A stretch of 64,000 nt of DNA, from the NCBI GenBank assembly GCA_900316845.1, contig ONEG01000004.1:153790-217789 (forward strand), given 5' to 3'. Position 1 is the first letter of the stretch. Every line of letters begins with the position of its first letter. The DNA comes from an uncultured Bacteroidales bacterium (GTDB lineage: Bacteria; Bacteroidota; Bacteroidia; Bacteroidales; Paludibacteraceae). The notes beneath the pieces are model-generated. The model saw only the letters and a program-made list of their open reading frames with translations. It made no database searches and was not told the origin of the DNA. This document shows, piece after piece, positions 1 through 64,000 of the stretch. The position numbers and the translations under genes were made by a program.

Positions 1-192
1 AGCGTTTCAATTTCTTTTGTGCCATTCGCTGCGAGCTATGGCTCAGAACGATTCGCGACTTTGTCGCTCATATGATCTTTTGCCATGCTCTCGCTCTTCG
101 GTCCGCACGCACTTTGTTAGCGTACGTCCCGAGGGGAGAGCCCTCCAAGCTCGATGGGAGGTTTTAATTGGGTTAAAATTGTATTACATTTA

Positions 193-1164
193 TTACAAAA
201 ATTGTACCAAAGCGAGGGCGGTCATGGCTTCGACGACGGGGACAGCGCGGACTGCAACACAAGGGTCTGAACGATGTACTATTTGACCATTTGCCATTTG
301 GCTATTTAATAACTCATCTAATGCTTTTTTTGTTGTGGGCGTGGGTTTGAAGACGCAGCGGAAGATGATTTCCGAACCATCGGAGATGCCTCCTGCTATG
401 CCTCCGGAGAGGTGGTTGATGGCGGAGCCGGGCTGCGTAACTCCTTCAAAACCAGTGCCGTACTCAAATCCTTTGCAGGCATTGATGGACATTACCGCGA
501 AGGCCAGTTCTGCTTGCAGCTTGTTGAATATCGGTTCGCCTGTCCCGACCGGTAAACCGTTGATGCGGCACTCGATGATGCCTCCGATGGAGTCTCCTTC
601 GCGTTGGTAAGCAGCGATGGTCTCTGCAAATTTCGCAGGGTCGGTCTCTGCGCCCACTTGGATTAAGCGTGCATTAACGCACACTCCTTTGGTAGCGAGT
701 TCCTGCTTGGCGAGACAACCTGCCACCACGCGTGCTGCGGTCTCCCGGGCGGAAGCTCTACCGCCTCCTCGGTAGTCGCGAATGCCGTATTTCTGCTCAT
801 AGACTTTGTCTGCGTGCCCGACGCGGTATGTGTGCTTGAGGTATTCGTAGTCCTCCGGTCGTGCATCTTTGTTGCGGATGAGAAAAGCAATCGGTGTTCC
901 GAGGGTGACTCCGTTGAGTACTCCGGAGAGCCATTCTACCTCATCGGGTTCGTTCTTTGCACGAACAGAAACTCTTACTTGAGTCTTACTTAAGTCTTGT
1001 TCGAGTCCGTGTTTTGTCCGTCCGGCGCGTTTGTCCAACTCTGTGCGGATGAGGTTCATGTCGATGGTGAGTCCGGCGGGAACTCCGTCCAACACACCTC
1101 CTATAGCTGCTCCATGCGACTCCCCAAAGGAGGTAAAAGACCATTTTGAACCGAACGTATTCAT
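193..1164 (-). CDS. aroC: chorismate synthase
   Basis: Converts 5-enolpyruvylshikimate-3-phosphate to chorismate, the last step of the shikimate pathway, using reduced FMN in the cytosol. The FGESHG motif near residue 14 and RVGHADKVYEQKYGIRDYRGG with GGRASARETAARV in the middle are family signatures. At about 323 residues it is slightly shorter than most homologues. I start at the ATG at 1164; an upstream in-frame TTG adds only three residues, and the promoter lies just before. Odd: residues of about NSQMANGQIVH, just before the conserved DPC...RAVPVVEA block, are encoded by a short repeat that also occurs in spacers elsewhere in this window, and the usual GRHDP reads HRSDP. Function is sure at family level; activity is probable. 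Confidence 0.95.
   Translation of the reverse strand: MNTFGSKWSFTSFGESHGAAIGGVLDGVPAGLTIDMNLIRTELDKRAGRTKHGLEQDLSKTQVRVSVRAKNEPDEVEWLSGVLNGVTLGTPIAFLIRNKDARPEDYEYLKHTYRVGHADKVYEQKYGIRDYRGGGRASARETAARVVAGCLAKQELATKGVCVNARLIQVGAETDPAKFAETIAAYQREGDSIGGIIECRINGLPVGTGEPIFNKLQAELAFAVMSINACKGFEYGTGFEGVTQPGSAINHLSGGIAGGISDGSEIIFRCVFKPTPTTKKALDELLNSQMANGQIVHRSDPCVAVRAVPVVEAMTALALVQFL
279..309. repeat. ATTTG/CATTT repeat inside aroC
   Basis: Degenerate units of 7-8 bases (tactattt, gaccattt, gccattt, ggctattt) lie in frame in the 3' part of aroC. Nearly the same string occurs in the spacer at 11433-11465. Confidence 0.7.
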
Positions 1165-1186
1165 GCCATACAACGCTTTTCGGGTG

Positions 1187-1194
1187 CAAAAGTA
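1187..1194 (-). promoter_or_regulatory. -7 box of the aroC promoter
   Basis: TACTTTTG on the minus strand followed by GC matches the Bacteroidota consensus TAnnTTTG. It lies about 23 bases before the chosen ATG. Confidence 0.7.
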
Positions 1195-1267
1195 CTAAAA
1201 TTCTTGCATATATGCAAAATTTTGTGAAAAATAATCGCATTTACTTGTGTAAATAGAAAATTTTCAC

Positions 1268-1275
1268 TAAATTTG
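1268..1275 (+). promoter_or_regulatory. -7 box before the PCMD protein gene
   Basis: TAAATTTG followed by GC, with a TTG about 22 bases upstream as a possible -33 element, 22 bases before the start codon at 1298. Divergent from the aroC promoter. Confidence 0.6.
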
Positions 1276-1297
1276 CAGCGATTTTACGAAAAAAGAA

Positions 1298-2386
1298 ATG
1301 AGAAAGACCATATTATCTTTATTTTGTCTCGTCTTTTCTTCGATAGTTATGCTGGCACAACAGTTGCCGGACAGCCATTTTGAGAATTGGGGAGATAAGT
1401 TCAACGGCGATAAGCAATTGACCGAATGGCATGGATCGAATGTCAACCAGGCGGGATTCAAGTTTACGTTTATGTATCAGAAACCGGGTAGAACCGGTTA
1501 TAGTGCTTATGTGACAGACCGTGCGGTGGGTATTCCGAAACTCGGGATCGGCGCTATCGGTCCGGGTTATCTGTCGTTGGGTACGCCGTGGCAGTACCTG
1601 AAAGGCTTGAATGTCAGCGGAGCTACTGCAGGAACGGAAGGTGGTATCGCTTGGAAATATCGTCCGGACACGATGGCGGTGTGGGTTAAACGTGTTGGAC
1701 CTGCGCCGGAGAAAGAGGATTTTCATTTGCTGTATTATGCTTGGTCCGGCAACTCGAAGGGAACGGAGTACAAGAACAAGAAAGGCGGTTGCACTTCGAC
1801 GGAGCGGATCAACGAAGAGAGCGACATCCGTCAGAAGACCGACGGCAACGAGTGTACGGTAGAGACGCGCGCCAAACAGATTGCCGAGGGATGGCATCGC
1901 GCGCGGGCTAAATATGACGAGTGGACGCTTATCAAAGTGCCGATTTTCTATATGAGCGATGCGAAACCGACGATGTGTAATGTCATTTTCTCAGCCGGTA
2001 ACTATCCTGCTTTCCGTGCGAACGACGGCATGTATGACGGCAATGCGTTGTATGTCGATGATGTGGAATTGATTTATTCGTCAAAGATTGATAAGTTCGT
2101 CATCAACGGCAAGGAATGGAAGGCTTTTGATCCGAATAGCAGCAAAGTGCAGACATATGTCCTGCCGGCAGGAAGTGCAGCGGAGGTTACTATCGCGGGC
2201 TATCGCGGTATCGGAAGTCTGACGAATATCAAAGGCGAGACTGCGCGTTTCAATGGCCGTAAATTAGGCAAAGAAGAGATGAGTGTTGTTCCCGGAGAGG
2301 TTAACGGCACGCCCTGGACGATCACGGTGAAGGCGGAGGACGGCAGTAGTACGCATGTGTATAAGGTAAAAATCAAAAATCAATAA
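1298..2386 (+). CDS. secreted PCMD-domain protein
   Basis: A 362-residue exported protein. Residues 1-20 form a signal peptide ending near LAQ. The middle (about 110-255, with WKYRPDTMAVWVKR and NALYVDDVELIY) resembles the putative carbohydrate metabolism domain (PCMD) of Bacteroides surface proteins, a jelly-roll fold. The last 90 residues look like a small Ig-like domain of the kind attached to PCMD proteins. A glycan-binding or accessory role is likely, but no catalytic residues can be named. A glycosyltransferase gene follows after 5 bases, so the two are probably co-transcribed. Confidence 0.7.
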   Translation: MRKTILSLFCLVFSSIVMLAQQLPDSHFENWGDKFNGDKQLTEWHGSNVNQAGFKFTFMYQKPGRTGYSAYVTDRAVGIPKLGIGAIGPGYLSLGTPWQYLKGLNVSGATAGTEGGIAWKYRPDTMAVWVKRVGPAPEKEDFHLLYYAWSGNSKGTEYKNKKGGCTSTERINEESDIRQKTDGNECTVETRAKQIAEGWHRARAKYDEWTLIKVPIFYMSDAKPTMCNVIFSAGNYPAFRANDGMYDGNALYVDDVELIYSSKIDKFVINGKEWKAFDPNSSKVQTYVLPAGSAAEVTIAGYRGIGSLTNIKGETARFNGRKLGKEEMSVVPGEVNGTPWTITVKAEDGSSTHVYKVKIKNQ

Positions 2387-2391
2387 TCGTT

Positions 2392-3573
2392 TTGATAGCT
2401 ATTGAACTAAATACGTTGGACTGGACGCTCATAGGAATCTTGGCGGCTCTGTTTATCGCGCAAATCTATTTCTATGGCCGATACATGGCTGCTCCTGCGC
2501 GGAGGATAAGGAGGGATAAGAAGAAAGTGCCTTCAAATGGCCAAATGGTAAATACTCCCGGTGTTTCTGTCATTCTCTCGGCGCATAACGAAGGAGATAA
2601 TCTCGCTAATTACCTGCAGGCTCTGCTGACGCAGGAATGGCCGGAATATGAAGTGATTGTAGTAGATGATGAGTCGGAGGATAACACCCGTGCGGTGGTG
2701 GAGAGTTATATGGTTCAGGATCCGCGGTTGCGTCTGACTTTTGTGCCTTACGGCGCACGCGTGGGTTCGACGAAAAAACTGGCTCTGACGCTGGCGGCGA
2801 AGGCGGCTAAGTATGATTATTTGCTTCTGACGGACGCAGATTGCGTACCGGAGAGTAATCATTGGATTCGGGAGATGATGAGCGGTTTCAACCAACGGGA
2901 AGGAGTAGATTTGGTTCTCGGTTTCGGCGCATATTTTGCGGAGAAGGGACCTATTAACCGTCTGGAGCGGTTCGACACGCTCTTTAACGGTTTGCATTAT
3001 TTAGGCGCAGCGATATGCGGTCATCCGTATATGGGCGTGGGACGCAATTTGGCGTACCGCAAGGCATTGTTCTTTGAGTCCGGCGGTTTTACCCGGCAGA
3101 TGACAAATCGTTCCGGCGATGACGATCTGTTTGTCAATCGGGTAGCGACGAAGCAAAACACAGCGGTGGTTCTCTCTCGCGAGAGTTACACCTGGTCGAT
3201 CTCCAAGAAGACCATCAAAGCGTGGTGGCAGCAGAAGAGAAGACACCTGTCTGTCTCACCGGATTATCGTCAGGAGACACAGTTCCGATTGACGTTAGAA
3301 CCGATGACCAGAGGACTTTTTTATGCGATGGTGATAGCGATGATGGTTCTTTATTGGCCGCAGACGATTATGGCGGTTCCTGCATTGCCGTTTTTGATTG
3401 CGGTGGGTTTGTTCCTTGTCCGCTGGATCACGCAAGCGGCGATTCTCAATGTCTCCGCGCGTCGCATGGGACAGAAACGGTTTGGAATGTGCAGCATCTT
3501 ATGGTTTGATATCGCGTTGCCGCTGGTGAACCTCTGGATGCTCATCGTCCCGAAAAGAAACAATAAATGGTAA
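2392..3573 (+). CDS. membrane-bound family 2 glycosyltransferase
   Basis: A GT2-type processive or transferring enzyme. One N-terminal membrane helix (about 12-30) is followed by a cytoplasmic GT-A domain: SVILSAHNE (nucleotide binding), VVDDESEDNT, LLTDADC (the DxD site), the acceptor motif SGDDDLF, and a QQKRRH sequence where the QxxRW motif normally sits. The C-terminus has two or three membrane helices. The only start that fits is TTG at 2392, five bases after the preceding stop. Odd: the stretch SNGQMVNTPG just before the catalytic domain is encoded by an AAATGG repeat shared with spacers in this window. The sugar and acceptor cannot be told from sequence. Confidence 0.85.
   Translation: MIAIELNTLDWTLIGILAALFIAQIYFYGRYMAAPARRIRRDKKKVPSNGQMVNTPGVSVILSAHNEGDNLANYLQALLTQEWPEYEVIVVDDESEDNTRAVVESYMVQDPRLRLTFVPYGARVGSTKKLALTLAAKAAKYDYLLLTDADCVPESNHWIREMMSGFNQREGVDLVLGFGAYFAEKGPINRLERFDTLFNGLHYLGAAICGHPYMGVGRNLAYRKALFFESGGFTRQMTNRSGDDDLFVNRVATKQNTAVVLSRESYTWSISKKTIKAWWQQKRRHLSVSPDYRQETQFRLTLEPMTRGLFYAMVIAMMVLYWPQTIMAVPALPFLIAVGLFLVRWITQAAILNVSARRMGQKRFGMCSILWFDIALPLVNLWMLIVPKRNNKW
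2533..2556. repeat. AAATGG repeat inside a glycosyltransferase gene
   Basis: The reverse complement reads as in the spacer near 5944 (atttaccatttggccat against tttaccatttggtcat). It encodes a linker between the membrane helix and the catalytic domain. Confidence 0.65.
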
Positions 3574-3593
3574 ACCTTTAAAATTTTAAGAAT

Positions 3594-3902
3594 ATGGCAG
3601 AACAAAAACAACTGAACATTAATATCGCCCCGGACAAACAGCAGGGCGTGTTTGCAAACCTTGCGCTGATTGCGCATACTCCGACGGAGTTCGTTTTGGA
3701 TTTCGCACAGCTCATGCCGGGTGTGCCGCAGGCAAACGTGGTAGCACGAGTTGTCGTAACGCCGGATCAGGCGAAGAAGATCCTCGGTGCATTAGGTAAT
3801 AACATCGCTCAGTATGAGCAGAAGTTCGGCACGATCAATCCTATCGGCGGACCTGTTCCCGGCTCTACGATTAGCGTACCGTTCACAGGCGGTGAAGCTT
3901 AG
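3594..3902 (+). CDS. DUF3467 family protein
   Basis: A 102-residue cytoplasmic protein that matches DUF3467 over its length: QLNINIAPDKQQGVFANLALIAHTPTEFVLDF and VVVTPDQAKKILGALGNNIAQYEQKFG. The function of the family is unknown. It follows the glycosyltransferase by 20 bases and precedes a nucleoside phosphorylase, separated by an 8-bp repeat array. Confidence 0.85.
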   Translation: MAEQKQLNINIAPDKQQGVFANLALIAHTPTEFVLDFAQLMPGVPQANVVARVVVTPDQAKKILGALGNNIAQYEQKFGTINPIGGPVPGSTISVPFTGGEA

Positions 3903-3905
3903 TCG

Positions 3906-3937
3906 CGTAATCCCGTAATTACGTAATCCCGTAAATA
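3906..3937. repeat. 8-bp tandem array, four units
   Basis: Units cgtaatcc, cgtaatta, cgtaatcc, cgtaaata fill the spacer between DUF3467 and the phosphorylase and end 9 bases before the next ATG. Confidence 0.85.
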
Positions 3938-3946
3938 ACCAATAAC

Positions 3947-4822
3947 ATGAAAACATTTCCAGCTTCGCAGTTAATCATCAATGCGGATGGTTCTGCGTTT
4001 CATCTGCATCTCAAACCTGAGTTTTTGGCAGACAAAGTGATCTTGGTGGGAGACCAGGATCGAGTAAATATTGTAGCTTCTTTCTTTGACGAAGGATCGA
4101 TAGAGTGCGACGTACAGAGCCGCGAGTTCCATACCATCACCGGTAAGTTCCAGGGCAAGCGTATCTCTTGTATCTCGACGGGTATCGGTACCGATAACTG
4201 CGACATCGTCATGAACGAGATTGATGCGCTTGCGAACATCGATTTCGCGACCCGCACGGAGAAGGCGGAGAAAAGAAGCCTCGACATCGTACGTATCGGT
4301 ACGTGCGGCGGAATGCAGGAGGATATTCCTCTGGGTACATTCCTGGTGAGCCAGAAGAGCATCGGTTTTGATGGTGTCTTGGCTTTCTATCACGACCGCG
4401 ACAAGATTTCTGATCTGGGCTTTGAGAAAGCTTTTGTCGATTTTGTGGGCTATCCGAAGAAAGCTGCTGTGCCGTATGTGGTAGCAGCTAATCCTGAGTT
4501 GGTGGACCGCATTGCGAAAGATGATATGATGCGCGGTTGCACGATTGCTTCGAATGGTTTCTATGGTCCGCAAGGACGTGTGTTGCGCGTCGATCTGGCG
4601 GTTCCGGATATCAATGAGAAGATTACCGACTTCCGTTACGAGGGTCAACGGATTACCAACTATGAGATGGAGGGTTCCTGTATCGCAGGTTTGGCACTCC
4701 ACATGGGTCACCGTGCTATGACTGTCTGCTGTGTTATTGCTCAGCGTAAGATCGAGGCTGCGAACACCGACTACAAACCGCGTATCAAAGAATTAATCAA
4801 GACCGTATTGGAGAGAATCTGA
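3947..4822 (+). CDS. nucleoside phosphorylase (uridine phosphorylase-like)
   Basis: A PNP/UDP-family phosphorylase of 291 residues that splits nucleosides with phosphate to a base and a pentose 1-phosphate. VRIGTCGG (about residue 116) is the phosphate loop and NYEMEGSCIAGLA (about 239) the ribose-binding Met-Glu motif; ILVGDQDRV near 31 is the N-terminal phosphate-contact region. The length fits Bacteroidota uridine phosphorylases. The neighbour downstream is a sugar kinase, 20 bases away. Substrate preference (uridine or another nucleoside) is inferred. Confidence 0.85.
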   Translation: MKTFPASQLIINADGSAFHLHLKPEFLADKVILVGDQDRVNIVASFFDEGSIECDVQSREFHTITGKFQGKRISCISTGIGTDNCDIVMNEIDALANIDFATRTEKAEKRSLDIVRIGTCGGMQEDIPLGTFLVSQKSIGFDGVLAFYHDRDKISDLGFEKAFVDFVGYPKKAAVPYVVAANPELVDRIAKDDMMRGCTIASNGFYGPQGRVLRVDLAVPDINEKITDFRYEGQRITNYEMEGSCIAGLALHMGHRAMTVCCVIAQRKIEAANTDYKPRIKELIKTVLERI

Positions 4823-4842
4823 TTTCTCTTGATCTTCCGTTT

Positions 4843-5943
4843 ATGAAAGAGGTATTACAACATTTCGCTATCACTAATGAAGTTGGTGAGGCACAGCCGT
4901 TACGTATCGGTTTTATCAATGACTCATTTATTGTTCCGGCGAAGCGCGTCGGCGAACGGTCGTACTGCTTACAACGTATCAACCACCGCATTTTCAAGAA
5001 TGTAGATGGGTTGATGCGGAATATCCAGTTGGTCACAGATCATATCCGTGAGAAGTTAGAGACAGCCGGAGTGAGCGATGTGGAGAGAAAAGTGCTGCAG
5101 TTGGTGCCGACGAAAGACGGGAAGTTGTATTACCGAACGGAAGGTGGTGATTATTGGCGGTTGTACGTGTTGGTAGAACCGGCTACTTCGCAGGAGAAAG
5201 TGACACCTAAGTCTGCAGAGTTAACCGGTGAAGCGTTCGGACGTTTCCAGCGGCAATTGGCGGATCTGCCTTTTGACGCGTTGTGCGAGTCCATACCTAA
5301 TTTCCATAATATGGAGTTTCGGTTGCAGGAGTTGGATGAGGCGATAGAGAGAGCTAAGAGCCTTCCGCCTTCAGATGTCCGAAAGAAGCGGTTAGAGGCA
5401 TGCAGAGATATTATTGCTGAGATTGACAAGAGGAGAGATGAGATGTGTCTGGCAGAGCGGTTGTTCCGGGAAGGGAAGTTGCAGAAACATATCAACCACT
5501 GCGATACGAAGGTGAATAATGTGCTCTTTGACGAAGCCGGCAGACCGATTTGTATCGTGGATCTGGATACCGTAATGCCGGGGTTTGTGTTCAGCGATTT
5601 CGGCGATTTCATGCGGACGGCGGCGAATACAGGTCTGGAGGATGATCCGAACTTAGATAATATCCATGTGGATTTAGAGGTCTTTGAGGCGTACGCCCGC
5701 GGTTATCTGAAGGAGGCTACGTTCCTGACGGAGTTGGAGAAAGAGTTGCTGCCATATGGATGCCGGTTGCTGAGTTACATGCAGACTGTGCGGTTCTTTA
5801 CCGATTATCTCAACGGGGATACGTATTATAAGATTGCGTACCCGGAGCATAACTTAGTGCGTACAAGAGCGCAGTTGAGGCTCGTTGAGGAACAGGAGAA
5901 AGCAGAAGAGCAAATGAAAGAGATAATCCGGAGATTATCTTAA
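4843..5943 (+). CDS. NahK-like N-acetylhexosamine kinase (APH fold)
   Basis: A 366-residue phosphotransferase of the aminoglycoside-kinase superfamily, close to the group annotated as N-acetylhexosamine 1-kinase or 'mucin desulfatase'. HINHCDTKVNNVLFD (about 216-230) is the catalytic loop with its Asp, and ICIVDLDTVMPG (about 236-248) carries the metal-binding Asp. N-terminal FINDSFIV is the nucleotide-binding region. NahK phosphorylates GlcNAc/GalNAc at C1 in lacto-N-biose and mucin sugar salvage. Given the GalN-phosphate genes at 10-15 kb this role is plausible but not proved. Confidence 0.75.
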   Translation: MKEVLQHFAITNEVGEAQPLRIGFINDSFIVPAKRVGERSYCLQRINHRIFKNVDGLMRNIQLVTDHIREKLETAGVSDVERKVLQLVPTKDGKLYYRTEGGDYWRLYVLVEPATSQEKVTPKSAELTGEAFGRFQRQLADLPFDALCESIPNFHNMEFRLQELDEAIERAKSLPPSDVRKKRLEACRDIIAEIDKRRDEMCLAERLFREGKLQKHINHCDTKVNNVLFDEAGRPICIVDLDTVMPGFVFSDFGDFMRTAANTGLEDDPNLDNIHVDLEVFEAYARGYLKEATFLTELEKELLPYGCRLLSYMQTVRFFTDYLNGDTYYKIAYPEHNLVRTRAQLRLVEEQEKAEEQMKEIIRRLS

Positions 5944-5980
5944 TTTACCATTTGGTCATTTACCATGTACCATTTATTTG
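5944..5980. repeat. TACCATTT/GGTCATTT repeat
   Basis: Units taccattt, ggtcattt, taccatgt, accattta fill the spacer before the CBM9-like gene. Same family as the copies at 279, 2533 and 11433. Confidence 0.7.
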
Positions 5981-5987
5981 GAGATTT

Positions 5988-6557
5988 ATGACTTACAAGA
6001 TAGATCAGGTTAATTGGCCGGAGGCTTTTCCCGAGAAGCAGGAGGTGGTAGTGGAAGTGAATAACGACCATGAGCGGCTGTTTCTGAAATGGCATGTGAA
6101 AGGCGAACAACTGCGCGCTGTAACCACGGAAGATCAAGGGCCGGTGTGGGAAGACAGTTGCGTGGAGTTTTTCTGCCAAGTTCCGGGCGAGAAGCATTAT
6201 TGTAATTTCGAGTGCAACTGTATAGGTGCGATGGTCGGATCGAGACGGCTGAGCCGCACGGACGATATACAGCCATTTTCGAAAGAGGAGATGGCGCGTA
6301 TTGAGAGGAAGTGCAGCTTTGCGCGTGAGGCTTTTGAAGAGAAAGACGGGATGTTTGAGTGGGAAGTAGAATTAAGCATACCGCTGGATTTGATTTTTAG
6401 AGAGCATAAACCGGTGTTTCCTCAGGCGTTACTGGCTAATTTCTATAAGTGCGCGGACAAGACGAAAAAGCCTCATTTCCTGAGTTGGCAACCGATATCG
6501 TTGCCGAAACCTAATTTCCATTGCCCGGCTTTTTTCGGGGAGATTGTTATAGTGTGA
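5988..6557 (+). CDS. CBM9/DOMON-like sugar-binding fold protein
   Basis: About 189 residues of the carbohydrate-binding-module-9-like fold used by Bacteroidota proteins. WEDSCVEFFCQVPGEKHYCNFECNCIGA and SWQPISLPKPNFHCPAFFGEIV are characteristic strands. No signal peptide is visible with the start I prefer: the ATG at 5988 has GGAG just upstream, while the ATG at 5952 lies in the low-complexity repeat and would add 12 unrelated residues. A cytoplasmic sugar-binding role is inferred; no enzyme motif is present. Confidence 0.7.
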   Translation: MTYKIDQVNWPEAFPEKQEVVVEVNNDHERLFLKWHVKGEQLRAVTTEDQGPVWEDSCVEFFCQVPGEKHYCNFECNCIGAMVGSRRLSRTDDIQPFSKEEMARIERKCSFAREAFEEKDGMFEWEVELSIPLDLIFREHKPVFPQALLANFYKCADKTKKPHFLSWQPISLPKPNFHCPAFFGEIVIV

Positions 6558-6565
6558 GATGCTGA

Positions 6566-6609
6566 AGCATTCGATGAGCATTCGATGAGCATACGATCAG
6601 CATTCGATT
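6566..6609. repeat. 44-bp block of four 11-bp units
   Basis: agcattcgatg twice, agcatacgatc, agcattcgatt, just after a stop codon. The same length and unit number recur at 22414, 38955 and 46097 with different sequences. Confidence 0.9.
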
Positions 6610-6693
6610 GGGTACTTAGGCAATGCTTAGTTAAGAGAGAATTTGGAGAGAAGAGAAGCAATCCTTTTGAAAAAGGAACAAGCTGAGAAAATG

Positions 6694-6724
6694 AAAAGGC
6701 AGTCACGAGTGTGGCTGCCTTTTT
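6694..6724. terminator. rho-independent terminator
   Basis: AAAAGGCAGTCAC, loop GAGT, GTGGCTGCCTTTT with flanking A and T runs, so it can work in both directions between convergent genes. Confidence 0.85.
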
Positions 6725-6735
6725 GGGGGGATGAG

Positions 6736-6756
6736 ACGACCTTTTTGTTTGGTCGT
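6736..6756. terminator. hairpin, possible terminator
   Basis: ACGACC, a T-rich 9-base loop, GGTCGT. It lies downstream of the small minus-strand ORF at 6783-6914; a second small hairpin sits at 6764-6775. Confidence 0.4.
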
Positions 6757-6782
6757 GATTTTAGGTGTAAACACCGGGATTT

Positions 6783-6914
6783 TTAGATTGGTTGAACGCC
6801 TGAGCCGGAACCTCCGTATTGGAGGTTTCCACCGCGGACAGAAACGACGCAGATGGTGTTCATGAGACAAGTTTGCTGAATTGTCGTTTTGGGTTGATTA
6901 TATATCTTTTTCAT
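6783..6914 (-). CDS. 43-residue 'MKKxYxxP' peptide
   Basis: An ORF of 43 codons begins MKKIYNQPKTTIQQTCLM and ends in a Gly/Ser-rich tail (GGSGSGVQPI). Many Bacteroidales genomes carry short orphan ORFs starting MKK-(T/I)-Y-x-x-P with a degenerate core and Gly-rich end. It lies 41 bases downstream of the large beta-helix gene on the same strand, so it could be its last cistron. A 7-bp hairpin falls within the coding region (6807-6829). I infer that it is real from its start, composition and position; its role is unknown. Confidence 0.5.
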   Translation of the reverse strand: MKKIYNQPKTTIQQTCLMNTICVVSVRGGNLQYGGSGSGVQPI

Positions 6915-6955
6915 AATAGTTGTCATTTAAAGGGTTAAACAAATCTCAATTCAGG

Positions 6956-9841
6956 TTACTTAATCATTATACCCATTGCATTATAGCGTACACCATCGCG
7001 AATGATGATGAGTTGTCCGTTCTCGAGGTATTTACCATCGTTCTTAGCATCATTGATGAGGTTGATTGAGGTGGCTTCACCCGTTCGCTCGATGATGTTC
7101 ATACGTCTGATAACCGGAGCAGCTGCGCCATGGATAGTGAACCAAGCGCGGAATCCTTTAATCGGAGTGTCCACTTCGGGGTAATAAAGTGTGTTGTCCG
7201 GACCGAGGTATAGAATGTCGGTATTGGCAGTAAGGGTCGTAGAAACGAATGTGCCAACGAAGTTTGCGTTTGTCTTAGTCGTGGCAGACGGAGTGGCACA
7301 TTTGAATTGAACACCAGTAAAGATCGGATTCACGATATCCGTATAGGGCTTAATGAATACCGGTGTACCTTGGTAAATGTCGCTGGAGTTGTTGAGTGTA
7401 ACATTCAGGGCCTCGCCTTCAGCAGTAGCGTCTCCGAGGGTGTAAATCTCTACATCATTTCCAAAGACAGCTTTGCATTGGCTATAAGAAACAGCGAACG
7501 GCAAGCAGAAGGTGTTGTACATACCGGCTCTGAGCGTACGGATGATTTGTACGTCGTATGTGTTTTCATCGTTGACTTTACTTGCCCATGCGGAGTTGTC
7601 TGTTGCGTTCTCGGAAATAAATAGAGAGTTAGGAGATTCTGTGACTTCGAAGCTAACCAGATAACCGTGCGAATAATAAGTTGTGTTCTCTACCTTCACG
7701 AAGTAGTTACCGGCAGGAAGAGCGAAATAATGAGTGATCGTTTGGGCTCCGCTATGAGGATTATTTTCGTATGAGTCAACGGGATTCTCGGCATCGTCCT
7801 TGATAGAAATTCTGTAGCTCTGTCCATTGTCACTATTGACATTCATAGTGAAAAGGAAGAGGCCGTCGTGGTCGGTTGCTATAGCCCACTGTGCCCATTC
7901 TCCGAGAGGGTTGGTGTCACCGATAGGAGCGAAATACAGATTACCGTCGGTGACATGTGCATTTGCGCTTAAAACGGCTTGGTTGAACGGTAGCACGTCA
8001 GGAAGATTGATTGTAGAGGAAACAACCGGCGCAAAGATGAGAGAAGTGATTTTCGCGATAGAACCACTCGGAGCGTTGGTCACTTTGACGATGTAGTTCT
8101 TTCCTCCAACAAGATTGATGCGTCCTAAAGCGAGCGCCAAAACGCCTGTTGAAGAAACATACGAGCCTTCCGTAACAGAAGCGACAGCCGGTTCAGCTTC
8201 GTTCTCAAATACCTCAACGGTCAGGCCGTGTGCATTAGGAGCGTCGATGTTGAGGGTGATGTCATAGAACGCAGTTTCTGAAGTAGAGATGTTCCACTTA
8301 ATCCATGCTGAGGATGTACCGGAGGACGGGAACTGGATGTAATCTGCATCGCGGGTACAACCAGAGAACAAGGCGTCGGCGATGTTCAGGGTAGTGTTGG
8401 CAGAAGGAGAAACAGGGATAACTGCTCCGCCGATGTAAGAGAGGGTGATATTATCAATTTGAGCAGAAGTCCATGCTTGATCATCATTCAGAGTAATAGT
8501 GTAATCACCTTCTGTTGGGATAGAAATAGATCCTGGCAGAGTAGATGCTTGTTCGGACAATTCGCCAACACTAATACCATCTGCATCCAATATTTCAACT
8601 TTAAGTTTATGCACGGTAGGGCTTCCAGCATGTAAGTTAAGGGCAACTCCCACAACACAAGCCCTTTCTGCATGAATCTTCCACATTGCAGTACCGTTTG
8701 TGGATTTATTATTATAATAAAGATACTCATTTACATCATCATACCAGATGTTTCCATTCAATTTTGCTTTGTCTCCAGTAAGTTGGTAAGGCGAAGCGAA
8801 ATCGGTAGAAGGAAGGACGGGAGCTGTGTACCAACGCGGGTCGCCGAGGTCGGAACCATCAGTAGCAGCTGCTACAGCAGGAGAGATGGACATCGTAACC
8901 CAGTTGTTTGGGAATGTATATTTGTCGTTGGCAAGGTCGTTGAAAAGCGGATCAGCAGCTGCACAATTAGTAACTGTACAACCATATGCGATACCTGCAC
9001 GCTCCTGATCTTTAGTAAAGTTGTATGTCAGACAGTTGGAAACAGAACCACCTCCATCGCAATAAACGGCGCGTTGGGCCAATTCAGTAGGGTGCATGAA
9101 AATACAGTTAGAAACGGAAACATCGCTTAAAAAATGTGTGCGAATGTTTGCATGTCCGGAATCAACACAAGGATTGTTATAGAAAGTACAATGGTCGATG
9201 ATAACTTTGATAGCGTCAGAAGTTGTAGATGTAGCTGTACTGAATGGACGAACCTCTATAATACTTCTCCAGTCGGTTAATGCAGTAGTATTCGCAAAGG
9301 TAGAATTCCTGACAATTAATTGGTCACAAGTTTCTGTACCTTCAGTTATGCTTTGAGCGAAATAAATAGATTGTTTTTGGTTATTATGGAAATAACAGTT
9401 ATTTACGTTTAAAGTGCCAGTATGAGTCCCTGCGTCTCCATAAATAACGATGTTTTTCATGTTACGGAACTCACATCCATCTAAGTTCAGGCTATTCACA
9501 TTATACTGACGGATAATATAAGAATACGAACCCTGATCGCTTCCATCAAATATAATGTTTTTTATCACAACGTCTTTACCACCATCAACTTTAATATAAG
9601 TATGAAGTTGAACGATAGGCGTAGCGCCTTCTGCAGCTTGAATTTCAACGCTTTTATTAAACTCAATGTAATTGTTATCGGTGTACGTACCATCTGCAAG
9701 GATAAGTACATCGCCATCAACAGTAGTGGAGGCAGCCAAAGCATAACGAATCGTGTTTACGCCCGGCGCGATGTTGATTGTCTTTGCATTAGCGAAAAGT
9801 GATAGCACTAATGCGGGGAGGAGTAGAAAAAGTTTTCTCAT
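6956..9841 (-). CDS. large secreted beta-helix protein with C-terminal tail
   Basis: A 961-residue exported protein with a signal peptide at 1-19. Residues about 20-340 form a right-handed parallel beta-helix of the pectate-lyase/chondroitinase-B type (repeated strands such as KDVVIKNIIFDGSD, LNVNNCYFHNN, VIIDHCTFYNN). Three beta-sandwich modules follow, with pattern SAWIKWNISTSETAFYDITLNI and KNYIVKV. The end, NGQLIIIRDGVRYNAMG, is a tail shared with three other proteins here. No catalytic lyase triad could be identified, so binding or hydrolysis is open. It is transcribed away from the AgaS operon from a shared upstream region. Confidence 0.75.
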   Translation of the reverse strand: MRKLFLLLPALVLSLFANAKTINIAPGVNTIRYALAASTTVDGDVLILADGTYTDNNYIEFNKSVEIQAAEGATPIVQLHTYIKVDGGKDVVIKNIIFDGSDQGSYSYIIRQYNVNSLNLDGCEFRNMKNIVIYGDAGTHTGTLNVNNCYFHNNQKQSIYFAQSITEGTETCDQLIVRNSTFANTTALTDWRSIIEVRPFSTATSTTSDAIKVIIDHCTFYNNPCVDSGHANIRTHFLSDVSVSNCIFMHPTELAQRAVYCDGGGSVSNCLTYNFTKDQERAGIAYGCTVTNCAAADPLFNDLANDKYTFPNNWVTMSISPAVAAATDGSDLGDPRWYTAPVLPSTDFASPYQLTGDKAKLNGNIWYDDVNEYLYYNNKSTNGTAMWKIHAERACVVGVALNLHAGSPTVHKLKVEILDADGISVGELSEQASTLPGSISIPTEGDYTITLNDDQAWTSAQIDNITLSYIGGAVIPVSPSANTTLNIADALFSGCTRDADYIQFPSSGTSSAWIKWNISTSETAFYDITLNIDAPNAHGLTVEVFENEAEPAVASVTEGSYVSSTGVLALALGRINLVGGKNYIVKVTNAPSGSIAKITSLIFAPVVSSTINLPDVLPFNQAVLSANAHVTDGNLYFAPIGDTNPLGEWAQWAIATDHDGLFLFTMNVNSDNGQSYRISIKDDAENPVDSYENNPHSGAQTITHYFALPAGNYFVKVENTTYYSHGYLVSFEVTESPNSLFISENATDNSAWASKVNDENTYDVQIIRTLRAGMYNTFCLPFAVSYSQCKAVFGNDVEIYTLGDATAEGEALNVTLNNSSDIYQGTPVFIKPYTDIVNPIFTGVQFKCATPSATTKTNANFVGTFVSTTLTANTDILYLGPDNTLYYPEVDTPIKGFRAWFTIHGAAAPVIRRMNIIERTGEATSINLINDAKNDGKYLENGQLIIIRDGVRYNAMGIMIK

Positions 9842-9881
9842 AGTGTTAAAAAATTTAAAGTTAATAATTCAAAAAACGATG

Positions 9882-9889
9882 CAAAGGTA
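9882..9889 (-). promoter_or_regulatory. -7 box of the beta-helix gene promoter
   Basis: TACCTTTG followed by GC on the minus strand, 41 bases before the start codon. Confidence 0.75.
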
Positions 9890-10030
9890 CGAAAAAAATA
9901 AGGAACACGCGTGAGGGAATAAATGTTTTAAAACATATTTATAATTATTTTTTTTTGTTGAAAAAGTCCGTAAGCATTTATAAGCTATGCTTATAAGGGA
10001 TAAAACGAAAAGGAAATGGAAATGTGATTT

Positions 10031-10052
10031 TTTGTTTCGTAATGTTTCGAAA
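10031..10052 (+). promoter_or_regulatory. candidate DeoR/AgaR operator
   Basis: TTTGTTTCGTAATGTTTCGAAA contains spaced TTTCG elements like those bound by DeoR-family repressors such as AgaR. It lies about 145 bases upstream of the agaS promoter. Inferred. Confidence 0.4.
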
Positions 10053-10110
10053 GAAGAAAATCATCTGAGCGTTCAAATTGTAAGTTGCTGAATTATAGGC
10101 GATTACGATG

Positions 10111-10146
10111 TTTTTGTTTCGGAATTCAGCAGGTTCGTTTCGGAGA
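10111..10146 (+). promoter_or_regulatory. second candidate DeoR/AgaR operator
   Basis: TTTGTTTCGG and TTCGTTTCGG occur within 36 bases, 50-85 bases before the agaS -7 box. Confidence 0.4.
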
Positions 10147-10195
10147 TGTGTTATATAGCATATTTTATACGTGTGCGTAAGTGAAAATAAAATAG

Positions 10196-10203
10196 TAATT
10201 TTG
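10196..10203 (+). promoter_or_regulatory. -7 box of the agaS operon promoter
   Basis: TAATTTTG followed by CG. The promoter at 23462 has nearly the same context (AGTAATTTTGCG, with AGCATATT upstream), suggesting common control. Confidence 0.65.
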
Positions 10204-10215
10204 CGGTCGAAATGA

Positions 10216-10274
10216 GTATAGACCGCTAACGCTGACGGAATACAGACCGGCTTGCGGCCTGACAGAGCACAGAA
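10216..10274 (-). repeat. GTCTGT..CTGTCAG repeat, copy in the agaS leader
   Basis: On the minus strand it reads CTGTCAGGCCGCAAGC, CGGTCTGTATTCCGTCAG, CGTTAGCGGTC. Copies of the same element are found in frame inside the aroA chimera at 38626 and 39150. It lies in the untranslated leader of agaS. Confidence 0.75.
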
Positions 10275-10303
10275 AACAAAACAATTAAAATTTCATAAGC
10301 AAT

Positions 10304-11425
10304 ATGAAAACTGGATTTACATTCAAAGAGATTCATCAACAGCCTGCTATGTGGAGGAAAGAGATGGAGGCATTGTTAGCAAAGAAGGCGGAGGTAAGTG
10401 CATTCATGCACAAGTATTTGACTCCTGAGACCGACGTTGTGTTATCGGGTGCCGGCACATCTGCTTTTATCGGCGATGCGTTGCAGCCTGTGATGCGTGG
10501 TATGTGGCAAAACGTTCGTTCGGTAGCTACAACCGATCTGATCACTCATGCCGAGTATCTGTTGGACAAAGAGAGACCGTTGTTGCTGATCAGTTTTGCT
10601 CGTTCGGGAAATAGCCCGGAGAGCGTAGGAGCGGTTAATCTGGCCAATAAGATTTGCAAGAACGTGGCGCATGTCTATATCACTTGTAACAAGAACGGCA
10701 AGTTGGCTCTGCAGGCAGAGGGCAAAGATAATATCTTGTTACTGCAGTTACCGGACGAGACGGACGACAAGAGTCTTGCGATGACGAGCAGTTTCTCGAC
10801 AATGTTACTGACCTGTCTGATGTTGGGCCGCATCGATCGTCTGGATCAAGATGTAGATATGATCGAGAAAGTGGCGCAGAATGCCGAGGCGGTGATTGCG
10901 AACTATGAAGAGAAACTGAGAGAGATCGCTGAGCGTCCGTTTGAGCGCGGTGTGTTCCTGGGCTCGGGTGCGCTGAAGGGTATCGCCGAAGAGTGCCATC
11001 TGAAACTGCAAGAGTTGACGGACGGCGCTGTGGTATGTAAGTTCGACAGTTTCTTAGGTTTCCGCCATGGTCCGAAAGCGGTGGTGAACGACAAGTCGAT
11101 TGTTGTTTATCTGATGGTGGACGACGAGAAGGTACAGCGTTACGAGCGCGATTTGGTTCGTCAGGTAGATGCCAACAATAAGCCGGTAGCACAGGTGATT
11201 GTGATTGCAGGAAAGAAGCCGGAGTTAGAGGGCGTAAAGACAGATTTGGTTGTACAAATGCCTTATGGTCCAGATGAGAATGATTTCTACGGAATCGTCG
11301 CGTACGTGCTCGTGGGACAATTATTAGGCTTCTACGCGAGTCACGCGCACGGATTGAATCCAGACGCTCCGAGTGTGAGCGGAAACATCCACAGAGTGGT
11401 AGAGGGTGTGACCATCTACGAATAA
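10304..11425 (+). CDS. agaS: AgaS-type SIS isomerase/deaminase
   Basis: A 373-residue protein with two SIS (sugar isomerase) domains, about 45-175 and 210-340. LSGAGTSAFIGDAL and SFARSGNSPESVGAV are the sugar-phosphate-binding loops of domain 1; FLGSGALKGIAEECHLKLQELT and GFRHGPKAVV belong to domain 2. AgaS enzymes deaminate and isomerise galactosamine 6-phosphate to tagatose 6-phosphate. It leads an operon with a GatZ protein and a PfkB kinase, which supports that role. The leader of about 95 bases carries a dispersed repeat. Confidence 0.85.
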   Translation: MKTGFTFKEIHQQPAMWRKEMEALLAKKAEVSAFMHKYLTPETDVVLSGAGTSAFIGDALQPVMRGMWQNVRSVATTDLITHAEYLLDKERPLLLISFARSGNSPESVGAVNLANKICKNVAHVYITCNKNGKLALQAEGKDNILLLQLPDETDDKSLAMTSSFSTMLLTCLMLGRIDRLDQDVDMIEKVAQNAEAVIANYEEKLREIAERPFERGVFLGSGALKGIAEECHLKLQELTDGAVVCKFDSFLGFRHGPKAVVNDKSIVVYLMVDDEKVQRYERDLVRQVDANNKPVAQVIVIAGKKPELEGVKTDLVVQMPYGPDENDFYGIVAYVLVGQLLGFYASHAHGLNPDAPSVSGNIHRVVEGVTIYE

Positions 11426-11432
11426 ATCCAAG

Positions 11433-11490
11433 TACTATTTGGTCATGTACCATTTGGTCATTTATTGAATCATTTAGTCATTTAATCATT
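11433..11490. repeat. CATTT 8-bp repeat array
   Basis: Units such as taccattt, ggtcattt, agtcattt, aatcattt fill the spacer between agaS and the gatZ-like gene. Related to copies at 279, 2533, 5944 and 45546. Confidence 0.75.
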
Positions 11491-11502
11491 TATAAAAGTA
11501 AT

Positions 11503-12732
11503 ATGGCAAAGACAGAAAATATCCTCCGCGTAATGGAGGAAAGAAAAAAAGCAACGGGAGTACCGATGACGTTATTTGCAGCATGTCCGAACTCCTTGTC
11601 AGTAATCAAAGCATCGTTCCGCGCGGCAAAGCGTAATAACTCGCCGATCTATTTTGCGACGACGCTGAATCAGGTGGACTGCGACGGCGGTTATACGGGT
11701 ATGACGCAGGCAGAGTTCACGAAGATCTTAGCTCGTGAGGCTGCAGCGGTTCATTACACGGGTCCGTATGTAGTTGCTATCGATCACGGCGGTCCGTGGT
11801 TGAAGGACAAACAGAGTATCGAGCGTTGGGATACCGAGCGCGCGATGGACGGCGTGAAGAAAAGTTACGAGGCGGCTCTTCTTGCTGGCTACGACCTCAT
11901 TCACGTGGATCCGACGGTAGATATCTTCCTGCCCAAAGGCGAAATCATTGATATTCATGTTGTAGTTAAACGAACAGTTGAGTTGATTTTGCACGCCGAG
12001 AACTTCCGTAAGGCTCATGGCATAACTCCGATCAGCTATGAAGTAGGCACAGAGGAAGTTCACGGCGGTCTGGCAGACGAGAAGACGTTTGACACGTTCC
12101 TCGAGGGTCTGAAACAAGGTCTGCATGAGGTGGGTCTGGATGATATCTGGCCTTGCTTCATCGTGGGCAAAGTAGGAACGGATTTGCACACGACTTTCTT
12201 TGATCCGGAGGTAGCGCGCAAACTGACGGCAAAGGTTCGTCCTTACGGCAGTTATATCAAGGGTCACTACACCGACGATGTGGACAATCCGGAGGATTAT
12301 CCGAAGGCAGGCATGGGCGCTGCGAACGTTGGTCCGGAGTTCACGATGAACGAGTACGAGGCGCTGGCTGAGTTGGAGGAAGAGGAGAAGAAACTCTACG
12401 CAGAGGGCAAGATTGCGCAGTTAAGTCACATGACCGAAGTGCTCTGGCAATGCGTTTATGAGAGTAACCGCTGGAAGAAATGGCTGCACGGTGAGGAGGT
12501 CGGCAAAGACCTGAAGGAGTGTACCCCGGAGAGACAGTTATGGCTTGTGATGACCGGTTGCCGTTATATATGGCAGAAGCCGGAAGCGCTGGTTGCTCGT
12601 CAGACCTTGTATGAGAACTTAGAGCGTCTGGGTATCCATGCAGAAGAGGTTGTGCTGATGCGCATTGAGCATAATATGGATAAATACTACAATGCATTCA
12701 ATATCGTTAATCTGAACGACTATCTGAAATGA
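11503..12732 (+). CDS. GatZ/KbaZ family protein (tagatose-bisphosphate aldolase subunit type)
   Basis: A 409-residue protein of the GatZ/KbaZ/AgaZ family. Landmarks: TLNQVDCDGGYTGMTQAEF, VVAIDHGGPWLKD, HVDPTVD, SYEVGTEEVHGG and FIVGKVGTDLHT. In enterobacteria this chain supports the catalytic class II aldolase GatY/KbaY. No GatY partner is present in this window. Some GatZ-type proteins from other phyla act alone as 4-epimerases of tagatose/fructose 6-phosphate, so that is a real alternative here. It overlaps the next gene by four bases. Confidence 0.85.
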   Translation: MAKTENILRVMEERKKATGVPMTLFAACPNSLSVIKASFRAAKRNNSPIYFATTLNQVDCDGGYTGMTQAEFTKILAREAAAVHYTGPYVVAIDHGGPWLKDKQSIERWDTERAMDGVKKSYEAALLAGYDLIHVDPTVDIFLPKGEIIDIHVVVKRTVELILHAENFRKAHGITPISYEVGTEEVHGGLADEKTFDTFLEGLKQGLHEVGLDDIWPCFIVGKVGTDLHTTFFDPEVARKLTAKVRPYGSYIKGHYTDDVDNPEDYPKAGMGAANVGPEFTMNEYEALAELEEEEKKLYAEGKIAQLSHMTEVLWQCVYESNRWKKWLHGEEVGKDLKECTPERQLWLVMTGCRYIWQKPEALVARQTLYENLERLGIHAEEVVLMRIEHNMDKYYNAFNIVNLNDYLK

Positions 12733-14129
12733 AAACCAGATTATGCATATTCCCTCTCGCGCTCGCATTCGCGTGCCTTTTAATTACCGGCGCGTGCGGA
12801 TGCGAGAAGCCGAAACCTGAGGAAGAACTGAAACCGGCAGACACGACAGCCGTGGAAGAACCGGCCGACTTGTCGCTTGTCAAGAGCACCGTGCCGGTTA
12901 CAAACGACTGGATTTGGAGCGGCAAACCGGAGATCACCATCCATATCGACAACCCCAATAAGGCGGCGGTTCGTTTGGGCGTGAAGGTGAGGTTTGCAAC
13001 GGATAAGAAGAAGGAAGTGGAGACACGGACGGACAGCGTGGACGTTGCGGGCGAGAGTGCATTGGACTACACGGTAACAACGACGAAAGATTTGGAGCCG
13101 GGTTATTATCGCGCCACATGTTATGTTAACGGCAAACTTGCCCGTTCGTTCCATTTCGGAATAGACCCGTTTGATATCGTTTCGCCGCCGGACAAGCAAG
13201 ATGATTTCGAGTCTTTCTGGCAGGCGGCGAAGGATCAACTGGCTGCGGTAGAGATGAACGCCGTACTGAAGGAGATTACAGAGAAGAGTTCTTCCGCCCG
13301 CAAGGTTTATCTGGTGGAATTCTACTCGGTGCCGGACGGCCTGAATGGTGAGCCGGTAAAGATCCGCGGTTATTACTGCGAGCCTCAAGACGGTGAGAAG
13401 CACCCGGTGTTGCTCCATTTCTACGGTTATGACACGCAGGGTAGCAAGGCCAGATGCGAATGTCCTTCGGGGGGCAGTTCCAACTACGCAGAGTTCTATC
13501 TCTCGCATCGCGGCCAATACCTCAACAACCGCCCTGCCTCCACTAAGAACCCCGGTGTGGAGGAGGACTGCGAGAATATCTATGGCGATTGGTTCTCGTA
13601 CCATTTCGGCGACAAGGATAGTTATTATTACCGAGGTGCCTTCATGGACGTAGTGCAGGCTGTGCGCTTTATGGCGATGCAATCGACGAGCGACATGACG
13701 AAGTTGTTTGCCGAGGGATCGAGTCAAGGAGGTGCGTTAACCTATGCCTGCGCTGCATTAAGTGACTATCCGTTTTCGGCTATAGCTGCGAACGTGGCTT
13801 TCCTCGGTGACTATGCCGATGCGATCGATATCGGCGGACTTGCCGCTGAGACAGCGAAGCGTTGCCAGGGGTCGATGACGCGCGAAGAGATGCTGCGTTT
13901 CTTGTCATATTTCGACACCAAGAACTTTACGCCGCGTATCTCCTGTGCCGTGCTGGGCAGTAGCGGTTTGCAGGACGATGTGTGTCCTCCGCGTACGAAC
14001 ACTGTGCCGTTTAACAACCTCAGTACCCCTAAGGAAGACAAGATCTATCTGTTCGGTCCGGAGATGGGACACAGTTACCCGGCGAAGTGGAATAGCGAAA
14101 TGACGAAATTATTCAAGAGTAAAATGTAA
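12729..14129 (+). CDS. acetylxylan esterase-like lipoprotein (AXE1 fold)
   Basis: A 466-residue lipoprotein; hydrophobic residues 4-22 end in a Cys cluster (ITGACGC). Residues 45-150 form an Ig-like domain. From 155 onward it has the alpha/beta hydrolase fold of cephalosporin-C deacetylase/AXE1: FESFWQAAKDQL, PVLLHFYGYDTQG, the nucleophile elbow GSSQGG (about 334-339), and a late H in GPEMGHSYP. It probably removes acetyl or other ester groups from captured sugars. Start overlaps the GatZ stop (ATGA), so translation is likely coupled. Confidence 0.75.
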   Translation: MKTRLCIFPLALAFACLLITGACGCEKPKPEEELKPADTTAVEEPADLSLVKSTVPVTNDWIWSGKPEITIHIDNPNKAAVRLGVKVRFATDKKKEVETRTDSVDVAGESALDYTVTTTKDLEPGYYRATCYVNGKLARSFHFGIDPFDIVSPPDKQDDFESFWQAAKDQLAAVEMNAVLKEITEKSSSARKVYLVEFYSVPDGLNGEPVKIRGYYCEPQDGEKHPVLLHFYGYDTQGSKARCECPSGGSSNYAEFYLSHRGQYLNNRPASTKNPGVEEDCENIYGDWFSYHFGDKDSYYYRGAFMDVVQAVRFMAMQSTSDMTKLFAEGSSQGGALTYACAALSDYPFSAIAANVAFLGDYADAIDIGGLAAETAKRCQGSMTREEMLRFLSYFDTKNFTPRISCAVLGSSGLQDDVCPPRTNTVPFNNLSTPKEDKIYLFGPEMGHSYPAKWNSEMTKLFKSKM

Positions 14130-14134
14130 TAATC

Positions 14135-15079
14135 ATGAAAACATTTGATATTATCGCCTTGGGCGAACTGAACGTAGATTTGATTCTGAATCAGATAGAA
14201 AGCGAGCCGGAGATAGGCAAAGAGAAGTTTGCCAAACAAATGACCCTGACTTTAGGTAGTTCCACCGCTATCTTTGCAGCTAATGCTGCGGCATTAGGTG
14301 CTAAAGTGGCTTTCTGCGGTATGATCGGGAATGACAGTTTCGGCGATCTGGTAGAAAGTTCTCTGAAAGCAAAAGGCGTGGATACGCGGTATCTAATTCG
14401 TCAGGATAAGTACGCGACCGGTGCGACTATTTGTATGAGTTACGACGAGGACCGCGCCAATTTGACGTACCAGGGAGCCATGGATTTTATGAGTCTGGCG
14501 GATATCAATCCCGAGGTATTCAAGGAGGCGAAACATATCCATATCTCATCGATTTTCATGCAAAGCGGTGTGAAGCGCGATCTGATGAAGATCTTGGAGC
14601 TCTGCAAAGCGAACGGCGTGACTACTTCGCTTGACAGCCAATGGGACCCGACAGAGCAGTGGGATCTGGATTATAAGGCAGTCCTGCCGTTGCTGACGGT
14701 ATTTATGCCGAATGAGACGGAGTTGAAATTCCTGACGAAGAGCGAGAGTCTGGAAGAAGCGATTGAGAAGATCCGTCCGTACGCTAACGCTGCGGTCATT
14801 AAATGTGGCAGCAAGGGAAGTCTGCTGATGCGCAAAGGTCAGCCGGATAGGATGCAGAAAGCGCTGCTGAACGAGCATGTGGTGGATTGTATCGGTGCCG
14901 GAGACAGTTTCAATAGCGGATTTATTACCCGTCTGGCAGCAGGTGATGCCTTGGATAAATGTCAAGAGTACGGTAATATGACCGGAGCGGTCAATACCAC
15001 CGCCGCCGGCGGAACGACTGCTTTCACCTGCCGCGAGGATGTCGAGCGCGTGGGTAGAGAGCGATTTGGATGGAGTTGA
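14135..15079 (+). CDS. PfkB-family sugar kinase
   Basis: A 314-residue ribokinase-type kinase. N-terminal ALGELNVDLIL, GSSTAIFAANAAALGAKVAFCGMIGND, and the C-terminal signature VDCIGAGDSFNSGF with catalytic Asp near residue 254. Position after AgaS and GatZ suggests that it phosphorylates tagatose 6-phosphate or a related hexose phosphate, but PfkB specificity cannot be read from sequence. It starts five bases after the esterase stop. Confidence 0.8.
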   Translation: MKTFDIIALGELNVDLILNQIESEPEIGKEKFAKQMTLTLGSSTAIFAANAAALGAKVAFCGMIGNDSFGDLVESSLKAKGVDTRYLIRQDKYATGATICMSYDEDRANLTYQGAMDFMSLADINPEVFKEAKHIHISSIFMQSGVKRDLMKILELCKANGVTTSLDSQWDPTEQWDLDYKAVLPLLTVFMPNETELKFLTKSESLEEAIEKIRPYANAAVIKCGSKGSLLMRKGQPDRMQKALLNEHVVDCIGAGDSFNSGFITRLAAGDALDKCQEYGNMTGAVNTTAAGGTTAFTCREDVERVGRERFGWS

Positions 15080-15168
15080 TAAGACCCATATTATTTTGCT
15101 GTGTAGCGCTGGTGCTGAATGCGTCAGCGGCTACGCGTTATGTGAATCCGGGCGAATCTATCATTTAA
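15070..15168 (+). pseudogene. remnant: start of a beta-helix protein gene
   Basis: A 32-codon ORF encodes a signal peptide followed by SAATRYVNPGE, then stops. The sequence matches the beginning of beta-helix proteins such as the one at 17027, whose mature part begins SASNRYVSPTGDDG. It overlaps the end of the kinase gene by 10 bases. I read it as the leftover 5' end of a second copy, the rest having been deleted. Confidence 0.55.
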
Positions 15169-15180
15169 TACCATACAATT

Positions 15181-17001
15181 ATGAAAAAGATATATTTCTT
15201 TATCGTGGCATGTCTCCTGTCGTTGCCTCTCTTGACGGTCGCGCAGGATCTGGATCCCGCAGTTGTCTTAGCCGACACCTTCTATGCTGCAGCCGATTAC
15301 ACCGTACCCTCCTACTCGGAATTTCTGGTAGCTAAGAAAGCCGCGGTAGCAGACCCTTCACAGGTGAACCTGCAAGCCTTAGTGGACAAAGTAGCTGCGT
15401 TAAAAAGCAAGGAAGACCCATATAATATGGTTGCCACCATCAACGGTGACCCGAAGACACAAATGGCATTTGCGTGGTTTACCAACGACAGCATTACGGG
15501 CGGAGAGGTGCAAATCATTGCGAAAGAAAATGCCACCGAGGCCGATTTTAACACGCAGAGTGTCATTACTGTTCCTGCCGCCACGAAGCGTACCAAACAA
15601 ATGCGTTATGTAGGTATCTGTTCTTACATGGTCGTTGCGTCCGGAATTCCGGTGGGCGCCAAGTACAGGTATATCAGTCATAAAGCTTTAGCCACCGGCC
15701 TCACGCCCGGTACCGCCTATTCCTGGCGGGTGGGATACGAGGGGCACTGGAGTGATATTGCCCATTTCCGCACGGAAGATGACGAGCAAGGCGAGTACTC
15801 GTTCATCATTATGAGCGATAGTCATATTGAGAGCCCGATCTATATAAAAGAAGCCCGTCGGTGTGCTCTCGCGGCGGTAAAGACTGCGCCGGAAGCCCGT
15901 TTCTGCTGTTTCCCGGGCGATTTCGTAGAGGACGGGACATTGGCTAACTCCGAATGGGAATGGGAACGTTGGTTCGAAGAAGCGATGGAACCGGTTATCA
16001 AGGCGATGCCGATAGTTCCAACCGATGGTAACCACGACGATAGCCCGAACATCAATTATACGTATCACTTCAATACGAACAACTATTTCAACCTCGAGAT
16101 AACCAACAAACCGCAGTTTGACGGTATTACCTATAGTTTCGTTTACGGCGATGTACTATTCCTCGTATTCTCCATGCAAGATTATTGGCGCGAGTCCTAT
16201 GACCAATACACCAGAGGCTGGTCGGTGTATTTGACCGACCATGTCAGTTATTGGTTCCGCAAGCAGACGAATGCCAACCCCAATACCAGATACCGTCTGT
16301 CGTTGTCGCACTACAATCTCTTCTCCGGTTCAGATCACTCAACGGATGATGATCCCCCTTTGTTCCGGAAATGTATGTTGCCCACCTTCAAGGATTGTGA
16401 GATTGACGTGGCGTTACAGGGGCATGATCATACCTATGAGGTCATCGGACCGGTGGATCCCGATAGCTTGACGCCTATAATGGATGCTATCAGCGATCGG
16501 GAGCAAGTGCCTGTTAACGCAAATAAAAACATTACCGGTTATAAGAATGGTACGTATTGTACCGACGATGGTACTCTCTATTTCATCGGCGCTACCTGCG
16601 GACACAAGCGTTATTACCCCCACGGCCGACAAAGAATGGAGAACGAATATACCGAAGATCTGTCAATTCTGTTTGACAATAAACACCATAATGTAAAGAA
16701 CTATTTCGACCTCTTTACCGGCATGTTCGGCCAGCCGGAAGCGCCTACGTTTACGAAGATTACCGTGAAAGACGATTGTCTGGAGTTCAAATCTTATACC
16801 GCCGATGATGATGAAGGTAATGTCACTTTACTGAATACCATGCGGATCGTGCGAACCAACCCCCATACCACTCCCGAGGTGCGCGAAGGAATGGAGGCGC
16901 CGGTGATCATCAAAAACGGGGATAAGTTTATCCAAAACGGTAAACTCTTCATCCGACGTGACGGACGTACCTTCAACGGTTTAGGACAAGAAATAAAATA
17001 A
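15181..17001 (+). CDS. secreted purple acid phosphatase-like protein
   Basis: A 606-residue exported metallophosphoesterase with signal peptide 1-21. Residues 85-200 form the N-terminal Fn3-like domain of purple acid phosphatases (LTPGTAYSWRVGY). The catalytic domain has the metal ligands in order: MSDSHIE, FPGDFVED, TDGNHDD, and QGHDHTYE. The end, NGKLFIRRDGRTFNGLGQ, is the tail shared with neighbours. It likely frees phosphate from glycans or nucleotides at the cell surface. A paralogous domain follows in the next gene. Confidence 0.8.
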   Translation: MKKIYFFIVACLLSLPLLTVAQDLDPAVVLADTFYAAADYTVPSYSEFLVAKKAAVADPSQVNLQALVDKVAALKSKEDPYNMVATINGDPKTQMAFAWFTNDSITGGEVQIIAKENATEADFNTQSVITVPAATKRTKQMRYVGICSYMVVASGIPVGAKYRYISHKALATGLTPGTAYSWRVGYEGHWSDIAHFRTEDDEQGEYSFIIMSDSHIESPIYIKEARRCALAAVKTAPEARFCCFPGDFVEDGTLANSEWEWERWFEEAMEPVIKAMPIVPTDGNHDDSPNINYTYHFNTNNYFNLEITNKPQFDGITYSFVYGDVLFLVFSMQDYWRESYDQYTRGWSVYLTDHVSYWFRKQTNANPNTRYRLSLSHYNLFSGSDHSTDDDPPLFRKCMLPTFKDCEIDVALQGHDHTYEVIGPVDPDSLTPIMDAISDREQVPVNANKNITGYKNGTYCTDDGTLYFIGATCGHKRYYPHGRQRMENEYTEDLSILFDNKHHNVKNYFDLFTGMFGQPEAPTFTKITVKDDCLEFKSYTADDDEGNVTLLNTMRIVRTNPHTTPEVREGMEAPVIIKNGDKFIQNGKLFIRRDGRTFNGLGQEIK

Positions 17002-17026
17002 TTATTAATCATAAATCCAGTATGAC

Positions 17027-20000
17027 ATGAAAAAAATTCTACTTCTTTTGACGGTCAGCGCAGCGGTGCTGGGCGCGTCAGCAAGCAACCGTTATGTCTC
17101 GCCCACAGGCGATGACGGTGACGGTAAGTCGTGGGAACATGCGAAGACCACTATCGCCGGAGCTATCTGGGATGTCGGAGTCGGCGACACTATGTTCATC
17201 GCCGAAGGTGTGTACAACGAGCAGATTTCGGCACAGAATGGTGCTACCTATTTAGGCGGATACAATGCCGAGACGGGGCTGCGTGATCCGGAGTTGTACG
17301 AATCGATCATCGATGGTACGGGTCGTACCACATGGTCCTTCGTGAAGTATGATGGCGATCCCGACGCACGTATTACGGTGGACGGTCTGGTTTTCCGGAA
17401 TGCGAACCATAGCGAGTGGGGTGGTGCAGCCATGTATCTGCGCGGTAACATGACGATCAATAACTGCGTATTCCGCAACAACACCGGTGGTTCGAAGGCC
17501 GGTGGTATGTTTATTGACCCGTCGGGAACCGAGCAGACTATCATCAGCAACTGTCTTTTCGAGTATTGTAACAATACCGCAGGAGACCAAGCGGCAGCCA
17601 TTAGTTTTGAGGACAAGGCTAATTTGAATGCTTTGGTGGAGAACTGTATTATTCGCGGTTGTACGGGCGATGTTATGATTTATTCAAGGGTCGGTTCTGT
17701 CATCCGCAACTGCGTGGTGTATAACAACCATTCTTCCAAGAACGGCTGTCTCTATGGTAAGGGCGCGTTCATTAACTGTACGGTCGCTAACAACACGGGT
17801 GTCGATGGTCGTTATGCCGGTTGCCGCGTAGAGGGAACGGTAGTGAACTCTGTCTTCTGGGGCAATACGGCACCGAATGCACCGAATGTGAACTACGTCG
17901 CAAGTGGTAAATGTACGTATAGCAAGGCGGATGCAGGAACGGGTATTACGCTTGGTCTGAATACGGATAATAATGCTGCGGATGGTCCTAATTTCCGTAG
18001 CCCGACAGGTTTTGCAGGTGTACCGACATCTGAGGCAGAGAGAATGGCAGTAGCAAATGCGGATTTCTCACTGACCGATGCTTCTACTCCGCTGCTCAAT
18101 AACGGCGATGCGACGCAGGCTCCGGCAACGGATATTATCGGTGTAACGCGTCCGAAAGGAGCAGGTGTGGAAATAGGAGCTTATGAGTATGATCCGGACG
18201 CTACGGTGATTGCCGTTACAGGCGTAAGTATCACTCCGGCTTCCATCGAGATCATCGAAGGCAAGACGGGTACATTGGTAGCTGAGGTAGTGCCGGCTAA
18301 TGCCAATAACAAACGCGTTACCTGGTCGATGGACGATCCGGCGATTGCTACTATTCAGAATGGAAAGATCACCGGTGTAACGCCGGGGACGACTACTGCG
18401 AGGGTTACGACCCAGGAAGGTGGTTTTACTGCAGCAGCTACGGTAGTGATTGCGCCGAAACCGCCTGTGAAATATCCGCATGAGGTAGTAGAAGCTGAGG
18501 CTATGTACCATATAGAGGACTACACGATTCCGAGTTTCATCCCGTATCTGGTGGCTAAAGAAATAGCTAAGATCGATAGTATGGAACCGGACAATGTTGA
18601 TTTGTTGCCGACTATTCCTGAGAAAGTTGCTGCGATGCAAGAGAAGATCGGTGAGCTGAAAGTGAAAGAGTATCCGTACAACCAGATCGCTACTATCTAT
18701 GGTGATCCGGCTACCCACATGGGCTTCTGCTGGTTCACGAACGGCGGTATTACAGAAGGTAAGGTACAGCTGGTAGCGATGGCTAATGCTACGGCAGAGG
18801 ACTTTACCGAATCGAACGGAGTGATTGAAGTAAGCGCTCAGACGACGGACGCTACGCTCCATTACACGCCTATCCAGGCATCGGAGAGTCCGAAGTACGA
18901 TATCTGTACTGCAGCCGGTCTGCCGCGTAACACGAAGTTTAACTACGTGAGCCATAAGGCGCAGGCTACTACCTTGCAACCGGGTACAGTATATAGCTGG
19001 CGTGTAGGTTATGGGGAGTATTGGAGTGAGATAGCACAATTCGTGACCAAAGAGGCTAATCAGGGTGATTTCTCCTTCGTCTATATGACCGACAGCCATA
19101 TACAAGACTACGAGTATATCGATCAGGCTCGCCAGTGTGCAGCGGCAGTAGCCAAGAACGAACCGGACGCTAAGTTTTGTCTGTTCCCGGGTGACTTTGC
19201 CGATACAGGAGGTGACACTAACTCCGAGTGGCAATGGGAGCAGTGGTTCGAAGGCTCGATGCGTCCGGCATTGAACAAGATGGCTTTTGTGCCGACCGAT
19301 GGTAATCACGATGACAGTAAGAGTCTGAACTACGACTACCATTTCAATACCGACTGGGGCTTTGCGAATGCCGCGGAGACCAAACCGCAGTTCAAGGGTA
19401 TTACCTATAGTTTTGTCTATGGCGATGTGTTGTTCCTGGTTTATTCGTTGCAGGACTGGTGGCGCGCACAAGGTAGTAGCGAGCAATCCATGCGCTCTTC
19501 TTATCTGAGCAAAGATGTGGCAAACTGGTTCAAGTCAGAGATTGCAAAGTATCCAAATACCAAGTATCGTGTGACGATCTCTCATAAGAACCTCTTCTCG
19601 GGTGCAGGTCACCATACGGATGACGAGTGCCCGTTGTTGAGAAATATGATGCTGCCGATCTTCAAAGAGTGCGAGATCGACCTTGCTATCCAAGGCCACG
19701 ACCACTGCTACGAAGTGATTGGTCCGGTTAATCCGGATACCTGGACACTTGTTCCGGGGTCCGTAACGGATACTGTACGTATAGCACCTGAGGCTACCGG
19801 CAGATGGGAAAGAAGTGAGAACAAGACCGGCCTGGAAGGCGGTACGTTTAAGACCGATGAAGGTACGCTTTATTTCATTGGCACAACCTGTGGTCGTAAG
19901 CGTTACGAGCCGCACAACCGTGCTTTGATGGAAGAGGAGTATACGACCGATCCAAGTATTCTCTTTGACTACCACCACCATAATGTCAATAATCTCTTTG

Positions 20001-20293
20001 ATCTGTTTAATACTAAGTTCGGTCAGCCGGGAGCACCGAGTTACAGCCGATTCAATGTAACGGCCCAGGGCATTGAGGTGATTACCTATAAGACCGATGC
20101 AGAAGGTAATAAGACGGTTTATAACACTATTCATGTAAAACGTGACGCTCCTCACTCAGCTCCGTTAGGATATGAGAATGTGCAGGTGGAGCAACCGGTT
20201 CGGAATGGTGATAAATTCATCAGCAAAGGCCAGTTGTATATTATGAAGGATGGTGCTATCTATAACGTTATTGGGCAGAAAATTGCCCAATAA
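17027..20293 (+). CDS. beta-helix / Big2 / purple acid phosphatase fusion protein
   Basis: A 1088-residue exported protein with at least four parts. Signal peptide 1-19; right-handed beta-helix about 20-390 with right-hand repeats (NNCVFRNNTGG, SNCLFEYCNN, RNCVVYNNHSS); a Big2 domain about 398-480 (VTGVSITPASIEI...GTTTARVTT); and a purple acid phosphatase module about 485-1060 with MTDSHIQD, FPGDFADT, TDGNHDD, QGHDHCYE. The tail is KGQLYIMKDGAIYNVIGQ. The phosphatase half is a paralogue of the previous gene. A polyvalent glycan-binding phosphatase is inferred. A perfect 12-bp inverted repeat overlaps its stop codon. Confidence 0.8.
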   Translation: MKKILLLLTVSAAVLGASASNRYVSPTGDDGDGKSWEHAKTTIAGAIWDVGVGDTMFIAEGVYNEQISAQNGATYLGGYNAETGLRDPELYESIIDGTGRTTWSFVKYDGDPDARITVDGLVFRNANHSEWGGAAMYLRGNMTINNCVFRNNTGGSKAGGMFIDPSGTEQTIISNCLFEYCNNTAGDQAAAISFEDKANLNALVENCIIRGCTGDVMIYSRVGSVIRNCVVYNNHSSKNGCLYGKGAFINCTVANNTGVDGRYAGCRVEGTVVNSVFWGNTAPNAPNVNYVASGKCTYSKADAGTGITLGLNTDNNAADGPNFRSPTGFAGVPTSEAERMAVANADFSLTDASTPLLNNGDATQAPATDIIGVTRPKGAGVEIGAYEYDPDATVIAVTGVSITPASIEIIEGKTGTLVAEVVPANANNKRVTWSMDDPAIATIQNGKITGVTPGTTTARVTTQEGGFTAAATVVIAPKPPVKYPHEVVEAEAMYHIEDYTIPSFIPYLVAKEIAKIDSMEPDNVDLLPTIPEKVAAMQEKIGELKVKEYPYNQIATIYGDPATHMGFCWFTNGGITEGKVQLVAMANATAEDFTESNGVIEVSAQTTDATLHYTPIQASESPKYDICTAAGLPRNTKFNYVSHKAQATTLQPGTVYSWRVGYGEYWSEIAQFVTKEANQGDFSFVYMTDSHIQDYEYIDQARQCAAAVAKNEPDAKFCLFPGDFADTGGDTNSEWQWEQWFEGSMRPALNKMAFVPTDGNHDDSKSLNYDYHFNTDWGFANAAETKPQFKGITYSFVYGDVLFLVYSLQDWWRAQGSSEQSMRSSYLSKDVANWFKSEIAKYPNTKYRVTISHKNLFSGAGHHTDDECPLLRNMMLPIFKECEIDLAIQGHDHCYEVIGPVNPDTWTLVPGSVTDTVRIAPEATGRWERSENKTGLEGGTFKTDEGTLYFIGTTCGRKRYEPHNRALMEEEYTTDPSILFDYHHHNVNNLFDLFNTKFGQPGAPSYSRFNVTAQGIEVITYKTDAEGNKTVYNTIHVKRDAPHSAPLGYENVQVEQPVRNGDKFISKGQLYIMKDGAIYNVIGQKIAQ

Positions 20294-20296
20294 CGT
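20265..20296. terminator. 12-bp perfect inverted repeat over a stop codon
   Basis: ACGTTATTGGGC, 8-base loop, GCCCAATAACGT. It includes the last codons (GQKIAQ) and the TAA. No long T run follows, so it may reduce rather than end transcription. Confidence 0.5.
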
Positions 20297-20351
20297 GCCT
20301 TCGGGCAATATCTATTTAACCCTAATATCAACTTAATTAATCACAATTATT

Positions 20352-22322
20352 ATGAAAAAGATTTTCTCTTTTGTTGCTGCCGCTCTGGTAGCAGTAGCAG
20401 TAAGTGCACAAACGGATTTCTCGACACCGTATTATTGCGCTGCCGATGATGCTGTATTGACCGGAGGTTCATCTTCCAATTTCTTTCTGAAATCAGATGT
20501 TACTCCGCACTGTGTGGCTTGGAGCGATGTCAGTCTCTCTTCGAACGCCAAAGCTACTTGGACTATCAACGCTACGCGTGGTTGCTATGTTTCCGTATCT
20601 TTGGATTTAGGTCCGGTAATTGCGTCTAACAAGCACAATTTTGAAATCCGAATCTATGATTCCAATAACAACCTCAAAGGTATGGTTACCGAAGGTGGAG
20701 AGAATACGGCTTCTATGCAAGTAAAGGAAATTGACGGTACGATTCTTATACCATTAGCAGGAGCTTACACCGTAGAGGTATATAATAACCGCGATTGGGG
20801 TAAAGGAACTATCAATAATGTTATCCTCACTTATGCAGCCGATGCACCGTCTGAGATTATTGAGGTTACATCGGTAGAACTCAACAAAACGGCGGTAACG
20901 CTGGATCTTGAGGAGGTTGAGTTGTTGACAGCAACGGTTACCCCGGATAACGCAACAGATCCTTCTGTTACTTGGGTAAGTAGCAATCCTGAAGTAGCTA
21001 CAGTAAATGAGAACGGCTTTATAACGGCAGTAGCTGCCGGTAAAGCAAACATAACCGCAACGGCAGGCGAACAATCCGCTGTCTGCGAAGTAACAGTAGC
21101 TGCAGCAGATGTTCCGAGTACGAATTTCGCAGGTGGGTATTATTTCCTGGGTAAGAATGCGCATCTGGAAGGAGCCATCTGGAAAAATGAAGACTACAAA
21201 CTCTATGGTGATGGCGGCCATAATAAGAATTATGGTACTGCATCTTGGACGATTAATGTAACCAAAGCTTGCATCGTAGAAGGTATGCTTATGGGCGTAG
21301 AAGGAGGACACACCTTTGGTTTGGATGTCTATGATTCGGAGGATAACTTGATCGGCTCGCTTGAGCAGGCTGAAGGTTCTACCTGGTGGACTGGTAATAT
21401 TTCTTTAGACGGAGGAGAACAGAAGACTATCACATTCCCGGCTGCCGGTGTTTATACGGTTAAATTGCGCAATACCCAGGAATGGTCTTCCGGCAAAGTG
21501 CAAAATATCTGCCTTACCTATGTAGCAGATGCTCCTATTACTCTCTATTTGAAACTTAGTGAAGGAGACGGCAATTGGGCAAGTTGGCCTGCTAAGTATG
21601 CGATCTATTATTTCATTGATGAAGAAACGAACGGTTGGTCGGAATTTATGACCGCAGTACCTGAGACGACGAATATTTATGTTGGTACTATCCCTGCAGA
21701 GTATGCAGACGAGCACATTATTTTCGTTCGTTTGGATGGCGAAGCTACTGCACCTAATTGGGATGACAGATGGAGTCAAACCGTTAATCTGGAAATTCCG
21801 GATGGCAAAGACTTCTTCATAGTTACAAGTGGAGGAACCGGAAATGAGTGTGACGGTGTATGGGCAAAGTACGGCGAAGAGTATGTACCGCAGCATGCTG
21901 ACGGTTACTATCTCGTAGGTACATTTGGAGGACAGGGTACATGGTCTGCTAATGACGTGATGATGATGACATTGAATACGGAGGCAGGTCATGAAGAGTA
22001 TATGATTACTGTTACTCTGGCGGAAGGCGACGAGTTAAAGGTGATTAAGAGTGAGAGTGATATCTACACATGGTATCCGGATGGAAACCCCAACTATGTG
22101 GTTGATGCAGAGCACGCGGGAGAGAAAACCATCTACTTCCGTCCTGATGGTTTAGGTGACGAAGCGTTCTATCATGGCTACATTTACATCGCGCCGAACG
22201 AACCAACCGCTTTGCATAACACCAGTACCGAAGTTAAAGTCCAAAAGATGATTGAGAATGGGCAGATGGTTATTATGAAGAATGGTGTGAAGTACAATGT
22301 ATTAGGTGCTTTTGTAAAGTAA
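20352..22322 (+). CDS. secreted Big2/beta-sandwich protein with C-terminal tail
   Basis: A 656-residue exported protein, signal peptide 1-19. Two related beta-sandwich modules (about 25-165 and 255-395, sharing WTIN(A/V)T(R/K)(G/A)C and NNVILTYAADAP / QNICLTYVADAP) flank a Big2 domain (about 172-250). Further sandwich domains (about 400-520 and 525-620, YYLVGTFGGQGTWSA) resemble starch-binding SusE/F-type modules. Tail: NGQMVIMKNGVKYNVLG. No enzyme motif; a surface glycan-binding role is inferred. It is the last gene before a strong terminator. Confidence 0.7.
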   Translation: MKKIFSFVAAALVAVAVSAQTDFSTPYYCAADDAVLTGGSSSNFFLKSDVTPHCVAWSDVSLSSNAKATWTINATRGCYVSVSLDLGPVIASNKHNFEIRIYDSNNNLKGMVTEGGENTASMQVKEIDGTILIPLAGAYTVEVYNNRDWGKGTINNVILTYAADAPSEIIEVTSVELNKTAVTLDLEEVELLTATVTPDNATDPSVTWVSSNPEVATVNENGFITAVAAGKANITATAGEQSAVCEVTVAAADVPSTNFAGGYYFLGKNAHLEGAIWKNEDYKLYGDGGHNKNYGTASWTINVTKACIVEGMLMGVEGGHTFGLDVYDSEDNLIGSLEQAEGSTWWTGNISLDGGEQKTITFPAAGVYTVKLRNTQEWSSGKVQNICLTYVADAPITLYLKLSEGDGNWASWPAKYAIYYFIDEETNGWSEFMTAVPETTNIYVGTIPAEYADEHIIFVRLDGEATAPNWDDRWSQTVNLEIPDGKDFFIVTSGGTGNECDGVWAKYGEEYVPQHADGYYLVGTFGGQGTWSANDVMMMTLNTEAGHEEYMITVTLAEGDELKVIKSESDIYTWYPDGNPNYVVDAEHAGEKTIYFRPDGLGDEAFYHGYIYIAPNEPTALHNTSTEVKVQKMIENGQMVIMKNGVKYNVLGAFVK

Positions 22323-22366
22323 AAAAGAGGTACAAAATGTATATATATACATAGTATATATATAGT

Positions 22367-22406
22367 AAAAGAGGGGCGAAAAATTGGTTTCGCTCCTCTT
22401 TTTTTG
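22367..22406 (+). terminator. rho-independent terminator
   Basis: AAAAGAGGGGCGAAA, loop AATTGG, TTTCGCTCCTCTTTTTTT. It ends the 10-22 kb operon. Confidence 0.9.
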
Positions 22407-22413
22407 TGGATTC

Positions 22414-22457
22414 ATCCTATGGTGATCCTATGGTGATCTTATGGTGATCCTATGGTG
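22414..22457. repeat. 44-bp block of four 11-bp units
   Basis: atcctatggtg, atcctatggtg, atcttatggtg, atcctatggtg, between the terminator and the 3' end of the DeoR gene. Confidence 0.9.
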
Positions 22458-22468
22458 CGGGTCTTATA

Positions 22469-23245
22469 TTATACTATTTTGACGTCTATATTCATCGCTT
22501 TGAGTTTGGTAGCCATGCCAGCGGGGATGGCGGAGTCGGTAATGATGGTGTTGAGGTCTTTGGCGTTGGCGACGAAGGAGAAGCTTCGTTTGTTGAATTT
22601 GGAGGAGTCAAAGACTGCGATCACCTGTGAAGCCTGCTGAATCATGAGTTGGTTGAGAAGCGCTTCTTCGAGGTTCGGGGTAGAGATGCCGTTTTCCAAG
22701 GAGAAGGAGTCCACGCCGAGGAAGAGTTTGTACTCGGTGAAGTTTCGGAGGACGGAGAGTGCAAGGGGTCCGACGGTGGAGTAGCTGTTGAGGCGTACGT
22801 GTCCGCCGATGAGGACTACCTCGAAGCGTTTGTAGACCATCAGTTCCATAGCGATGTTGAGGGCATTGGTCACGATATGGAGGTTATGGAACTTGTGGAG
22901 GTTTTTGGCAATCTCCATGGTGGTTGTACCGCTGTCAAGCATGATGTAATCACCCTCTTTGATGAGTTTGGTAGCTTCGATTCCGATGCGCTCTTTCTCC
23001 CGGAAGTTAAACATCCGTTTCTTGGTGATGGCGGTATCTTCGTTGAGGTTCTCGATGGGTTTTCTTATGGCTCCGCCTCGTGTGCGGATGAGGAGTTTGC
23101 GGTTTTGCAGGATGGTCAGATCCTTACGAATGGTCACTTCCGAAATACCGGTTTCCTTGCTCAATTCAGAAACCAGGACCTCCTCTTTGGTCTCAAGTTG
23201 TTTTAAGATAAGCGCTCTGCGCTCTTTGGCGGATGAGAGATTCAT
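22469..23245 (-). CDS. DeoR-family transcriptional regulator (AgaR-like)
   Basis: About 258 residues. N-terminal winged helix (SSAKERRALILKQLETKEEVLVSELSKETGISEVTIRKDL) and C-terminal sugar-phosphate sensor domain (DSGTTTMEIAKNL, TNALNIAMEL, LIGGHVR, LGVDSFSLENGIST, FDSSKFNKRSF). The ATG at 23245 is chosen because the DeoR motif starts right after it and the promoter lies 27 bases upstream; a longer frame would start inside the promoter. DeoR repressors respond to sugar phosphates. It faces a glycan locus and TTTCG sites lie in the shared upstream region and in front of agaS, so both are likely targets. Confidence 0.85.
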   Translation of the reverse strand: MNLSSAKERRALILKQLETKEEVLVSELSKETGISEVTIRKDLTILQNRKLLIRTRGGAIRKPIENLNEDTAITKKRMFNFREKERIGIEATKLIKEGDYIMLDSGTTTMEIAKNLHKFHNLHIVTNALNIAMELMVYKRFEVVLIGGHVRLNSYSTVGPLALSVLRNFTEYKLFLGVDSFSLENGISTPNLEEALLNQLMIQQASQVIAVFDSSKFNKRSFSFVANAKDLNTIITDSAIPAGMATKLKAMNIDVKIV

Positions 23246-23271
23246 ATGGGTTACGGGTAACAAATCGAGTG

Positions 23272-23279
23272 CAAAGGTA
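23272..23279 (-). promoter_or_regulatory. -7 box of the deoR-like gene promoter
   Basis: TACCTTTG followed by GC on the minus strand, 27 bases before the start codon. Confidence 0.75.
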
Positions 23280-23320
23280 CGAAATATTTTCGAAATATGC
23301 AAATAAAAAGTTCTAATCAA

Positions 23321-23342
23321 AAGTTTCGAAACATTTCGAAAG
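23321..23342. promoter_or_regulatory. candidate DeoR operator, twin TTTCGAAA
   Basis: Two TTTCGAAA palindromes separated by CA, and a third TTCGAA at 23289. They lie between the divergent promoters of the regulator and the glycan locus, as expected for an autoregulated repressor. Confidence 0.5.
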
Positions 23343-23461
23343 TCCTTTTTGTGATATTGGCAGATGCGTAAAATACTTATTTACAGGCAGTTAAATTGCG
23401 CGCGTGTGAATATGTGCTTTTCAGCATATTAATAATATATACATTATTTAAGAAAAAGTAG

Positions 23462-23469
23462 TAATTTTG
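23462..23469 (+). promoter_or_regulatory. -7 box of the glycan-locus promoter
   Basis: TAATTTTG followed by CG, 25 bases before the start at 23494. Its sequence context matches that of the agaS promoter. Confidence 0.7.
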
Positions 23470-23493
23470 CGCCGGAATTAAATTCGATGCACT

Positions 23494-24600
23494 ATGAGAA
23501 ATACCTTATTCATCTTAACAGTTGCGGCTTTGGCATTCGTATCGTGCGCCAAGCAGGAGTCTTGTGAAAATCAATCGGAGTCTGCTTCTCCGGTAGATGG
23601 CATTCTGCTGAAGGATTTCAATCCGACGGTAGTGGATAATGTCCCTGTGACGTATATCGAGCGTGCGAAGTTTGATATTATCGACATGCACGCTCATGAT
23701 TACGCAGAGACGGAGGAAGAGATTGCCCAATGGCGCAAGACGATGGATGAAGTGGGCGTACTGAACACGGCTGTGATGCATTGTTCGTGGATCGGCAGGC
23801 CGTTTGAGGAGTATGTAGCGGCTTATGGCCCGTACAAAGACCGTTTCCGTTTCTGGTGCTGCTTTGATTATACCGATATGAGCGAAGCGGGTATCCAGAA
23901 GGCTTGCGAGACCTTGGAGCACTATCATGAGATGGGTGCCATCGGTGTCGGCGAGTTGGGCGACAAGGGGGAAGGTGATACGTACGCCCGTCCGGGTGAC
24001 GGAACGGGAATTCATATCGACGATCCGCGTATCCAACCGCTGATTCGCAAGGCCGGTGAGTTGAAGATGCCGATCAGTATTCATATTGCTGAGCCGTACT
24101 GGATGTACCTGCCGATGGATTCTACGAATGACGGTCTGGCAAACGCTGTAGTTTGGCATGTGGATACTACTAACTGCCTGGGTTACAATGCGTTAGTGCA
24201 GACGTTTGAGAACGCTGTACGTGAGAATCCGAACACGATTTTCATTGCGTGCCACTACCTGAATATGAACCACGACCTGCCGAGGCTGGGTGCGTTGTTA
24301 GACAAATATCCGAATATGTATATCGATATCGCTGCCCGTGTAGCCGAATCCGCGCACACGCCACGCGCGACGCGCGAGTTCCTTATTAAATATCAGGACC
24401 GCGTGCTTTTCGGTACGGATAATGGTATGGATCCGGAAATGTATCGCAAGATCTTCCGCGTGTTGGAGTCGAACGACGAGCATTTCTATGTTTCGGATTA
24501 TAACTATCATTGGGCGCTGAGCGGATTTAACCTGCCGGATGAGGTGCTGAAGAAGATTTACCACGATAACGCAGAACGGATTTTGACGGAGTATAAATAA
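23494..24600 (+). CDS. amidohydrolase-family lipoprotein
   Basis: A 368-residue lipoprotein (lipobox FVSCAK) with the TIM-barrel amidohydrolase-2 fold: DMHAHDY near residue 64 (metal HxH), HIAEPYW near 193, ACHYLNMN, and FGTDNGMDP with a metal Asp near 310. Such proteins hydrolyse or decarboxylate small ring compounds or sugar lactones; the substrate is not readable. First gene of the locus, separated by one base from the hydrolase gene. Confidence 0.75.
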   Translation: MRNTLFILTVAALAFVSCAKQESCENQSESASPVDGILLKDFNPTVVDNVPVTYIERAKFDIIDMHAHDYAETEEEIAQWRKTMDEVGVLNTAVMHCSWIGRPFEEYVAAYGPYKDRFRFWCCFDYTDMSEAGIQKACETLEHYHEMGAIGVGELGDKGEGDTYARPGDGTGIHIDDPRIQPLIRKAGELKMPISIHIAEPYWMYLPMDSTNDGLANAVVWHVDTTNCLGYNALVQTFENAVRENPNTIFIACHYLNMNHDLPRLGALLDKYPNMYIDIAARVAESAHTPRATREFLIKYQDRVLFGTDNGMDPEMYRKIFRVLESNDEHFYVSDYNYHWALSGFNLPDEVLKKIYHDNAERILTEYK

Positions 24601-24601
24601 T

Positions 24602-26476
24602 ATGAAACGTAAATTCTTATATATCCTTGCGGCAGTGACGATGGTGGCTTGCGCGCCGAAGCCGGAGAGTGAGCGCTTGATCTGTGCGGAAGCAGAGATG
24701 AGTGCTTTCCCGTATAGCGAGAATGGTCTGAAAGTGAGCAAGCACCAGACGGTGACGCCGGTAGAAGGCGTAGCGGGTCTGGAGGTTGTGGAGACCTATT
24801 TCGTGAACGAAGGCAAGCCTGTGACGGTCAAGGCGTATGAGCTTTGCCGGACAGAGATAGAGGCGCAGGACAGTATCGTCTGGTCGCTACAGCCGAGTAG
24901 CACGAGTGCCCGGATGGACTGGGTGCTGCCGGTACAAGAGGGCTTTGTGAAAGAGAACTACCTGGGCATGAACAACTCCGACTACGGAGGAGGAATCCCG
25001 GTGGTGGACCTGTGGCAGAAAGACGGTGGCATCGCGATTGGTCTGTTTGAGCCGGTGCTGCGGATGATCTCCATGCCGGTTGAATGGAAGCGATACGACA
25101 ACAAAGTGACGATGGCGCTGCGTTATGATCTGCCGGAACCGGTAGAGTTGGAGACGGGCGATACACTCCGTTGTTTCAAGGCGTTCCGCCTGCGCCATGA
25201 GGGCGATTATTTCAATGCGCTCCGTATCTTCTCTGATTACATGCAGGCGAACGAAGGCATTGAGATGAAGCCGTCGGAGCCGGAGGCTTTCGAGCCTGTC
25301 TGGTGCGCATGGGGCTACGGCCGTCCGTTCAAGATGGATATGGTTTTAGGAACGCTGGACAAGGTCGCTGAACTCGGATTCACATGGGTGGATATAGACG
25401 ACGGCTACCAGATAGCTGAGGGCGATTGGAATACGAACGAGTATTTCCCCGGCGGCGATGCAGACATGCGTCACATCACCGACGAGGTACATAAACGCGG
25501 TTTGAAGGCTAAGTTATGGTGGGCTCCGTTGGCGGCTGATCCGGATACGAAACTTGTGAAAGAGCACCCGGAGATGTTGCTGAAGACCGAAGAGTGGGCA
25601 CACGAGTATATTACGTGGTGGGACAGCTGGTATCTCTCGCCGGTGAATCCTGCGGTCGATGCGTACACGACGGATCTGTTGGATATGTTCCTGCGCAGGT
25701 GGAATTTCGACGGTCTGAAGATCGACGGTCAGCACCTGAACTGCTGTCTGCCGGATTATAACGAGGCTTCGGGTCTGGAGAGCGCTTATGACGCCCCGGA
25801 GCAGATGCCTTCGTATTTCGGTAAGATCTACGATCAAGCCCGTGCGATGAAGCCGAATGCCGTTATTCAGGTTTGTCCGTGCGGTTGTGCGGTGAACTAT
25901 TTCCTGATTCCGGAGATCAACCAGGCAGTAGCATCCGACCCGATGAGTTCGCGTCAGGTACGAATGAAACGTAAGGCGTACGCGGCGATGGCTCCGCAAC
26001 TCGCTTACTATGGCGACCATGTGGAGCTGACGGACGGCGGTAAGGATTTCGCTTCGCAGATAGGTACGGGTTCGGTTATCGGAACGAAGTTCACGTGGCC
26101 GAAAGATAATCCCGATTGGACGGAAGGCCCGTTCCTGCTGACGGAGGAGAAAGAGGCGCTGGTTCGCAAATGGATGAAGATCTACAAGGAGAACAACCTC
26201 GCCCGCGGTGAGTATTTGAACCTCTATACCTGGGGATTTGATTATCCGGAGGCGCATGTGATCCGCCAGAACGGAGCGATGTATTACGCTTTCTATATCG
26301 ACGATGATCCGGCTTTTGACGGTACGTTGGAGCTGAAGGGCCTGGATCCCGCGAAGAGTTATACGGCAATCGAATATACAGCGGACGAACCGCGCGAGTT
26401 TGAGGTGAATGGGTCGGAGCCGAAGATAAATGCTCATTTCGAGAGAAGCTACTTATTGAAAGTGATAGAAAAATAA
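24602..26476 (+). CDS. GH36-like alpha-galactosidase-type lipoprotein
   Basis: A 624-residue lipoprotein (Cys17 in VACAPK). Residues 20-215 form a beta-supersandwich; 220-560 a (beta/alpha)8 barrel of clan GH-D: WCAWGYGRPF, WVDIDDGYQIAEGDWN, WWAPLAADP, FDGLKIDGQHLN with the probable nucleophile Asp near 376, and SDPMSSRQVRMKR with the likely acid/base Asp. C-terminal beta domain to 624. Alpha-galactosidase or alpha-N-acetylgalactosaminidase activity fits the amino-sugar genes nearby, but sub-specificity is inferred. Confidence 0.75.
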   Translation: MKRKFLYILAAVTMVACAPKPESERLICAEAEMSAFPYSENGLKVSKHQTVTPVEGVAGLEVVETYFVNEGKPVTVKAYELCRTEIEAQDSIVWSLQPSSTSARMDWVLPVQEGFVKENYLGMNNSDYGGGIPVVDLWQKDGGIAIGLFEPVLRMISMPVEWKRYDNKVTMALRYDLPEPVELETGDTLRCFKAFRLRHEGDYFNALRIFSDYMQANEGIEMKPSEPEAFEPVWCAWGYGRPFKMDMVLGTLDKVAELGFTWVDIDDGYQIAEGDWNTNEYFPGGDADMRHITDEVHKRGLKAKLWWAPLAADPDTKLVKEHPEMLLKTEEWAHEYITWWDSWYLSPVNPAVDAYTTDLLDMFLRRWNFDGLKIDGQHLNCCLPDYNEASGLESAYDAPEQMPSYFGKIYDQARAMKPNAVIQVCPCGCAVNYFLIPEINQAVASDPMSSRQVRMKRKAYAAMAPQLAYYGDHVELTDGGKDFASQIGTGSVIGTKFTWPKDNPDWTEGPFLLTEEKEALVRKWMKIYKENNLARGEYLNLYTWGFDYPEAHVIRQNGAMYYAFYIDDDPAFDGTLELKGLDPAKSYTAIEYTADEPREFEVNGSEPKINAHFERSYLLKVIEK

Positions 26477-26503
26477 CAAACAATTAACTAAATAACTAAT
26501 CCT

Positions 26504-29491
26504 ATGAAACGATTTCAGACAATCTTTCTCAGCCTGATCGTGGCGATGTCGGCTTTCGCGGATATCCACGTAAAAGGTAAGGTTATTGACGCCGACAATT
26601 CGGAACCGATGATCGGTGTGAGTATTCTGGTAAAAGGATCAACGATCGGTACGGTAACCGATTTGGACGGTAGTTTCGAGATGTCCGTCCCGGACAAGGC
26701 AACGCTGCAGCTGTCTTACATGGGTTACAAGACCATTGAGATCCGTGCGGTGGACAACATGAATATTATCATGGAGTCCGATGCGCTTCAGTTGCAGGAA
26801 GTGGTATCGCTGGGTTATTCAGCCGTGAAGAAAGCCGAGTTGAGTTCGGCGGTCGTTTCCGTATCTGCAGATGCTTTAACCGATGTGACCACCAGTGACG
26901 TCGGAACGATGCTGCAAGGTAAGGTGGCAGGATTGCAAGTCAGCAGCGCAACCGGTCAACCGGGAGCCAATGCGGAGATTCGCATTCGTGGTACAGGTTC
27001 AATCACCGCAGCCAGCGAACCCGTCTATGTCGTCGACGGTGTCATGGGTGGTTCCTTTAACCCCAACGACATAGAGACCATCTCCGTTCTGAAGGATGCC
27101 GGCGCAACGGGTATCTATGGTGCTGCCGCAGCCGGAGGCGTCATCGTAGTGACTACCAAATCCGGTAAACGCAACGAGAAGCCACGTATCAACGTCCGTG
27201 CTACAGCCGGTTCTACGCAGCCGTTGTTCGGCAATTTCCGACTGATGGAATCGGAGGAGTTATATTACTACCACCAGACGATGTATGACAACGATCTGTT
27301 TAAGACACAGCGTCCGATTGAATTGCTGGACAGAAATTTCAACTGGCAGAATGCAATGTTCCACAACGGTGTCACGCAAAACTACTACATCTCTGTAGCA
27401 GGTGGTGGGCAGAAACTCGGATACTATGCATCGTTTGACTACTACAATCAGCAAGGTACGTTCCTCAATACCAAGTTTGAGAAGTTCTCCGGGCGTGTCA
27501 ACCTGAATGCCGAGATTGCCAAGTGGCTGGACATGAAGGTAGCTACTTATTTCGATAAGTCCAACTCAGAGAGTTATGCTTCATGGCGCATGATGGATGA
27601 TGCTTACTATAAGCTGCCGTGGGATAACCCATACGACGCAGATGGCAATCCGGTATATATAGATACCAATAAGAAACGTCCGGACACCGGAGGGGTTTGG
27701 TATTCCCGTAACGGTTGGAACTCGCTCCACAATGCGCTGTACGATTACTCCAAGGGCGGAGGTTTATCCATGGGAATCGATATGCAACTCAATTTCCATA
27801 TCACGGATTGGCTGACGCTTCAATCCAGCAACCGTTTCTCACATAGCAACTCCAAATGGAACCTGTATGAGGATCCTCGTACCTTCCATCCGGAGCATCT
27901 GACCGGTTATTTGGAGAACTCGTTGGATCAATCGAACTCGTTCGGAACGACCAATATTTTGAAGGCTCAGCACCAATGGGGAGCTCACTCTGTAAATGGT
28001 ATGGTCGGCTTTGAATACGGCGTTTGGAAAAGCGAATACACCGTTGCAGGCGGTACAGGAATGCCGGCTGGTGTAGATGCCCTAAACGCAGCGGCGGTGC
28101 CTTATGAGACTTCCGGCTATTATGTTCCGGGAGCCAGCTGGGCTACTTTCATCCAGGCCGGTTATGACTACGGCAAACGCTACTTCATCAACGCTACCTT
28201 CCGTGCAGAGGCAAGTTCGATCTTCGCGCCGGGTAAGCGTGTCGGGTATTTCCCGTCTGTAGCGGCAAGCTGGTTGATCTCCAATGAAGAGTTCATGAAG
28301 GGACAGGATGTAGTCAGCTTCTTGAAACTCCGTGCCAGCTACGGCATCACGGGTAACAACAATATTCCGGCATACCAGTATCTGGCAACGTACGCCCTCA
28401 ATGCAGCCTATAACAATGTCACTTCAGCGATCCCCTCGCGTCTGAGTAACCCGACACTTTGCTGGGAGACCGCAAACATGGCGGCAGTAGGTGTCGATCT
28501 GACCTTCATTAACCGCTTTGACATGTCGATCGATTTATATAACACCGATAACACGGGGCTGCTCTTGGACGTGCCGGTAGCTCCTTCTACCGGATTCCAA
28601 TACGTAACCAGAAATGCAGGTACCGTACGTAATCAAGGTATAGAGTTCCGTTTTGATGCACAAGTACTCAAGATCAAGGACGTTCGTTGGGATATAGGTT
28701 TCAATATAGGCTTCAATAAGAACCGCGTAATCTCGTTGCCGAACCATACACCTTTCTCGCAAGGCTACAACTCTACTCGAATGGTTATGGAAGGTTATGA
28801 TATCTACACCTGGTACATGAGAGAGTGGGCAGGAGTCGATCCTGATAACGGAGACCCGCTGTGGTATGTAGTGGACGGTAATGGCGATTATGTTCGGGAT
28901 GCAGCCGGCAACAAGACCACGACCAATGACTACAACGCTACGAATCCTCATGCGGTGGGCAAGGCCACTCCGTTGTTCCAAGGCGGTTTGAATACCCAGC
29001 TTAGCTGGAAGGGGCTCTCCTTGAGTATCAATACGTGCTTCACCTATGGGAATAAGATATATAATGCTACCCGCGAATCTCTGGATTCCGATGGCGCATA
29101 CCCGGACTTCAACCAATATTCGATGGAGAATAACAAGTTCGGATGGCAGCGTTGGGAGGCTCCCGGCGACGTGGCTACTCACCCGAAAGCCGTGCTTTAT
29201 GGAAATAACCTCTCTAACAAAGTATCTTCACGTTATCTGGAGGATGGCAGTTTCTTCCGTCTGAAAAACATTACTCTCGGCTACGACTTCTGCGCTACGC
29301 TCATTCCGAAGAAATACATGCGCAAACTCCGCGTTTATATCTCGGCGGATAATATCGCAACAGCTACAAAGTTCTCCGGTATGGATCCCGAGGTAAGTAT
29401 CTCGACGAGCGGAGGCAATACGGCAGGTATGTATGTTGACCAATACCCGGTTGCACGCAACATCGTAGGAGGTATAGAGATCGAGTTCTAA
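26504..29491 (+). CDS. susC: SusC/RagA TonB-dependent outer-membrane transporter
   Basis: A 995-residue importer of the SusC type. Signal peptide 1-19; carboxypeptidase-regulatory-like domain 22-92 (VKGKVIDADNSEPMIGVSI); TonB plug about 100-225 (LQGKVAGLQVSSATGQPGANAEIRIRG is split over the conserved region, VYVVDGV, VLKDAGATGIYG); beta-barrel to the end (IVGGIEIEF). It imports oligosaccharides captured by its SusD partner, using TonB energy. No sigma/anti-sigma pair is adjacent. Confidence 0.95.
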   Translation: MKRFQTIFLSLIVAMSAFADIHVKGKVIDADNSEPMIGVSILVKGSTIGTVTDLDGSFEMSVPDKATLQLSYMGYKTIEIRAVDNMNIIMESDALQLQEVVSLGYSAVKKAELSSAVVSVSADALTDVTTSDVGTMLQGKVAGLQVSSATGQPGANAEIRIRGTGSITAASEPVYVVDGVMGGSFNPNDIETISVLKDAGATGIYGAAAAGGVIVVTTKSGKRNEKPRINVRATAGSTQPLFGNFRLMESEELYYYHQTMYDNDLFKTQRPIELLDRNFNWQNAMFHNGVTQNYYISVAGGGQKLGYYASFDYYNQQGTFLNTKFEKFSGRVNLNAEIAKWLDMKVATYFDKSNSESYASWRMMDDAYYKLPWDNPYDADGNPVYIDTNKKRPDTGGVWYSRNGWNSLHNALYDYSKGGGLSMGIDMQLNFHITDWLTLQSSNRFSHSNSKWNLYEDPRTFHPEHLTGYLENSLDQSNSFGTTNILKAQHQWGAHSVNGMVGFEYGVWKSEYTVAGGTGMPAGVDALNAAAVPYETSGYYVPGASWATFIQAGYDYGKRYFINATFRAEASSIFAPGKRVGYFPSVAASWLISNEEFMKGQDVVSFLKLRASYGITGNNNIPAYQYLATYALNAAYNNVTSAIPSRLSNPTLCWETANMAAVGVDLTFINRFDMSIDLYNTDNTGLLLDVPVAPSTGFQYVTRNAGTVRNQGIEFRFDAQVLKIKDVRWDIGFNIGFNKNRVISLPNHTPFSQGYNSTRMVMEGYDIYTWYMREWAGVDPDNGDPLWYVVDGNGDYVRDAAGNKTTTNDYNATNPHAVGKATPLFQGGLNTQLSWKGLSLSINTCFTYGNKIYNATRESLDSDGAYPDFNQYSMENNKFGWQRWEAPGDVATHPKAVLYGNNLSNKVSSRYLEDGSFFRLKNITLGYDFCATLIPKKYMRKLRVYISADNIATATKFSGMDPEVSISTSGGNTAGMYVDQYPVARNIVGGIEIEF

Positions 29492-29496
29492 GGAAT

Positions 29497-29536
29497 TAAT
29501 GAGTAAAAGAGTTAATGAATTAAAGAGTAAAAGAAT
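29497..29536. repeat. 8-bp tandem array, five units
   Basis: taatgagt, aaaagagt, taatgaat, taaagagt, aaaagaat fill the susC-susD spacer and end exactly before the susD ATG. Confidence 0.85.
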
Positions 29537-31228
29537 ATGAAAACGAAAGCTATATATCTAACCGTTGCACTCGGAATGATGCTCGGTTTCAGTAGTTGCG
29601 ATCTCAACTACTTCCCAAGCGATGAGCTAAATAGCAACGCGTTACTTTCATCAGACGATGGTCCGGTGAGCGTCATTAATGGTTGCTATGCCATGATGAA
29701 AGAGGAATACGCCTATGTAGATCCTTATGAATCAGGCAATACGTATGTCCGCCATTATTTCCAGATGGCAGAGTTCCCCGCAGACAATACTTGTTTGTCA
29801 GGAGAAACCTCTGATCATTTGTTCCAGGCCGCATGCTACAAGAATTTTGATAATATGAAGAATACCAGCCATTTATGGTGGATTTCATACAAGATCATTT
29901 TCTCGGCAAATACGGTCATCGAAGGTGTCAAAGAAGGCGAATCCGCATCGAATGATCAGATTTTGGGCGAAGCATATTTCCTTCGCGCCATGATGCATTT
30001 TAATCTGGTTAATCTCTTCGGTAAACCGTATGTCATCAATAATGGAAATAATCCGGGTGTTCCTCTTCGCGTCAGCACGAATACGGAAGAAACCACCCGT
30101 GCTACCGTAGCAGAGGTATATAATCAAGTTGTTGCAGACCTCCAGAAGGGAGCAGAGTTAATGACATCAAGAGAAGGAAAATTCAACCCCGGTTATGCAA
30201 GCAAGGACGCTGCCCTCGGTCTGCTCTCGCGTGTATATCTCTACATGGGTGAGAATCAGAAAGTGCTGGATGTAATCGCTACAATGAGCGAGCCGACATC
30301 CAATCTGGATGGAGACTATGAACACTACTTCGCTAACGCTTTAACAAGCAAAGAAACCTTGTTCGCTTGCGTACACACCGCTATTGAGAGCCGCGGTTCA
30401 GGTAGTATCGGCTCTATGTATAACGGCGACGGTGGAGGATGGGGCGAAGTATATCCAAGTGCTCCGTTGATGAACCTCTACGAGCGTTATCCGCAAGATA
30501 TACGTATGAAGTATATCGTTCCGGTGGTAGAGACCGACACTCTCCATTATGCCAAATGGATCGGAAAACCGTCCGTATTCTTCCCTTATAAAGCGGAAAA
30601 CAAAGCGTTCCGTAGTAACAAATGGGAAACACTTAAAGAGGATGCCGGAGGAAAGTATTGCGAAATCGGAGGCACACGCTATAACATTAAGGAAAAAACC
30701 GTCAATGGCGAATATACCGAGTACTACGTTACCTATGACGGAGAGGATTGCGCAGCTCGTCTGTTCAACTATTTCCCATCAAGACGAGAGGATAATCCTA
30801 TTATGTATATCACCAAGTTCTCCTACCAGGATGGCGATCCGCAACTCTCATCACCGGTATTCTTGCGTTGGGCAGAGATTGTACTGAACCGTGCAGAGGC
30901 CAATGCAAAGTTGGGTAACACAGCAGCAGCTTTGGCAGATGTTGACGCAATCCGTACGCGTGCCGGTATTCCGGCGGCAGGTATGTTCTCCGGAAATATG
31001 CATGGTTATACAGACGTGCTTGATATCGTTTTGGACGAACGCCGCATGGAGCTGGCTTGGGAAGGTCATCGTATGTTTGACGTATATCGTAACCGTCGTA
31101 CTATGGACCGCCGCTTCCCTGGTATCCATCCGTGGGAAGAGATCGAATATACAGCGGACAAGATTCAGTACCCGATTCCGTACGTAGAGACGTCCGTTAG
31201 TCATATAGAGCAAAATCCCGGTTATTAA
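29537..31228 (+). CDS. susD: SusD/RagB glycan-binding lipoprotein
   Basis: A 563-residue surface lipoprotein (lipobox FSSCDL). Tetratricopeptide-like core with GEAYFLRAMMHFNLVNLFGKPYV, AALGLLSRVYLYMG, FLRWAEIVLNRAEANAKLGNTAAALADVDAIRTRAG, DERRMELAWEGHRMFDVYR and the usual Pro-rich end with QNPGY. It forms the lid of the SusC channel and determines which glycan is caught. Confidence 0.95.
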   Translation: MKTKAIYLTVALGMMLGFSSCDLNYFPSDELNSNALLSSDDGPVSVINGCYAMMKEEYAYVDPYESGNTYVRHYFQMAEFPADNTCLSGETSDHLFQAACYKNFDNMKNTSHLWWISYKIIFSANTVIEGVKEGESASNDQILGEAYFLRAMMHFNLVNLFGKPYVINNGNNPGVPLRVSTNTEETTRATVAEVYNQVVADLQKGAELMTSREGKFNPGYASKDAALGLLSRVYLYMGENQKVLDVIATMSEPTSNLDGDYEHYFANALTSKETLFACVHTAIESRGSGSIGSMYNGDGGGWGEVYPSAPLMNLYERYPQDIRMKYIVPVVETDTLHYAKWIGKPSVFFPYKAENKAFRSNKWETLKEDAGGKYCEIGGTRYNIKEKTVNGEYTEYYVTYDGEDCAARLFNYFPSRREDNPIMYITKFSYQDGDPQLSSPVFLRWAEIVLNRAEANAKLGNTAAALADVDAIRTRAGIPAAGMFSGNMHGYTDVLDIVLDERRMELAWEGHRMFDVYRNRRTMDRRFPGIHPWEEIEYTADKIQYPIPYVETSVSHIEQNPGY

Positions 31229-31280
31229 CCGTGATTAATAAATCAAACGTTTATTTATTAATTTTTAAATTTCTAACAAC

Positions 31281-32225
31281 ATGAAAAAAATTCTTTTTGC
31301 AAGCGTGATTGCTTTCATGGCAATCTTTGCAACGTCCTGCAAGGACAAGAATGCAGGTGATGCTCCAAAGGCTCGTTTCACCTATGCTGTAGAGGGCTTA
31401 ACTGTAACTTTCACCAACCAATCAGTGGATGCAGAGGCTTATGCATGGGACTTTGGTGATGGCAGCGCTGTCTCAGCCGAGGAGAACCCTGTACACGAGT
31501 ATGCTGCAGAGGGTTCTTACAAAGTAACCCTGACCGCAAAGAACAAAGCCGGAGAGAAAGCTATTTCTCAAACTGTAGTAGTAGAGAAACCGCTCTTCAA
31601 TCTTAAGATTGATGGTGACTTCGCAGATTGGAACAATCTTCCTGCTGAATTATTAGCAGAGGCATCCGTTGATGATTGGGCTTATTTAGAGAATCTTTAC
31701 AAGATTCGTTTCATCTCCGATCCTAAGAAAGTGTACTTCTACATGGAGTTTAACGGTGAGGCTGAGGAAGGTGTTGATATTGTAGGCCAGATTGACATGA
31801 TGATTGATATTGACGGCGACGCAGCAGTAGGTATGGACACTTGGCTTTGGAGCCCGTCAGGCGTTGATCTTCTGATTGAGGGTAACCCGTATCCGGTTGA
31901 TGATCCGGAATGGCCGAGTGCAGGTTATCAGGATGCAGGCGTATTCCAATGGATAGGTAGCACTCCTGATGAATGGTTGTTTGATCCTCTGGATATCTCC
32001 GGTGCCATCGAAGCTTCCGGAGTTGTTGAGGTTAAAGCAGGTGTTAAGGCATTCGAAGGTTCTATCCTTCGTTCCGCTATTCCTGGTCTGAAAGCGTTCA
32101 ATGTGGGAGTGTTCACTTCTGCTGCTGATTGGAGTGGCGAGACGGGTAGTCTGCCTCAGATTAACATCAGCCCGGACGATGGCTCTAATAATCCGCAACC
32201 GATGTTGCAAGTTAAACTGAACTAA
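31281..32225 (+). CDS. PKD-domain lipoprotein with CBM9-like C-terminus
   Basis: A 314-residue lipoprotein (lipobox FATSCKD). PKD domain about 28-105 (AYAWDFGDGSAVSAEENPVHEYAAEGSYKVTLTA region). The rest (108-300) starts LKIDGDFADWNNLPAELLA, the entry strand of DOMON/CBM9-like domains. The gene position after susD is where SusE/SusF-like surface glycan-binding proteins usually sit, so that role is likely. A strong double hairpin follows. Confidence 0.75.
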   Translation: MKKILFASVIAFMAIFATSCKDKNAGDAPKARFTYAVEGLTVTFTNQSVDAEAYAWDFGDGSAVSAEENPVHEYAAEGSYKVTLTAKNKAGEKAISQTVVVEKPLFNLKIDGDFADWNNLPAELLAEASVDDWAYLENLYKIRFISDPKKVYFYMEFNGEAEEGVDIVGQIDMMIDIDGDAAVGMDTWLWSPSGVDLLIEGNPYPVDDPEWPSAGYQDAGVFQWIGSTPDEWLFDPLDISGAIEASGVVEVKAGVKAFEGSILRSAIPGLKAFNVGVFTSAADWSGETGSLPQINISPDDGSNNPQPMLQVKLN

Positions 32226-32247
32226 TCATCTTATTTGTCGTAGGCGA

Positions 32248-32281
32248 CTGCCCTTCGGGGCAGCCGCTTGCGGCTGTTTTT
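32248..32281 (+). terminator. double hairpin with T run
   Basis: CTGCCC-TTCG-GGGCAG followed by CAGCCG-CTTG-CGGCTG and five T. It would separate the susCD block from the next gene 16 bases later, perhaps as an attenuator. Confidence 0.8.
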
Positions 32282-32296
32282 AAATAATGCCTTCTT

Positions 32297-33712
32297 ATGA
32301 AGAATACGTTCTGCTATATTGTTTTGTTAGCCGCGGTTCTTTTTACTGCGTGTGAGTCACCTGAACCACAACCACAACCTCAGCCTCAACCTCAACCTCA
32401 ACCGATTGGCGATGATATGCTCCATCGCTCATTATCTGTTTCTGATGAGTTGTTCAACAATCCCGAACGTGGGTTCCATAAAGCATTTGAATGCCATAGT
32501 AATAGTATTACGCCTTTGACGGAAGGAACAGTGAAGGCATTTTATAATGCCGGATATACACTCATCCATATTGACTTCTACATGGAAGATTATCGAGATA
32601 AACTCATCGACGAGTCTTATTTGGACGCAGTCCGCAAAAGCATGCAAGCGTTACGTAATGGCGGCTGTAAATGTGTGCTTCGTTTTGCCTATACTAATAA
32701 CGAGAATCAGAGCCCGCGAGAGGCGCCTGAGGATTTCGTTCTCCAACATATTGCACAAATCAAACCCATCCTGCAAGAATATGCCGATGTCATCTTTGTG
32801 ATGGAAGCCGGCTTTGTCGGTGTTTGGGGAGAATGGTACTATACCAGCGATAAATATACCGGATTCAAGCAGAATCCTATCACTGATGAAGATTATGATA
32901 GCCGTCGCCATGTGCTCAATGCCTTATTGGATGCCCTGCCTCAAGAGCGAATGGTCTGTGTCCGGACGCCGTTGTTCAAACTGAAATGCTTGAGAATTTC
33001 GGCATCTGATACAATCACACGTGCGGAAGCCTACAACGGAACCCCAAAATCCCGCGTGGCAGCCCACGATGATGCTATCATGGCAAATAGCTCTGACTTA
33101 GGTACTTTTAATTCTGTAACACGCCCCTACTGGGAAGCGGATACGAAATACACTATCTATGGTGGCGAATCATGCCCTCCCGGATCGGAAGCATCATGTG
33201 AAAAGACATTGGACCAATTTCTAAAGATGCATATCGGATATATCAATAATGACTATTATCGGCCTACCATCTCGAAATGGTTGTCTGGAGGTTGTCTGGA
33301 TCAGATTAAGCATGAGATAGGTTATCGCTTTGAGGGAAGAGAAGTAGCCACAACGAAGAATCCGAAATCGGGAGAAGAATTGAAAGTCAAATTGTCGCTG
33401 GTTAACGTGGGCTTTTCCTCTCCGAAAAACCCGAGAGATATAGAGATGATTCTTGTCAATACGGCGAATGAGAAAGACCGCTACGTCGTTGTTCCTGATA
33501 ACGATCCACGCTTCTGGTTTACGGACGAGATGCAATTCGTGGAGGCTGATTTCAGTCCGAAGCAGGCAGGTACATATAAACTCTATCTTAACCTGCCAGA
33601 CCCGAAACCCAATCTGCGCAATAACCCGCGTTTCTCCATCCGTCTTGCGAACGAGAACTGTTGGGATGAGACAACCGGATATAACTACCTGACAACCATA
33701 ACTGTAGAATAA
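32297..33712 (+). CDS. DUF4874/DUF4832 lipoprotein (predicted glycoside hydrolase-like)
   Basis: A 471-residue lipoprotein (lipobox FTACES) with a (Pro-Gln)n linker from 23 to 37 coded by a CAACCT repeat. An N-terminal TIM-barrel-like part (NNPERGFHKAFE, YTLIHIDFYMEDYRD, VIFVMEAGFVGVWGEWYYT) fits DUF4874, and residues from about 215 on fit DUF4832. These pairs are thought to be glycoside hydrolases with a GH42/GH53-like barrel; the two Glu in MEAGF and GEWYY are candidate catalytic residues. Substrate unknown. Confidence 0.7.
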   Translation: MKNTFCYIVLLAAVLFTACESPEPQPQPQPQPQPQPIGDDMLHRSLSVSDELFNNPERGFHKAFECHSNSITPLTEGTVKAFYNAGYTLIHIDFYMEDYRDKLIDESYLDAVRKSMQALRNGGCKCVLRFAYTNNENQSPREAPEDFVLQHIAQIKPILQEYADVIFVMEAGFVGVWGEWYYTSDKYTGFKQNPITDEDYDSRRHVLNALLDALPQERMVCVRTPLFKLKCLRISASDTITRAEAYNGTPKSRVAAHDDAIMANSSDLGTFNSVTRPYWEADTKYTIYGGESCPPGSEASCEKTLDQFLKMHIGYINNDYYRPTISKWLSGGCLDQIKHEIGYRFEGREVATTKNPKSGEELKVKLSLVNVGFSSPKNPRDIEMILVNTANEKDRYVVVPDNDPRFWFTDEMQFVEADFSPKQAGTYKLYLNLPDPKPNLRNNPRFSIRLANENCWDETTGYNYLTTITVE

Positions 33713-33713
33713 T

Positions 33714-34586
33714 ATGAAAGATAAACTCTGGCTTCTTTTTATCCTCATTACCGTTGTTACGTGGGGTGTATGGGGTGCTTTCTCCGGGTATCAGATCCAA
33801 AACGGAATCCCGGATACCGTAGTGTATATCCTTTGGGCATTGTCCATGGTGCCGTGCGCCATCGTGGCGCTTTGTATCAACAAGGGCAAGTTCCTGCACG
33901 ACGCCAAATCGGCATTGTTGGGCTGTACGGTCGGTCTGTTAGGCGCCGGCGGACAGTTGGTGCTCTTCAAGGCGCTGACCCTTGGTCCGAGTTATATCAT
34001 CTATCCCTTCATCTCGATGTCGCCGGTGATCGTCATTACGCTGGCTGCTATCTTCCTCAAGGAGAAAGCGACCCGCTGGCAGGTGGCAGGTATCGTGGTT
34101 GCACTGATAGCTATCCTGCTGCTCTCTCTTGAGACAGGGCAGGAGGGAAGCCCCGTTAGCGGATGGTTGTGGATCCTTCTGGCGATTCTTGTGCTCTTTG
34201 CGTGGGGTATCCAGGGCTTCTTCATGAAGTTTGCCAACAACTCCATGGACGCCGAGTCGATCTTCGTCTGGATGGCGATATCGGGCCTGGTTTTGATTCC
34301 CGTAGCATGGTATATGAACGGCGACGCAGCGGCATTCTTCGCTGCGCAAGAGTCAGCTTCCACCAGCCTCGGCTGCTTCGGCATCCAGATACTCAATTCC
34401 ATCGGTGCGCTGACCCTCGTCTATGCGTATCGTTACGGAAAAGCCGTTATCGTCTCTCCGATGGAGGGCCTCTCACCGATGGTGACGGTCCTGCTGTCGC
34501 TAATCATCCTTTCCGTCATCCCGAACCCGCTACAGATAGCCGGCATTTGTTGTGCCGCTTTCGCTATGTACGCGTTGTCGAAATAA
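33714..34586 (+). CDS. EamA/DMT-superfamily transporter
   Basis: A 290-residue inner-membrane protein with ten predicted helices in two EamA repeats (for example VTWGVWGAFSGYQIQNG, GPSYIIYPFISMSPVIVITLAAIFLKEKATRWQ and AIVSPMEGLSPMVTV in the second half). It starts two bases after the previous stop. In a glycan locus it may carry a sugar or sugar derivative across the inner membrane; substrate is inferred only from position. Confidence 0.8.
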   Translation: MKDKLWLLFILITVVTWGVWGAFSGYQIQNGIPDTVVYILWALSMVPCAIVALCINKGKFLHDAKSALLGCTVGLLGAGGQLVLFKALTLGPSYIIYPFISMSPVIVITLAAIFLKEKATRWQVAGIVVALIAILLLSLETGQEGSPVSGWLWILLAILVLFAWGIQGFFMKFANNSMDAESIFVWMAISGLVLIPVAWYMNGDAAAFFAAQESASTSLGCFGIQILNSIGALTLVYAYRYGKAVIVSPMEGLSPMVTVLLSLIILSVIPNPLQIAGICCAAFAMYALSK

Positions 34587-34594
34587 ATATTGCT

Positions 34595-35704
34595 ATGAAA
34601 AAGGTCTTAGGAATTATTTTATTGTTGACAGGTATCGATTTATGCCATGCCGCACCTCAATTAGTGTATTACGGTGATACATTGGAGTGGAATACCGATT
34701 GGGTAAAGAAACAATGCGGCACTCTGGATATTTCCAAAAACATCATTGAGGTCTCCGGTATCGCTTGTTCCCGCGTCACACCCGGCTATATCTGGATGCA
34801 AAGCGACGAAACGGAAAACTATATCATCGCTACCGATGAGAAAGGTGCGCAGCGGGCATGTAAGTTGAAAATGTCGAAAACCATCGGATGGGATTGGGAA
34901 GACATGTCCGGCGGTGTCTATGAAGGAACGAATTACTTGTTTATCGGTTCGTTCGGCGATAATGACGAGCATCGGACCGACTACCGGATCATCTATTTTG
35001 AGGAGCCGGCGATTGATCCCGTGAACCTGCCTGAGCAAACAGTCACTCCCCGATACATCAAGTATGTTTACCCGGACGGTAAAAGCCATAATAACGAGGC
35101 GCTGATGTACGACAATGTGGACCAGATGATTTATATCATCACCAAGGTCTATTACAATGTCTGCCAGGTCTTCTCGCTGCCTTTCCGTCTGGACTATGGC
35201 GATGAGACCCAGACGCTCACGTATGTCTGCGACCTCGGCGTGAAATCGGACCTCGGCTATAGCGAGACCAACAAACCCTTCCAAGGTTTCCACCTCGTCA
35301 CCGGCGCAGATATATCGCCCGATGGAAAGTATATTCTTATTAAGAACCATAATAATATCGTTGCTAAGTATTGCTGGGTGCTGCTTTGGGAACGGCAGGA
35401 AGGCGAGTCGGTGGCTCAGACCCTGACCCGCGAACGCCATCCGCAGCCCCTCAAATGCTATAACGTGACTGAATGGCAGGGAGAAGCGATATGCTGGCTC
35501 GATTCGACGACTTTCTACACCACCTCTGATGCCGATGACGGCAATCCGCCGATCTACAAATATACGAAAAAATCTTCGCAAGGTGTGGAGGCGGTGCCTT
35601 CTCATGGTGCCCCCAAAGTGGAATTAATCATGCGGGATAATGTCATTTATGTCCGTTTCAACGACCGCTTCTACACCATGGACGGCCGCGAAGTGAAGAA
35701 ATAA
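34595..35704 (+). CDS. secreted propeller-like protein with C-terminal tail
   Basis: A 369-residue exported protein; signal peptide 1-19 (LCHA). It resembles uncharacterised Bacteroidota proteins with a beta-propeller-like repeat: VSGIACSRVTPGYIWMQSDE, WDWEDMSGG, YLFIGSFGDNDEHR, NNEALMYDNVDQMIYIITK. The end, RDNVIYVRFNDRFYTMDG, is a divergent version of the tail on other secreted proteins here. Enzyme or binding function cannot be assigned. The ATG at 34595 is chosen because the frame upstream overlaps the transporter gene and codes for nothing recognisable. Confidence 0.65.
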   Translation: MKKVLGIILLLTGIDLCHAAPQLVYYGDTLEWNTDWVKKQCGTLDISKNIIEVSGIACSRVTPGYIWMQSDETENYIIATDEKGAQRACKLKMSKTIGWDWEDMSGGVYEGTNYLFIGSFGDNDEHRTDYRIIYFEEPAIDPVNLPEQTVTPRYIKYVYPDGKSHNNEALMYDNVDQMIYIITKVYYNVCQVFSLPFRLDYGDETQTLTYVCDLGVKSDLGYSETNKPFQGFHLVTGADISPDGKYILIKNHNNIVAKYCWVLLWERQEGESVAQTLTRERHPQPLKCYNVTEWQGEAICWLDSTTFYTTSDADDGNPPIYKYTKKSSQGVEAVPSHGAPKVELIMRDNVIYVRFNDRFYTMDGREVKK

Positions 35705-35722
35705 ACACGGCTCCTGACAATC

Positions 35723-35750
35723 AAAAAAGCGTCCTTGTGGCGCTTTTTTT
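35723..35750 (+). terminator. rho-independent terminator
   Basis: AAAAAAGCG, 9-base loop, CGCTTTTTTT. It closes the glycan locus. Confidence 0.85.
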
Positions 35751-35783
35751 GTGCCATTCCTTGCATATCTCGAAAAAAAGCAG

Positions 35784-35791
35784 TACCTTTG
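35784..35791 (+). promoter_or_regulatory. -7 box of the DPP III gene promoter
   Basis: TACCTTTG followed by CACC, 22 bases before the ATG at 35813. A TTG near 35761 fits a -33 element. Confidence 0.8.
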
Positions 35792-35812
35792 CACCCGCAA
35801 AAACAAAAGCAT

Positions 35813-37822
35813 ATGAAAAAGTTTTATTTACCTTTCTTCGTTCTCGCTCTGGCGGCTATCTGCCTTTCCGGTTGCCGCAAGCACGAACAAGACCAACAAT
35901 CCTTCCAATACAACGTGGATAAGTTTTATGACCTGGAAATACTCCGCTACGACGTGCCGGAGTTCGATTCGTTGAGCCTGCAGCAGAAGCAGCTCGTGTA
36001 TTGCCTTTCCGAGGCGGCCCTCTGGGGACGCGACATTCTCTTTGACCAGAACGGTCGTTACAACCTTCGGATCCGTCGTGCCTTAGAGGCGCTCTATCTC
36101 AACTATCCGTACGACAAGAACACGGACGAGTTCGCCGCCCTTGAGCGCTACCTCAAACGCGTGTGGTTCTCCAACGGCATCCACCATCATTATTCCGAGG
36201 ATAAGTTCCTGCCGGAGTTCTCCGAGGAGTGGTTCGTCAACGCCTGTGCAGAAGCCGGTATCGCCTATGATGAGGAGATCATCCCTGTGATGTTTGACCC
36301 GGCTATCATGGCGAAGCGCACGACCGCACAAGACGGTGTGGACCTGGTGCTCTGCTCGGCCGGCAACTACTACGGCGAGGGTGTGACCCAGGCGGAGGCG
36401 GAGAAATGGTACGCCCTGCATAAAGACGACAGCCCCGAACCCAAGTGGATCGGTCTGAACTCCCAGCTCGTGAAGAACGACAACGGCGAGATCGAGGAGC
36501 GCGTTTACAAAGTCGGCGGGCTCTATTCCGAAGCCCTCGAGCATATCGTCTTCTGGCTCAAAGAGGCGCTCAAATATGCGGAAAACGACGCCCAGAAACT
36601 CGCCATCGAGAAGATGATCGCCTTCAACGAGACAGGTGACCTCACGACCTTCAACGAGTACTGCATCGCCTGGGTCAAAGACCTCGACAGCCGCGTGGAC
36701 TACGTCAACGGCTTCACCGAGACCTATTCCGACCCGCTCGGCATCACCGGTACGTGGGAGTCCATGGTCAACTTCAAAGACCTCGCGGCTACCAAGCGCA
36801 CGCAGCTCATCTCCGACAACGCCCAGTGGTTTGAGGACCACTCCACCACCGACCCCAAATACAAAAAAGAGGAGGTCAAAGGTGTGACCGCCAAGGTCAT
36901 CACCGCCGCTATCCTTGCCGGCGATTGTTACCCCGCTACGCCCATCGGCATCAACCTGCCGAACGCCAACTGGATCCGCAAAGAGTACGGCTCCAAGTCC
37001 GTCACCATCGACAACCTCATGCACGCATACAACGAGGCAGCGAAGGGTAACGGCTTCAACGAGGAGTTCATGATTGACGATGAGATCCGCAGCCTCTACG
37101 AGAAATACGGAGCCCTCTGCGGCGACCTGCATACCGACCTCCATGAGTGCGTCGGTCACGGTTCCGGCAAACTTCTGCCGGGTGTGACCAAAGATGCCCT
37201 CAAGGAACACGCTTCGACCATCGAGGAAGCCCGCGCAGATCTCTTCGGCCTGTATTTCCTCGGCGATCCGAAACTCGTGGAACTGGGTCTCCTGCCCAAC
37301 GAAGAGGCCTTCAAGGCCGGTTACTACCAGCAGCAGATGAACGGACTCATGACCCAACTCGTGCGTATCGAGCCGGGCAAGGACATTGAGGAGGCGCACA
37401 TGCGCAACCGCCAACTCATCGCCAACTGGGTCTATGAGCACGCGATGAACAAAGAGGTGGAGATTATTGAGCGCGACGGCAAGCACTACCTCCGCATCAA
37501 CGATTATCAGGGTCTCCGCCGTCTCTACGGTGAACTCCTCGCAGAGATCCAACGCATCACTTCCGAAGGCGATTACGCGGCGGCAAAAGAGATGGTCGAG
37601 AAATACGCCGTGAAGGTCAACCAAGACCTCCACAAAGAGATTTTGGAGCGTTATAAGAAACTCAACCTTGCTCCCTACAAAGGTTTCGTGAACCCCGTCT
37701 ATACCGCCGTGCGTGACGCGGATGGCAACATCACCGACGTCCAAATCGACTTCACGGAAGGCTACATTGACCAGCATCTCCGTTACTCCCGCGACTACAG
37801 TCCGCTACCCGATGTCAATTGA
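35813..37822 (+). CDS. dipeptidyl-peptidase III (M49) lipoprotein
   Basis: A 669-residue zinc exopeptidase that removes dipeptides from peptide N-termini. Lipobox LSGCRK. The HECVGH motif (HExxGH, about 442-447) and EEARADLFGLYFL (about 468-480) supply zinc ligands and catalytic Glu, as in Bacteroides DPP III. The ATG at 35813 follows the promoter directly. The gene is rich in GC at third positions compared with its neighbours, which produces long but meaningless antisense frames. Periplasmic or outer-membrane location is inferred from the lipobox. Confidence 0.9.
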   Translation: MKKFYLPFFVLALAAICLSGCRKHEQDQQSFQYNVDKFYDLEILRYDVPEFDSLSLQQKQLVYCLSEAALWGRDILFDQNGRYNLRIRRALEALYLNYPYDKNTDEFAALERYLKRVWFSNGIHHHYSEDKFLPEFSEEWFVNACAEAGIAYDEEIIPVMFDPAIMAKRTTAQDGVDLVLCSAGNYYGEGVTQAEAEKWYALHKDDSPEPKWIGLNSQLVKNDNGEIEERVYKVGGLYSEALEHIVFWLKEALKYAENDAQKLAIEKMIAFNETGDLTTFNEYCIAWVKDLDSRVDYVNGFTETYSDPLGITGTWESMVNFKDLAATKRTQLISDNAQWFEDHSTTDPKYKKEEVKGVTAKVITAAILAGDCYPATPIGINLPNANWIRKEYGSKSVTIDNLMHAYNEAAKGNGFNEEFMIDDEIRSLYEKYGALCGDLHTDLHECVGHGSGKLLPGVTKDALKEHASTIEEARADLFGLYFLGDPKLVELGLLPNEEAFKAGYYQQQMNGLMTQLVRIEPGKDIEEAHMRNRQLIANWVYEHAMNKEVEIIERDGKHYLRINDYQGLRRLYGELLAEIQRITSEGDYAAAKEMVEKYAVKVNQDLHKEILERYKKLNLAPYKGFVNPVYTAVRDADGNITDVQIDFTEGYIDQHLRYSRDYSPLPDVN

Positions 37823-37983
37823 TAGATTTTGTTTTTTATGTTTATTGCTTTTGAAGGCTTTTACTCGTTAGAGAGCGGAGTTTGGTGTTAAAAACTATCT
37901 GGGTGCTTGCACACAAGGAGTTTTTATCAACAAAGTACGCATAGCGCAAAGCGCAAAAGGTTTCAAAAGGGTTTTATGGGTTT

Positions 37984-39840
37984 TTGTTAAAAAAGAACAG
38001 TAGTGAATTGAATATTTCCCTTCCAATATCAAAGAGTATAGCGAATAGAATTCTTCTATTGCAGGCTATCCATGGAGATCCGCTTATGCGGGTCTCTTCG
38101 GATATGCCCGACGACGTCCTCGTCCTCCACGATGCCCTGGAACAACTGCAAACCTTCAAACAAGGCGCAGCCCAAAACTCCAAACAAGCACCTTTGGTGC
38201 TCAACCTCAAGAATTGCGGTACCGCCCTCCGCTTCCTCCAAGTCCACATCGCCAAATGTTATCCCGGCGCACCGATCACCCTTACCGGCGATCCGCGTCT
38301 CATGGAGCGAGACGGTAAACCCACCACTCAAACGACCTCTGCCCTCATCCTCCACGGTGAACCCATCCCCGTAGCCGAAAACGAGTCTCCTTATATTACG
38401 ATGAGCCGCCGCATGGTCTCCATGTATCAGCCATGCATGGCTGATGATATAGAGCCATGTTGGTCTTCCGCGGCCTTCTGGTATGAGTACGTAGCCATCC
38501 ATGGCGGCGAGTTACTCCTTGAAGGTCTCCAACCCGATTCCCTCCAAGGCGACCGTATAGTAGCCGACCTCTACGCCACCCACTTTGGCGTCCAAACAGA
38601 GTTTATAGAAGATGGAGCAGTGATTCGGTCTGTCAGTCCAAAGGACGGTCTGTATTCTGTCAGCGAAGCGGTCTGTCAGCCGAAGGCGGTCTCCATCGAC
38701 TTTTTCAACTGCCCCGATCTCTATCCCGCCATCGCTTTAACCTGCGAACGCCTCGGAATAACCCTTCTGGCCACCGGTACCGACCGTCTCCGCCACAAGG
38801 AATCCGACCGCATAGAAGCCGTCCGACTCCACGAAGTCCGCAACGACCACCGGATGGCGATGGCCCTCCTTGCCGCAGATTTTCCGGTCGCTGAATCCGA
38901 ACAAACCTGCATCGCCAAAAGCTATCCCCAATTCCCCGAAATTTACCGTCGAATAACGACGGTCGAACGACGGTCAAACGACGGTCAAACGACGGTCAAA
39001 GCCAATGTAAGTACTCTGTCGGTTACCCATATTACCCCTATTCGGGGCGTCAACGATGACAATTTAGGCAAAAAACATGCCCTCTCCAAACTCATCCACG
39101 CCGCCACGACAGAATATATCTGGCTCCATGATGACGATGTTATTTTGCCGCCTGTCTGTCAGCCCGAAGGGCGGTCTGTATTCTGTCAGCCGAAGGCGGT
39201 CTGTCAGCATAGCGGTCTTGTAATTTTGCCCTTAAAGATGGAAAGCGAAAGCGACGAGCCATCTTTATTGGAAAAATTACAGATTGCCGAATACGCTGCC
39301 ATCCAGGAGTTGACGATGCGTACCGCCAAACGCGGTCATGCCGTCATGTGTTCCGGCGCGAACCTCATCGTCCGTCGTGAGGCATGGCTTGCTTGTGAGC
39401 CTGACCTCCATCCGGAGATCCCTTCCGGCGACGATATGTTCCTGTTGGAAGCAATGAAAAAGCGCGGCTACAAGATCTCCGTCATCGACGAACCCGACTT
39501 CACCGCCGTCGTTCGTCCTCAAACCACTTGGCGGGCGTTCTTCCGTCAGCGAATGCGTTGGGCAGGCAAAGCACCCAAATACACCGACCCGGACATCCTC
39601 CGTTGCGGCGCACTCATCGTGGCTGCCAACCTCCTCCAACTCCTTTGTCCCCTGATCCTCTTGATCAAATTCCCGATAGAGTACTCCCTCATCCGCCGGC
39701 GGCAAATGAGGGAGCATAAAATTATCAATTATCAATTATCAATTATCAATTTCTCAATAGCTTTGCTATTGGAGCTCCTCTATCCTTTCTATATCCTCCT
39801 CTCCCTCCTCGGCGGCCTCTTCCGCCAGAAGAAGTGGTGA
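37984..39840 (+). CDS. aroA: EPSP synthase fused to a truncated glycosyltransferase
   Basis: 618 residues, TTG start. Residues 10-345 are an EPSP synthase (shikimate step 6): ISKSIANR, NCGTALRFL, GDPRLMERDGKP, TTQTTSALIL, DLYPAIA, LRHKESDRI, NDHRMAMALLAA, KSYPQFPEIY. All key residues are seen, but about 45 and 30 residues usual in the family are missing after RLMERDGKP and after RIEAVRL. From about 355 a GT2 domain begins in mid-fold (GKKHALSKLIHAATTEYIWLHDDDV, PSGDDMF, RQRMRWAGK, two membrane helices); the N-terminal 75 residues with the usual nucleotide-binding strand are absent. Repeats lie in frame at four places, one at the joint. It may be a living chimera or a decaying locus; the frame is open throughout. 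Confidence 0.8.
   Translation: MLKKNSSELNISLPISKSIANRILLLQAIHGDPLMRVSSDMPDDVLVLHDALEQLQTFKQGAAQNSKQAPLVLNLKNCGTALRFLQVHIAKCYPGAPITLTGDPRLMERDGKPTTQTTSALILHGEPIPVAENESPYITMSRRMVSMYQPCMADDIEPCWSSAAFWYEYVAIHGGELLLEGLQPDSLQGDRIVADLYATHFGVQTEFIEDGAVIRSVSPKDGLYSVSEAVCQPKAVSIDFFNCPDLYPAIALTCERLGITLLATGTDRLRHKESDRIEAVRLHEVRNDHRMAMALLAADFPVAESEQTCIAKSYPQFPEIYRRITTVERRSNDGQTTVKANVSTLSVTHITPIRGVNDDNLGKKHALSKLIHAATTEYIWLHDDDVILPPVCQPEGRSVFCQPKAVCQHSGLVILPLKMESESDEPSLLEKLQIAEYAAIQELTMRTAKRGHAVMCSGANLIVRREAWLACEPDLHPEIPSGDDMFLLEAMKKRGYKISVIDEPDFTAVVRPQTTWRAFFRQRMRWAGKAPKYTDPDILRCGALIVAANLLQLLCPLILLIKFPIEYSLIRRRQMREHKIINYQLSIINFSIALLLELLYPFYILLSLLGGLFRQKKW
38426..38445. repeat. 20-bp perfect palindrome within aroA
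   Basis: ATCAGCCATGCATGGCTGAT, coding for part of an insertion (QPCMADD) absent from other EPSP synthases. Confidence 0.7.
38626..38692 (+). repeat. GTCTGT..CTGTCAG repeat, in-frame copy 1
   Basis: Units CGGTCTGTCAGTCCAAAGGA, CGGTCTGTATTCTGTCAGCG, CGGTCTGTCAGCCGAAGG. Adds about 20 residues to the EPSP synthase half. Confidence 0.8.
38955..38998. repeat. 44-bp block of four 11-bp units at the fusion joint
   Basis: aacgacggtcg once, then aacgacggtca three times, directly after the EPSP synthase end and before the glycosyltransferase part. Encodes TTVERRSNDGQTTVK. Confidence 0.9.
39150..39219 (+). repeat. GTCTGT..CTGTCAG repeat, in-frame copy 2
   Basis: CTGTCTGTCAGCCCGAAGGG, CGGTCTGTATTCTGTCAGCC, CGGTCTGTCAGCATAG inside the glycosyltransferase half, after the DDD motif. 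Confidence 0.8.
39721..39748. repeat. 7-bp tandem array attatca x4
   Basis: Four units in frame, encoding IINYQLSI before a membrane helix. Confidence 0.85.
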
Positions 39841-39842
39841 GG

Positions 39843-40274
39843 TTACTTCAGGCCTTCGATCAGTTTGTCGAGGGAGGGGATGAGGGCTTTCAGTTCCTCT
39901 ATGGACACATGCTTGGTGACCTCGGCGCCTAATCGGTTCGGGATGTCTTTGGCTTGTTCCTCCATCGCTTTGCCGGCGTCAGTCAGGCAGACGATGCGTT
40001 GCCGCGTATCCACTTCACCTTTGACACGCGTCACTAAGCCCTGACGTTCCATCCGTTGCAGGAGCGGCGTGACGGTATTCGTCTCCAGATGAAGGCGTTT
40101 GGCGATGTCGTTCACCGGCTGGCGGTCTTTTTCCCAAAGAACCAACAACACCAGGTACTGCGGGTACGTGATCCCCAAGGTCTCAAAATAGGGACCGTAC
40201 GCACCGGCAATCAACCGCGCAGCCGTATAGAGGCGGAAGCAGAGTTGGTTATCTAATTTCAGTTGTTCGTACAT
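39843..40274 (-). CDS. MarR/OhrR-family regulator
   Basis: A 143-residue winged-helix repressor. N-terminal KLDNQLCFRLYTAARL with Cys in the position of the peroxide-sensing Cys of OhrR; ITYPQYLVLLVLWE; recognition region IAKRLHLETNTVTPLLQRMERQGLVTR; wing DTRQRIVCLTD. OhrR senses organic peroxides through that Cys. The glutathione peroxidase upstream on the same strand supports a peroxide role. The stretch between them is gene debris. Confidence 0.85.
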   Translation of the reverse strand: MYEQLKLDNQLCFRLYTAARLIAGAYGPYFETLGITYPQYLVLLVLWEKDRQPVNDIAKRLHLETNTVTPLLQRMERQGLVTRVKGEVDTRQRIVCLTDAGKAMEEQAKDIPNRLGAEVTKHVSIEELKALIPSLDKLIEGLK

Positions 40275-40278
40275 ATTG

Positions 40279-40368
40279 TTATCCTAATACTACATCGAGA
40301 ACCATCATCAGCACGAAGCCGATAGCGCAGATGACAAAATGGATGCTGACAGAAGGGAACGCGTTACA
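40279..40368 (-). pseudogene. remnant: C-terminal end of a ZIP metal transporter
   Basis: An open frame of 29 codons without a start reads ...AFPSVSIHFVICAIGFV then LMMVLDVVLG and stop, matching the last helix of ZIP-family zinc transporters, which commonly end in MMVLDVALG. Everything upstream has been lost. Confidence 0.6.
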
Positions 40369-40471
40369 TCATTTCGATGAGGAAGTTCTCGTAACCCAGC
40401 TTGTCGATGTAGTTGAGGTACTGCTTCTCCCAAGCCATGTGCTCTACCTCGCCGTCGATCCATTTTAAAAG
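40364..40471 (-). pseudogene. remnant: C-terminal end of an unidentified protein
   Basis: An open frame (KWIDGEVEHMAWEKQYLNYI then DKLGYENFLIEMM, stop) starts after a stop and has no proper start codon. It looks like the coding end of a helical protein that I do not recognise. It overlaps the ZIP remnant by 5 bases in another frame. Confidence 0.5.
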
Positions 40472-40475
40472 TTAA

Positions 40476-41015
40476 TTACAATAGTTTCAGGATTTCAGCC
40501 TCTATGTCTTCGGGTTTGGTGGTCGGAGCGAAACGGCCGACTACATTACCCTCGCGGTCCACGAGGAACTTGGTGAAGTTCCAACGGATGTCGGACTCTT
40601 TGTTATAGGTCTTGCTGATTTTCTTGAGCATGGCGCCGGTAGCCTTTGCACCCAGACCGTTGTACTCCTCGGTAGGAGCCTGCTCTTTGAGGTAGGTGAA
40701 TACCGGACTTTCGTTCTCGCCGTTCACCTCGATCTTCGAGAACTGCGGGAAGGATACATTGTATTTGAGCTGGCAGAAAGAAACGATCTCCTCATCGGAA
40801 CCCGGAGCCTGCTGACCGAACTGGTTGCAGGGGAAATCAAGGATCACTAGACCCTTCTCCTGATATTTCTTATAGAGGTTTTCGAGCGCCTCGTACTGCG
40901 GCGTAAATCCGCAACCCGTTGCGGTATTAACTATTAAAAGGACTTTGCCTTTGTACTCGTTTAATTTGACTTCATTCTTCTTGGTGTCCAGCACCGTAAA
41001 ATCATAGATCTTCAT
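40476..41015 (-). CDS. glutathione peroxidase-family peroxidase
   Basis: A 179-residue thiol peroxidase of the glutathione-peroxidase fold. [12 protein letters not shown] carries the peroxidatic Cys, [15 protein letters not shown] the Gln and a resolving-region Cys, and [22 protein letters not shown] the Trp/Asn of the active site. No signal peptide. In bacteria these usually work with thioredoxin. The promoter at 41099 leaves a leader of nearly 80 bases. Confidence 0.9.
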
Positions 41016-41098
41016 AATTTTATCTGTTTTAGAGTTATTTTCTGTTTGTGCGCAGGCCGGGGAGTATGATTTGTGTCGCTCGCGACTGAAATCGAGTG

Positions 41099-41106
41099 CA
41101 AAGGTA
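41099..41106 (-). promoter_or_regulatory. -7 box of the peroxidase promoter
   Basis: TACCTTTG followed by CACTC on the minus strand. Confidence 0.75.
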
Positions 41107-41210
41107 CAACAAATATTTTAATATCGCAAGCGACATATCTATAAATGGTGTATTTTCTTAATGAGAGTATATAAATTATTAAAATACATACTATATATAA
41201 AAACAACACA

Positions 41211-41236
41211 CGCGCGTACTAATTAAGGTACGCGCG
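41211..41236 (-). terminator. rnf operon terminator
   Basis: CGCGCGTAC, 8-base loop, GTACGCGCG; on the minus strand it is followed by TGTGTTGTTTTT. Confidence 0.7.
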
Positions 41237-41254
41237 CATGTATGCGTAAGGGTC

Positions 41255-41294
41255 CTAGGAAACTAGGATACTAGGATCCTAGGTTCCTAGAATT
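41255..41294. repeat. 8-bp tandem array ctaggNNN x5
   Basis: ctaggaaa, ctaggata, ctaggatc, ctaggttc, ctagaatt, directly after the rnfA stop. Confidence 0.85.
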
Positions 41295-41295
41295 A

Positions 41296-41898
41296 TTAAA
41301 CCACACCGCTGAAGCCCATGAAGGCCATCGCCAGGAGACCTGCGGTCAGGAGGGCGATCGGAGTGCCCTTCATTGCCTCGGGCACTTTGTTGAGTGCCAA
41401 CTGCTCGCGGATACCTGCGAAGAGGACGAGCGCGAGCGCAAAACCGATTGCTGTAGCGAAGGCATAAACGGTACCGGAGAGCAGACCGTAGTCGGCGCCC
41501 AGCGGCAGTTTAGCCAAGAGCTTGTTCTGGTCGGCTACGATAAGAGCCACACCGAGAATACAGCAGTTGGTGGTGATCAGCGGCAGGAACACACCCAGAG
41601 CCTGATAGAGCGCCGGAGACACTTTCTTCAACATGATCTCGATCATCTGCACGAGGGCGGCGATGACGAGGATGAAGAGGATGGTCTGGAGGAACTCAAC
41701 GCCCCAGAGGACGAGTAACTTCTGCAGCAGATACGTAACAACCGTAGCGAGCGTGAGCACGAACGTAACGGCGGCACCCATACCCAGCGCGGTGTCAATC
41801 TTCTTACTTACACCCAGGAACGGACAGATGCCCAGGAACTGGCTCAATACAATATTGTTAACAAATATTGCAGAGATGAAAATCAGAAAATATACCAT
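41296..41898 (-). CDS. rnfA: Rnf complex membrane subunit A
   Basis: 200 residues, six membrane helices. NNIVLSQFLGICPFLGVSKK and TTNCCILGVAL contain the conserved Cys residues that hold an intramembrane Fe-S centre with RnfE. Part of the ferredoxin:NAD+ oxidoreductase that pumps Na+ or H+. Last gene of the operon; five bases separate it from rnfE. Confidence 0.95.
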   Translation of the reverse strand: MVYFLIFISAIFVNNIVLSQFLGICPFLGVSKKIDTALGMGAAVTFVLTLATVVTYLLQKLLVLWGVEFLQTILFILVIAALVQMIEIMLKKVSPALYQALGVFLPLITTNCCILGVALIVADQNKLLAKLPLGADYGLLSGTVYAFATAIGFALALVLFAGIREQLALNKVPEAMKGTPIALLTAGLLAMAFMGFSGVV

Positions 41899-41903
41899 AA
41901 TAT

Positions 41904-42491
41904 TTATTTCTTTTGAAGTTTATTTACTGCCGCCATGAGGTAGGCGAGGCAGATGAACGCACCCGGAGCAAGTACGAAGATCAGCGCTGCGAACTGGCTG
42001 CTGTAGAGTTGGAAACCGAAGACGGTACCTGCACCTAAGAACTCGCGGATGATACCCAGCACGGTCAGCGAGAGGGTAAAACCGAGACCCATACCGATTC
42101 CGTCCAGCGCGGAGAGGCCGACGGTGTTCTTCGCTGCAAATGCCTCTGCACGGCCAAGTACGATACAGTTCACTACAATCAGCGGGATGAACAGACCCAG
42201 CACATCGTAGATAGCCGGCAGGTAAGCCTGCATGACAAGTTGTACCATCGTCACGAACGTAGCGATGACTACGATGAATGCCGGGATACGTACTTTATCC
42301 GGGATGAGATTCTTGAGGAGCGAGATCACTACGTTCGAGCAAACGAGCACGAAGAGCGTAGCCAAGCCCATGGACATACCGTTAACGGCACTGGTGGTAG
42401 TAGCCAGCGTAGGGCACATACCGAGAACCAACGCAAAAGTAGGATTCTCCTTGAGAATACCGTTGGTCAATGTTTTCATTGCGTTACTCAT
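41904..42491 (-). CDS. rnfE: Rnf complex membrane subunit E
   Basis: 195 residues, six helices, topologically opposite to RnfA. NPTFALVLGMCPTLATTTSAVNG and VVNCIVLGRAEAFA are the Cys-bearing motifs. Two bases separate it from rnfG. Confidence 0.95.
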   Translation of the reverse strand: MSNAMKTLTNGILKENPTFALVLGMCPTLATTTSAVNGMSMGLATLFVLVCSNVVISLLKNLIPDKVRIPAFIVVIATFVTMVQLVMQAYLPAIYDVLGLFIPLIVVNCIVLGRAEAFAAKNTVGLSALDGIGMGLGFTLSLTVLGIIREFLGAGTVFGFQLYSSQFAALIFVLAPGAFICLAYLMAAVNKLQKK

Positions 42492-42493
42492 AA

Positions 42494-43144
42494 TTATTCC
42501 TCCTTTTCTGCGGGTTGTACTTCAGTTACTTCAGCGGGTTGCTCTGCTGCCGGTTCTGCACCTTGCAGCTGGCTTGCGCCGGAAGCTGCCTCAACAGCCC
42601 CTTCAGCAACAGCTGCGTACGCTTTGTTGACAGCTTTCAGGAATGCGCGGCTGGAGATGGTGGCAGCGGTGATAGCATCTACGTCTCCGCCATCTTTGTT
42701 GACAGCCAGTGCGCCGGCTTTCTTACCGATGATAGAGCGGTTGCCGACAGCGTCCTTGAACCAGTGGTCGATATGCGCACCCAGACCCGGAGTCTCGGTC
42801 TGCTTGAGAACGACGTAGTCGAGCACTTCGCCTTCTTTGCCTAAGCCCACCATGATTACTTGCGGGCCGTCGAAACCGACTTCAGAGGTCTCTACCGCGG
42901 TAGCTACCCATTCGTCGTTGATGAAGGCTTTGTAGATGGTCAGCCCCTCAGCCTGCTCGGGTTCTGCGATAGAGCAGCCCTCCGGAAGCACAGCGAGGAT
43001 AGCGGCCTGCTGTTTCTGAGCCTCTTGTTTAGCGATGGTGGCTTCGGTGACAGCGTAAACGCCTGCCAGAGCTCCTGCGGCTACCATAGCGATGATAACC
43101 AGGGAGAGCACCATGTTCTTGAATGTACTTTCTAATTTTGCCAT
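42494..43144 (-). CDS. rnfG: Rnf complex FMN-binding subunit G
   Basis: 216 residues: one N-terminal membrane helix, then a periplasmic FMN-binding domain. KQTETPGLGAHI and the flavin-attachment region DAITAATISSRAFLKAV, in which a Thr is expected to carry covalent FMN. The Ala/Glu-rich C-terminus (after about 180) is low complexity. Confidence 0.9.
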   Translation of the reverse strand: MAKLESTFKNMVLSLVIIAMVAAGALAGVYAVTEATIAKQEAQKQQAAILAVLPEGCSIAEPEQAEGLTIYKAFINDEWVATAVETSEVGFDGPQVIMVGLGKEGEVLDYVVLKQTETPGLGAHIDHWFKDAVGNRSIIGKKAGALAVNKDGGDVDAITAATISSRAFLKAVNKAYAAVAEGAVEAASGASQLQGAEPAAEQPAEVTEVQPAEKEE

Positions 43145-43156
43145 AGTTGTGCCTCC

Positions 43157-44161
43157 TTATGCTTTTTTCGGTTCGCCGAAGTGTTGCGGACGAATCTTGT
43201 TCAACAATGGAACGCAAGCGTTCATGATCAGGATAGCGAAGGACATACCTTCGGGGTAGTTACCCCACGTACGGATGACCATTACGATGAATCCGATACC
43301 GATACCGAAGATGATCTTTCCCCACGCGCTCATCGGGCTGGTGACGTAGTCGGTTGCCATGAAGAAGGCACCGAGCATCAGACCTCCAGAGAGGAGTTCG
43401 TAGCCGATATAATGGCAGGTGTCCAGTCCCTCAGGCAGCGCACCGGCGAGACCTGTGCAAGCGCAGAAGCAAGCTACGGTACCGAGGATGGCTACAGGGA
43501 TGTGCCAGGTGATGACGCGGCAGCAGATGAGGAGAATACCTCCGATGAGCAGCGCTGCAGCGCTGACCTCACCGAGCGAACCGCCCATAACGCCGAGGAA
43601 CGAATCCATGAGAGACGGCAGCTGGTCAATGACGGATGAATCTCCGGCTTTGACGATGTGCTTGAGATAATAGAGCGGGGTAGCGCCTGTCTCGGCGTCC
43701 ACATACGCGCCGTTGAAGCCTTGCGGCGTCGGCCAGGTGGTCATTTGTGCCGGATAAGCGATGAGCAGGAAGACACGACCTACGAGAGCGGGGTTGAAGG
43801 GGTTCTGACCCAGACCGCCGAAAGTCATCTTACCAATACCGATAGCTACTACGGCACCGATAATAACGATCCACCAATCGATGGTAGAAGGAAGGTTGAA
43901 AGCGAGCAGCAGACCGGTGAGGACCGCCGAGAGGTCTCCGATGGTCTGACGTTGCTCTTTGAGCACATAACGGCTGATGACGTACTCGGTGCAGACACAT
44001 GCGAGAACCGAGATGGCAGCCGTGATCAATACGCCCCAGCCAAACTCCACTACTGCTACTGCGTAAGCAGGCATCAAAGCGAGAATGACCAGAAGCATAT
44101 TCCGGCGGACGGTATCACCACTGTGGGCGTGCGGAGCCGGAGCGACAATCAATTGTTTCAT
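43157..44161 (-). CDS. rnfD: Rnf complex membrane subunit D
   Basis: 334 residues, about nine helices. The covalent FMN motif TGATPL is at residues 158-163; FGGLGQNPFNPALVGRVFL is the family signature. Starts 30 bases after rnfC. Confidence 0.95.
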   Translation of the reverse strand: MKQLIVAPAPHAHSGDTVRRNMLLVILALMPAYAVAVVEFGWGVLITAAISVLACVCTEYVISRYVLKEQRQTIGDLSAVLTGLLLAFNLPSTIDWWIVIIGAVVAIGIGKMTFGGLGQNPFNPALVGRVFLLIAYPAQMTTWPTPQGFNGAYVDAETGATPLYYLKHIVKAGDSSVIDQLPSLMDSFLGVMGGSLGEVSAAALLIGGILLICCRVITWHIPVAILGTVACFCACTGLAGALPEGLDTCHYIGYELLSGGLMLGAFFMATDYVTSPMSAWGKIIFGIGIGFIVMVIRTWGNYPEGMSFAILIMNACVPLLNKIRPQHFGEPKKA

Positions 44162-44189
44162 AATTTATGATTTCAAATTTATGATTTAA
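44162..44189. repeat. 14-bp tandem duplication in the rnfC-rnfD spacer
   Basis: aatttatgatttca followed by aatttatgatttaa fills the 30-base spacer. Confidence 0.75.
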
Positions 44190-44191
44190 CA

Positions 44192-45538
44192 TTATTTTTT
44201 CGCTGCAGCGGCACGCTCACGGAGGATGGCGCCTACTTTTGCTTTACCCGGACGGATACCGTCTAAGAGACGGCGGTGAGCAGGACAGGTGAATACGCAG
44301 CAACCGCAGTCGATGCAATCCATGATGTCATGCTTCTCCAGTTCGTCCCACATCTCCAGTTCGCTGAGACGTTGGAGCAAGTACGGCTCGAGTCCCATCG
44401 GACAAGCCTGTACGCACTTGCCGCAACGGATACAGTTCTCTTGCTCCGGACGGATACACTCTGCTTCCGGCAGGAAGAGAAGGCCGGAGAGACGTTTGTT
44501 AGCCGGCATGTTCTCGATATGATCCATGGCGCGTCCCATCATCGGGCCACCGCCAATGACCTTTCCTGTATCTACAGGTACTCCTCCGGCGAGCTCAATC
44601 ACTTCCTCGATCGGCGTACCGAAACGAACGCAGTAGTTACCCGGGTTCTTCACGGATTTGCCGGTAACGGTCATGACGCGGCTGATGAGCGGTTTGTTCT
44701 TCTGTACTGCTTCATAAACGGCATAGATAGTAGCCACGTTATCCACTACGGCTCCCACTTCAATCGGGAGAGCACCGGAGGGCACCTGGCGACCGATAGT
44801 GGCATCGATGAGCTGTTTCTCGCCACCTTGCGGGTAACGGAGCTTGAGCGGCATGACCTCGATACCGAGTTGCTTCTCCGCCAGCTCGCGCATGTGTGCG
44901 ATGGCATCGGGTTTGTTGTTCTCAATACCGATGATAGCGCGCTGAACGCCCAGGGCTTTCTTGAGGATCTGGATACCGATGATGATCTCCTCGCCGTGCT
45001 CCATCATCAGCTGGTGGTCACAGGTCAGATACGGTTCGCACTCTACGCCGTTGACGATGAGCACTTCGGCTTTCTTGCCCGGAGGCGGCAGCAGTTTGAC
45101 GTGTGTCGGGAAGCAAGCGCCACCGAGACCTACTATACCTGCGGCTGCGATCTTGTCGATGATCTCCTTCGGCTCCAAGGTACACTGGTGTACGAGGTCC
45201 GGTTTGCGATCAATCTCCGGCAACCACTCGTCACCCTCTACGTCGATGTAGATAGCTTGTCCGGGAGCACCCCATGCGTCGGTCCAGTCACCGATCTTGG
45301 TGATCGTACCGCTTACAGGAGAGCAGATGTTTGCACTCACGAATCCGCCGGCTTTCGCCAGCAGTTCGCCCACTTTTACTTTCTTGCCAACCTCTACCAC
45401 GGCTTGAGCCGGCGCACCGATGTGCTGTACCAGAGGGATGATAGCCTGCTTTGGCAGCGGGCACTCTTTGATCGCCTGGTGTGCAGAGTATTGCTTGTTG
45501 TCCTGCGGATGAACTCCGCCAATATGAAATGTCCTCAT
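44192..45538 (-). CDS. rnfC: Rnf complex NADH-binding subunit C
   Basis: 448 residues. Peripheral subunit with a Gly-rich nucleotide/flavin site (GIVGLGGACFPTHVKL), a SLBB domain, and two 4Fe-4S motifs near the end, CIRCGKCVQACP and CIDCGCCVFTCP. It passes electrons between NADH and the other subunits. Confidence 0.95.
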   Translation of the reverse strand: MRTFHIGGVHPQDNKQYSAHQAIKECPLPKQAIIPLVQHIGAPAQAVVEVGKKVKVGELLAKAGGFVSANICSPVSGTITKIGDWTDAWGAPGQAIYIDVEGDEWLPEIDRKPDLVHQCTLEPKEIIDKIAAAGIVGLGGACFPTHVKLLPPPGKKAEVLIVNGVECEPYLTCDHQLMMEHGEEIIIGIQILKKALGVQRAIIGIENNKPDAIAHMRELAEKQLGIEVMPLKLRYPQGGEKQLIDATIGRQVPSGALPIEVGAVVDNVATIYAVYEAVQKNKPLISRVMTVTGKSVKNPGNYCVRFGTPIEEVIELAGGVPVDTGKVIGGGPMMGRAMDHIENMPANKRLSGLLFLPEAECIRPEQENCIRCGKCVQACPMGLEPYLLQRLSELEMWDELEKHDIMDCIDCGCCVFTCPAHRRLLDGIRPGKAKVGAILRERAAAAKK

Positions 45539-45545
45539 TTATTTA

Positions 45546-45577
45546 TTCATTTACACATTTACACATTTGTTCATTTG
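45546..45577. repeat. 8-bp tandem array in the rnfB-rnfC spacer
   Basis: ttcattta, cacattta, cacatttg, ttcatttg. The rnfB stop codon (45571-45573 on the minus strand) lies inside the last unit. Confidence 0.85.
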
Positions 45578-45987
45578 TTTTGCGCCATGGCGATGTTGAG
45601 CGGGAAGGCAGCTCTCGGTGTAGCGAGTGCTTTAATCTTCTCGGCGATAGCCGGATCGAAGCCCTTCTTGTCGCCGGTTTGAGCAGCAGGAGCTGCTTCT
45701 TCTGTCGCGGTTGGCGTAAGGATCTTCTTTACTTCATCCATGGTCGGGTCACCACCCACAGGGCAGGCCAGACCCTCTGTACTACCGGCTTTGACGCACG
45801 CTTCTGCGAAGTTGCGGCAACCGGCAAATCCGCAGCCACCGCAGTTAGCACCAGGCAGAACGGCCTGTACCAAGTCGATGCGCGGATCTTCCTCTACTTT
45901 GAAGAACTGGCTGACAAAATAGAGCAGGATCGCTGCTACCAAGGCTGTCACACCAAGAACTCCCATAGAAATCAGAATCAGATTCAT
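45571..45987 (-). CDS. rnfB: short RnfB lacking the ferredoxin domain
   Basis: Only 138 residues. Residues 1-28 form the membrane anchor; 38-80 hold the first 4Fe-4S site (PGANCGGCGFAGCRNFAEACV...GLACPVGG) and the usual DPTMDEVKKIL. RnfB of Bacteroides is about twice as long and has at least two further 4Fe-4S motifs. Here Ala/Thr-rich residues follow, then a stop inside an 8-bp repeat array. All other subunits look complete, so the complex may work with an external ferredoxin or be impaired. Confidence 0.85.
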   Translation of the reverse strand: MNLILISMGVLGVTALVAAILLYFVSQFFKVEEDPRIDLVQAVLPGANCGGCGFAGCRNFAEACVKAGSTEGLACPVGGDPTMDEVKKILTPTATEEAAPAAQTGDKKGFDPAIAEKIKALATPRAAFPLNIAMAQNK

Positions 45988-46039
45988 GTTGGTTGTTGTT
46001 TTAAATGTTTGTTATTAGAATTTTTTAATATTTTTTATT

Positions 46040-46083
46040 ATATACTCCGTGTGTGCTTCCAATATACTCCGTGTGTGCTTCCT
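46040..46083. repeat. 22-bp tandem duplication
   Basis: atatactccgtgtgtgcttc plus CA, then the same with CT. Total length 44 bases, 13 bases before another 44-bp block. Confidence 0.85.
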
Positions 46084-46096
46084 GCCTAAGTCCTCC

Positions 46097-46140
46097 ATCG
46101 GATGCTCATCGGGTGCTCATCGGATGCTCATCGGGTGCTC
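46097..46140. repeat. 44-bp block of four 11-bp units
   Basis: atcggatgctc and atcgggtgctc alternate twice. Reverse complement resembles the block at 6566. Lies between the rseC-like gene and rnfB. Confidence 0.9.
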
Positions 46141-46149
46141 GCTATGACG

Positions 46150-46563
46150 TCAAGCCTTCCGCGCCGTGAAAGTAAACTGCTTCTGAAGGCGGTGCCTGAA
46201 CTGACTGAGCACCAGGTAATAAAGGGCGATGGAGCATAAGGCGACAGTGCCCACGATCGCTTCGTCCCAGCCGGTCAGCACATCCAATACCGCGATCACA
46301 CTCATCATCACAATAAAAGGTAGCACGTAAGCGAGCAGTACGGCTTTCCAAGCCAAGTGTTCGCGCACTTCTACCTCTACCTGGTCGCCGACTTGCATCG
46401 GTTCGAGCATCACGGCGTCCATCTCTTTTTGCTGGCTCTCGGTGGACATACACATCGATTTCGCCTTACAAGCGGAACAGGCGGATGACTGTACGATCTG
46501 CACGTGCGCCAACTCCCCGTTGATGCCTGAAACGATACCTGTATGTCTGATCAATTCGTCCAT
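46150..46563 (-). CDS. RseC/MucC-family protein
   Basis: About 137 residues. N-terminal soluble part with four Cys in SSACSACKAKSMCMS, then two membrane helices (about 75-115). Homologues (RseC, RnfX) accompany rnf genes and are linked to SoxR reduction or sigma-E control. The ATG at 46563 follows the promoter; a longer frame would begin before it. First gene of the rnf operon. Confidence 0.8.
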   Translation of the reverse strand: MDELIRHTGIVSGINGELAHVQIVQSSACSACKAKSMCMSTESQQKEMDAVMLEPMQVGDQVEVEVREHLAWKAVLLAYVLPFIVMMSVIAVLDVLTGWDEAIVGTVALCSIALYYLVLSQFRHRLQKQFTFTARKA

Positions 46564-46581
46564 AAATCCATAAAAAGCGTA

Positions 46582-46589
46582 CAAAGGTA
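46582..46589 (-). promoter_or_regulatory. -7 box of the rnf operon promoter
   Basis: TACCTTTG on the minus strand, 19 bases before the ATG. Confidence 0.75.
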
Positions 46590-46703
46590 CAAAAAAAAAT
46601 TCATATACACAAGCGTGCGCGAACATTATTATAAAAAAAGTGTCTTTTTTCGACAAAAAGCTAAAAAAAATAAGATTTATTTTTTAAAATCGAATATTTG
46701 TCG

Positions 46704-46711
46704 TACCTTTG
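46704..46711 (+). promoter_or_regulatory. -7 box of the ftsK promoter
   Basis: TACCTTTG followed by TACG, 20 bases before the ATG. Confidence 0.75.
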
Positions 46712-46730
46712 TACGCTAAATTGAGTTATT

Positions 46731-49304
46731 ATGCCTAGAACCGTATCTAAATCGAGAAATCCCTTATCGGACGATCGTCCGAATGAGCGCGCCATAAAAG
46801 TAGAGCAAACCGGCTGGTGGGAGGCGGTGAAGCGTATCTTGAGTGCACGTGAGACGCGAATGGTAGCAGGAGTCCTGCTGCTGGCTTTTGCTGTAATCGG
46901 CACGATCGCGTATGTGAGCTTTTTATTCACGGGCATGTACGATCAGTCGATCTTGTCGCTGGATCATGCGGGACGCGTAGAGAACCGCGAGGCGATACGT
47001 AATCTGTTGGGTCTGCCGGGTGCCCGGTTGGCACATTTCATGATTGATGGCACGTTCGGTTTTGTGAGCGTGCTGCTGATGCTGATGATCGCTATTTACG
47101 GTTTGCGGTTGATGCATGTTTTCCGGGATATACACGCTATCAAGCTGTTCTGCGGCGGCACGTTCTGGGTGCTCTGGGGAGCTGTCGTTTTGGGCTTTGC
47201 GCAACAGATGGCGCATTTAGGTGTTTACCGGTGGGGAGGCGCTTTTGGTAGTATGGCCGCGGCGTGGCTGGTGAGTTATGTGAATATCATCGGCACGATG
47301 GCGATTTTATTCGTGACGCTGGTTATTTTCCTGATAGTGACCGATCCACGGTTTATCGACCGGTGCAAGGCTTTCGGCGAATGGTGCAAGGGACTCTTCA
47401 AGAAGAAACCCAAAGATCCCAACGATCCCAAAAATCCCGAAGAACCGGAAGAGCCGGAAGAGAATCCTGAAGAGAATCCGGAAGAGAATCCGGAAGGTAA
47501 TGAAGTGACGATTGATCTGCCCGTTGACTTCACCATTGAGCCGATCAGCGAAGAAGAACCGAAGGTGGAGATTGAGGAGCCTTTGGTAGATGAAGACAAC
47601 GAGCCGCTGGGCGATGCGCCGATTCCCATGGACGAACCGGAGGCGAAGGAAGAGAGCGATAAGAAAGACGGAGACCCGGACTTGGAGATCGAGGACGTCA
47701 ACGAGGATGAGTTATATACGAAGGACCCGGACAAACTCCTGGAGAAACTCGGTCCGTACGATCCGCGGAAGGACTTGGAGTTCTATAAGTTCCCGAGTTT
47801 GAACCTGCTGAAGGTCTATGACAACGAGACCGCTCCGGTCATCAACGAAGAGGAGCAGCGCAATAACGGTGCACGTATCGTGACGACTTTGCGCAACTAT
47901 GGCATAGAAATTGATAGTATCAAAGCGACGGTCGGTCCGACGGTGACGCTGTATGAGATTGTGCCGAAAGCAGGTGTCCGTGTGGCAAAGATCCAGCAGC
48001 TGGAGAACGACATTATGTTGTCTCTGAGCGCCACGGGAATCCGTATCATCGCGCCGATGCCCGGAAAAGGAACGGTGGGAATCGAGGTTCCGAACGAGAA
48101 GCCGCAGGTGGTGTCCATGCACTCGGTCATCGCCTCCAAACGCTTCCAGGAAGAGACGAAAATGCGTCTGCCGATCGCGTACGGTAGGACGATCACGAAC
48201 GAGGTGTTCATGTTTGACCTCGCGAAGACGCCGCACTTATTAGTAGCCGGTGCTACGGGAACCGGTAAGTCCGTCGCTATCAACGCGATTATCACTTCGC
48301 TCCTCTATAAGAAACATCCGGCAGAGTTGAAACTTGTGATGGTCGATCCGAAGATGGTAGAGTTTGCGCCGTACAAGCCCTTGATCAAGCATTTCCTCGC
48401 GGCACAACCGGATACCGACCCCGACCAGGTGGTGATCACCGATTGCGACAAGGTCATCAACACCCTGAACTCGCTGGTGATCGAGATGGAGAACCGGTAC
48501 AAACTGCTGATGGATGCCGGCGTGCGCAACTTGGAGGATTATAACGACAAGTTCGTGCGTAGAAGGCTGAATCCCAATAAGTTAGTGGGTGACAGCTTGC
48601 ACCATCAATACCTGCCCTATATCGTCATTATCATCGATGAGTACGGAGATTTCATCATGCAGGCAGGCAAGCAGGTGGAGACGCCGATTGCGCGTATCAC
48701 GCAGAAGGCACGTGCCGTGGGAATGCACATGATCCTGGCTACCCAGCGTCCGTCTGTGAACATCGTCACAGGTGTCATCAAAGCGAATATCCCGACGCGT
48801 ATTGCGTTGCGGACGCAGAGTGTGATTGACTCGCGTACTGTCCTTGATGCGAAGGGAGCAGAGCAGCTGATCGGTCGTGGCGACAGCCTCTATGCAGGTA
48901 ACGCGAGTGTGACACGTATCCAGTGTGCTTTTGTCGATACGCCGGAGGTGGATGAGATCGTGAAGCATATATCGAAACAGCAGCGCTATACCGAGCCGTA
49001 CCAGTTGCCGGAGTATGTCGGCGAAGGCGGCGACGGCGAGGCTGCAGCCCCGGGAAGCGTGGACATGAAACGGCTCGATCCGATGTTCGCGGATGTAGCG
49101 CGTTACGTAGTAACGAAGCAGGAAGGATCGACCAGCCGTCTGCAGCGTGCCTTCGAGATCGGTTACAACCGCGCAGGCAAACTGTCCGACCAACTCGAGG
49201 CGGCAGGTATTGTGGGGCCGAACAAAGGTCCGAAAGGCCGCGACGTGCTGATTCAGGACCTCTCGCAACTCGACCAACTGTTAGAAGAATTGGGAGTAAA
49301 ATAA
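46731..49304 (+). CDS. ftsK: FtsK/SpoIIIE DNA translocase
   Basis: 857 residues. Four membrane helices in 1-205, an acidic Pro/Glu linker (about 228-340, repeated PEEN), the alpha/beta motor with Walker A GATGTGKS (about 507-514) and Walker B region IVIIIDEYGDFI, and a gamma winged-helix domain at the end (SRLQRAFEIGYNRAGKLSDQL). It moves chromosome termini through the division septum and activates XerCD recombination at dif. Confidence 0.95.
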   Translation: MPRTVSKSRNPLSDDRPNERAIKVEQTGWWEAVKRILSARETRMVAGVLLLAFAVIGTIAYVSFLFTGMYDQSILSLDHAGRVENREAIRNLLGLPGARLAHFMIDGTFGFVSVLLMLMIAIYGLRLMHVFRDIHAIKLFCGGTFWVLWGAVVLGFAQQMAHLGVYRWGGAFGSMAAAWLVSYVNIIGTMAILFVTLVIFLIVTDPRFIDRCKAFGEWCKGLFKKKPKDPNDPKNPEEPEEPEENPEENPEENPEGNEVTIDLPVDFTIEPISEEEPKVEIEEPLVDEDNEPLGDAPIPMDEPEAKEESDKKDGDPDLEIEDVNEDELYTKDPDKLLEKLGPYDPRKDLEFYKFPSLNLLKVYDNETAPVINEEEQRNNGARIVTTLRNYGIEIDSIKATVGPTVTLYEIVPKAGVRVAKIQQLENDIMLSLSATGIRIIAPMPGKGTVGIEVPNEKPQVVSMHSVIASKRFQEETKMRLPIAYGRTITNEVFMFDLAKTPHLLVAGATGTGKSVAINAIITSLLYKKHPAELKLVMVDPKMVEFAPYKPLIKHFLAAQPDTDPDQVVITDCDKVINTLNSLVIEMENRYKLLMDAGVRNLEDYNDKFVRRRLNPNKLVGDSLHHQYLPYIVIIIDEYGDFIMQAGKQVETPIARITQKARAVGMHMILATQRPSVNIVTGVIKANIPTRIALRTQSVIDSRTVLDAKGAEQLIGRGDSLYAGNASVTRIQCAFVDTPEVDEIVKHISKQQRYTEPYQLPEYVGEGGDGEAAAPGSVDMKRLDPMFADVARYVVTKQEGSTSRLQRAFEIGYNRAGKLSDQLEAAGIVGPNKGPKGRDVLIQDLSQLDQLLEELGVK

Positions 49305-49307
49305 CAT

Positions 49308-49347
49308 CGAAATATCGAAATCCCGAAATATCGAAATGACGAAATTA
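49308..49347. repeat. 8-bp tandem array cgaaatNN x5
   Basis: cgaaatat, cgaaatcc, cgaaatat, cgaaatga, cgaaatta. The start codon of the next gene is inside the fourth unit. Confidence 0.85.
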
Positions 49348-49941
49348 TTGATTATATTAACCATCCTTAGTTCGTTTTTGGCGAACTTGGAGACGAAGAC
49401 GCTCAAATCGGATTTTATCGTCACGGTGGCAGAGGAGGTGAACGCACCGATGAACTATCCGGGAGAATTGACCATGCATGGTCAATGTTTTAAGGTGGAG
49501 ATGTTCAATATCGAGGCGGCGTATGACGGCAAGACGATGTACATGTACTCGTCGGAGACGGACGAACTGACGCTCTCCAACCCGACGGAAGAGGAGTTGC
49601 TGGAGAGCAATCCGCTGTTGTACGCAAAGGCTTTGGTGCCGGTTTGTAATATCGTCGAACGGGCTTCGCAAGACGGCTCGCAGACCATCGTGACGCTCAC
49701 GCCGAAGGACCCGGAGCGTCTTCCCGACGGAACGGGAAGAGCGGCCTCCGCCGAGAAGGGTATAACTAAATTTGTTCTTCGCGTGCGAAACAGCGACCTC
49801 ATGCCGCTGTCCGTGGAGATCAAAGAGGGCAAGAAGACTTCGACGCTGAAGATGAAAGAGCCGAAATTCGTACAAGGAGCAAAAGAGGCGTATGTGATCA
49901 CGCCTGAGAAAGATACATATGTAAATGATATGAGACTATGA
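49336..49941 (+). CDS. LolA-like outer-membrane lipoprotein carrier
   Basis: 201 residues with a short signal-like N-terminus (1-17). Open beta-barrel pattern of LolA: LKSDFIVTVAEE, YPGELTMHGQCFKVEM, AAYDGKTMYMYSSETDELTLSNPT. LolA ferries lipoproteins through the periplasm. In Bacteroidales this gene commonly follows ftsK. It overlaps trxB by four bases. Confidence 0.8.
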   Translation: MTKLLIILTILSSFLANLETKTLKSDFIVTVAEEVNAPMNYPGELTMHGQCFKVEMFNIEAAYDGKTMYMYSSETDELTLSNPTEEELLESNPLLYAKALVPVCNIVERASQDGSQTIVTLTPKDPERLPDGTGRAASAEKGITKFVLRVRNSDLMPLSVEIKEGKKTSTLKMKEPKFVQGAKEAYVITPEKDTYVNDMRL

Positions 49942-50870
49942 ATAAAGTAAAATGTTTGATAATAGGATCCGGCCCTGCGGGCTATACGGCAGCCATTTAT
50001 GCGAGCCGTGCGAACTTGCAACCGGTATTGATTGAAGGACCGCAGTTGGGCGGTCAGTTGACCACGACCACCGAAGTGGAGAATTTCCCCGGTTATCCGG
50101 ACGGCGTAGAACCCTTCCGGATGATGGACGATATGAAACGTCAGGCAGAGCGATTCGGTACCAAATACGTTTCCGGTATCGTGACTAAAGTGGATTTCTC
50201 CGTCAGCCCAAAGAAAGTGTGGGTGGAGGATACCGAAGAGTACGAAGCGGACGCAGTGATTATTGCAACAGGTGCGAGTGCCAAGTACCTCGGCATCGAG
50301 AGCGAGCGGACGTATAAAGGCCGCGGCGTGAGCGCGTGTGCCACCTGCGACGGTTTCTTCTATCGCAAGAAGACGGTGGCAGTGGTCGGCGGCGGAGACA
50401 CGGCGTGCGAAGAGGCAAACTACTTGGCAGGGCTCTGCGAGAAGGTCTATATGATTGTCCGCAAACCGTATTTGCGCGCTTCGGAGATTATGCAACAAAG
50501 GGTTTTGAACAACCCGAAGATCGAGGTGCTCTTTGAGCATAATACCGTCCAACTGACGGGCGAAGGCAAAGTGCAAGGAGCGGATTTAGTGTACCGCAAA
50601 GGCGAGCCGGATGAGGCGATGAAGCATATCGCAATCGACGGTTTCTTCCTGGCGATCGGTCATCATCCGAATACGGAGTTGTTCAAGGACTTTGTGAACC
50701 GCGATGCCGAGGGATATATCCTTGTGGATGGCGATAGCCCGAAGACGAATGTGCCGGGTGTTTTCGCTGCAGGCGATTGCGCCGACCCGCATTATAGACA
50801 GGCGATTGTCGCTGCCGGCAGTGGCGCGAAGGCCGCTATAGAAGCAGATAAATATATTAAGAGTTTGTGA
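49938..50870 (+). CDS. trxB: thioredoxin reductase
   Basis: 310 residues. FAD site GSGPAGYTAAIYASRA, active-site CATCDG (about 134-139), NADPH site VVGGGDTACEEANYL, and FAAGDCADPHYRQ near the end. Reduces thioredoxin with NADPH; a likely electron source for the peroxidase at 40.5 kb. Confidence 0.95.
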   Translation: MNKVKCLIIGSGPAGYTAAIYASRANLQPVLIEGPQLGGQLTTTTEVENFPGYPDGVEPFRMMDDMKRQAERFGTKYVSGIVTKVDFSVSPKKVWVEDTEEYEADAVIIATGASAKYLGIESERTYKGRGVSACATCDGFFYRKKTVAVVGGGDTACEEANYLAGLCEKVYMIVRKPYLRASEIMQQRVLNNPKIEVLFEHNTVQLTGEGKVQGADLVYRKGEPDEAMKHIAIDGFFLAIGHHPNTELFKDFVNRDAEGYILVDGDSPKTNVPGVFAAGDCADPHYRQAIVAAGSGAKAAIEADKYIKSL

Positions 50871-50873
50871 TTC

Positions 50874-51551
50874 TCAGAGACGTTCGCAATTCAGTACGAA
50901 CACTTTGAGTCCTTCTACTCTAAAGGACACGCGCAGACCTGCGTAGTCCATTTTATAGACCCGCTCCGGATTGTCTTGATAACCCGGTCGCGGGTCTTGG
51001 CGTAGAATATACTCAAGATCAGCTTTTTCCTGATCTGTAATAGGAAGGTTTGACCAGACGATTTCTAATTCATAGTCCTTCGTCTCTTCCGCAAAACCGT
51101 TTTTTGCATCGGGATGGCTGTCGCTGAAACTCAGATACGGCTTGATGTCATAAATCGGCGTGCCGTCTAACACATCCGCCCCGCTGACTATCAGTTCCCC
51201 GTTTTCTACACGTATTAACTTAACGCTACTCAGACCGATGGGATTAGGCCGAAACGGACTGCGTGTGGCAAAAACGCCCATTCGTTTGTTTCCTCCTAAT
51301 CTTGGCGGACGCACGGTCGGAGACCAGTCTAACTTATCTCCCTCTCTTGTGGAGAGGGTTGGGGTGAGGTTTGCCCCCCAAAGCAACCATAGATGACTGT
51401 AGCCCTCGATGCCTCTCAGCGCTTCAGGTATGGCGTAATCCGGCTCGAACACAATTCTCGTCAGGATCGGACTCTCCTCTCTGCTTTGTCTCGGAATACC
51501 AAATTTATCAGTGTGCCCGTTTCGGGCATATGCAATCACTTTTAGGGTCAT
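50874..51551 (-). CDS. trmO: TrmO-type tRNA t6A37 methyltransferase
   Basis: 225 residues of the TsaA/YaeB family, which N6-methylates threonylcarbamoyl-A37 of some tRNAs with SAM. FGIPRQSREES, HLWLLWGANL, RPPRLGGNKRMGVFATRSPFRPNPIGLSSVKL and DVLDGTPIYDIKPYL are signatures. Convergent with trxB, three bases apart. Confidence 0.9.
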   Translation of the reverse strand: MTLKVIAYARNGHTDKFGIPRQSREESPILTRIVFEPDYAIPEALRGIEGYSHLWLLWGANLTPTLSTREGDKLDWSPTVRPPRLGGNKRMGVFATRSPFRPNPIGLSSVKLIRVENGELIVSGADVLDGTPIYDIKPYLSFSDSHPDAKNGFAEETKDYELEIVWSNLPITDQEKADLEYILRQDPRPGYQDNPERVYKMDYAGLRVSFRVEGLKVFVLNCERL

Positions 51552-51570
51552 AAGAAACGCAAATTTGGCG

Positions 51571-51578
51571 CAAAATTA
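51571..51578 (-). promoter_or_regulatory. -7 box of the trmO promoter
   Basis: TAATTTTG followed by CG on the minus strand, 20 bases before the ATG. Confidence 0.7.
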
Positions 51579-51641
51579 CAAAAAAATACGCATTTATGCA
51601 AAAAAAATGCAAAAAAATTTGGTCATGTCAAAAAAAAGCAG

Positions 51642-51649
51642 TACTTTTG
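51642..51649 (+). promoter_or_regulatory. -7 box of the tRNA-Phe promoter
   Basis: TACTTTTG followed by CATC, 64 bases before the tRNA. Confidence 0.7.
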
Positions 51650-51712
51650 CATCCGCTTTTCGAAAAAACAACAATCCGCATGGTTTCCTCGGAATGTAAA
51701 CCATCGAAGCGC

Positions 51713-51785
51713 GGTGCCATAGCTCAGTTGGTAGAGCAAAGGACTGAAAATCCTTGTGTCACTGGTTCGATTCCCGTTGGCACCA
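51713..51785 (+). tRNA. tRNA-Phe (GAA)
   Basis: GGTGCCA acceptor pairs with TGGCACC at the 3' end; D arm AGCTCAGTTGGTAGAGC; anticodon arm AAGGA-CTGAAAA-TCCTT with anticodon GAA at 51746-51748; T arm CTGGTTCGATTCCCG. Discriminator A; CCA is not fully encoded. A terminator follows. Confidence 0.97.
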
Positions 51786-51795
51786 CAAACGCTGC

Positions 51796-51826
51796 AAAAA
51801 GACTTTCACAATCGTGGAAGTCTTTT
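51796..51826 (+). terminator. terminator after tRNA-Phe
   Basis: AAAAAGACTTTCAC, loop AATC, GTGGAAGTCTTTT. Confidence 0.85.
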
Positions 51827-51866
51827 GTGTTAAGAACACAAACACCGTGCATCTCGTTTGTGTATT

Positions 51867-52553
51867 TTATCGCAAAGTCTTTAACAAAGCCTTTTGCCTG
51901 TCCGTTATCCGATAACTCTCAACGGCCTTTTGAATAGCCTTATTATGCGTCCAGGGATGCAAGCGATGTTGCTCTATATAAGGCAGCGTGGCATCCCACT
52001 GTTTGGCAAGAGCCGTAGCAAAGAACCATGCCTGCATCATGCGGATGTAATACTCTTCGCTTTGAATAGCTGCCACCCATTCCAAGTACTCCGGCTTAAA
52101 CTCCCCATCCAAATAATACCGCATCAACATCCCCATTCCGAAGCGTTTGGTATATGTGTGCGTGCTTTTCATCCACTTGCGGATGTGCGGTAATAACTCT
52201 TGCGTATGTTTCTTAAAACATTTAGGCGATAACTGATCGCAAGTTGCCCAATTATCGACATACGGAAGGAACTGCTCCAGTTCTGCGATACACCTATCGA
52301 AATCTTTTTCTTCCGACAGGATAAACGCGTGCAGCTGGTTCTCGTCAAAATAGCGATGAGGCAAGGCTTGCATGAACACTTGCGCAGCAGGAGTCTTGCA
52401 AACTTGCTTCGCCATTTTGCGCAAGTCCGGCGTCCGTACACCAATTACCGTCTCGCGTGAGACTGTCGGAAGCAACTTGCCTTGAAAATTAGCATATGTC
52501 TTGTCTTGCAAAGCAAAGAGTTGAGCGGTGATATCTACGCTATTTGTTTCCAT
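51867..52553 (-). CDS. AlkD-type DNA alkylation repair glycosylase
   Basis: About 228 residues of HEAT-like helices. GVRTPDLRKMAKQV, NWATCDQLSPKCF, YTKRFGMGMLMRYYL and MQAWFFATALAK match AlkD, which excises 3-methyladenine and 7-methylguanine. The ATG at 52553 is chosen; the longer frame overlaps the next gene. It overlaps the upstream methyltransferase gene by 14 bases. Confidence 0.85.
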   Translation of the reverse strand: METNSVDITAQLFALQDKTYANFQGKLLPTVSRETVIGVRTPDLRKMAKQVCKTPAAQVFMQALPHRYFDENQLHAFILSEEKDFDRCIAELEQFLPYVDNWATCDQLSPKCFKKHTQELLPHIRKWMKSTHTYTKRFGMGMLMRYYLDGEFKPEYLEWVAAIQSEEYYIRMMQAWFFATALAKQWDATLPYIEQHRLHPWTHNKAIQKAVESYRITDRQKALLKTLR

Positions 52554-52950
52554 TAAATCCAATCGGTAAAAACCGCCCTGTGCGACGGCAATAAGACTCG
52601 TATTCATCGCCAAAATCACGGCGGAGGCGTTTCTCAAGCGTCCCAGTCAGCATCGGATTGCGGTTGATGCGGTAAGGACCTTCCGTCATCAGATGTTGCG
52701 TGCGAGGAGCCACCTCATGTCCGAAAGCGTCCATTGGATTGCCTTTGCCGCGAAGCTTCATATAGACAATAGTCCACACGCTGAGTGTTAAGCCGCCCAC
52801 CATCAACAGTCCTGTCAGGGATGCACGCAATGCGCAGATATGTTCCAATGCCGGCATTCCTGATGCCAGCCACATAATTGTCGGCAAAAGCACTACGAAC
52901 ATCACTCCGCCAAGCACATAGCCGGCTATGTTTTGAATGGTTGTTTTCAT
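52540..52950 (-). CDS. isoprenylcysteine-methyltransferase-like protein with internal deletion
   Basis: 136 residues, two or three membrane helices. EGPYRINRNPML followed directly by LEKRLRRDFGDEYESYCRRTGRFLP. In the ICMT/PEMT-like family these two motifs are separated by about 40 residues with a membrane helix pair; here only TGT lies between. So the SAM-binding site is probably damaged, though the frame is open. Starts with a four-base overlap with the hydrolase gene. Confidence 0.7.
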   Translation of the reverse strand: MKTTIQNIAGYVLGGVMFVVLLPTIMWLASGMPALEHICALRASLTGLLMVGGLTLSVWTIVYMKLRGKGNPMDAFGHEVAPRTQHLMTEGPYRINRNPMLTGTLEKRLRRDFGDEYESYCRRTGRFLPIGFNGNK

Positions 52951-53696
52951 ATTCTGTCATATTCTAAAACGTTCATTATTCGTTGGGCTATCTCTTCGGG
53001 ATGGTCGATCAAAAGTTGACCGTGATTCATTCCATTGAATACTTCCACATGTGCAGACGGGCAGAGTTTTACCAAGTGTTCCACTTGCGGTTTGGCGACA
53101 AACGCTTCTTTGGTGCCATACCAGAAATGGATATCCTTGCCAGAGACGGACTCCAGTTTGTTGGTATATACGGACTTGTAACCATCCAGCACGGCTTGTT
53201 TGCCTCCCCACGGCCATGTTTTTTTGCACTCGTTGAGGATCACATCGAAATAGTGGCTGCGAAAGACGGTTTTCCAAAATCCCGTCCAGTGGTAGCAAGT
53301 CCATACGTTGATTGCCTGGTAGTGCCGCAGGGGATTGACGAGCCATTTAGGCAAGGGCAGTAAAGGAGCAGCGTCAAGGATAGCATGGTCGATGGTCAGC
53401 TCGTTGCGTTCTAAGATACGTGATAGGATTTTGCCACCAAGCGACAGACCATAGGCGCAATCCAGATGCCCGCCATGATGCGCTTGGACATAAGCAATGA
53501 TTTGCGCGGCTTGATCGTCTACGGGCGTGAAACGAGTGCGCTTGCCAAGCGTAAAACCGTCCACTTCCACGGCAATGATGCGAAACCTGTCTCCCATTAA
53601 ATGTATAAGCGGAAGGAAAATCTCGTACGACACGCCCAAACCGGGAATGAGCAGTAATGTCGGGGCTTTATTTTTACCAAAGAGTTGGAAGTTCAT
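52947..53696 (-). CDS. alpha/beta hydrolase
   Basis: About 249 residues. LLLIPGLGVSYEIF (oxyanion region), nucleophile elbow YGLSLGGK, Asp in the HAILDAAPL region or near 210, and late HGQLLIDHPEEIA with catalytic His. The ATG at 53696 gives the normal N-terminus MNFQLFGKNKAPTL. Substrate unknown. Confidence 0.8.
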   Translation of the reverse strand: MNFQLFGKNKAPTLLLIPGLGVSYEIFLPLIHLMGDRFRIIAVEVDGFTLGKRTRFTPVDDQAAQIIAYVQAHHGGHLDCAYGLSLGGKILSRILERNELTIDHAILDAAPLLPLPKWLVNPLRHYQAINVWTCYHWTGFWKTVFRSHYFDVILNECKKTWPWGGKQAVLDGYKSVYTNKLESVSGKDIHFWYGTKEAFVAKPQVEHLVKLCPSAHVEVFNGMNHGQLLIDHPEEIAQRIMNVLEYDRI

Positions 53697-53736
53697 ATAC
53701 GATATTTTTACCAAATAAACGGAAATAGTTTTGTTG

Positions 53737-54447
53737 TCATAATCCGCACATGGTTTGATATAGTCCGGGGATGAAAGAGGTTGCCACGATCTGTACTGCT
53801 GTTGCCAAGTCAATCAGCGCATGACCGACCATGATAGGCAGCGGATTGCGTTTGCGGTAGTAATACCAGCAGAGGATGAGCGTCAGAGGCAGGAACGACA
53901 AGAAACGATATACGATGTATCTGCCGTCATACAACATCGGAATGAAACAATGCTGCAAGGCATAGAAGAATGCCGGAACAATAATCGCTGCATATTTGTT
54001 TTTTATTTGATTCACACCAAATCCGAGATATAGTCCGTCTTCCGCGAAAGTGGTCGTAATGGGCAGTAGCACGATATTGATGATTGCAAGTGCTTTCGGT
54101 ATTGGCGCAATCATTACCGGCGGAGCATAAAGGAAATTATCGTAGCACAAGAAGCCCGCCAGATACATACCTGCCATGCCGACAACCAATACCAACAAGG
54201 TAATGCCAAGTATCTGCTGCCATGTAGTTTGACTTTTCCTGTAGTTAATCAGCTGCCAGAATGCTTGGCCGTTGCGTTTGGCGAGAAAGACCAGCAAACC
54301 GATTGTTAGGACATTCAGAACTACGGCAATAACCGACCACCAGCAACCTATTTCGTCAAGGTTTTGCCCAAGCATTCCTGCGCAACAGATGAACACCAGT
54401 GCGAATGCTATCGAGCGTATCGGGAGCCAAAGAGATAACTGTTTCAT
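53737..54447 (-). CDS. CPBP-family membrane protein, degenerate motif
   Basis: 236 residues, about seven helices. The Abi/CPBP intramembrane protease family needs EExxxR, FxxxH and HxxxD/N. Here the first motif reads EDGLYLG (no second Glu, no Arg), while FYALQH and GHALIDL are kept. It may be an inactive relative. Overlaps the gene upstream by four bases. Confidence 0.6.
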   Translation of the reverse strand: MKQLSLWLPIRSIAFALVFICCAGMLGQNLDEIGCWWSVIAVVLNVLTIGLLVFLAKRNGQAFWQLINYRKSQTTWQQILGITLLVLVVGMAGMYLAGFLCYDNFLYAPPVMIAPIPKALAIINIVLLPITTTFAEDGLYLGFGVNQIKNKYAAIIVPAFFYALQHCFIPMLYDGRYIVYRFLSFLPLTLILCWYYYRKRNPLPIMVGHALIDLATAVQIVATSFIPGLYQTMCGL

Positions 54448-54908
54448 ACTATAAAATTAACGATTCCAAAAATCAAGTGGCAAATCGTAAAGCATATAGC
54501 AAAGATGATTGCCGGTAAGTTCTTGCGCCCAATAGCAAATAGCAGAAATGCCACACAAGGTGCGAGCGTCAACATTAGAATTACCCAGGCAGAAGTAATA
54601 CCTGCATAGTATAGAGTCCAACTGATATAATATAACACGACACTGGCTGTTGTCGCAATAATAAGCGGCAAGTTATCCGTTTTACTCCGCTCATTATTGA
54701 TTAGGAGGCACATGCACGCGATAAAGAGCACTTGGAATACAGAACCAATGGTATCAACTATCGGCGTGAGGCTTTCCTTACGTAGCACATCATTCGGCGC
54801 ATGTACCGCAAACCAAAAGAAATTCGGCAACATCACCATTAGAAACAATATCAAGCCCCAAGGGTCAAAACCGAAGCGATATTTTTCTATGAACACGACC
54901 TTTTTCAT
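54444..54908 (-). CDS. unknown four- to five-helix membrane protein
   Basis: 154 residues, hydrophobic segments at about 18-36, 50-68, 82-100, 106-124 and 130-150. I recognise no family. Overlaps by four bases with genes on both sides, so it is translated as part of the operon. Confidence 0.6.
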   Translation of the reverse strand: MKKVVFIEKYRFGFDPWGLILFLMVMLPNFFWFAVHAPNDVLRKESLTPIVDTIGSVFQVLFIACMCLLINNERSKTDNLPLIIATTASVVLYYISWTLYYAGITSAWVILMLTLAPCVAFLLFAIGRKNLPAIIFAICFTICHLIFGIVNFIV

Positions 54909-55390
54909 ATCGTCTTTTGGTATGCCAGGCGTTCGTCACCTGAAAGTAAATAAATGATTCCGCAGTAGTTAAATCCGTGTTTGAAGATGTTGTGCTGCAT
55001 GATGCGATTGTCACGATGCGTATCCACGCGGAGCGTACGTGTCCGTTCAAAAGCCCATGCGAGCACACAATCCCATATACCATGCACGTCCGACCAACTC
55101 GCTAAACGATGGATGACATAGTACGGTTCATCGTTCAACCATGCTCCGTCATAGATTTTCTCGTATGTCGGTTCCGGAGCAGGAAGAAAGGCAAAGTATG
55201 CCACTATCCGCTCGTCATCCGTAACCACAAACCCACCTTCACGAGCGATGTCCGCATGGATAACCTCCTTAGATGGATAACCGTTTATCCATTGGTTCAC
55301 GTTACCCGAAGCGTGCATCATCTCCCGTGCTGCATCAATTACCGGCATGATAGCAGGGATGTCATCATATGTCGCAAGTCGGATTGTCAT
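54905..55390 (-). CDS. GNAT acetyltransferase
   Basis: About 161 residues of the GCN5 fold: MTIRLATYDDIPAIMPVI, GFVVTDDERIVAYFAFL, VIHRLASWSDVHGIWDCVLAWAF, LRVDTHRDNRIMQHNIFKHGF. Close to GNAT proteins common in Bacteroidales. Start at 55390 by homology of MTIRLA. Confidence 0.85.
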   Translation of the reverse strand: MTIRLATYDDIPAIMPVIDAAREMMHASGNVNQWINGYPSKEVIHADIAREGGFVVTDDERIVAYFAFLPAPEPTYEKIYDGAWLNDEPYYVIHRLASWSDVHGIWDCVLAWAFERTRTLRVDTHRDNRIMQHNIFKHGFNYCGIIYLLSGDERLAYQKTI

Positions 55391-55392
55391 GC

Positions 55393-56061
55393 TTATCTCA
55401 ATAGTTTGCTTATTTGTTTGTCGGAAGCGTACGGAATTATGGCATGCAAGTGGTCGTTCATCAGCCGGTACGATTCCTCTGGCGGACAATCAATGGCGCA
55501 AGCATCCTTTCCATATAAGCGTTCGGGAGTAGTGAGTAACGACCATCCCCATCCATATTCGCGATTATGCTTGTCACGCGGATAGACAAAATCCTCCGTC
55601 ACTACACGCGTAGCCATCTGAAGGCGCGTCACATAGCCGTCGAACTTACTCCGCATCTTCGCACCGGAGAAGCCGCACGCCGCGCGCAAGTCCCGATTGA
55701 TGATACTATCCTGTTCGCAGAGCGTCTGGTATATGATACCTTCTATACTGCCGTCCTCCGGCATGGGATAGAGGCTGCGACGCCAGTTACAGAAATGCGG
55801 CCACCACGATCGGCTGATGAAACCCGCCTTGCCGTTGAAGAACTTGCCATAGACGCAATCGCTCTCGTTGATGATGATACCTTTCCATTTCCATAACGGC
55901 CAGTCCCATCCGCCGTCCGGAAAGACGACGTAACGACATTCCTCATCCGCCATCTCCTCCGCCGAATAGCCGGATATGCCGCTTGCTAAAAGCGGCAGGA
56001 ATCCGAACTGCTGGATGAGTTCCATCATCTGCTCGCAACTATGTATCTCGTAGTGTGGCAT
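55393..56061 (-). CDS. AlkZ-related winged-helix protein
   Basis: 222 residues like Bacteroides proteins called 'AlkZ-related': LPLLASGISGYSAEEMADEE, WPLWKWKG, YGKFFNGKAGFISRSWWPHFCNWRR, CGFSGAKMRSKFDGYVTRLQMATRVVTEDF. AlkZ unhooks interstrand crosslinks, but its QxQ/QxD catalytic motif is not obvious, so function is uncertain. Next to AlkD, it fits a DNA-damage theme. Confidence 0.65.
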   Translation of the reverse strand: MPHYEIHSCEQMMELIQQFGFLPLLASGISGYSAEEMADEECRYVVFPDGGWDWPLWKWKGIIINESDCVYGKFFNGKAGFISRSWWPHFCNWRRSLYPMPEDGSIEGIIYQTLCEQDSIINRDLRAACGFSGAKMRSKFDGYVTRLQMATRVVTEDFVYPRDKHNREYGWGWSLLTTPERLYGKDACAIDCPPEESYRLMNDHLHAIIPYASDKQISKLLR

Positions 56062-56062
56062 G

Positions 56063-56578
56063 TCATTTATGTGCTCTTACTAACTCAATTGCCTCTTTGC
56101 CGCTCAGATGGTCTATCTCCATGCATAGGACTGCCACACGCGTATGACTGCTACCGCCTGGCATAGCGACCGACTTGCCGATCTCGTGCTGCAAACCCGC
56201 ATGGTCACCGGGATTGTATTTCTCGCCCAAGAGACGCAGACCGTGAATCAGTTCTTCCATGCTCTCCAGCCGTTGAATCCTTCCAAAAGCTATCACGCTG
56301 CGGAAATAAGAGGTGTACTCATCGGGATGTATCTCGTCCTGGTCGATAATCGTGAATGAACACTTGTCTTCCTTGGTGATGGCATCCAACTTATGCCCCT
56401 CAACAGCCGAATGGAAATACAACTTTCCCTCTGCATAGACAAAACTCATCGGCACACCATACGGATAGCCGCCGTCGCCCAAGACGGACAACACTCCGGC
56501 GGTTGCTTTATTCAATATCTTCTCACACTCCTCTTTCGGGAGTTCTTGCCGTTTCCGGCGCATTGGTCTAAATTCCAT
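56063..56578 (-). CDS. NimA-like FMN-binding split-barrel protein
   Basis: 171 residues of the pyridoxamine-oxidase/NimA group: MRRKRQELPKEECEKILNKATAGVLSVLGDGGYPYGVPMSFVY, LYFHSAVEGHKLDAI, HTRVAVLCMEIDHLSGK. Nim proteins reduce 5-nitroimidazoles, but most chromosomal homologues have unknown substrates. One base from the preceding gene. Confidence 0.8.
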   Translation of the reverse strand: MEFRPMRRKRQELPKEECEKILNKATAGVLSVLGDGGYPYGVPMSFVYAEGKLYFHSAVEGHKLDAITKEDKCSFTIIDQDEIHPDEYTSYFRSVIAFGRIQRLESMEELIHGLRLLGEKYNPGDHAGLQHEIGKSVAMPGGSSHTRVAVLCMEIDHLSGKEAIELVRAHK

Positions 56579-56593
56579 ACGCTACAATTTATC

Positions 56594-57073
56594 TTATATC
56601 AAGTCGCTTACTTCTAATGGTACATAGTTTATCAGGTCTTGCGGAGCGAGGCGGAGTTGCATACCACGCTGTCCGGCAGAGACATATATCTTCTCATGCA
56701 GCAGACACGTCTCGTCGATGTACGACGGAAACGGCTTTTTCATACCTATAGGACAACAGCCGCCACGGATGTAACCGGTGAGCGGTAGCAACTCCTTTTG
56801 CGGAATAGGCTTGCACGACTTATTGCCGCTGGCACGAGCCGCTTTCTTCAAGTCCACCTCACACGCACCCGGCACGACACAGACAAAATGCTTAACCTTG
56901 TCGCCTTCCAGCACGATAGTCTTGAACACGGCATCCACATCTTCGCCTAACTGCTGAGCCACATGCGTAGCACTCAAGTCAGACTCATCCACCTCGTACT
57001 CAATCAACTCATACGCAATCCCTGCCGCATCCAGCAGCCGACACACATTCGTTTTCTGGATCTTCTGAGTCAT
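56594..57073 (-). CDS. ybaK: YbaK-type Cys-tRNA(Pro) deacylase
   Basis: 159 residues. DLSATHVAQQLGEDVDAVFKTIVLEG, VPGACEVDLKKAARASGNK, GYIRGGCCPIGMKKPFPSYID are typical of YbaK/EbsC, which clears Cys from mischarged tRNA-Pro. Start and the carbonic anhydrase stop share one base (TAATG). Confidence 0.9.
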   Translation of the reverse strand: MTQKIQKTNVCRLLDAAGIAYELIEYEVDESDLSATHVAQQLGEDVDAVFKTIVLEGDKVKHFVCVVPGACEVDLKKAARASGNKSCKPIPQKELLPLTGYIRGGCCPIGMKKPFPSYIDETCLLHEKIYVSAGQRGMQLRLAPQDLINYVPLEVSDLI

Positions 57074-57615
57074 TATCTGATTTCCTCCAATGCACCGGTA
57101 ACAGAATCGATGATAAAACCGCGGACGGTGATATCCTTCGGAATGAGCGGATGGGTCTGAATGGTCTTGACCGTCTTGCGGACGGAAGTCTCCGTGTCGC
57201 GGAAACCTTCGAGCCAGTGGTTGAGGTCAATGCCGCATTCGCGGATGATATCGAGTGTCTCATCTTTGATGCCGCGTGCTTTCATGACATGGTGGAAATG
57301 ACTGTAACTCATGTGACACGCTCCACATTGGCTGTGCGCTACTACCATGATTTCCTCCACGCCTAATTCGTAGATGGCCACAATGAGACTGCGCATCGCC
57401 GAATCAAAGGGCGTAATGATCAGCCCGCCGGCATTCTTAATGATCTTGGCGTCGCCGTTCTTCAATCCAAGTGCCGCCGGAAGCAACTCCGTCAAACGCG
57501 TGTCCATGCAGGTTAGGACAGCCAGTTTCTTGTCGGGATACTTGTCGGTCACATACTTCTCATAGCCCTTCTGCGCCACGAATGTCTTGTTAAAATCAAT
57601 AATCTGGTCTATCAT
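57073..57615 (-). CDS. beta-class carbonic anhydrase
   Basis: 180 residues. Zinc ligands in CMDTR (Cys, Asp/Arg pair) and HSQCGAC (His, Cys). NAGGLIITPFDSAMRSL is the central motif. Interconverts CO2 and bicarbonate. Relatives of this small class are annotated YbcF/CanB-like. Confidence 0.9.
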   Translation of the reverse strand: MIDQIIDFNKTFVAQKGYEKYVTDKYPDKKLAVLTCMDTRLTELLPAALGLKNGDAKIIKNAGGLIITPFDSAMRSLIVAIYELGVEEIMVVAHSQCGACHMSYSHFHHVMKARGIKDETLDIIRECGIDLNHWLEGFRDTETSVRKTVKTIQTHPLIPKDITVRGFIIDSVTGALEEIR

Positions 57616-57624
57616 ATCAAATCT

Positions 57625-57879
57625 CTATTTAAGTTCTAACATCCTCTCCAAGGTATTCACGGCGGATGTTATGTCTTCCTCAAACCGCGCGTGATCCTTA
57701 AGGAAATCCGCCTTGTCGTCAGAGATAGCTTTCAACAACTCATCGCTCATTTCGTCCACATAGGACGCGATGGCATATTCGATGTCATCCTTCTGCCAGT
57801 CGAGCGTGGAATGGATGTAGACGTTCCGCTTCTGATGCAGAAAACTATAGGCTATCTCTATGGCTTCTTTGGGTATCAT
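57625..57879 (-). CDS. small conserved protein, unknown
   Basis: 84 residues starting MIPKEAIEIAYSFLHQKRNV; acidic helical. Its start overlaps the DUF4250 stop by four bases. Similar proteins, with HQKxxVY and STLDWQxDDIEYAI, appear to occur beside DUF4250 in other Bacteroidales; from memory only. Function unknown. Confidence 0.65.
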   Translation of the reverse strand: MIPKEAIEIAYSFLHQKRNVYIHSTLDWQKDDIEYAIASYVDEMSDELLKAISDDKADFLKDHARFEEDITSAVNTLERMLELK

Positions 57880-58076
57880 GCATCGTAGCCAATTGGTCGG
57901 AACTGTTGCTGGTCTTCGCTCCAAACGAAGCCATTGGCGAACAGGTAACTCTTTATCTGCTCCGGCTCTTGATTGAACGCATAGCAAAGCGCTTCGAGCG
58001 AGTCGAATTCTTCATCTCGTAGGAGCATGTTCACGCTCGACACGAGTATCGCCGGATTTTTCGGTAAATGGTCCAT
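57876..58076 (-). CDS. DUF4250 family protein
   Basis: 66 residues: LPKNPAILVSSVNMLLRDEEFDSLEALC and QFRPIGYDA fit DUF4250, a small cytoplasmic family without known function. Confidence 0.8.
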   Translation of the reverse strand: MDHLPKNPAILVSSVNMLLRDEEFDSLEALCYAFNQEPEQIKSYLFANGFVWSEDQQQFRPIGYDA

Positions 58077-58100
58077 ATCTCAATGCCCTCTTACAAATCT

Positions 58101-58562
58101 TTAATCTTTAATATTCATTACCCGTTTAGCGTCCCGTAAAATTGTCTCATGGTCGAATGCCAACTTAGGCAACGCATTCAACGGCCACCATTGTGCAGCA
58201 GCGGCATCGTCTGAGGCAGTTGCTTCCGGCATGGTGGTCATGGCGGCATAAGCTGCTGTGATGACACGTCCACGCGGATCACGCTCCACGTCGGAATAGA
58301 TACCTACCAACTGCATGCCGGTCAGCACGATACCTGTCTCTTCCTCCAGTTCGCGTTCGGCACAACGAGCTACCGTCTCATCCATCTCCAAGAATCCGCC
58401 TGGAAAAGCCCAGCAACCCTTGTAAGGCTCGTTACCCCGCTGAATTAGCAGCACGTATATCTGACCATCTTTCTCTGCAAAAAGCACAGCATCTGCCGTC
58501 ACACTTGCCCGCGGCCAACGATAGGCATATAGCCCGTCTGATGTCTTTGTGTAGTCTATCAT
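58101..58562 (-). CDS. NUDIX hydrolase
   Basis: 153 residues. The Nudix box GGFLEMDETVARCAERELEEETGI is complete (G-x5-E-x7-REUXEE-type spacing). RPRASVTADAVLF lies before it. Resembles the ADP-ribose/NADH-type group. First gene of the minus-strand operon. Confidence 0.9.
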   Translation of the reverse strand: MIDYTKTSDGLYAYRWPRASVTADAVLFAEKDGQIYVLLIQRGNEPYKGCWAFPGGFLEMDETVARCAERELEEETGIVLTGMQLVGIYSDVERDPRGRVITAAYAAMTTMPEATASDDAAAAQWWPLNALPKLAFDHETILRDAKRVMNIKD

Positions 58563-58601
58563 GCTAATTTTACCTTTTTGATTATTTCTGCCAATAATTA
58601 A

Positions 58602-58645
58602 AATTTATACAAGCTTGTTGTATATTTGGTTGGATTTATACAAGC
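58602..58645. repeat. AATTTATACAAGC elements, downstream pair
   Basis: Copies at about 58602-58614 and 58634-58645 lie on the far side of the cupin/winged-helix pair from the main array. Confidence 0.85.
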
Positions 58646-58652
58646 TATTTTG

Positions 58653-58937
58653 TTAGCCTTCAAAGGAAGTTAGAGTTTTGTACTGCTCCAAACCTTTGGC
58701 GGTTAGTTTGTAGGCTTGTTCTGGTTTGTTGGGCGAGTTGGGGTAAGCAAAATCGATGTAACCTTGAGAATATGCCGGCTTTAGGTAGTTGTCGATGAGC
58801 GATTTACGGCTCTTTTGCCGTAATCCCAAGTCTGCCATGATCTGACGACGAGGCAAGGCTTGTTTGCCGATGACTAACAGCAATTTCTGCACTCTTGCGT
58901 CTATCTTGTTGCTGAACGCGACTCGGATGTTGGATGG
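58653..58937 (-). pseudogene. winged-helix fragment, C-terminal end of a Fic-type protein
   Basis: An open frame of about 94 codons. From about 58892 it reads QKLLLVIGKQALPRRQIMADLGL, then RQKSRKSLIDNYLKPAYSQGYIDFA and PNKPEQAYKLT, the winged helix that ends many Fic/AAA-4 proteins. The frame is open upstream to a stop near 58938 without an ATG; only a GTG at 58892. It overlaps the 3' end of the cupin frame. Probably a leftover; a small DNA-binding protein from the GTG is possible. Confidence 0.55.
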
Positions 58938-59289
58938 TTATTTCTGCTCCGGGGGAGGAGAAGTAGAACATATTGAGAATGACGGGTTTAGAACCCCTGT
59001 TCTCGCCCCGATGGATAGTGCCGATCACTTCAACCAGCGCTTCGCCTTCATGGAAGGTTTTTTCTGTTCCATCTTTGCAAACGATGGTCAAGTCACCCTG
59101 CTGAACGATGCCGTAATTGACTACTGTATGATGATGCCACCCTGTTTTGGCGCCAATCGGAAAATCCAGTCGGATCACCCGCAGTTCGGGCTGTCCTTGC
59201 GGAAAATCCGGCAACATAGCCCCATCCCAACTCTGTGAAGTACGAATCAATTCCGTTGTCTTAATGTCCTTTGTCATGGTCATTTTCAT
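58804..59289 (-). CDS. cupin-domain protein, 3' end replaced
   Basis: A single cupin fold, about 161 residues from the ATG at 59289 (others at 59283 and 59277). GAKTGWHHHTVVNYGIVQQGDLTIV and GTIHRGENRGSKPVI hold the metal His. The cupin domain ends about residue 120 near TIQHPS. The remaining 40 residues are the winged-helix fragment read in a wrong frame, so the original stop has been lost. The -7 box is so near that the message may have almost no leader. Confidence 0.75.
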   Translation of the reverse strand: MKMTMTKDIKTTELIRTSQSWDGAMLPDFPQGQPELRVIRLDFPIGAKTGWHHHTVVNYGIVQQGDLTIVCKDGTEKTFHEGEALVEVIGTIHRGENRGSKPVILNMFYFSSPGAEITIQHPSRVQQQDRRKSAEIAVSHRQTSLASSSDHGRLGITAKEP

Positions 59290-59298
59290 TAGCGAGTG

Positions 59299-59306
59299 CA
59301 AAGATA
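59299..59306 (-). promoter_or_regulatory. -7 box of the cupin gene promoter
   Basis: TATCTTTG followed by CACTC, only 10 bases before the first ATG. Confidence 0.6.
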
Positions 59307-59353
59307 CTGAAAAATTTGGACATGTGCAAATTTTTGTGCAAGTTTTTATGCTA

Positions 59354-59721
59354 AATTTATACAAGTCAAGTAATATTTGCGTTAGAATTTATACAAGCTT
59401 GCAGAAGATGAAGGCTTGTATAAAATTTAAAAGGATGATATGGGAAGATAGATGTTTATTTATACAAGCTATTGTTCTATAGGGCTTGTATAAAAAATGC
59501 GGGATGCGGAATGTAAATGGGAAGAAAATTTATACAAGCCAAGATAAGAGCGATTGGAATTTATACAAGGTTAGTGTGTGGATGAGACGAAATTTATACA
59601 AGCCAGTACAAATACGAGGCTTGTATAAAACGAAAGAACTATATGGAAGGGTTGTATAAAAAGAAAGAACTATATGGAAGGGTTGTGTAAAAAAGGAATT
59701 GTGGGAAAGGGTTGTATAAAA
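59354..59721. repeat. AATTTATACAAGC array, main block
   Basis: Nine exact cores (six TTTATACAAG, three CTTGTATAAA) and three variants GGTTGT(A/G)TAAA in about 370 bases, both orientations, spacing 20-40 bases. A 31-bp tandem duplication (gaaagaactatatggaaggg...) is included near 59632-59695. No gene is seen here. Confidence 0.9.
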
Positions 59722-59940
59722 AACTGATGATAATTGTGATAGGGTTATTTTTCTTGCTTTAATTCTGCCAATCTCTGCCGCGCAAGCAGGCGTGGAGTTT
59801 GGTTCCGTGTGCTCGTCTAATTTCATTCGGGGTCCCCAAACAATTTTAATTTTTGGGGAAAGCGTAGAGCAAGACGCAGTGTTATACAAACGCGGAGCGC
59901 GCAGTCACACAAGTCTTAGCTTAAGCGGGGGCAATCAATA
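59722..59940. other. GC-richer island without a gene
   Basis: About 180 bases interrupting the AT-rich array. TCCCCAAA and TTTGGGGA form a hairpin near 59833-59859. I see no coding sequence. Confidence 0.4.
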
Positions 59941-60164
59941 TTATTATGTGGACAGGGCATATAATTAAAATTTATACAAGCTAAGCAATATTTGTATTAG
60001 AATTTATACAAGCTGTAGAGCGGGAGAATGGAAATTTATACAAGCTATAAATAAAAGATACAAGCTACATTATAAATCTATGTAAAAAGATACAAGTTAT
60101 GAATAAAAGATACAAGCTATGAATAAAAGATACAAGCTATGTTATTATTATGCGGACAGGGCAT
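59941..60164. repeat. 20-bp direct repeats flanking an array block
   Basis: TTATTATGTGGACAGGGCAT at 59941-59960 and the same with one change (G-C-G) at 60145-60164. Between them lie three TTTATACAAGC and four AAAGATACAAG(C/T)T elements. Confidence 0.8.
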
Positions 60165-60169
60165 GGTAG

Positions 60170-60664
60170 TTACCTTTCTAATGCTTCGGTGAAAATTTTA
60201 CCTATTTCAAGATAGGTTTGGAGTTTGCCGGCAGTTTCGCGGTTCTGCTCAGACGGACGGACAGACCAGTTGGGATATTCGCCAACAATCTTGGTGAAGA
60301 TAGGTGAACGAGAAATAGAATTGGCATTGGTAACCACCTCGTCACAGATGCGATTGATATACTCGGCATCAGCAGAATAGGCGCCTTTCTGCATTTCGTC
60401 TCGCTCTTCCAATATTTTAACCACGGCAGCCCAATCAGCCTTATTGCAGATTTTGGCCTTATGTACGGCACATATGCCTGCGTCGATACCGGTAAGATAT
60501 TTTTGCCCAATTGGCTCCTGTTGTGGAGAGGTTGTAGCAATATTCTCCGCATTGAGCACTTGCACATGACCGTCTTTATCTACATGCACATCCATGTGCT
60601 CGACATTATTGATGTTCTGTCCTACAGGTGCATGGAAATGTATTTCAAATTTCGCTCCGCTCAT
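60170..60664 (-). CDS. unknown protein with N-terminal APVGQ motif
   Basis: 164 residues. Starts with FEIHFHAPVGQNINNVEHMD, a motif shared with the two genes upstream, then KDGHVQVLNAENI. The C-terminal 100 residues are helical. I recognise no domain with known function; similar motifs (NAPVGQxIxNVE) occur in accessory proteins of Bacteroides, from memory. ATGA overlap with the gene upstream. Confidence 0.65.
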   Translation of the reverse strand: MSGAKFEIHFHAPVGQNINNVEHMDVHVDKDGHVQVLNAENIATTSPQQEPIGQKYLTGIDAGICAVHKAKICNKADWAAVVKILEERDEMQKGAYSADAEYINRICDEVVTNANSISRSPIFTKIVGEYPNWSVRPSEQNRETAGKLQTYLEIGKIFTEALER

Positions 60665-61539
60665 TCTTTATTCGTATTCATGTGTTCAACATTCTGGTTT
60701 ACTTGTCCGACAGGGACTTGAAAGTTAGCTTCATTCTTATTTCCTTGCACCAAATCTCCTTGTACGATGAGAGGAGTGTCTAACAGGCGAAGTTTTTTCT
60801 TAATAACATCCTTTTTCCATCCGTCTTTTTCAAATGCAAAATATCTCAGCATATCACTAATTGCTGATGCCGTATGAGATCCCGCATTCCGTACATATTG
60901 GATAATCTCATCCACGGAGAGGGTGTATTCGGGTTTCTCCTTGGGTTGTTTATTTTTTGCACGTTCCTCTGCCGCTTGCCGCTTTAGTTCTTTTTGACGA
61001 TTTTCTGCTTCTGCCTTTTGCCGTAGCAAATGTTGATTTAATATAGGGGTCACTTCTTTCTTCCATGAGCCATAGACCAATTCAGCATTTTTGATAAGGA
61101 AAGAAAGATACACTACACGTTGTTGCGGTTCAAAAATCTCCAATAAGAAATTTTTGATAGACTGTTGAGAAACGCAATAACCCATGTCATTCCAATCTAC
61201 AAATGCCGGAGATTTGAGCCATCCGTCATTAATCATATCAGTTAATCCCCAGAAAGCAGTATTAGTATCAAATATTTTTCTCTGCTTGGCATATTCTTCA
61301 TATTTAGCTCTGTCATATCCACGGTGATAGAGGTAATACATATAGCATTTCTCACGATTAGCCAACGAGAACGCATCACAACTACACTCATCTTCCATCC
61401 ACTCACGCAGGACGCGATCACTATTTGCCGACCAATCTTCTAATGTGATACTACCATCCTCTTCTTCTACGGGGTAGTGTTTCCAATCAATGATACAGTC
61501 GCTTTCGCGCAGTCTTTTATGTTGTTCGTTTTCTATCAT
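60661..61539 (-). CDS. unknown protein with C-terminal APVGQ-type motif
   Basis: 292 residues. Helical, with a strongly basic/acidic coiled-coil-like segment (about 170-205, Lys/Arg/Glu/Ala) and a small C-terminal domain ending NEANFQVPVGQVNQNVEHMN. No known domain recognised. Central gene of the operon. Confidence 0.65.
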   Translation of the reverse strand: MIENEQHKRLRESDCIIDWKHYPVEEEDGSITLEDWSANSDRVLREWMEDECSCDAFSLANREKCYMYYLYHRGYDRAKYEEYAKQRKIFDTNTAFWGLTDMINDGWLKSPAFVDWNDMGYCVSQQSIKNFLLEIFEPQQRVVYLSFLIKNAELVYGSWKKEVTPILNQHLLRQKAEAENRQKELKRQAAEERAKNKQPKEKPEYTLSVDEIIQYVRNAGSHTASAISDMLRYFAFEKDGWKKDVIKKKLRLLDTPLIVQGDLVQGNKNEANFQVPVGQVNQNVEHMNTNKE

Positions 61540-61556
61540 TCTTATTGTTATAATAA

Positions 61557-61733
61557 TTAATCCTTTTTTGTATTCAAATGCTCCACATTCGCAATAAACT
61601 GACCAACAGGCGCATTTACGTTGACAATTGTACTCACTTTGGATGATTCAACTTTGGTGCGAGCCTCCTGTTGTTTATCCTTTGCATATTGTGCAAGGAA
61701 TTGCATCGCCAGCAATAAACTTTCGCGTGCCAT
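61557..61733 (-). CDS. 58-residue protein with the APVGQ motif, overlapping the gene upstream
   Basis: An ORF of 58 codons: MARESLLLAMQFLAQYAKDK, then a Lys/Glu segment, then NVNAPVGQFIANVEHLN and stop. The motif is the same as in the two genes downstream. The first 100 bases overlap, in another frame, the 3' end of the 443-residue gene, whose last 30 residues are unusual in composition (Trp, Cys, Arg). So either a coupled overlapping gene or the true end of the larger protein after a frameshift. Confidence 0.6.
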   Translation of the reverse strand: MARESLLLAMQFLAQYAKDKQQEARTKVESSKVSTIVNVNAPVGQFIANVEHLNTKKD

Positions 61734-62965
61734 AAAATTAGGTATATTTCCTGCACGATGCGTCCCATTTCTTGGTATTGTGTAGCTAATTCATCCGCTA
61801 ATTGTGCATAACAATCTTCTATTTTAGGTGGATATAACCTGCGGTTGTTATGTTTCTGTTCTTGTAATATCTGTTCAGCCCGCAGCTTGATATACACGTC
61901 AAAACAAGCGTTGCGGAACTCACAATCCAGATTATCTATGGTAGGCAACTCATGGAAATCTTCTTTTCCACTCATCATCAACATACGATAACCATGCGCC
62001 AGATACAGGCACTTACAGAAATCATAGCTATTTGTAGTCAGCAATCGTCCGCTATATTTTTCCAATCGCAAGATATGTTGTACCATGCCGATACGTTGAC
62101 CTACTATCTCACGACTATCATAGATAGATTGCGCAATACAAACTAATTCCTCCGGCTGGACATCCTTGATAAATACCGTTAATTCGTCCATATCGGGTTG
62201 GTCTTTCCATATCTTCGGAATAGGATTACAAAATAATCCATTCATCCGCATATAGATATGAATCAAGTATCTTGCGTCCTCTACAAACTCTTTTGCTTTT
62301 CGTTCGTCCAATTTTTTCTCAGCCATGCCCTGTAGATATCCCAGCACATCCACACGCCAAGTAGGATATGGTATTACGTGGAGAAAAGTATGTAATAGTA
62401 GATAGTAAGGGAAAGTCTTGCCGAATAGGTGTTGGTATTTTACCACTTCGTTAAATGCTACCTCCCAATCAACTTGAGCAAGGTTCTTGCCCCTACCTAT
62501 TTCAGCAAAGAGTTCTAAGGGATTGATGGTAGGCGGGGCAGTCTTTTTATATTGCAGAATATCTTTGATTGTTTGCTCAACTGCTTGTTGGTCGAAATTA
62601 AAATTCTTCTTGGCTCTTTCCTGTAACACCTGAAGTAAATCGTTCGCCAATGCTTCTTCTTGAATTTTTTTGAGACCATTCACACGAAGCATAATATACA
62701 TAGCCGCAGCGACTTGATACCCAGGCGTTTTCCTGTAATAGTTTTGATTCGGATTATGTTGCGTCACGATTGACATTGCTTTGTCAATATAATCCCATGC
62801 AGAAAGTACTTGCTCTGGATGCTCGTTGAGTTCATCAACCAAGTTTATCGCTATCCGAAGCACCAAAAGAGGCTGAACCGGATTATGAATATCGGCACAG
62901 GATGAGATATATCTTAACAATATCCGTGCGTCTGTATCTTGATTTTGAGTTTGATTATTTTCCAT
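61634..62965 (-). CDS. unknown helical protein
   Basis: 443 residues, nearly all helical, no signal peptide or membrane helix. Begins MENNQTQNQDTDARILLRYI; includes LLVLRIAINLVDELNEHPEQ and YQVAAAMYIMLRVNGLKK. No family recognised. Its last 30 residues appear to be out of frame (see the 58-residue ORF). First gene of the operon; promoter with a palindrome just before it. Confidence 0.65.
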   Translation of the reverse strand: MENNQTQNQDTDARILLRYISSCADIHNPVQPLLVLRIAINLVDELNEHPEQVLSAWDYIDKAMSIVTQHNPNQNYYRKTPGYQVAAAMYIMLRVNGLKKIQEEALANDLLQVLQERAKKNFNFDQQAVEQTIKDILQYKKTAPPTINPLELFAEIGRGKNLAQVDWEVAFNEVVKYQHLFGKTFPYYLLLHTFLHVIPYPTWRVDVLGYLQGMAEKKLDERKAKEFVEDARYLIHIYMRMNGLFCNPIPKIWKDQPDMDELTVFIKDVQPEELVCIAQSIYDSREIVGQRIGMVQHILRLEKYSGRLLTTNSYDFCKCLYLAHGYRMLMMSGKEDFHELPTIDNLDCEFRNACFDVYIKLRAEQILQEQKHNNRRLYPPKIEDCYAQLADELATQYQEMGRIVQEIYLILWHAKVYCWRCNSLHNMQRINNRRLAPKLNHPK

Positions 62966-62978
62966 ATTTTTGTTAACT

Positions 62979-62994
62979 GCGCGAAATTTCGCGC
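62979..62994. promoter_or_regulatory. 16-bp palindrome at the promoter
   Basis: GCGCGAAATTTCGCGC, directly downstream of the -7 box, where a repressor would block initiation. Operator role inferred. Confidence 0.55.
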
Positions 62995-63001
62995 AAAGGT
63001 A
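62994..63001 (-). promoter_or_regulatory. -7 box of the unknown operon
   Basis: TACCTTTG followed by CGCG on the minus strand, 29 bases before the ATG. Confidence 0.7.
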
Positions 63002-63091
63002 GTAAAAATTTTTGAGATATACAAGGAAATGCGGTAGTAATCTGCCGAAAAAGTTGATTTTGAAAGCGAATTGAGCAAGAATGGACGATTA

Positions 63092-63277
63092 CTGGATAGT
63101 ATCCAGCATAAGGGAAAAACATTTTCGACAGAAATGGTGTCCAAATTCAATTTGGACGAAATTGACGAAGAAAGGGGCTGGCAAATAAGACAATCGGAAT
63201 AAGATTCCGGACTAATAGACAAAGGACACCGGATAATATCCAACAAAATGAACAAAGCAACCAGACTGATAGTCTGG
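63092..63277. repeat. cluster of five small palindromes
   Basis: CTGGATA-G-TATCCAG (63092-63106), GTCCAAATT-C-AATTTGGAC (63139-63157), CGGAAT-AAG-ATTCCG (63195-63209), GGATA-A-TATCC (63231-63241), CCAGACT-GAT-AGTCTGG (63261-63277). No convincing gene lies here; short open frames lack good starts. Confidence 0.75.
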
Positions 63278-63345
63278 AAAACTCGAAGAATCTTAGAGAA
63301 TGGCATGGATATGGTATGTTTATTGGAGAGCAAAAAATATGGATT

Positions 63346-63896
63346 ATGATATATGGTTATATCCGCGTAAGTTCTGACAAGCAGACGGTCGAGAACCAGC
63401 GGTTTGAGATTGAACGGTTCTGCAAAGTGAATAATCTGCACATTGACGGTTGGATTGAAGAAACGATCTCCGGCACAAAAGCTTACAACAAACGGCAGTT
63501 AGGTGTGTTGCTAAAGAAAGTATGATTATGGAGATACTGAGTATCTGTATGAAGAAAGAGTGCCGCGTATGGACAATCAAAGATAACTATCGGTTGGGCG
63601 ATGATATTCAGAGCAAAGTGTTAGCTTTTGCTTTCGGATTATCGGCAGAGATAGAACGAAATCTAATTAGTCAAAGGACGAAAGAAGCTTTGGCAAGAAA
63701 ACGTGCAGAAGGTGTACGGCTTGGGCGTCCACATGGAAAACAATCGCGGCAATGTACATATAAGTTGCATAAAAAAGAGGACTTAATACGCGGATTATTA
63801 GCAGAAGGTGTTTCATTTGCAAAAATTGGTAAATTATTAAAAGTGAACAAAGATACAGTACGAAAGTATTACCATACTTTTATGGAAAATGACTGA
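63346..63896 (+). pseudogene. Mpi-type serine invertase with an internal deletion
   Basis: Two frames together make a serine recombinase like the Bacteroides fragilis global invertase Mpi. First part: MIYGYIRVSSDKQTVENQRF with catalytic Ser near residue 9, to LLKKV, then a stop. Second part from 63522: MIMEILSICMKKECRVWTIK, SAEIERNLISQRTKEAL and a helix-turn-helix (FAKIGKLLKVNKDTVRKYY). In Mpi, about 20 residues with SE(I/L)SRLGRN stand between; these hold an essential Arg. The loss also shifts the frame, so the gene is inactive. Confidence 0.8.
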
Positions 63897-64000
63897 CATC
63901 TATTGAGCGATTTTGTTCGGTCGCACTCATCTGTTTGTGATTTTAGAGGTTCAGACAGTTGGGTAATATTGTCAGAGATAGAACAATCAATTAAAAACAA

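Follow-up and report, generated by a model that had tools for sequence, protein, structure and literature searches.

We show that short arrays of a tandem 11-bp word are dispersed through the genome of an uncultured Bacteroidales bacterium, that variant units stand in a common order at different loci, and that some occupied sites are empty in the closest relative. Slots turn over: from one species to another, an orthologous slot may carry a different word or no array at all. The arrays are probably small, non-autonomous dispersed elements that spread when an entire block is copied into a permissive slot, which may be a gene if the word is free of stop codons. The window, by which we mean the whole 64-kb stretch of DNA that was analyzed (G000:C28:153790-217789), comes from a host genome of 2.34 Mb on 37 contigs. 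Its near relatives are Bacteroidales/Paludibacteraceae metagenome assemblies, many from the ruminant gut, and all data are draft assemblies, mostly metagenome bins.

Arrays in the window and their families

The first-pass annotation of the window had described four 44-bp blocks, each of four 11-bp units, and three approaches confirmed this. TRF found period 11 at 6566-6608 (3.9 copies), 22414-22457 (4.0 copies), 38955-39000 (4.2 copies), and 46096-46140 (4.1 copies; the same array was also scored as 2 × 22). Our own period scan of the window recovered the same arrays, and full 11-mers counted in register gave four units at all four loci. TRF also agreed with a fifth block, described as 2 × 22 at 46040-46083, which it placed at 46040-46082. 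Coincidence or artefact was rejected, because shuffled sequence lacked such arrays (0 of period 11 by our scan in three Markov shuffles of the window, and 0 arrays in larger shuffled samples) and because arrays recur in other assemblies (L029, G022). The features of the window are as follows.

6565 to 6608, plus strand: A1 array, four 11-bp units (GAGCATTCGAT type), 7 to 8 bp past the stop of an ORF with a CBM9 domain (Pfam)
22342 to 22369, minus strand: AT palindrome belonging to A2, which begins 45 bp beyond the array on the downstream side
22401 to 22469, minus strand: 69-bp stretch around the A2 array, 1 bp at the orthologous place in G022 (an empty site)
22414 to 22457, minus strand: A2 array, four 11-bp units (CACCATAGGAT type), 11 bp past the stop of a DeoR-family gene (Pfam)
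37984 to 39840, plus strand: ORF with the B array, comprising an EPSP synthase stretch, the array, and a glycosyltransferase stretch
38955 to 38998, plus strand: B array, four 11-bp units (AACGACGGTCA), in frame in the EPSP-synthase/glycosyltransferase ORF (Pfam)
38999 to 39010, plus strand: conserved right tail of the B element (AARGCYAANGTNA type)
46038 to 46155, minus strand: 118-bp stretch with the A3 array and the 2 × 22 block, 3 bp in G022
46040 to 46083, minus strand: 2 × 22 block in the rseC-rnfB spacer, downstream of the A3 array
46097 to 46140, minus strand: A3 array, four 11-bp units (GAGCAYCCGAT, alternating), in the rseC-rnfB spacer, 9 bp past the rseC stop

The four loci had been called unrelated. 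This is true of 38955 (ACCGACGGTCA family), which is clearly separate from the A units, but not of 6566 and 46097: word comparison finds the 6566 unit GAGCATTCGAT (plus strand) and the 46097 unit GAGCATCCGAT/GAGCACCCGAT (minus strand) identical at 10 of 11 positions. By eye, the 22414 unit CACCATAGGAT (minus strand) has a weak skeleton in common with both, below the 9/11 level.

Other features of the window stand beside these. At 37984-39840, the EPSP synthase and a glycosyltransferase without its usual start form one open ORF joined at the B array, and the same join is found in G022 DNA. REP-like words (TCTGTCAGCGAAGCGGTCTGTCAGC) occur in frame in coding sequence at 38650-38700 and 39150-39215, and also in L121 and L122; they reach into the EPSP-synthase stretch, and their copy number differs between G000 and G022. 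The region 58600-60150 holds many AATTTATACAAGCT copies at a spacing of ~31-33 bp, together with a 20-bp tandem array, amid short minus-strand ORFs.

Families were found by pattern searches over the whole host genome, where reversed patterns, used as a control, gave zero matches. The A group has 16 loci (A1, GAGCATWCGAT; A2, CACCATARGAT; A3, GAGCAYCCGAT), family B (WMCGACGGTCA) has 18, and a smaller family C (AACCCTTACAA type) is also present. Units were counted at all 34 A and B loci as full 11-mers in register with at most three mismatches to the family consensus. Exactly four units were found at every A locus (16/16), and B loci had either four (10/18) or three (8/18). Copy number is tight, with three or four units at 18/18 B loci, and "exactly four" holds better across the A group than the four window loci alone could show. 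The order of variant units is common to five of the seven A2 loci, apart from the first base of unit 1 in two of them, and subgroups of B likewise have a unit order in common. Such common order implies that blocks were copied whole. The A2 copies thus descend from one block, and their "four" counts once, not seven times; within any family, likewise, the count of four is inherited and counts once.

Conserved sequence also extends beyond the arrays. The B element has a right tail of ~12 bp. For A2, six of seven loci show an AT palindrome exactly 30 bp past the array and then a TAnnTTTG box at +100 to +194; at the window copy the palindrome is 45 bp downstream. In relatives (the rseC-rnfB spacer of L031, L051, L058, and L046-L048, and L026 near 9221), some arrays are followed, in either orientation, by a conserved segment consisting of TATCGTATCC...CACCC, an AT palindrome, and CCCGTGATTTT. 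The layout of this TATCGTATCC...CCCGTGATTTT segment (array, spacer, AT palindrome) resembles that of A2.

Period and word across genomes

Loci of relatives (957 kb) contained 27 period-11 arrays with a median of 4.1 copies (IQR 3.5-4.5), compared with 10 arrays and a median of 4.0 (IQR 3.6-4.2) in 456.5 kb of the host genome, window included, and two arrays in 512 kb of more distant loci. Period-7 arrays numbered 50 in the relatives, nine in the host genome, and eight in the distant loci; period 8 gave 11 arrays in the host genome, and periods 10 and 12 were rare. Period 11 is one of two or three favored periods. It does not stand alone, as period 7 (and, in the host genome, period 8) is about as common or commoner. 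Autocorrelation of intergenic DNA was rejected as proof of a period of 11, because the rise at lag 11 is accompanied by rises at lags 2-4, 6-10, 12, 20-22, and 24.

Period-7 arrays (AATTATC, AATTGTC) were observed at window 39720-39751, in L019 (14549 and 15384), in L020 (1800-1913), and in L129. They sit just before starts, in a signal-peptide-like region, and in isoleucyl-tRNA synthetase, and several are absent or replaced in G022. The rnf operon (window 41890-45570 and relatives) has A/T-rich 7-8-bp repeats in its RnfB-C, C-D, and E-A spacers. These directly precede the start codon in many relatives; RnfD-G mostly has TAAGGAGG there.

Words are less free than they first appeared. Comparison of 52 consensus words, with rotation and either strand allowed, gave 39 pairs identical at no fewer than 9 of 11 positions (near-identical genomes contribute some of these pairs, and one organism may be represented by both an L contig and a G genome). 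In 60 shuffles of the words, such pairs averaged 3.75 and never exceeded eight. Of 41 genus genomes, 22 have B dimers and four have a word of G009 that occupies six loci within G009 itself. Words form families, some common to several species and others local. The earlier suggestion of constant period and copy number with free sequence thus stood in part, as the pattern recurs with different units in the host genome and at orthologous places. Its corollary, that the sequence at each locus is free and copied locally, is not supported, given dispersed families with a common variant order and the recurrence of some words across species more often than shuffled words.

Placement and turnover

Gene positions were taken from a simple codon-usage gene finder rather than from annotation. 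The three A arrays of the window lie 7 to 11 bp past stop codons. Divergent genes flank six of the seven A2 arrays, which stand upstream of the TAnnTTTG box. By Pfam, the ten genes tested beside A2 arrays are mostly unrelated housekeeping genes, one being without a Pfam match; those beside six of the arrays include OmpH, Mfd-like, LptD, Rho, DAGK, UvrD-like, SAM synthetase, and others. A2 as a regulon was rejected, because the neighboring genes have no common function.

B arrays, by comparison, occur in frame inside predicted ORFs at six of 18 loci. The hosts are the EPSP synthase/glycosyltransferase ORF of the window, an Fe-S/flavin oxidoreductase, an ATPase with two ABC domains, an M16 peptidase, a CNNM/CBS protein (near the C terminus), and isoleucyl-tRNA synthetase. 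Several of these arrays are at domain edges or between domains: in the synthetase, the insert falls between the tRNA-synt_1 and Anticodon_1 domains. In the M16 peptidase, it falls within the M16_C domain match. Six further B loci start no more than 50 bp past a stop, and these together with the six in ORFs are all co-oriented with the gene (12/12). The remaining six are farther from a called gene, at the end of a stretch, or not classed. In relatives, 37 period-11 arrays in 51 loci comprised 13 located within 60 bp past a stop, four in predicted ORFs, one before a start, and 19 elsewhere between called genes. RnfC, used as a control for the choice of genes, had no period-11 array inside it in the 51 loci, although three period-48 similarities were present.

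The periods 7, 8, and 11 are not multiples of three. Each word therefore appears in all three frames, so that a stop-free word is open in every frame and a stop-bearing word tends to close one. In the host genome, B, which is stop-free, occurs in genes, whereas A, which bears stops (TGA or TAG), does not. Frame neutrality may thus be why genes tolerate stop-free arrays, with exceptions: among 13 coding words from other genomes, eight carry a stop in no frame and five carry one in some frame, so frame neutrality is no strict rule. Words in coding slots are poor in T (11%, B included). An all-frame stop cassette, which the TGA or TAG of the A words had suggested, was rejected as a general rule, as B and the eight words just mentioned have no stop in any frame.

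Comparison with the closest relative, G022, covered 10 comparable period-11 sites, of which three were empty in G022, six were filled in both genomes, and one was unclear; the ratio of filled to empty is biased, because matches to arrays guided the choice of some of the G022 stretches. G022 is without the 22414 block (69 bp in the host genome versus 1 bp) and the 46040/46097 blocks (118 bp versus 3 bp, with the left flank 95-96% and the right flank 68-69% identical). It is also empty at a site in L120 (149 bp versus 28 bp). Two of the six sites filled in both genomes, L020 and L121, have arrays identical to those of G022 over 45 bp, with flanks 92-94% identical. Other arrays shared with G022 differ in units or their number. 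The L025 array measures 34 bp versus 45 bp in G022, and the 38955 array is among the orthologous arrays that differ by one unit or by unit variants. At window 39720, G022 carries a period-7 array of a different word at the same place.

The same slots were followed more widely. The rseC-rnfB spacer holds period-11 arrays above threshold in 10 of 53 rows (window included), with seven different words. A possible eleventh, in L046, was noted by eye below threshold, and the spacers of L030 and many other relatives have no array. We also aligned three protein linkers, picked because the host genome has an array there, a choice that biases the ratio of filled to empty. Significance was judged from the alignments at P ≤ 0.01 with 500 shuffles per row. 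A significant short tandem array was found in 21 of 51 in-genus rows after the host's own rows and a duplicate G014 row were dropped (25/55 before), and 13 of these have period 11, mostly with other words. The other 30 in-genus rows have no significant array (for example G002, G003, G008, G011, and G016 in the synthetase), and no significant short array was found in the 23 rows from other genera.

Origin of the arrays and known repeats

We propose that the core of the element would be a tandem 11-bp word, most often in four copies (~44 bp), with a short conserved tail in some families. Several families are present in each closely examined genome. A family would spread to new places by whole-block copying, with its variant units in order; the act of copying is what we infer here. 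The blocks occupy permissive slots (just past stops, in operon spacers, between divergent genes, and in protein linkers or loops), and these slots turn over. A stop-free word with a frame-neutral period could reside in a gene at any landing point. A first guess for the step of 11 and the count of four is that four phased helical turns are recognized in the DNA itself. Inspection by eye of the flanks of the 34 loci and of the empty site at 22414 found no element ends (terminal inverted repeats) and no target-site duplication, and no mobility gene was identified. The earlier view that these are neither transposons nor CRISPRs is supported by what was seen by eye: no transposon ends, and nothing at the arrays resembling CRISPR. 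It is possible, though unlikely, that an active process in the genus writes or copies blocks of roughly four 11-bp steps almost irrespective of sequence, and places them in permissive slots including reading frames. We hold equally tentatively what that reading would entail: a mobile or templated element of a new kind, for which period and copy number, not sequence, would be the defining traits.

Could the arrays be ordinary minisatellites, generated by neutral slippage duplication at insertion-tolerant sites without mobility, their common words due to chance, descent, or gene conversion? Many arrays do lie in spacers and linkers of free length, some orthologous arrays differ by one unit or by variants (L025 against G022; 38955), and the clade is also rich in other periods, chiefly 7 and 8. 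Yet one word is found at 16 (A) and 18 (B) loci with variant order in common, and slippage should spread copy number, whereas exactly four units occur at 16/16 A loci; BrickBuilt is reported, for comparison, to range from 1 to 22.8 copies (PMC4596501). We regard this origin as quite unlikely. Phased 11-bp half-site arrays, bound by a DNA-binding or nucleoid protein and kept by selection, are a doubtful and rather improbable alternative: six A2 arrays have unrelated housekeeping genes as neighbors, B arrays occur within ORFs, and the word in a given slot differs from species to species. Regulators of the PhoB/OmpR type bind direct repeats of 11 bp. Binding would also fit the AT palindrome and subsequent TAnnTTTG box of six of seven A2 arrays, set at a fixed distance between divergent genes, and the L020 and L121 arrays, unchanged in G022 against diverged flanks.

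Templated writing, in which a DRT10- or telomerase-like reverse transcriptase makes tandem-repeat DNA that is captured at chromosome breaks, appears very improbable. DRT10 offers a precedent, as it makes tandem-repeat cDNA whose motif length and sequence vary between systems, with 9 nt in one case, although in its passages on DRT10 the source does not speak of chromosomal arrays (PMC12632851). Words here are short and partly species-specific. However, units within a block differ at fixed positions in an order common to loci, which is not expected from one short template. No reverse transcriptase turned up in a crude, low-power motif screen of 670 predicted genes, drawn from the sampled portions of G000 and G022.

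Our favored reading is that of small dispersed elements copied as blocks. RPE, BrickBuilt, and heptamer repeats are the nearest known kinds, and none shows a 4 × 11 architecture in the sections of the sources cited here. The arrays are filed under small dispersed repeats, among which their 11-bp direct-repeat architecture would be new. In titles and abstract openings of the open-access papers searched, a scope that leaves subscription papers mostly outside, no 4 × 11 elements were recognized, either among 11-bp or 22-bp arrays of Bacteroidetes/Bacteroidales or, more broadly, among tandem, heptamer, or in-frame repeats. RPEs are palindromes of 105-146 bp with long stem-loops. They and in-frame MITE fusions are described as small dispersed open-frame elements, both intergenic and fused in conserved protein genes; the stop-bearing 155-bp Correia form is nearly confined to intergenic DNA (PMC2229807). 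The arrays resemble RPEs in their in-frame insertion in conserved protein genes (6/18 of the host's B arrays; 21/51 in-genus linker rows). Unlike RPEs, their cores are ~44 bp of head-to-tail direct 11-bp repeats with a word that changes between species, and a palindrome is found only in the A2 tail.

BrickBuilt of Porphyromonas gingivalis is likewise a dispersed Bacteroidales MITE with a tandem direct-repeat core and conserved flanking segments, but as described it has a 23-bp unit in 1 to 22.8 copies, terminal inverted repeats, and always intergenic sites (PMC4596501). The arrays here have an 11-bp unit in three or four copies, occur also in genes, and show no inverted ends by eye. TAACTGA heptamers of Beggiatoaceae, cyanobacteria, and some Bacteroidetes are reported as one fixed word, mostly just upstream of starts (PMC4679880). 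The period-7 arrays of this clade resemble them; the 11-bp words, in contrast, are many and lie mostly after stops, in spacers, or in linkers (in relatives, 1/37 before a start and 13/37 after a stop). REP elements, described as palindromic and 20-40 bp long (PMC3733652), are also small dispersed chromosomal repeats, unlike the direct repeats here. A REP/Y1 transposase was rejected as the mover, as Y1_Tnp reached E ≤ 0.001 in only 12 of 26 genus genomes, with nine over the cut-off, and had no match in array-bearing G002, G004, G006, and G015. Known structured RNA was also rejected: at gathering score, Rfam matched one tRNA only in the window, L112, L118, L122, and L051, and no array.

If the proposal is right, this genus lengthens and rewrites the linkers of conserved proteins, such as isoleucyl-tRNA synthetase, and the spacers between genes with tiny direct-repeat elements. 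Annotation and protein phylogeny in the group will meet in-frame repeat inserts. The arrays would then provide a natural test of how new peptide segments originate and are tolerated, and would raise the question of which machinery fixes the step at 11 and the count at four.
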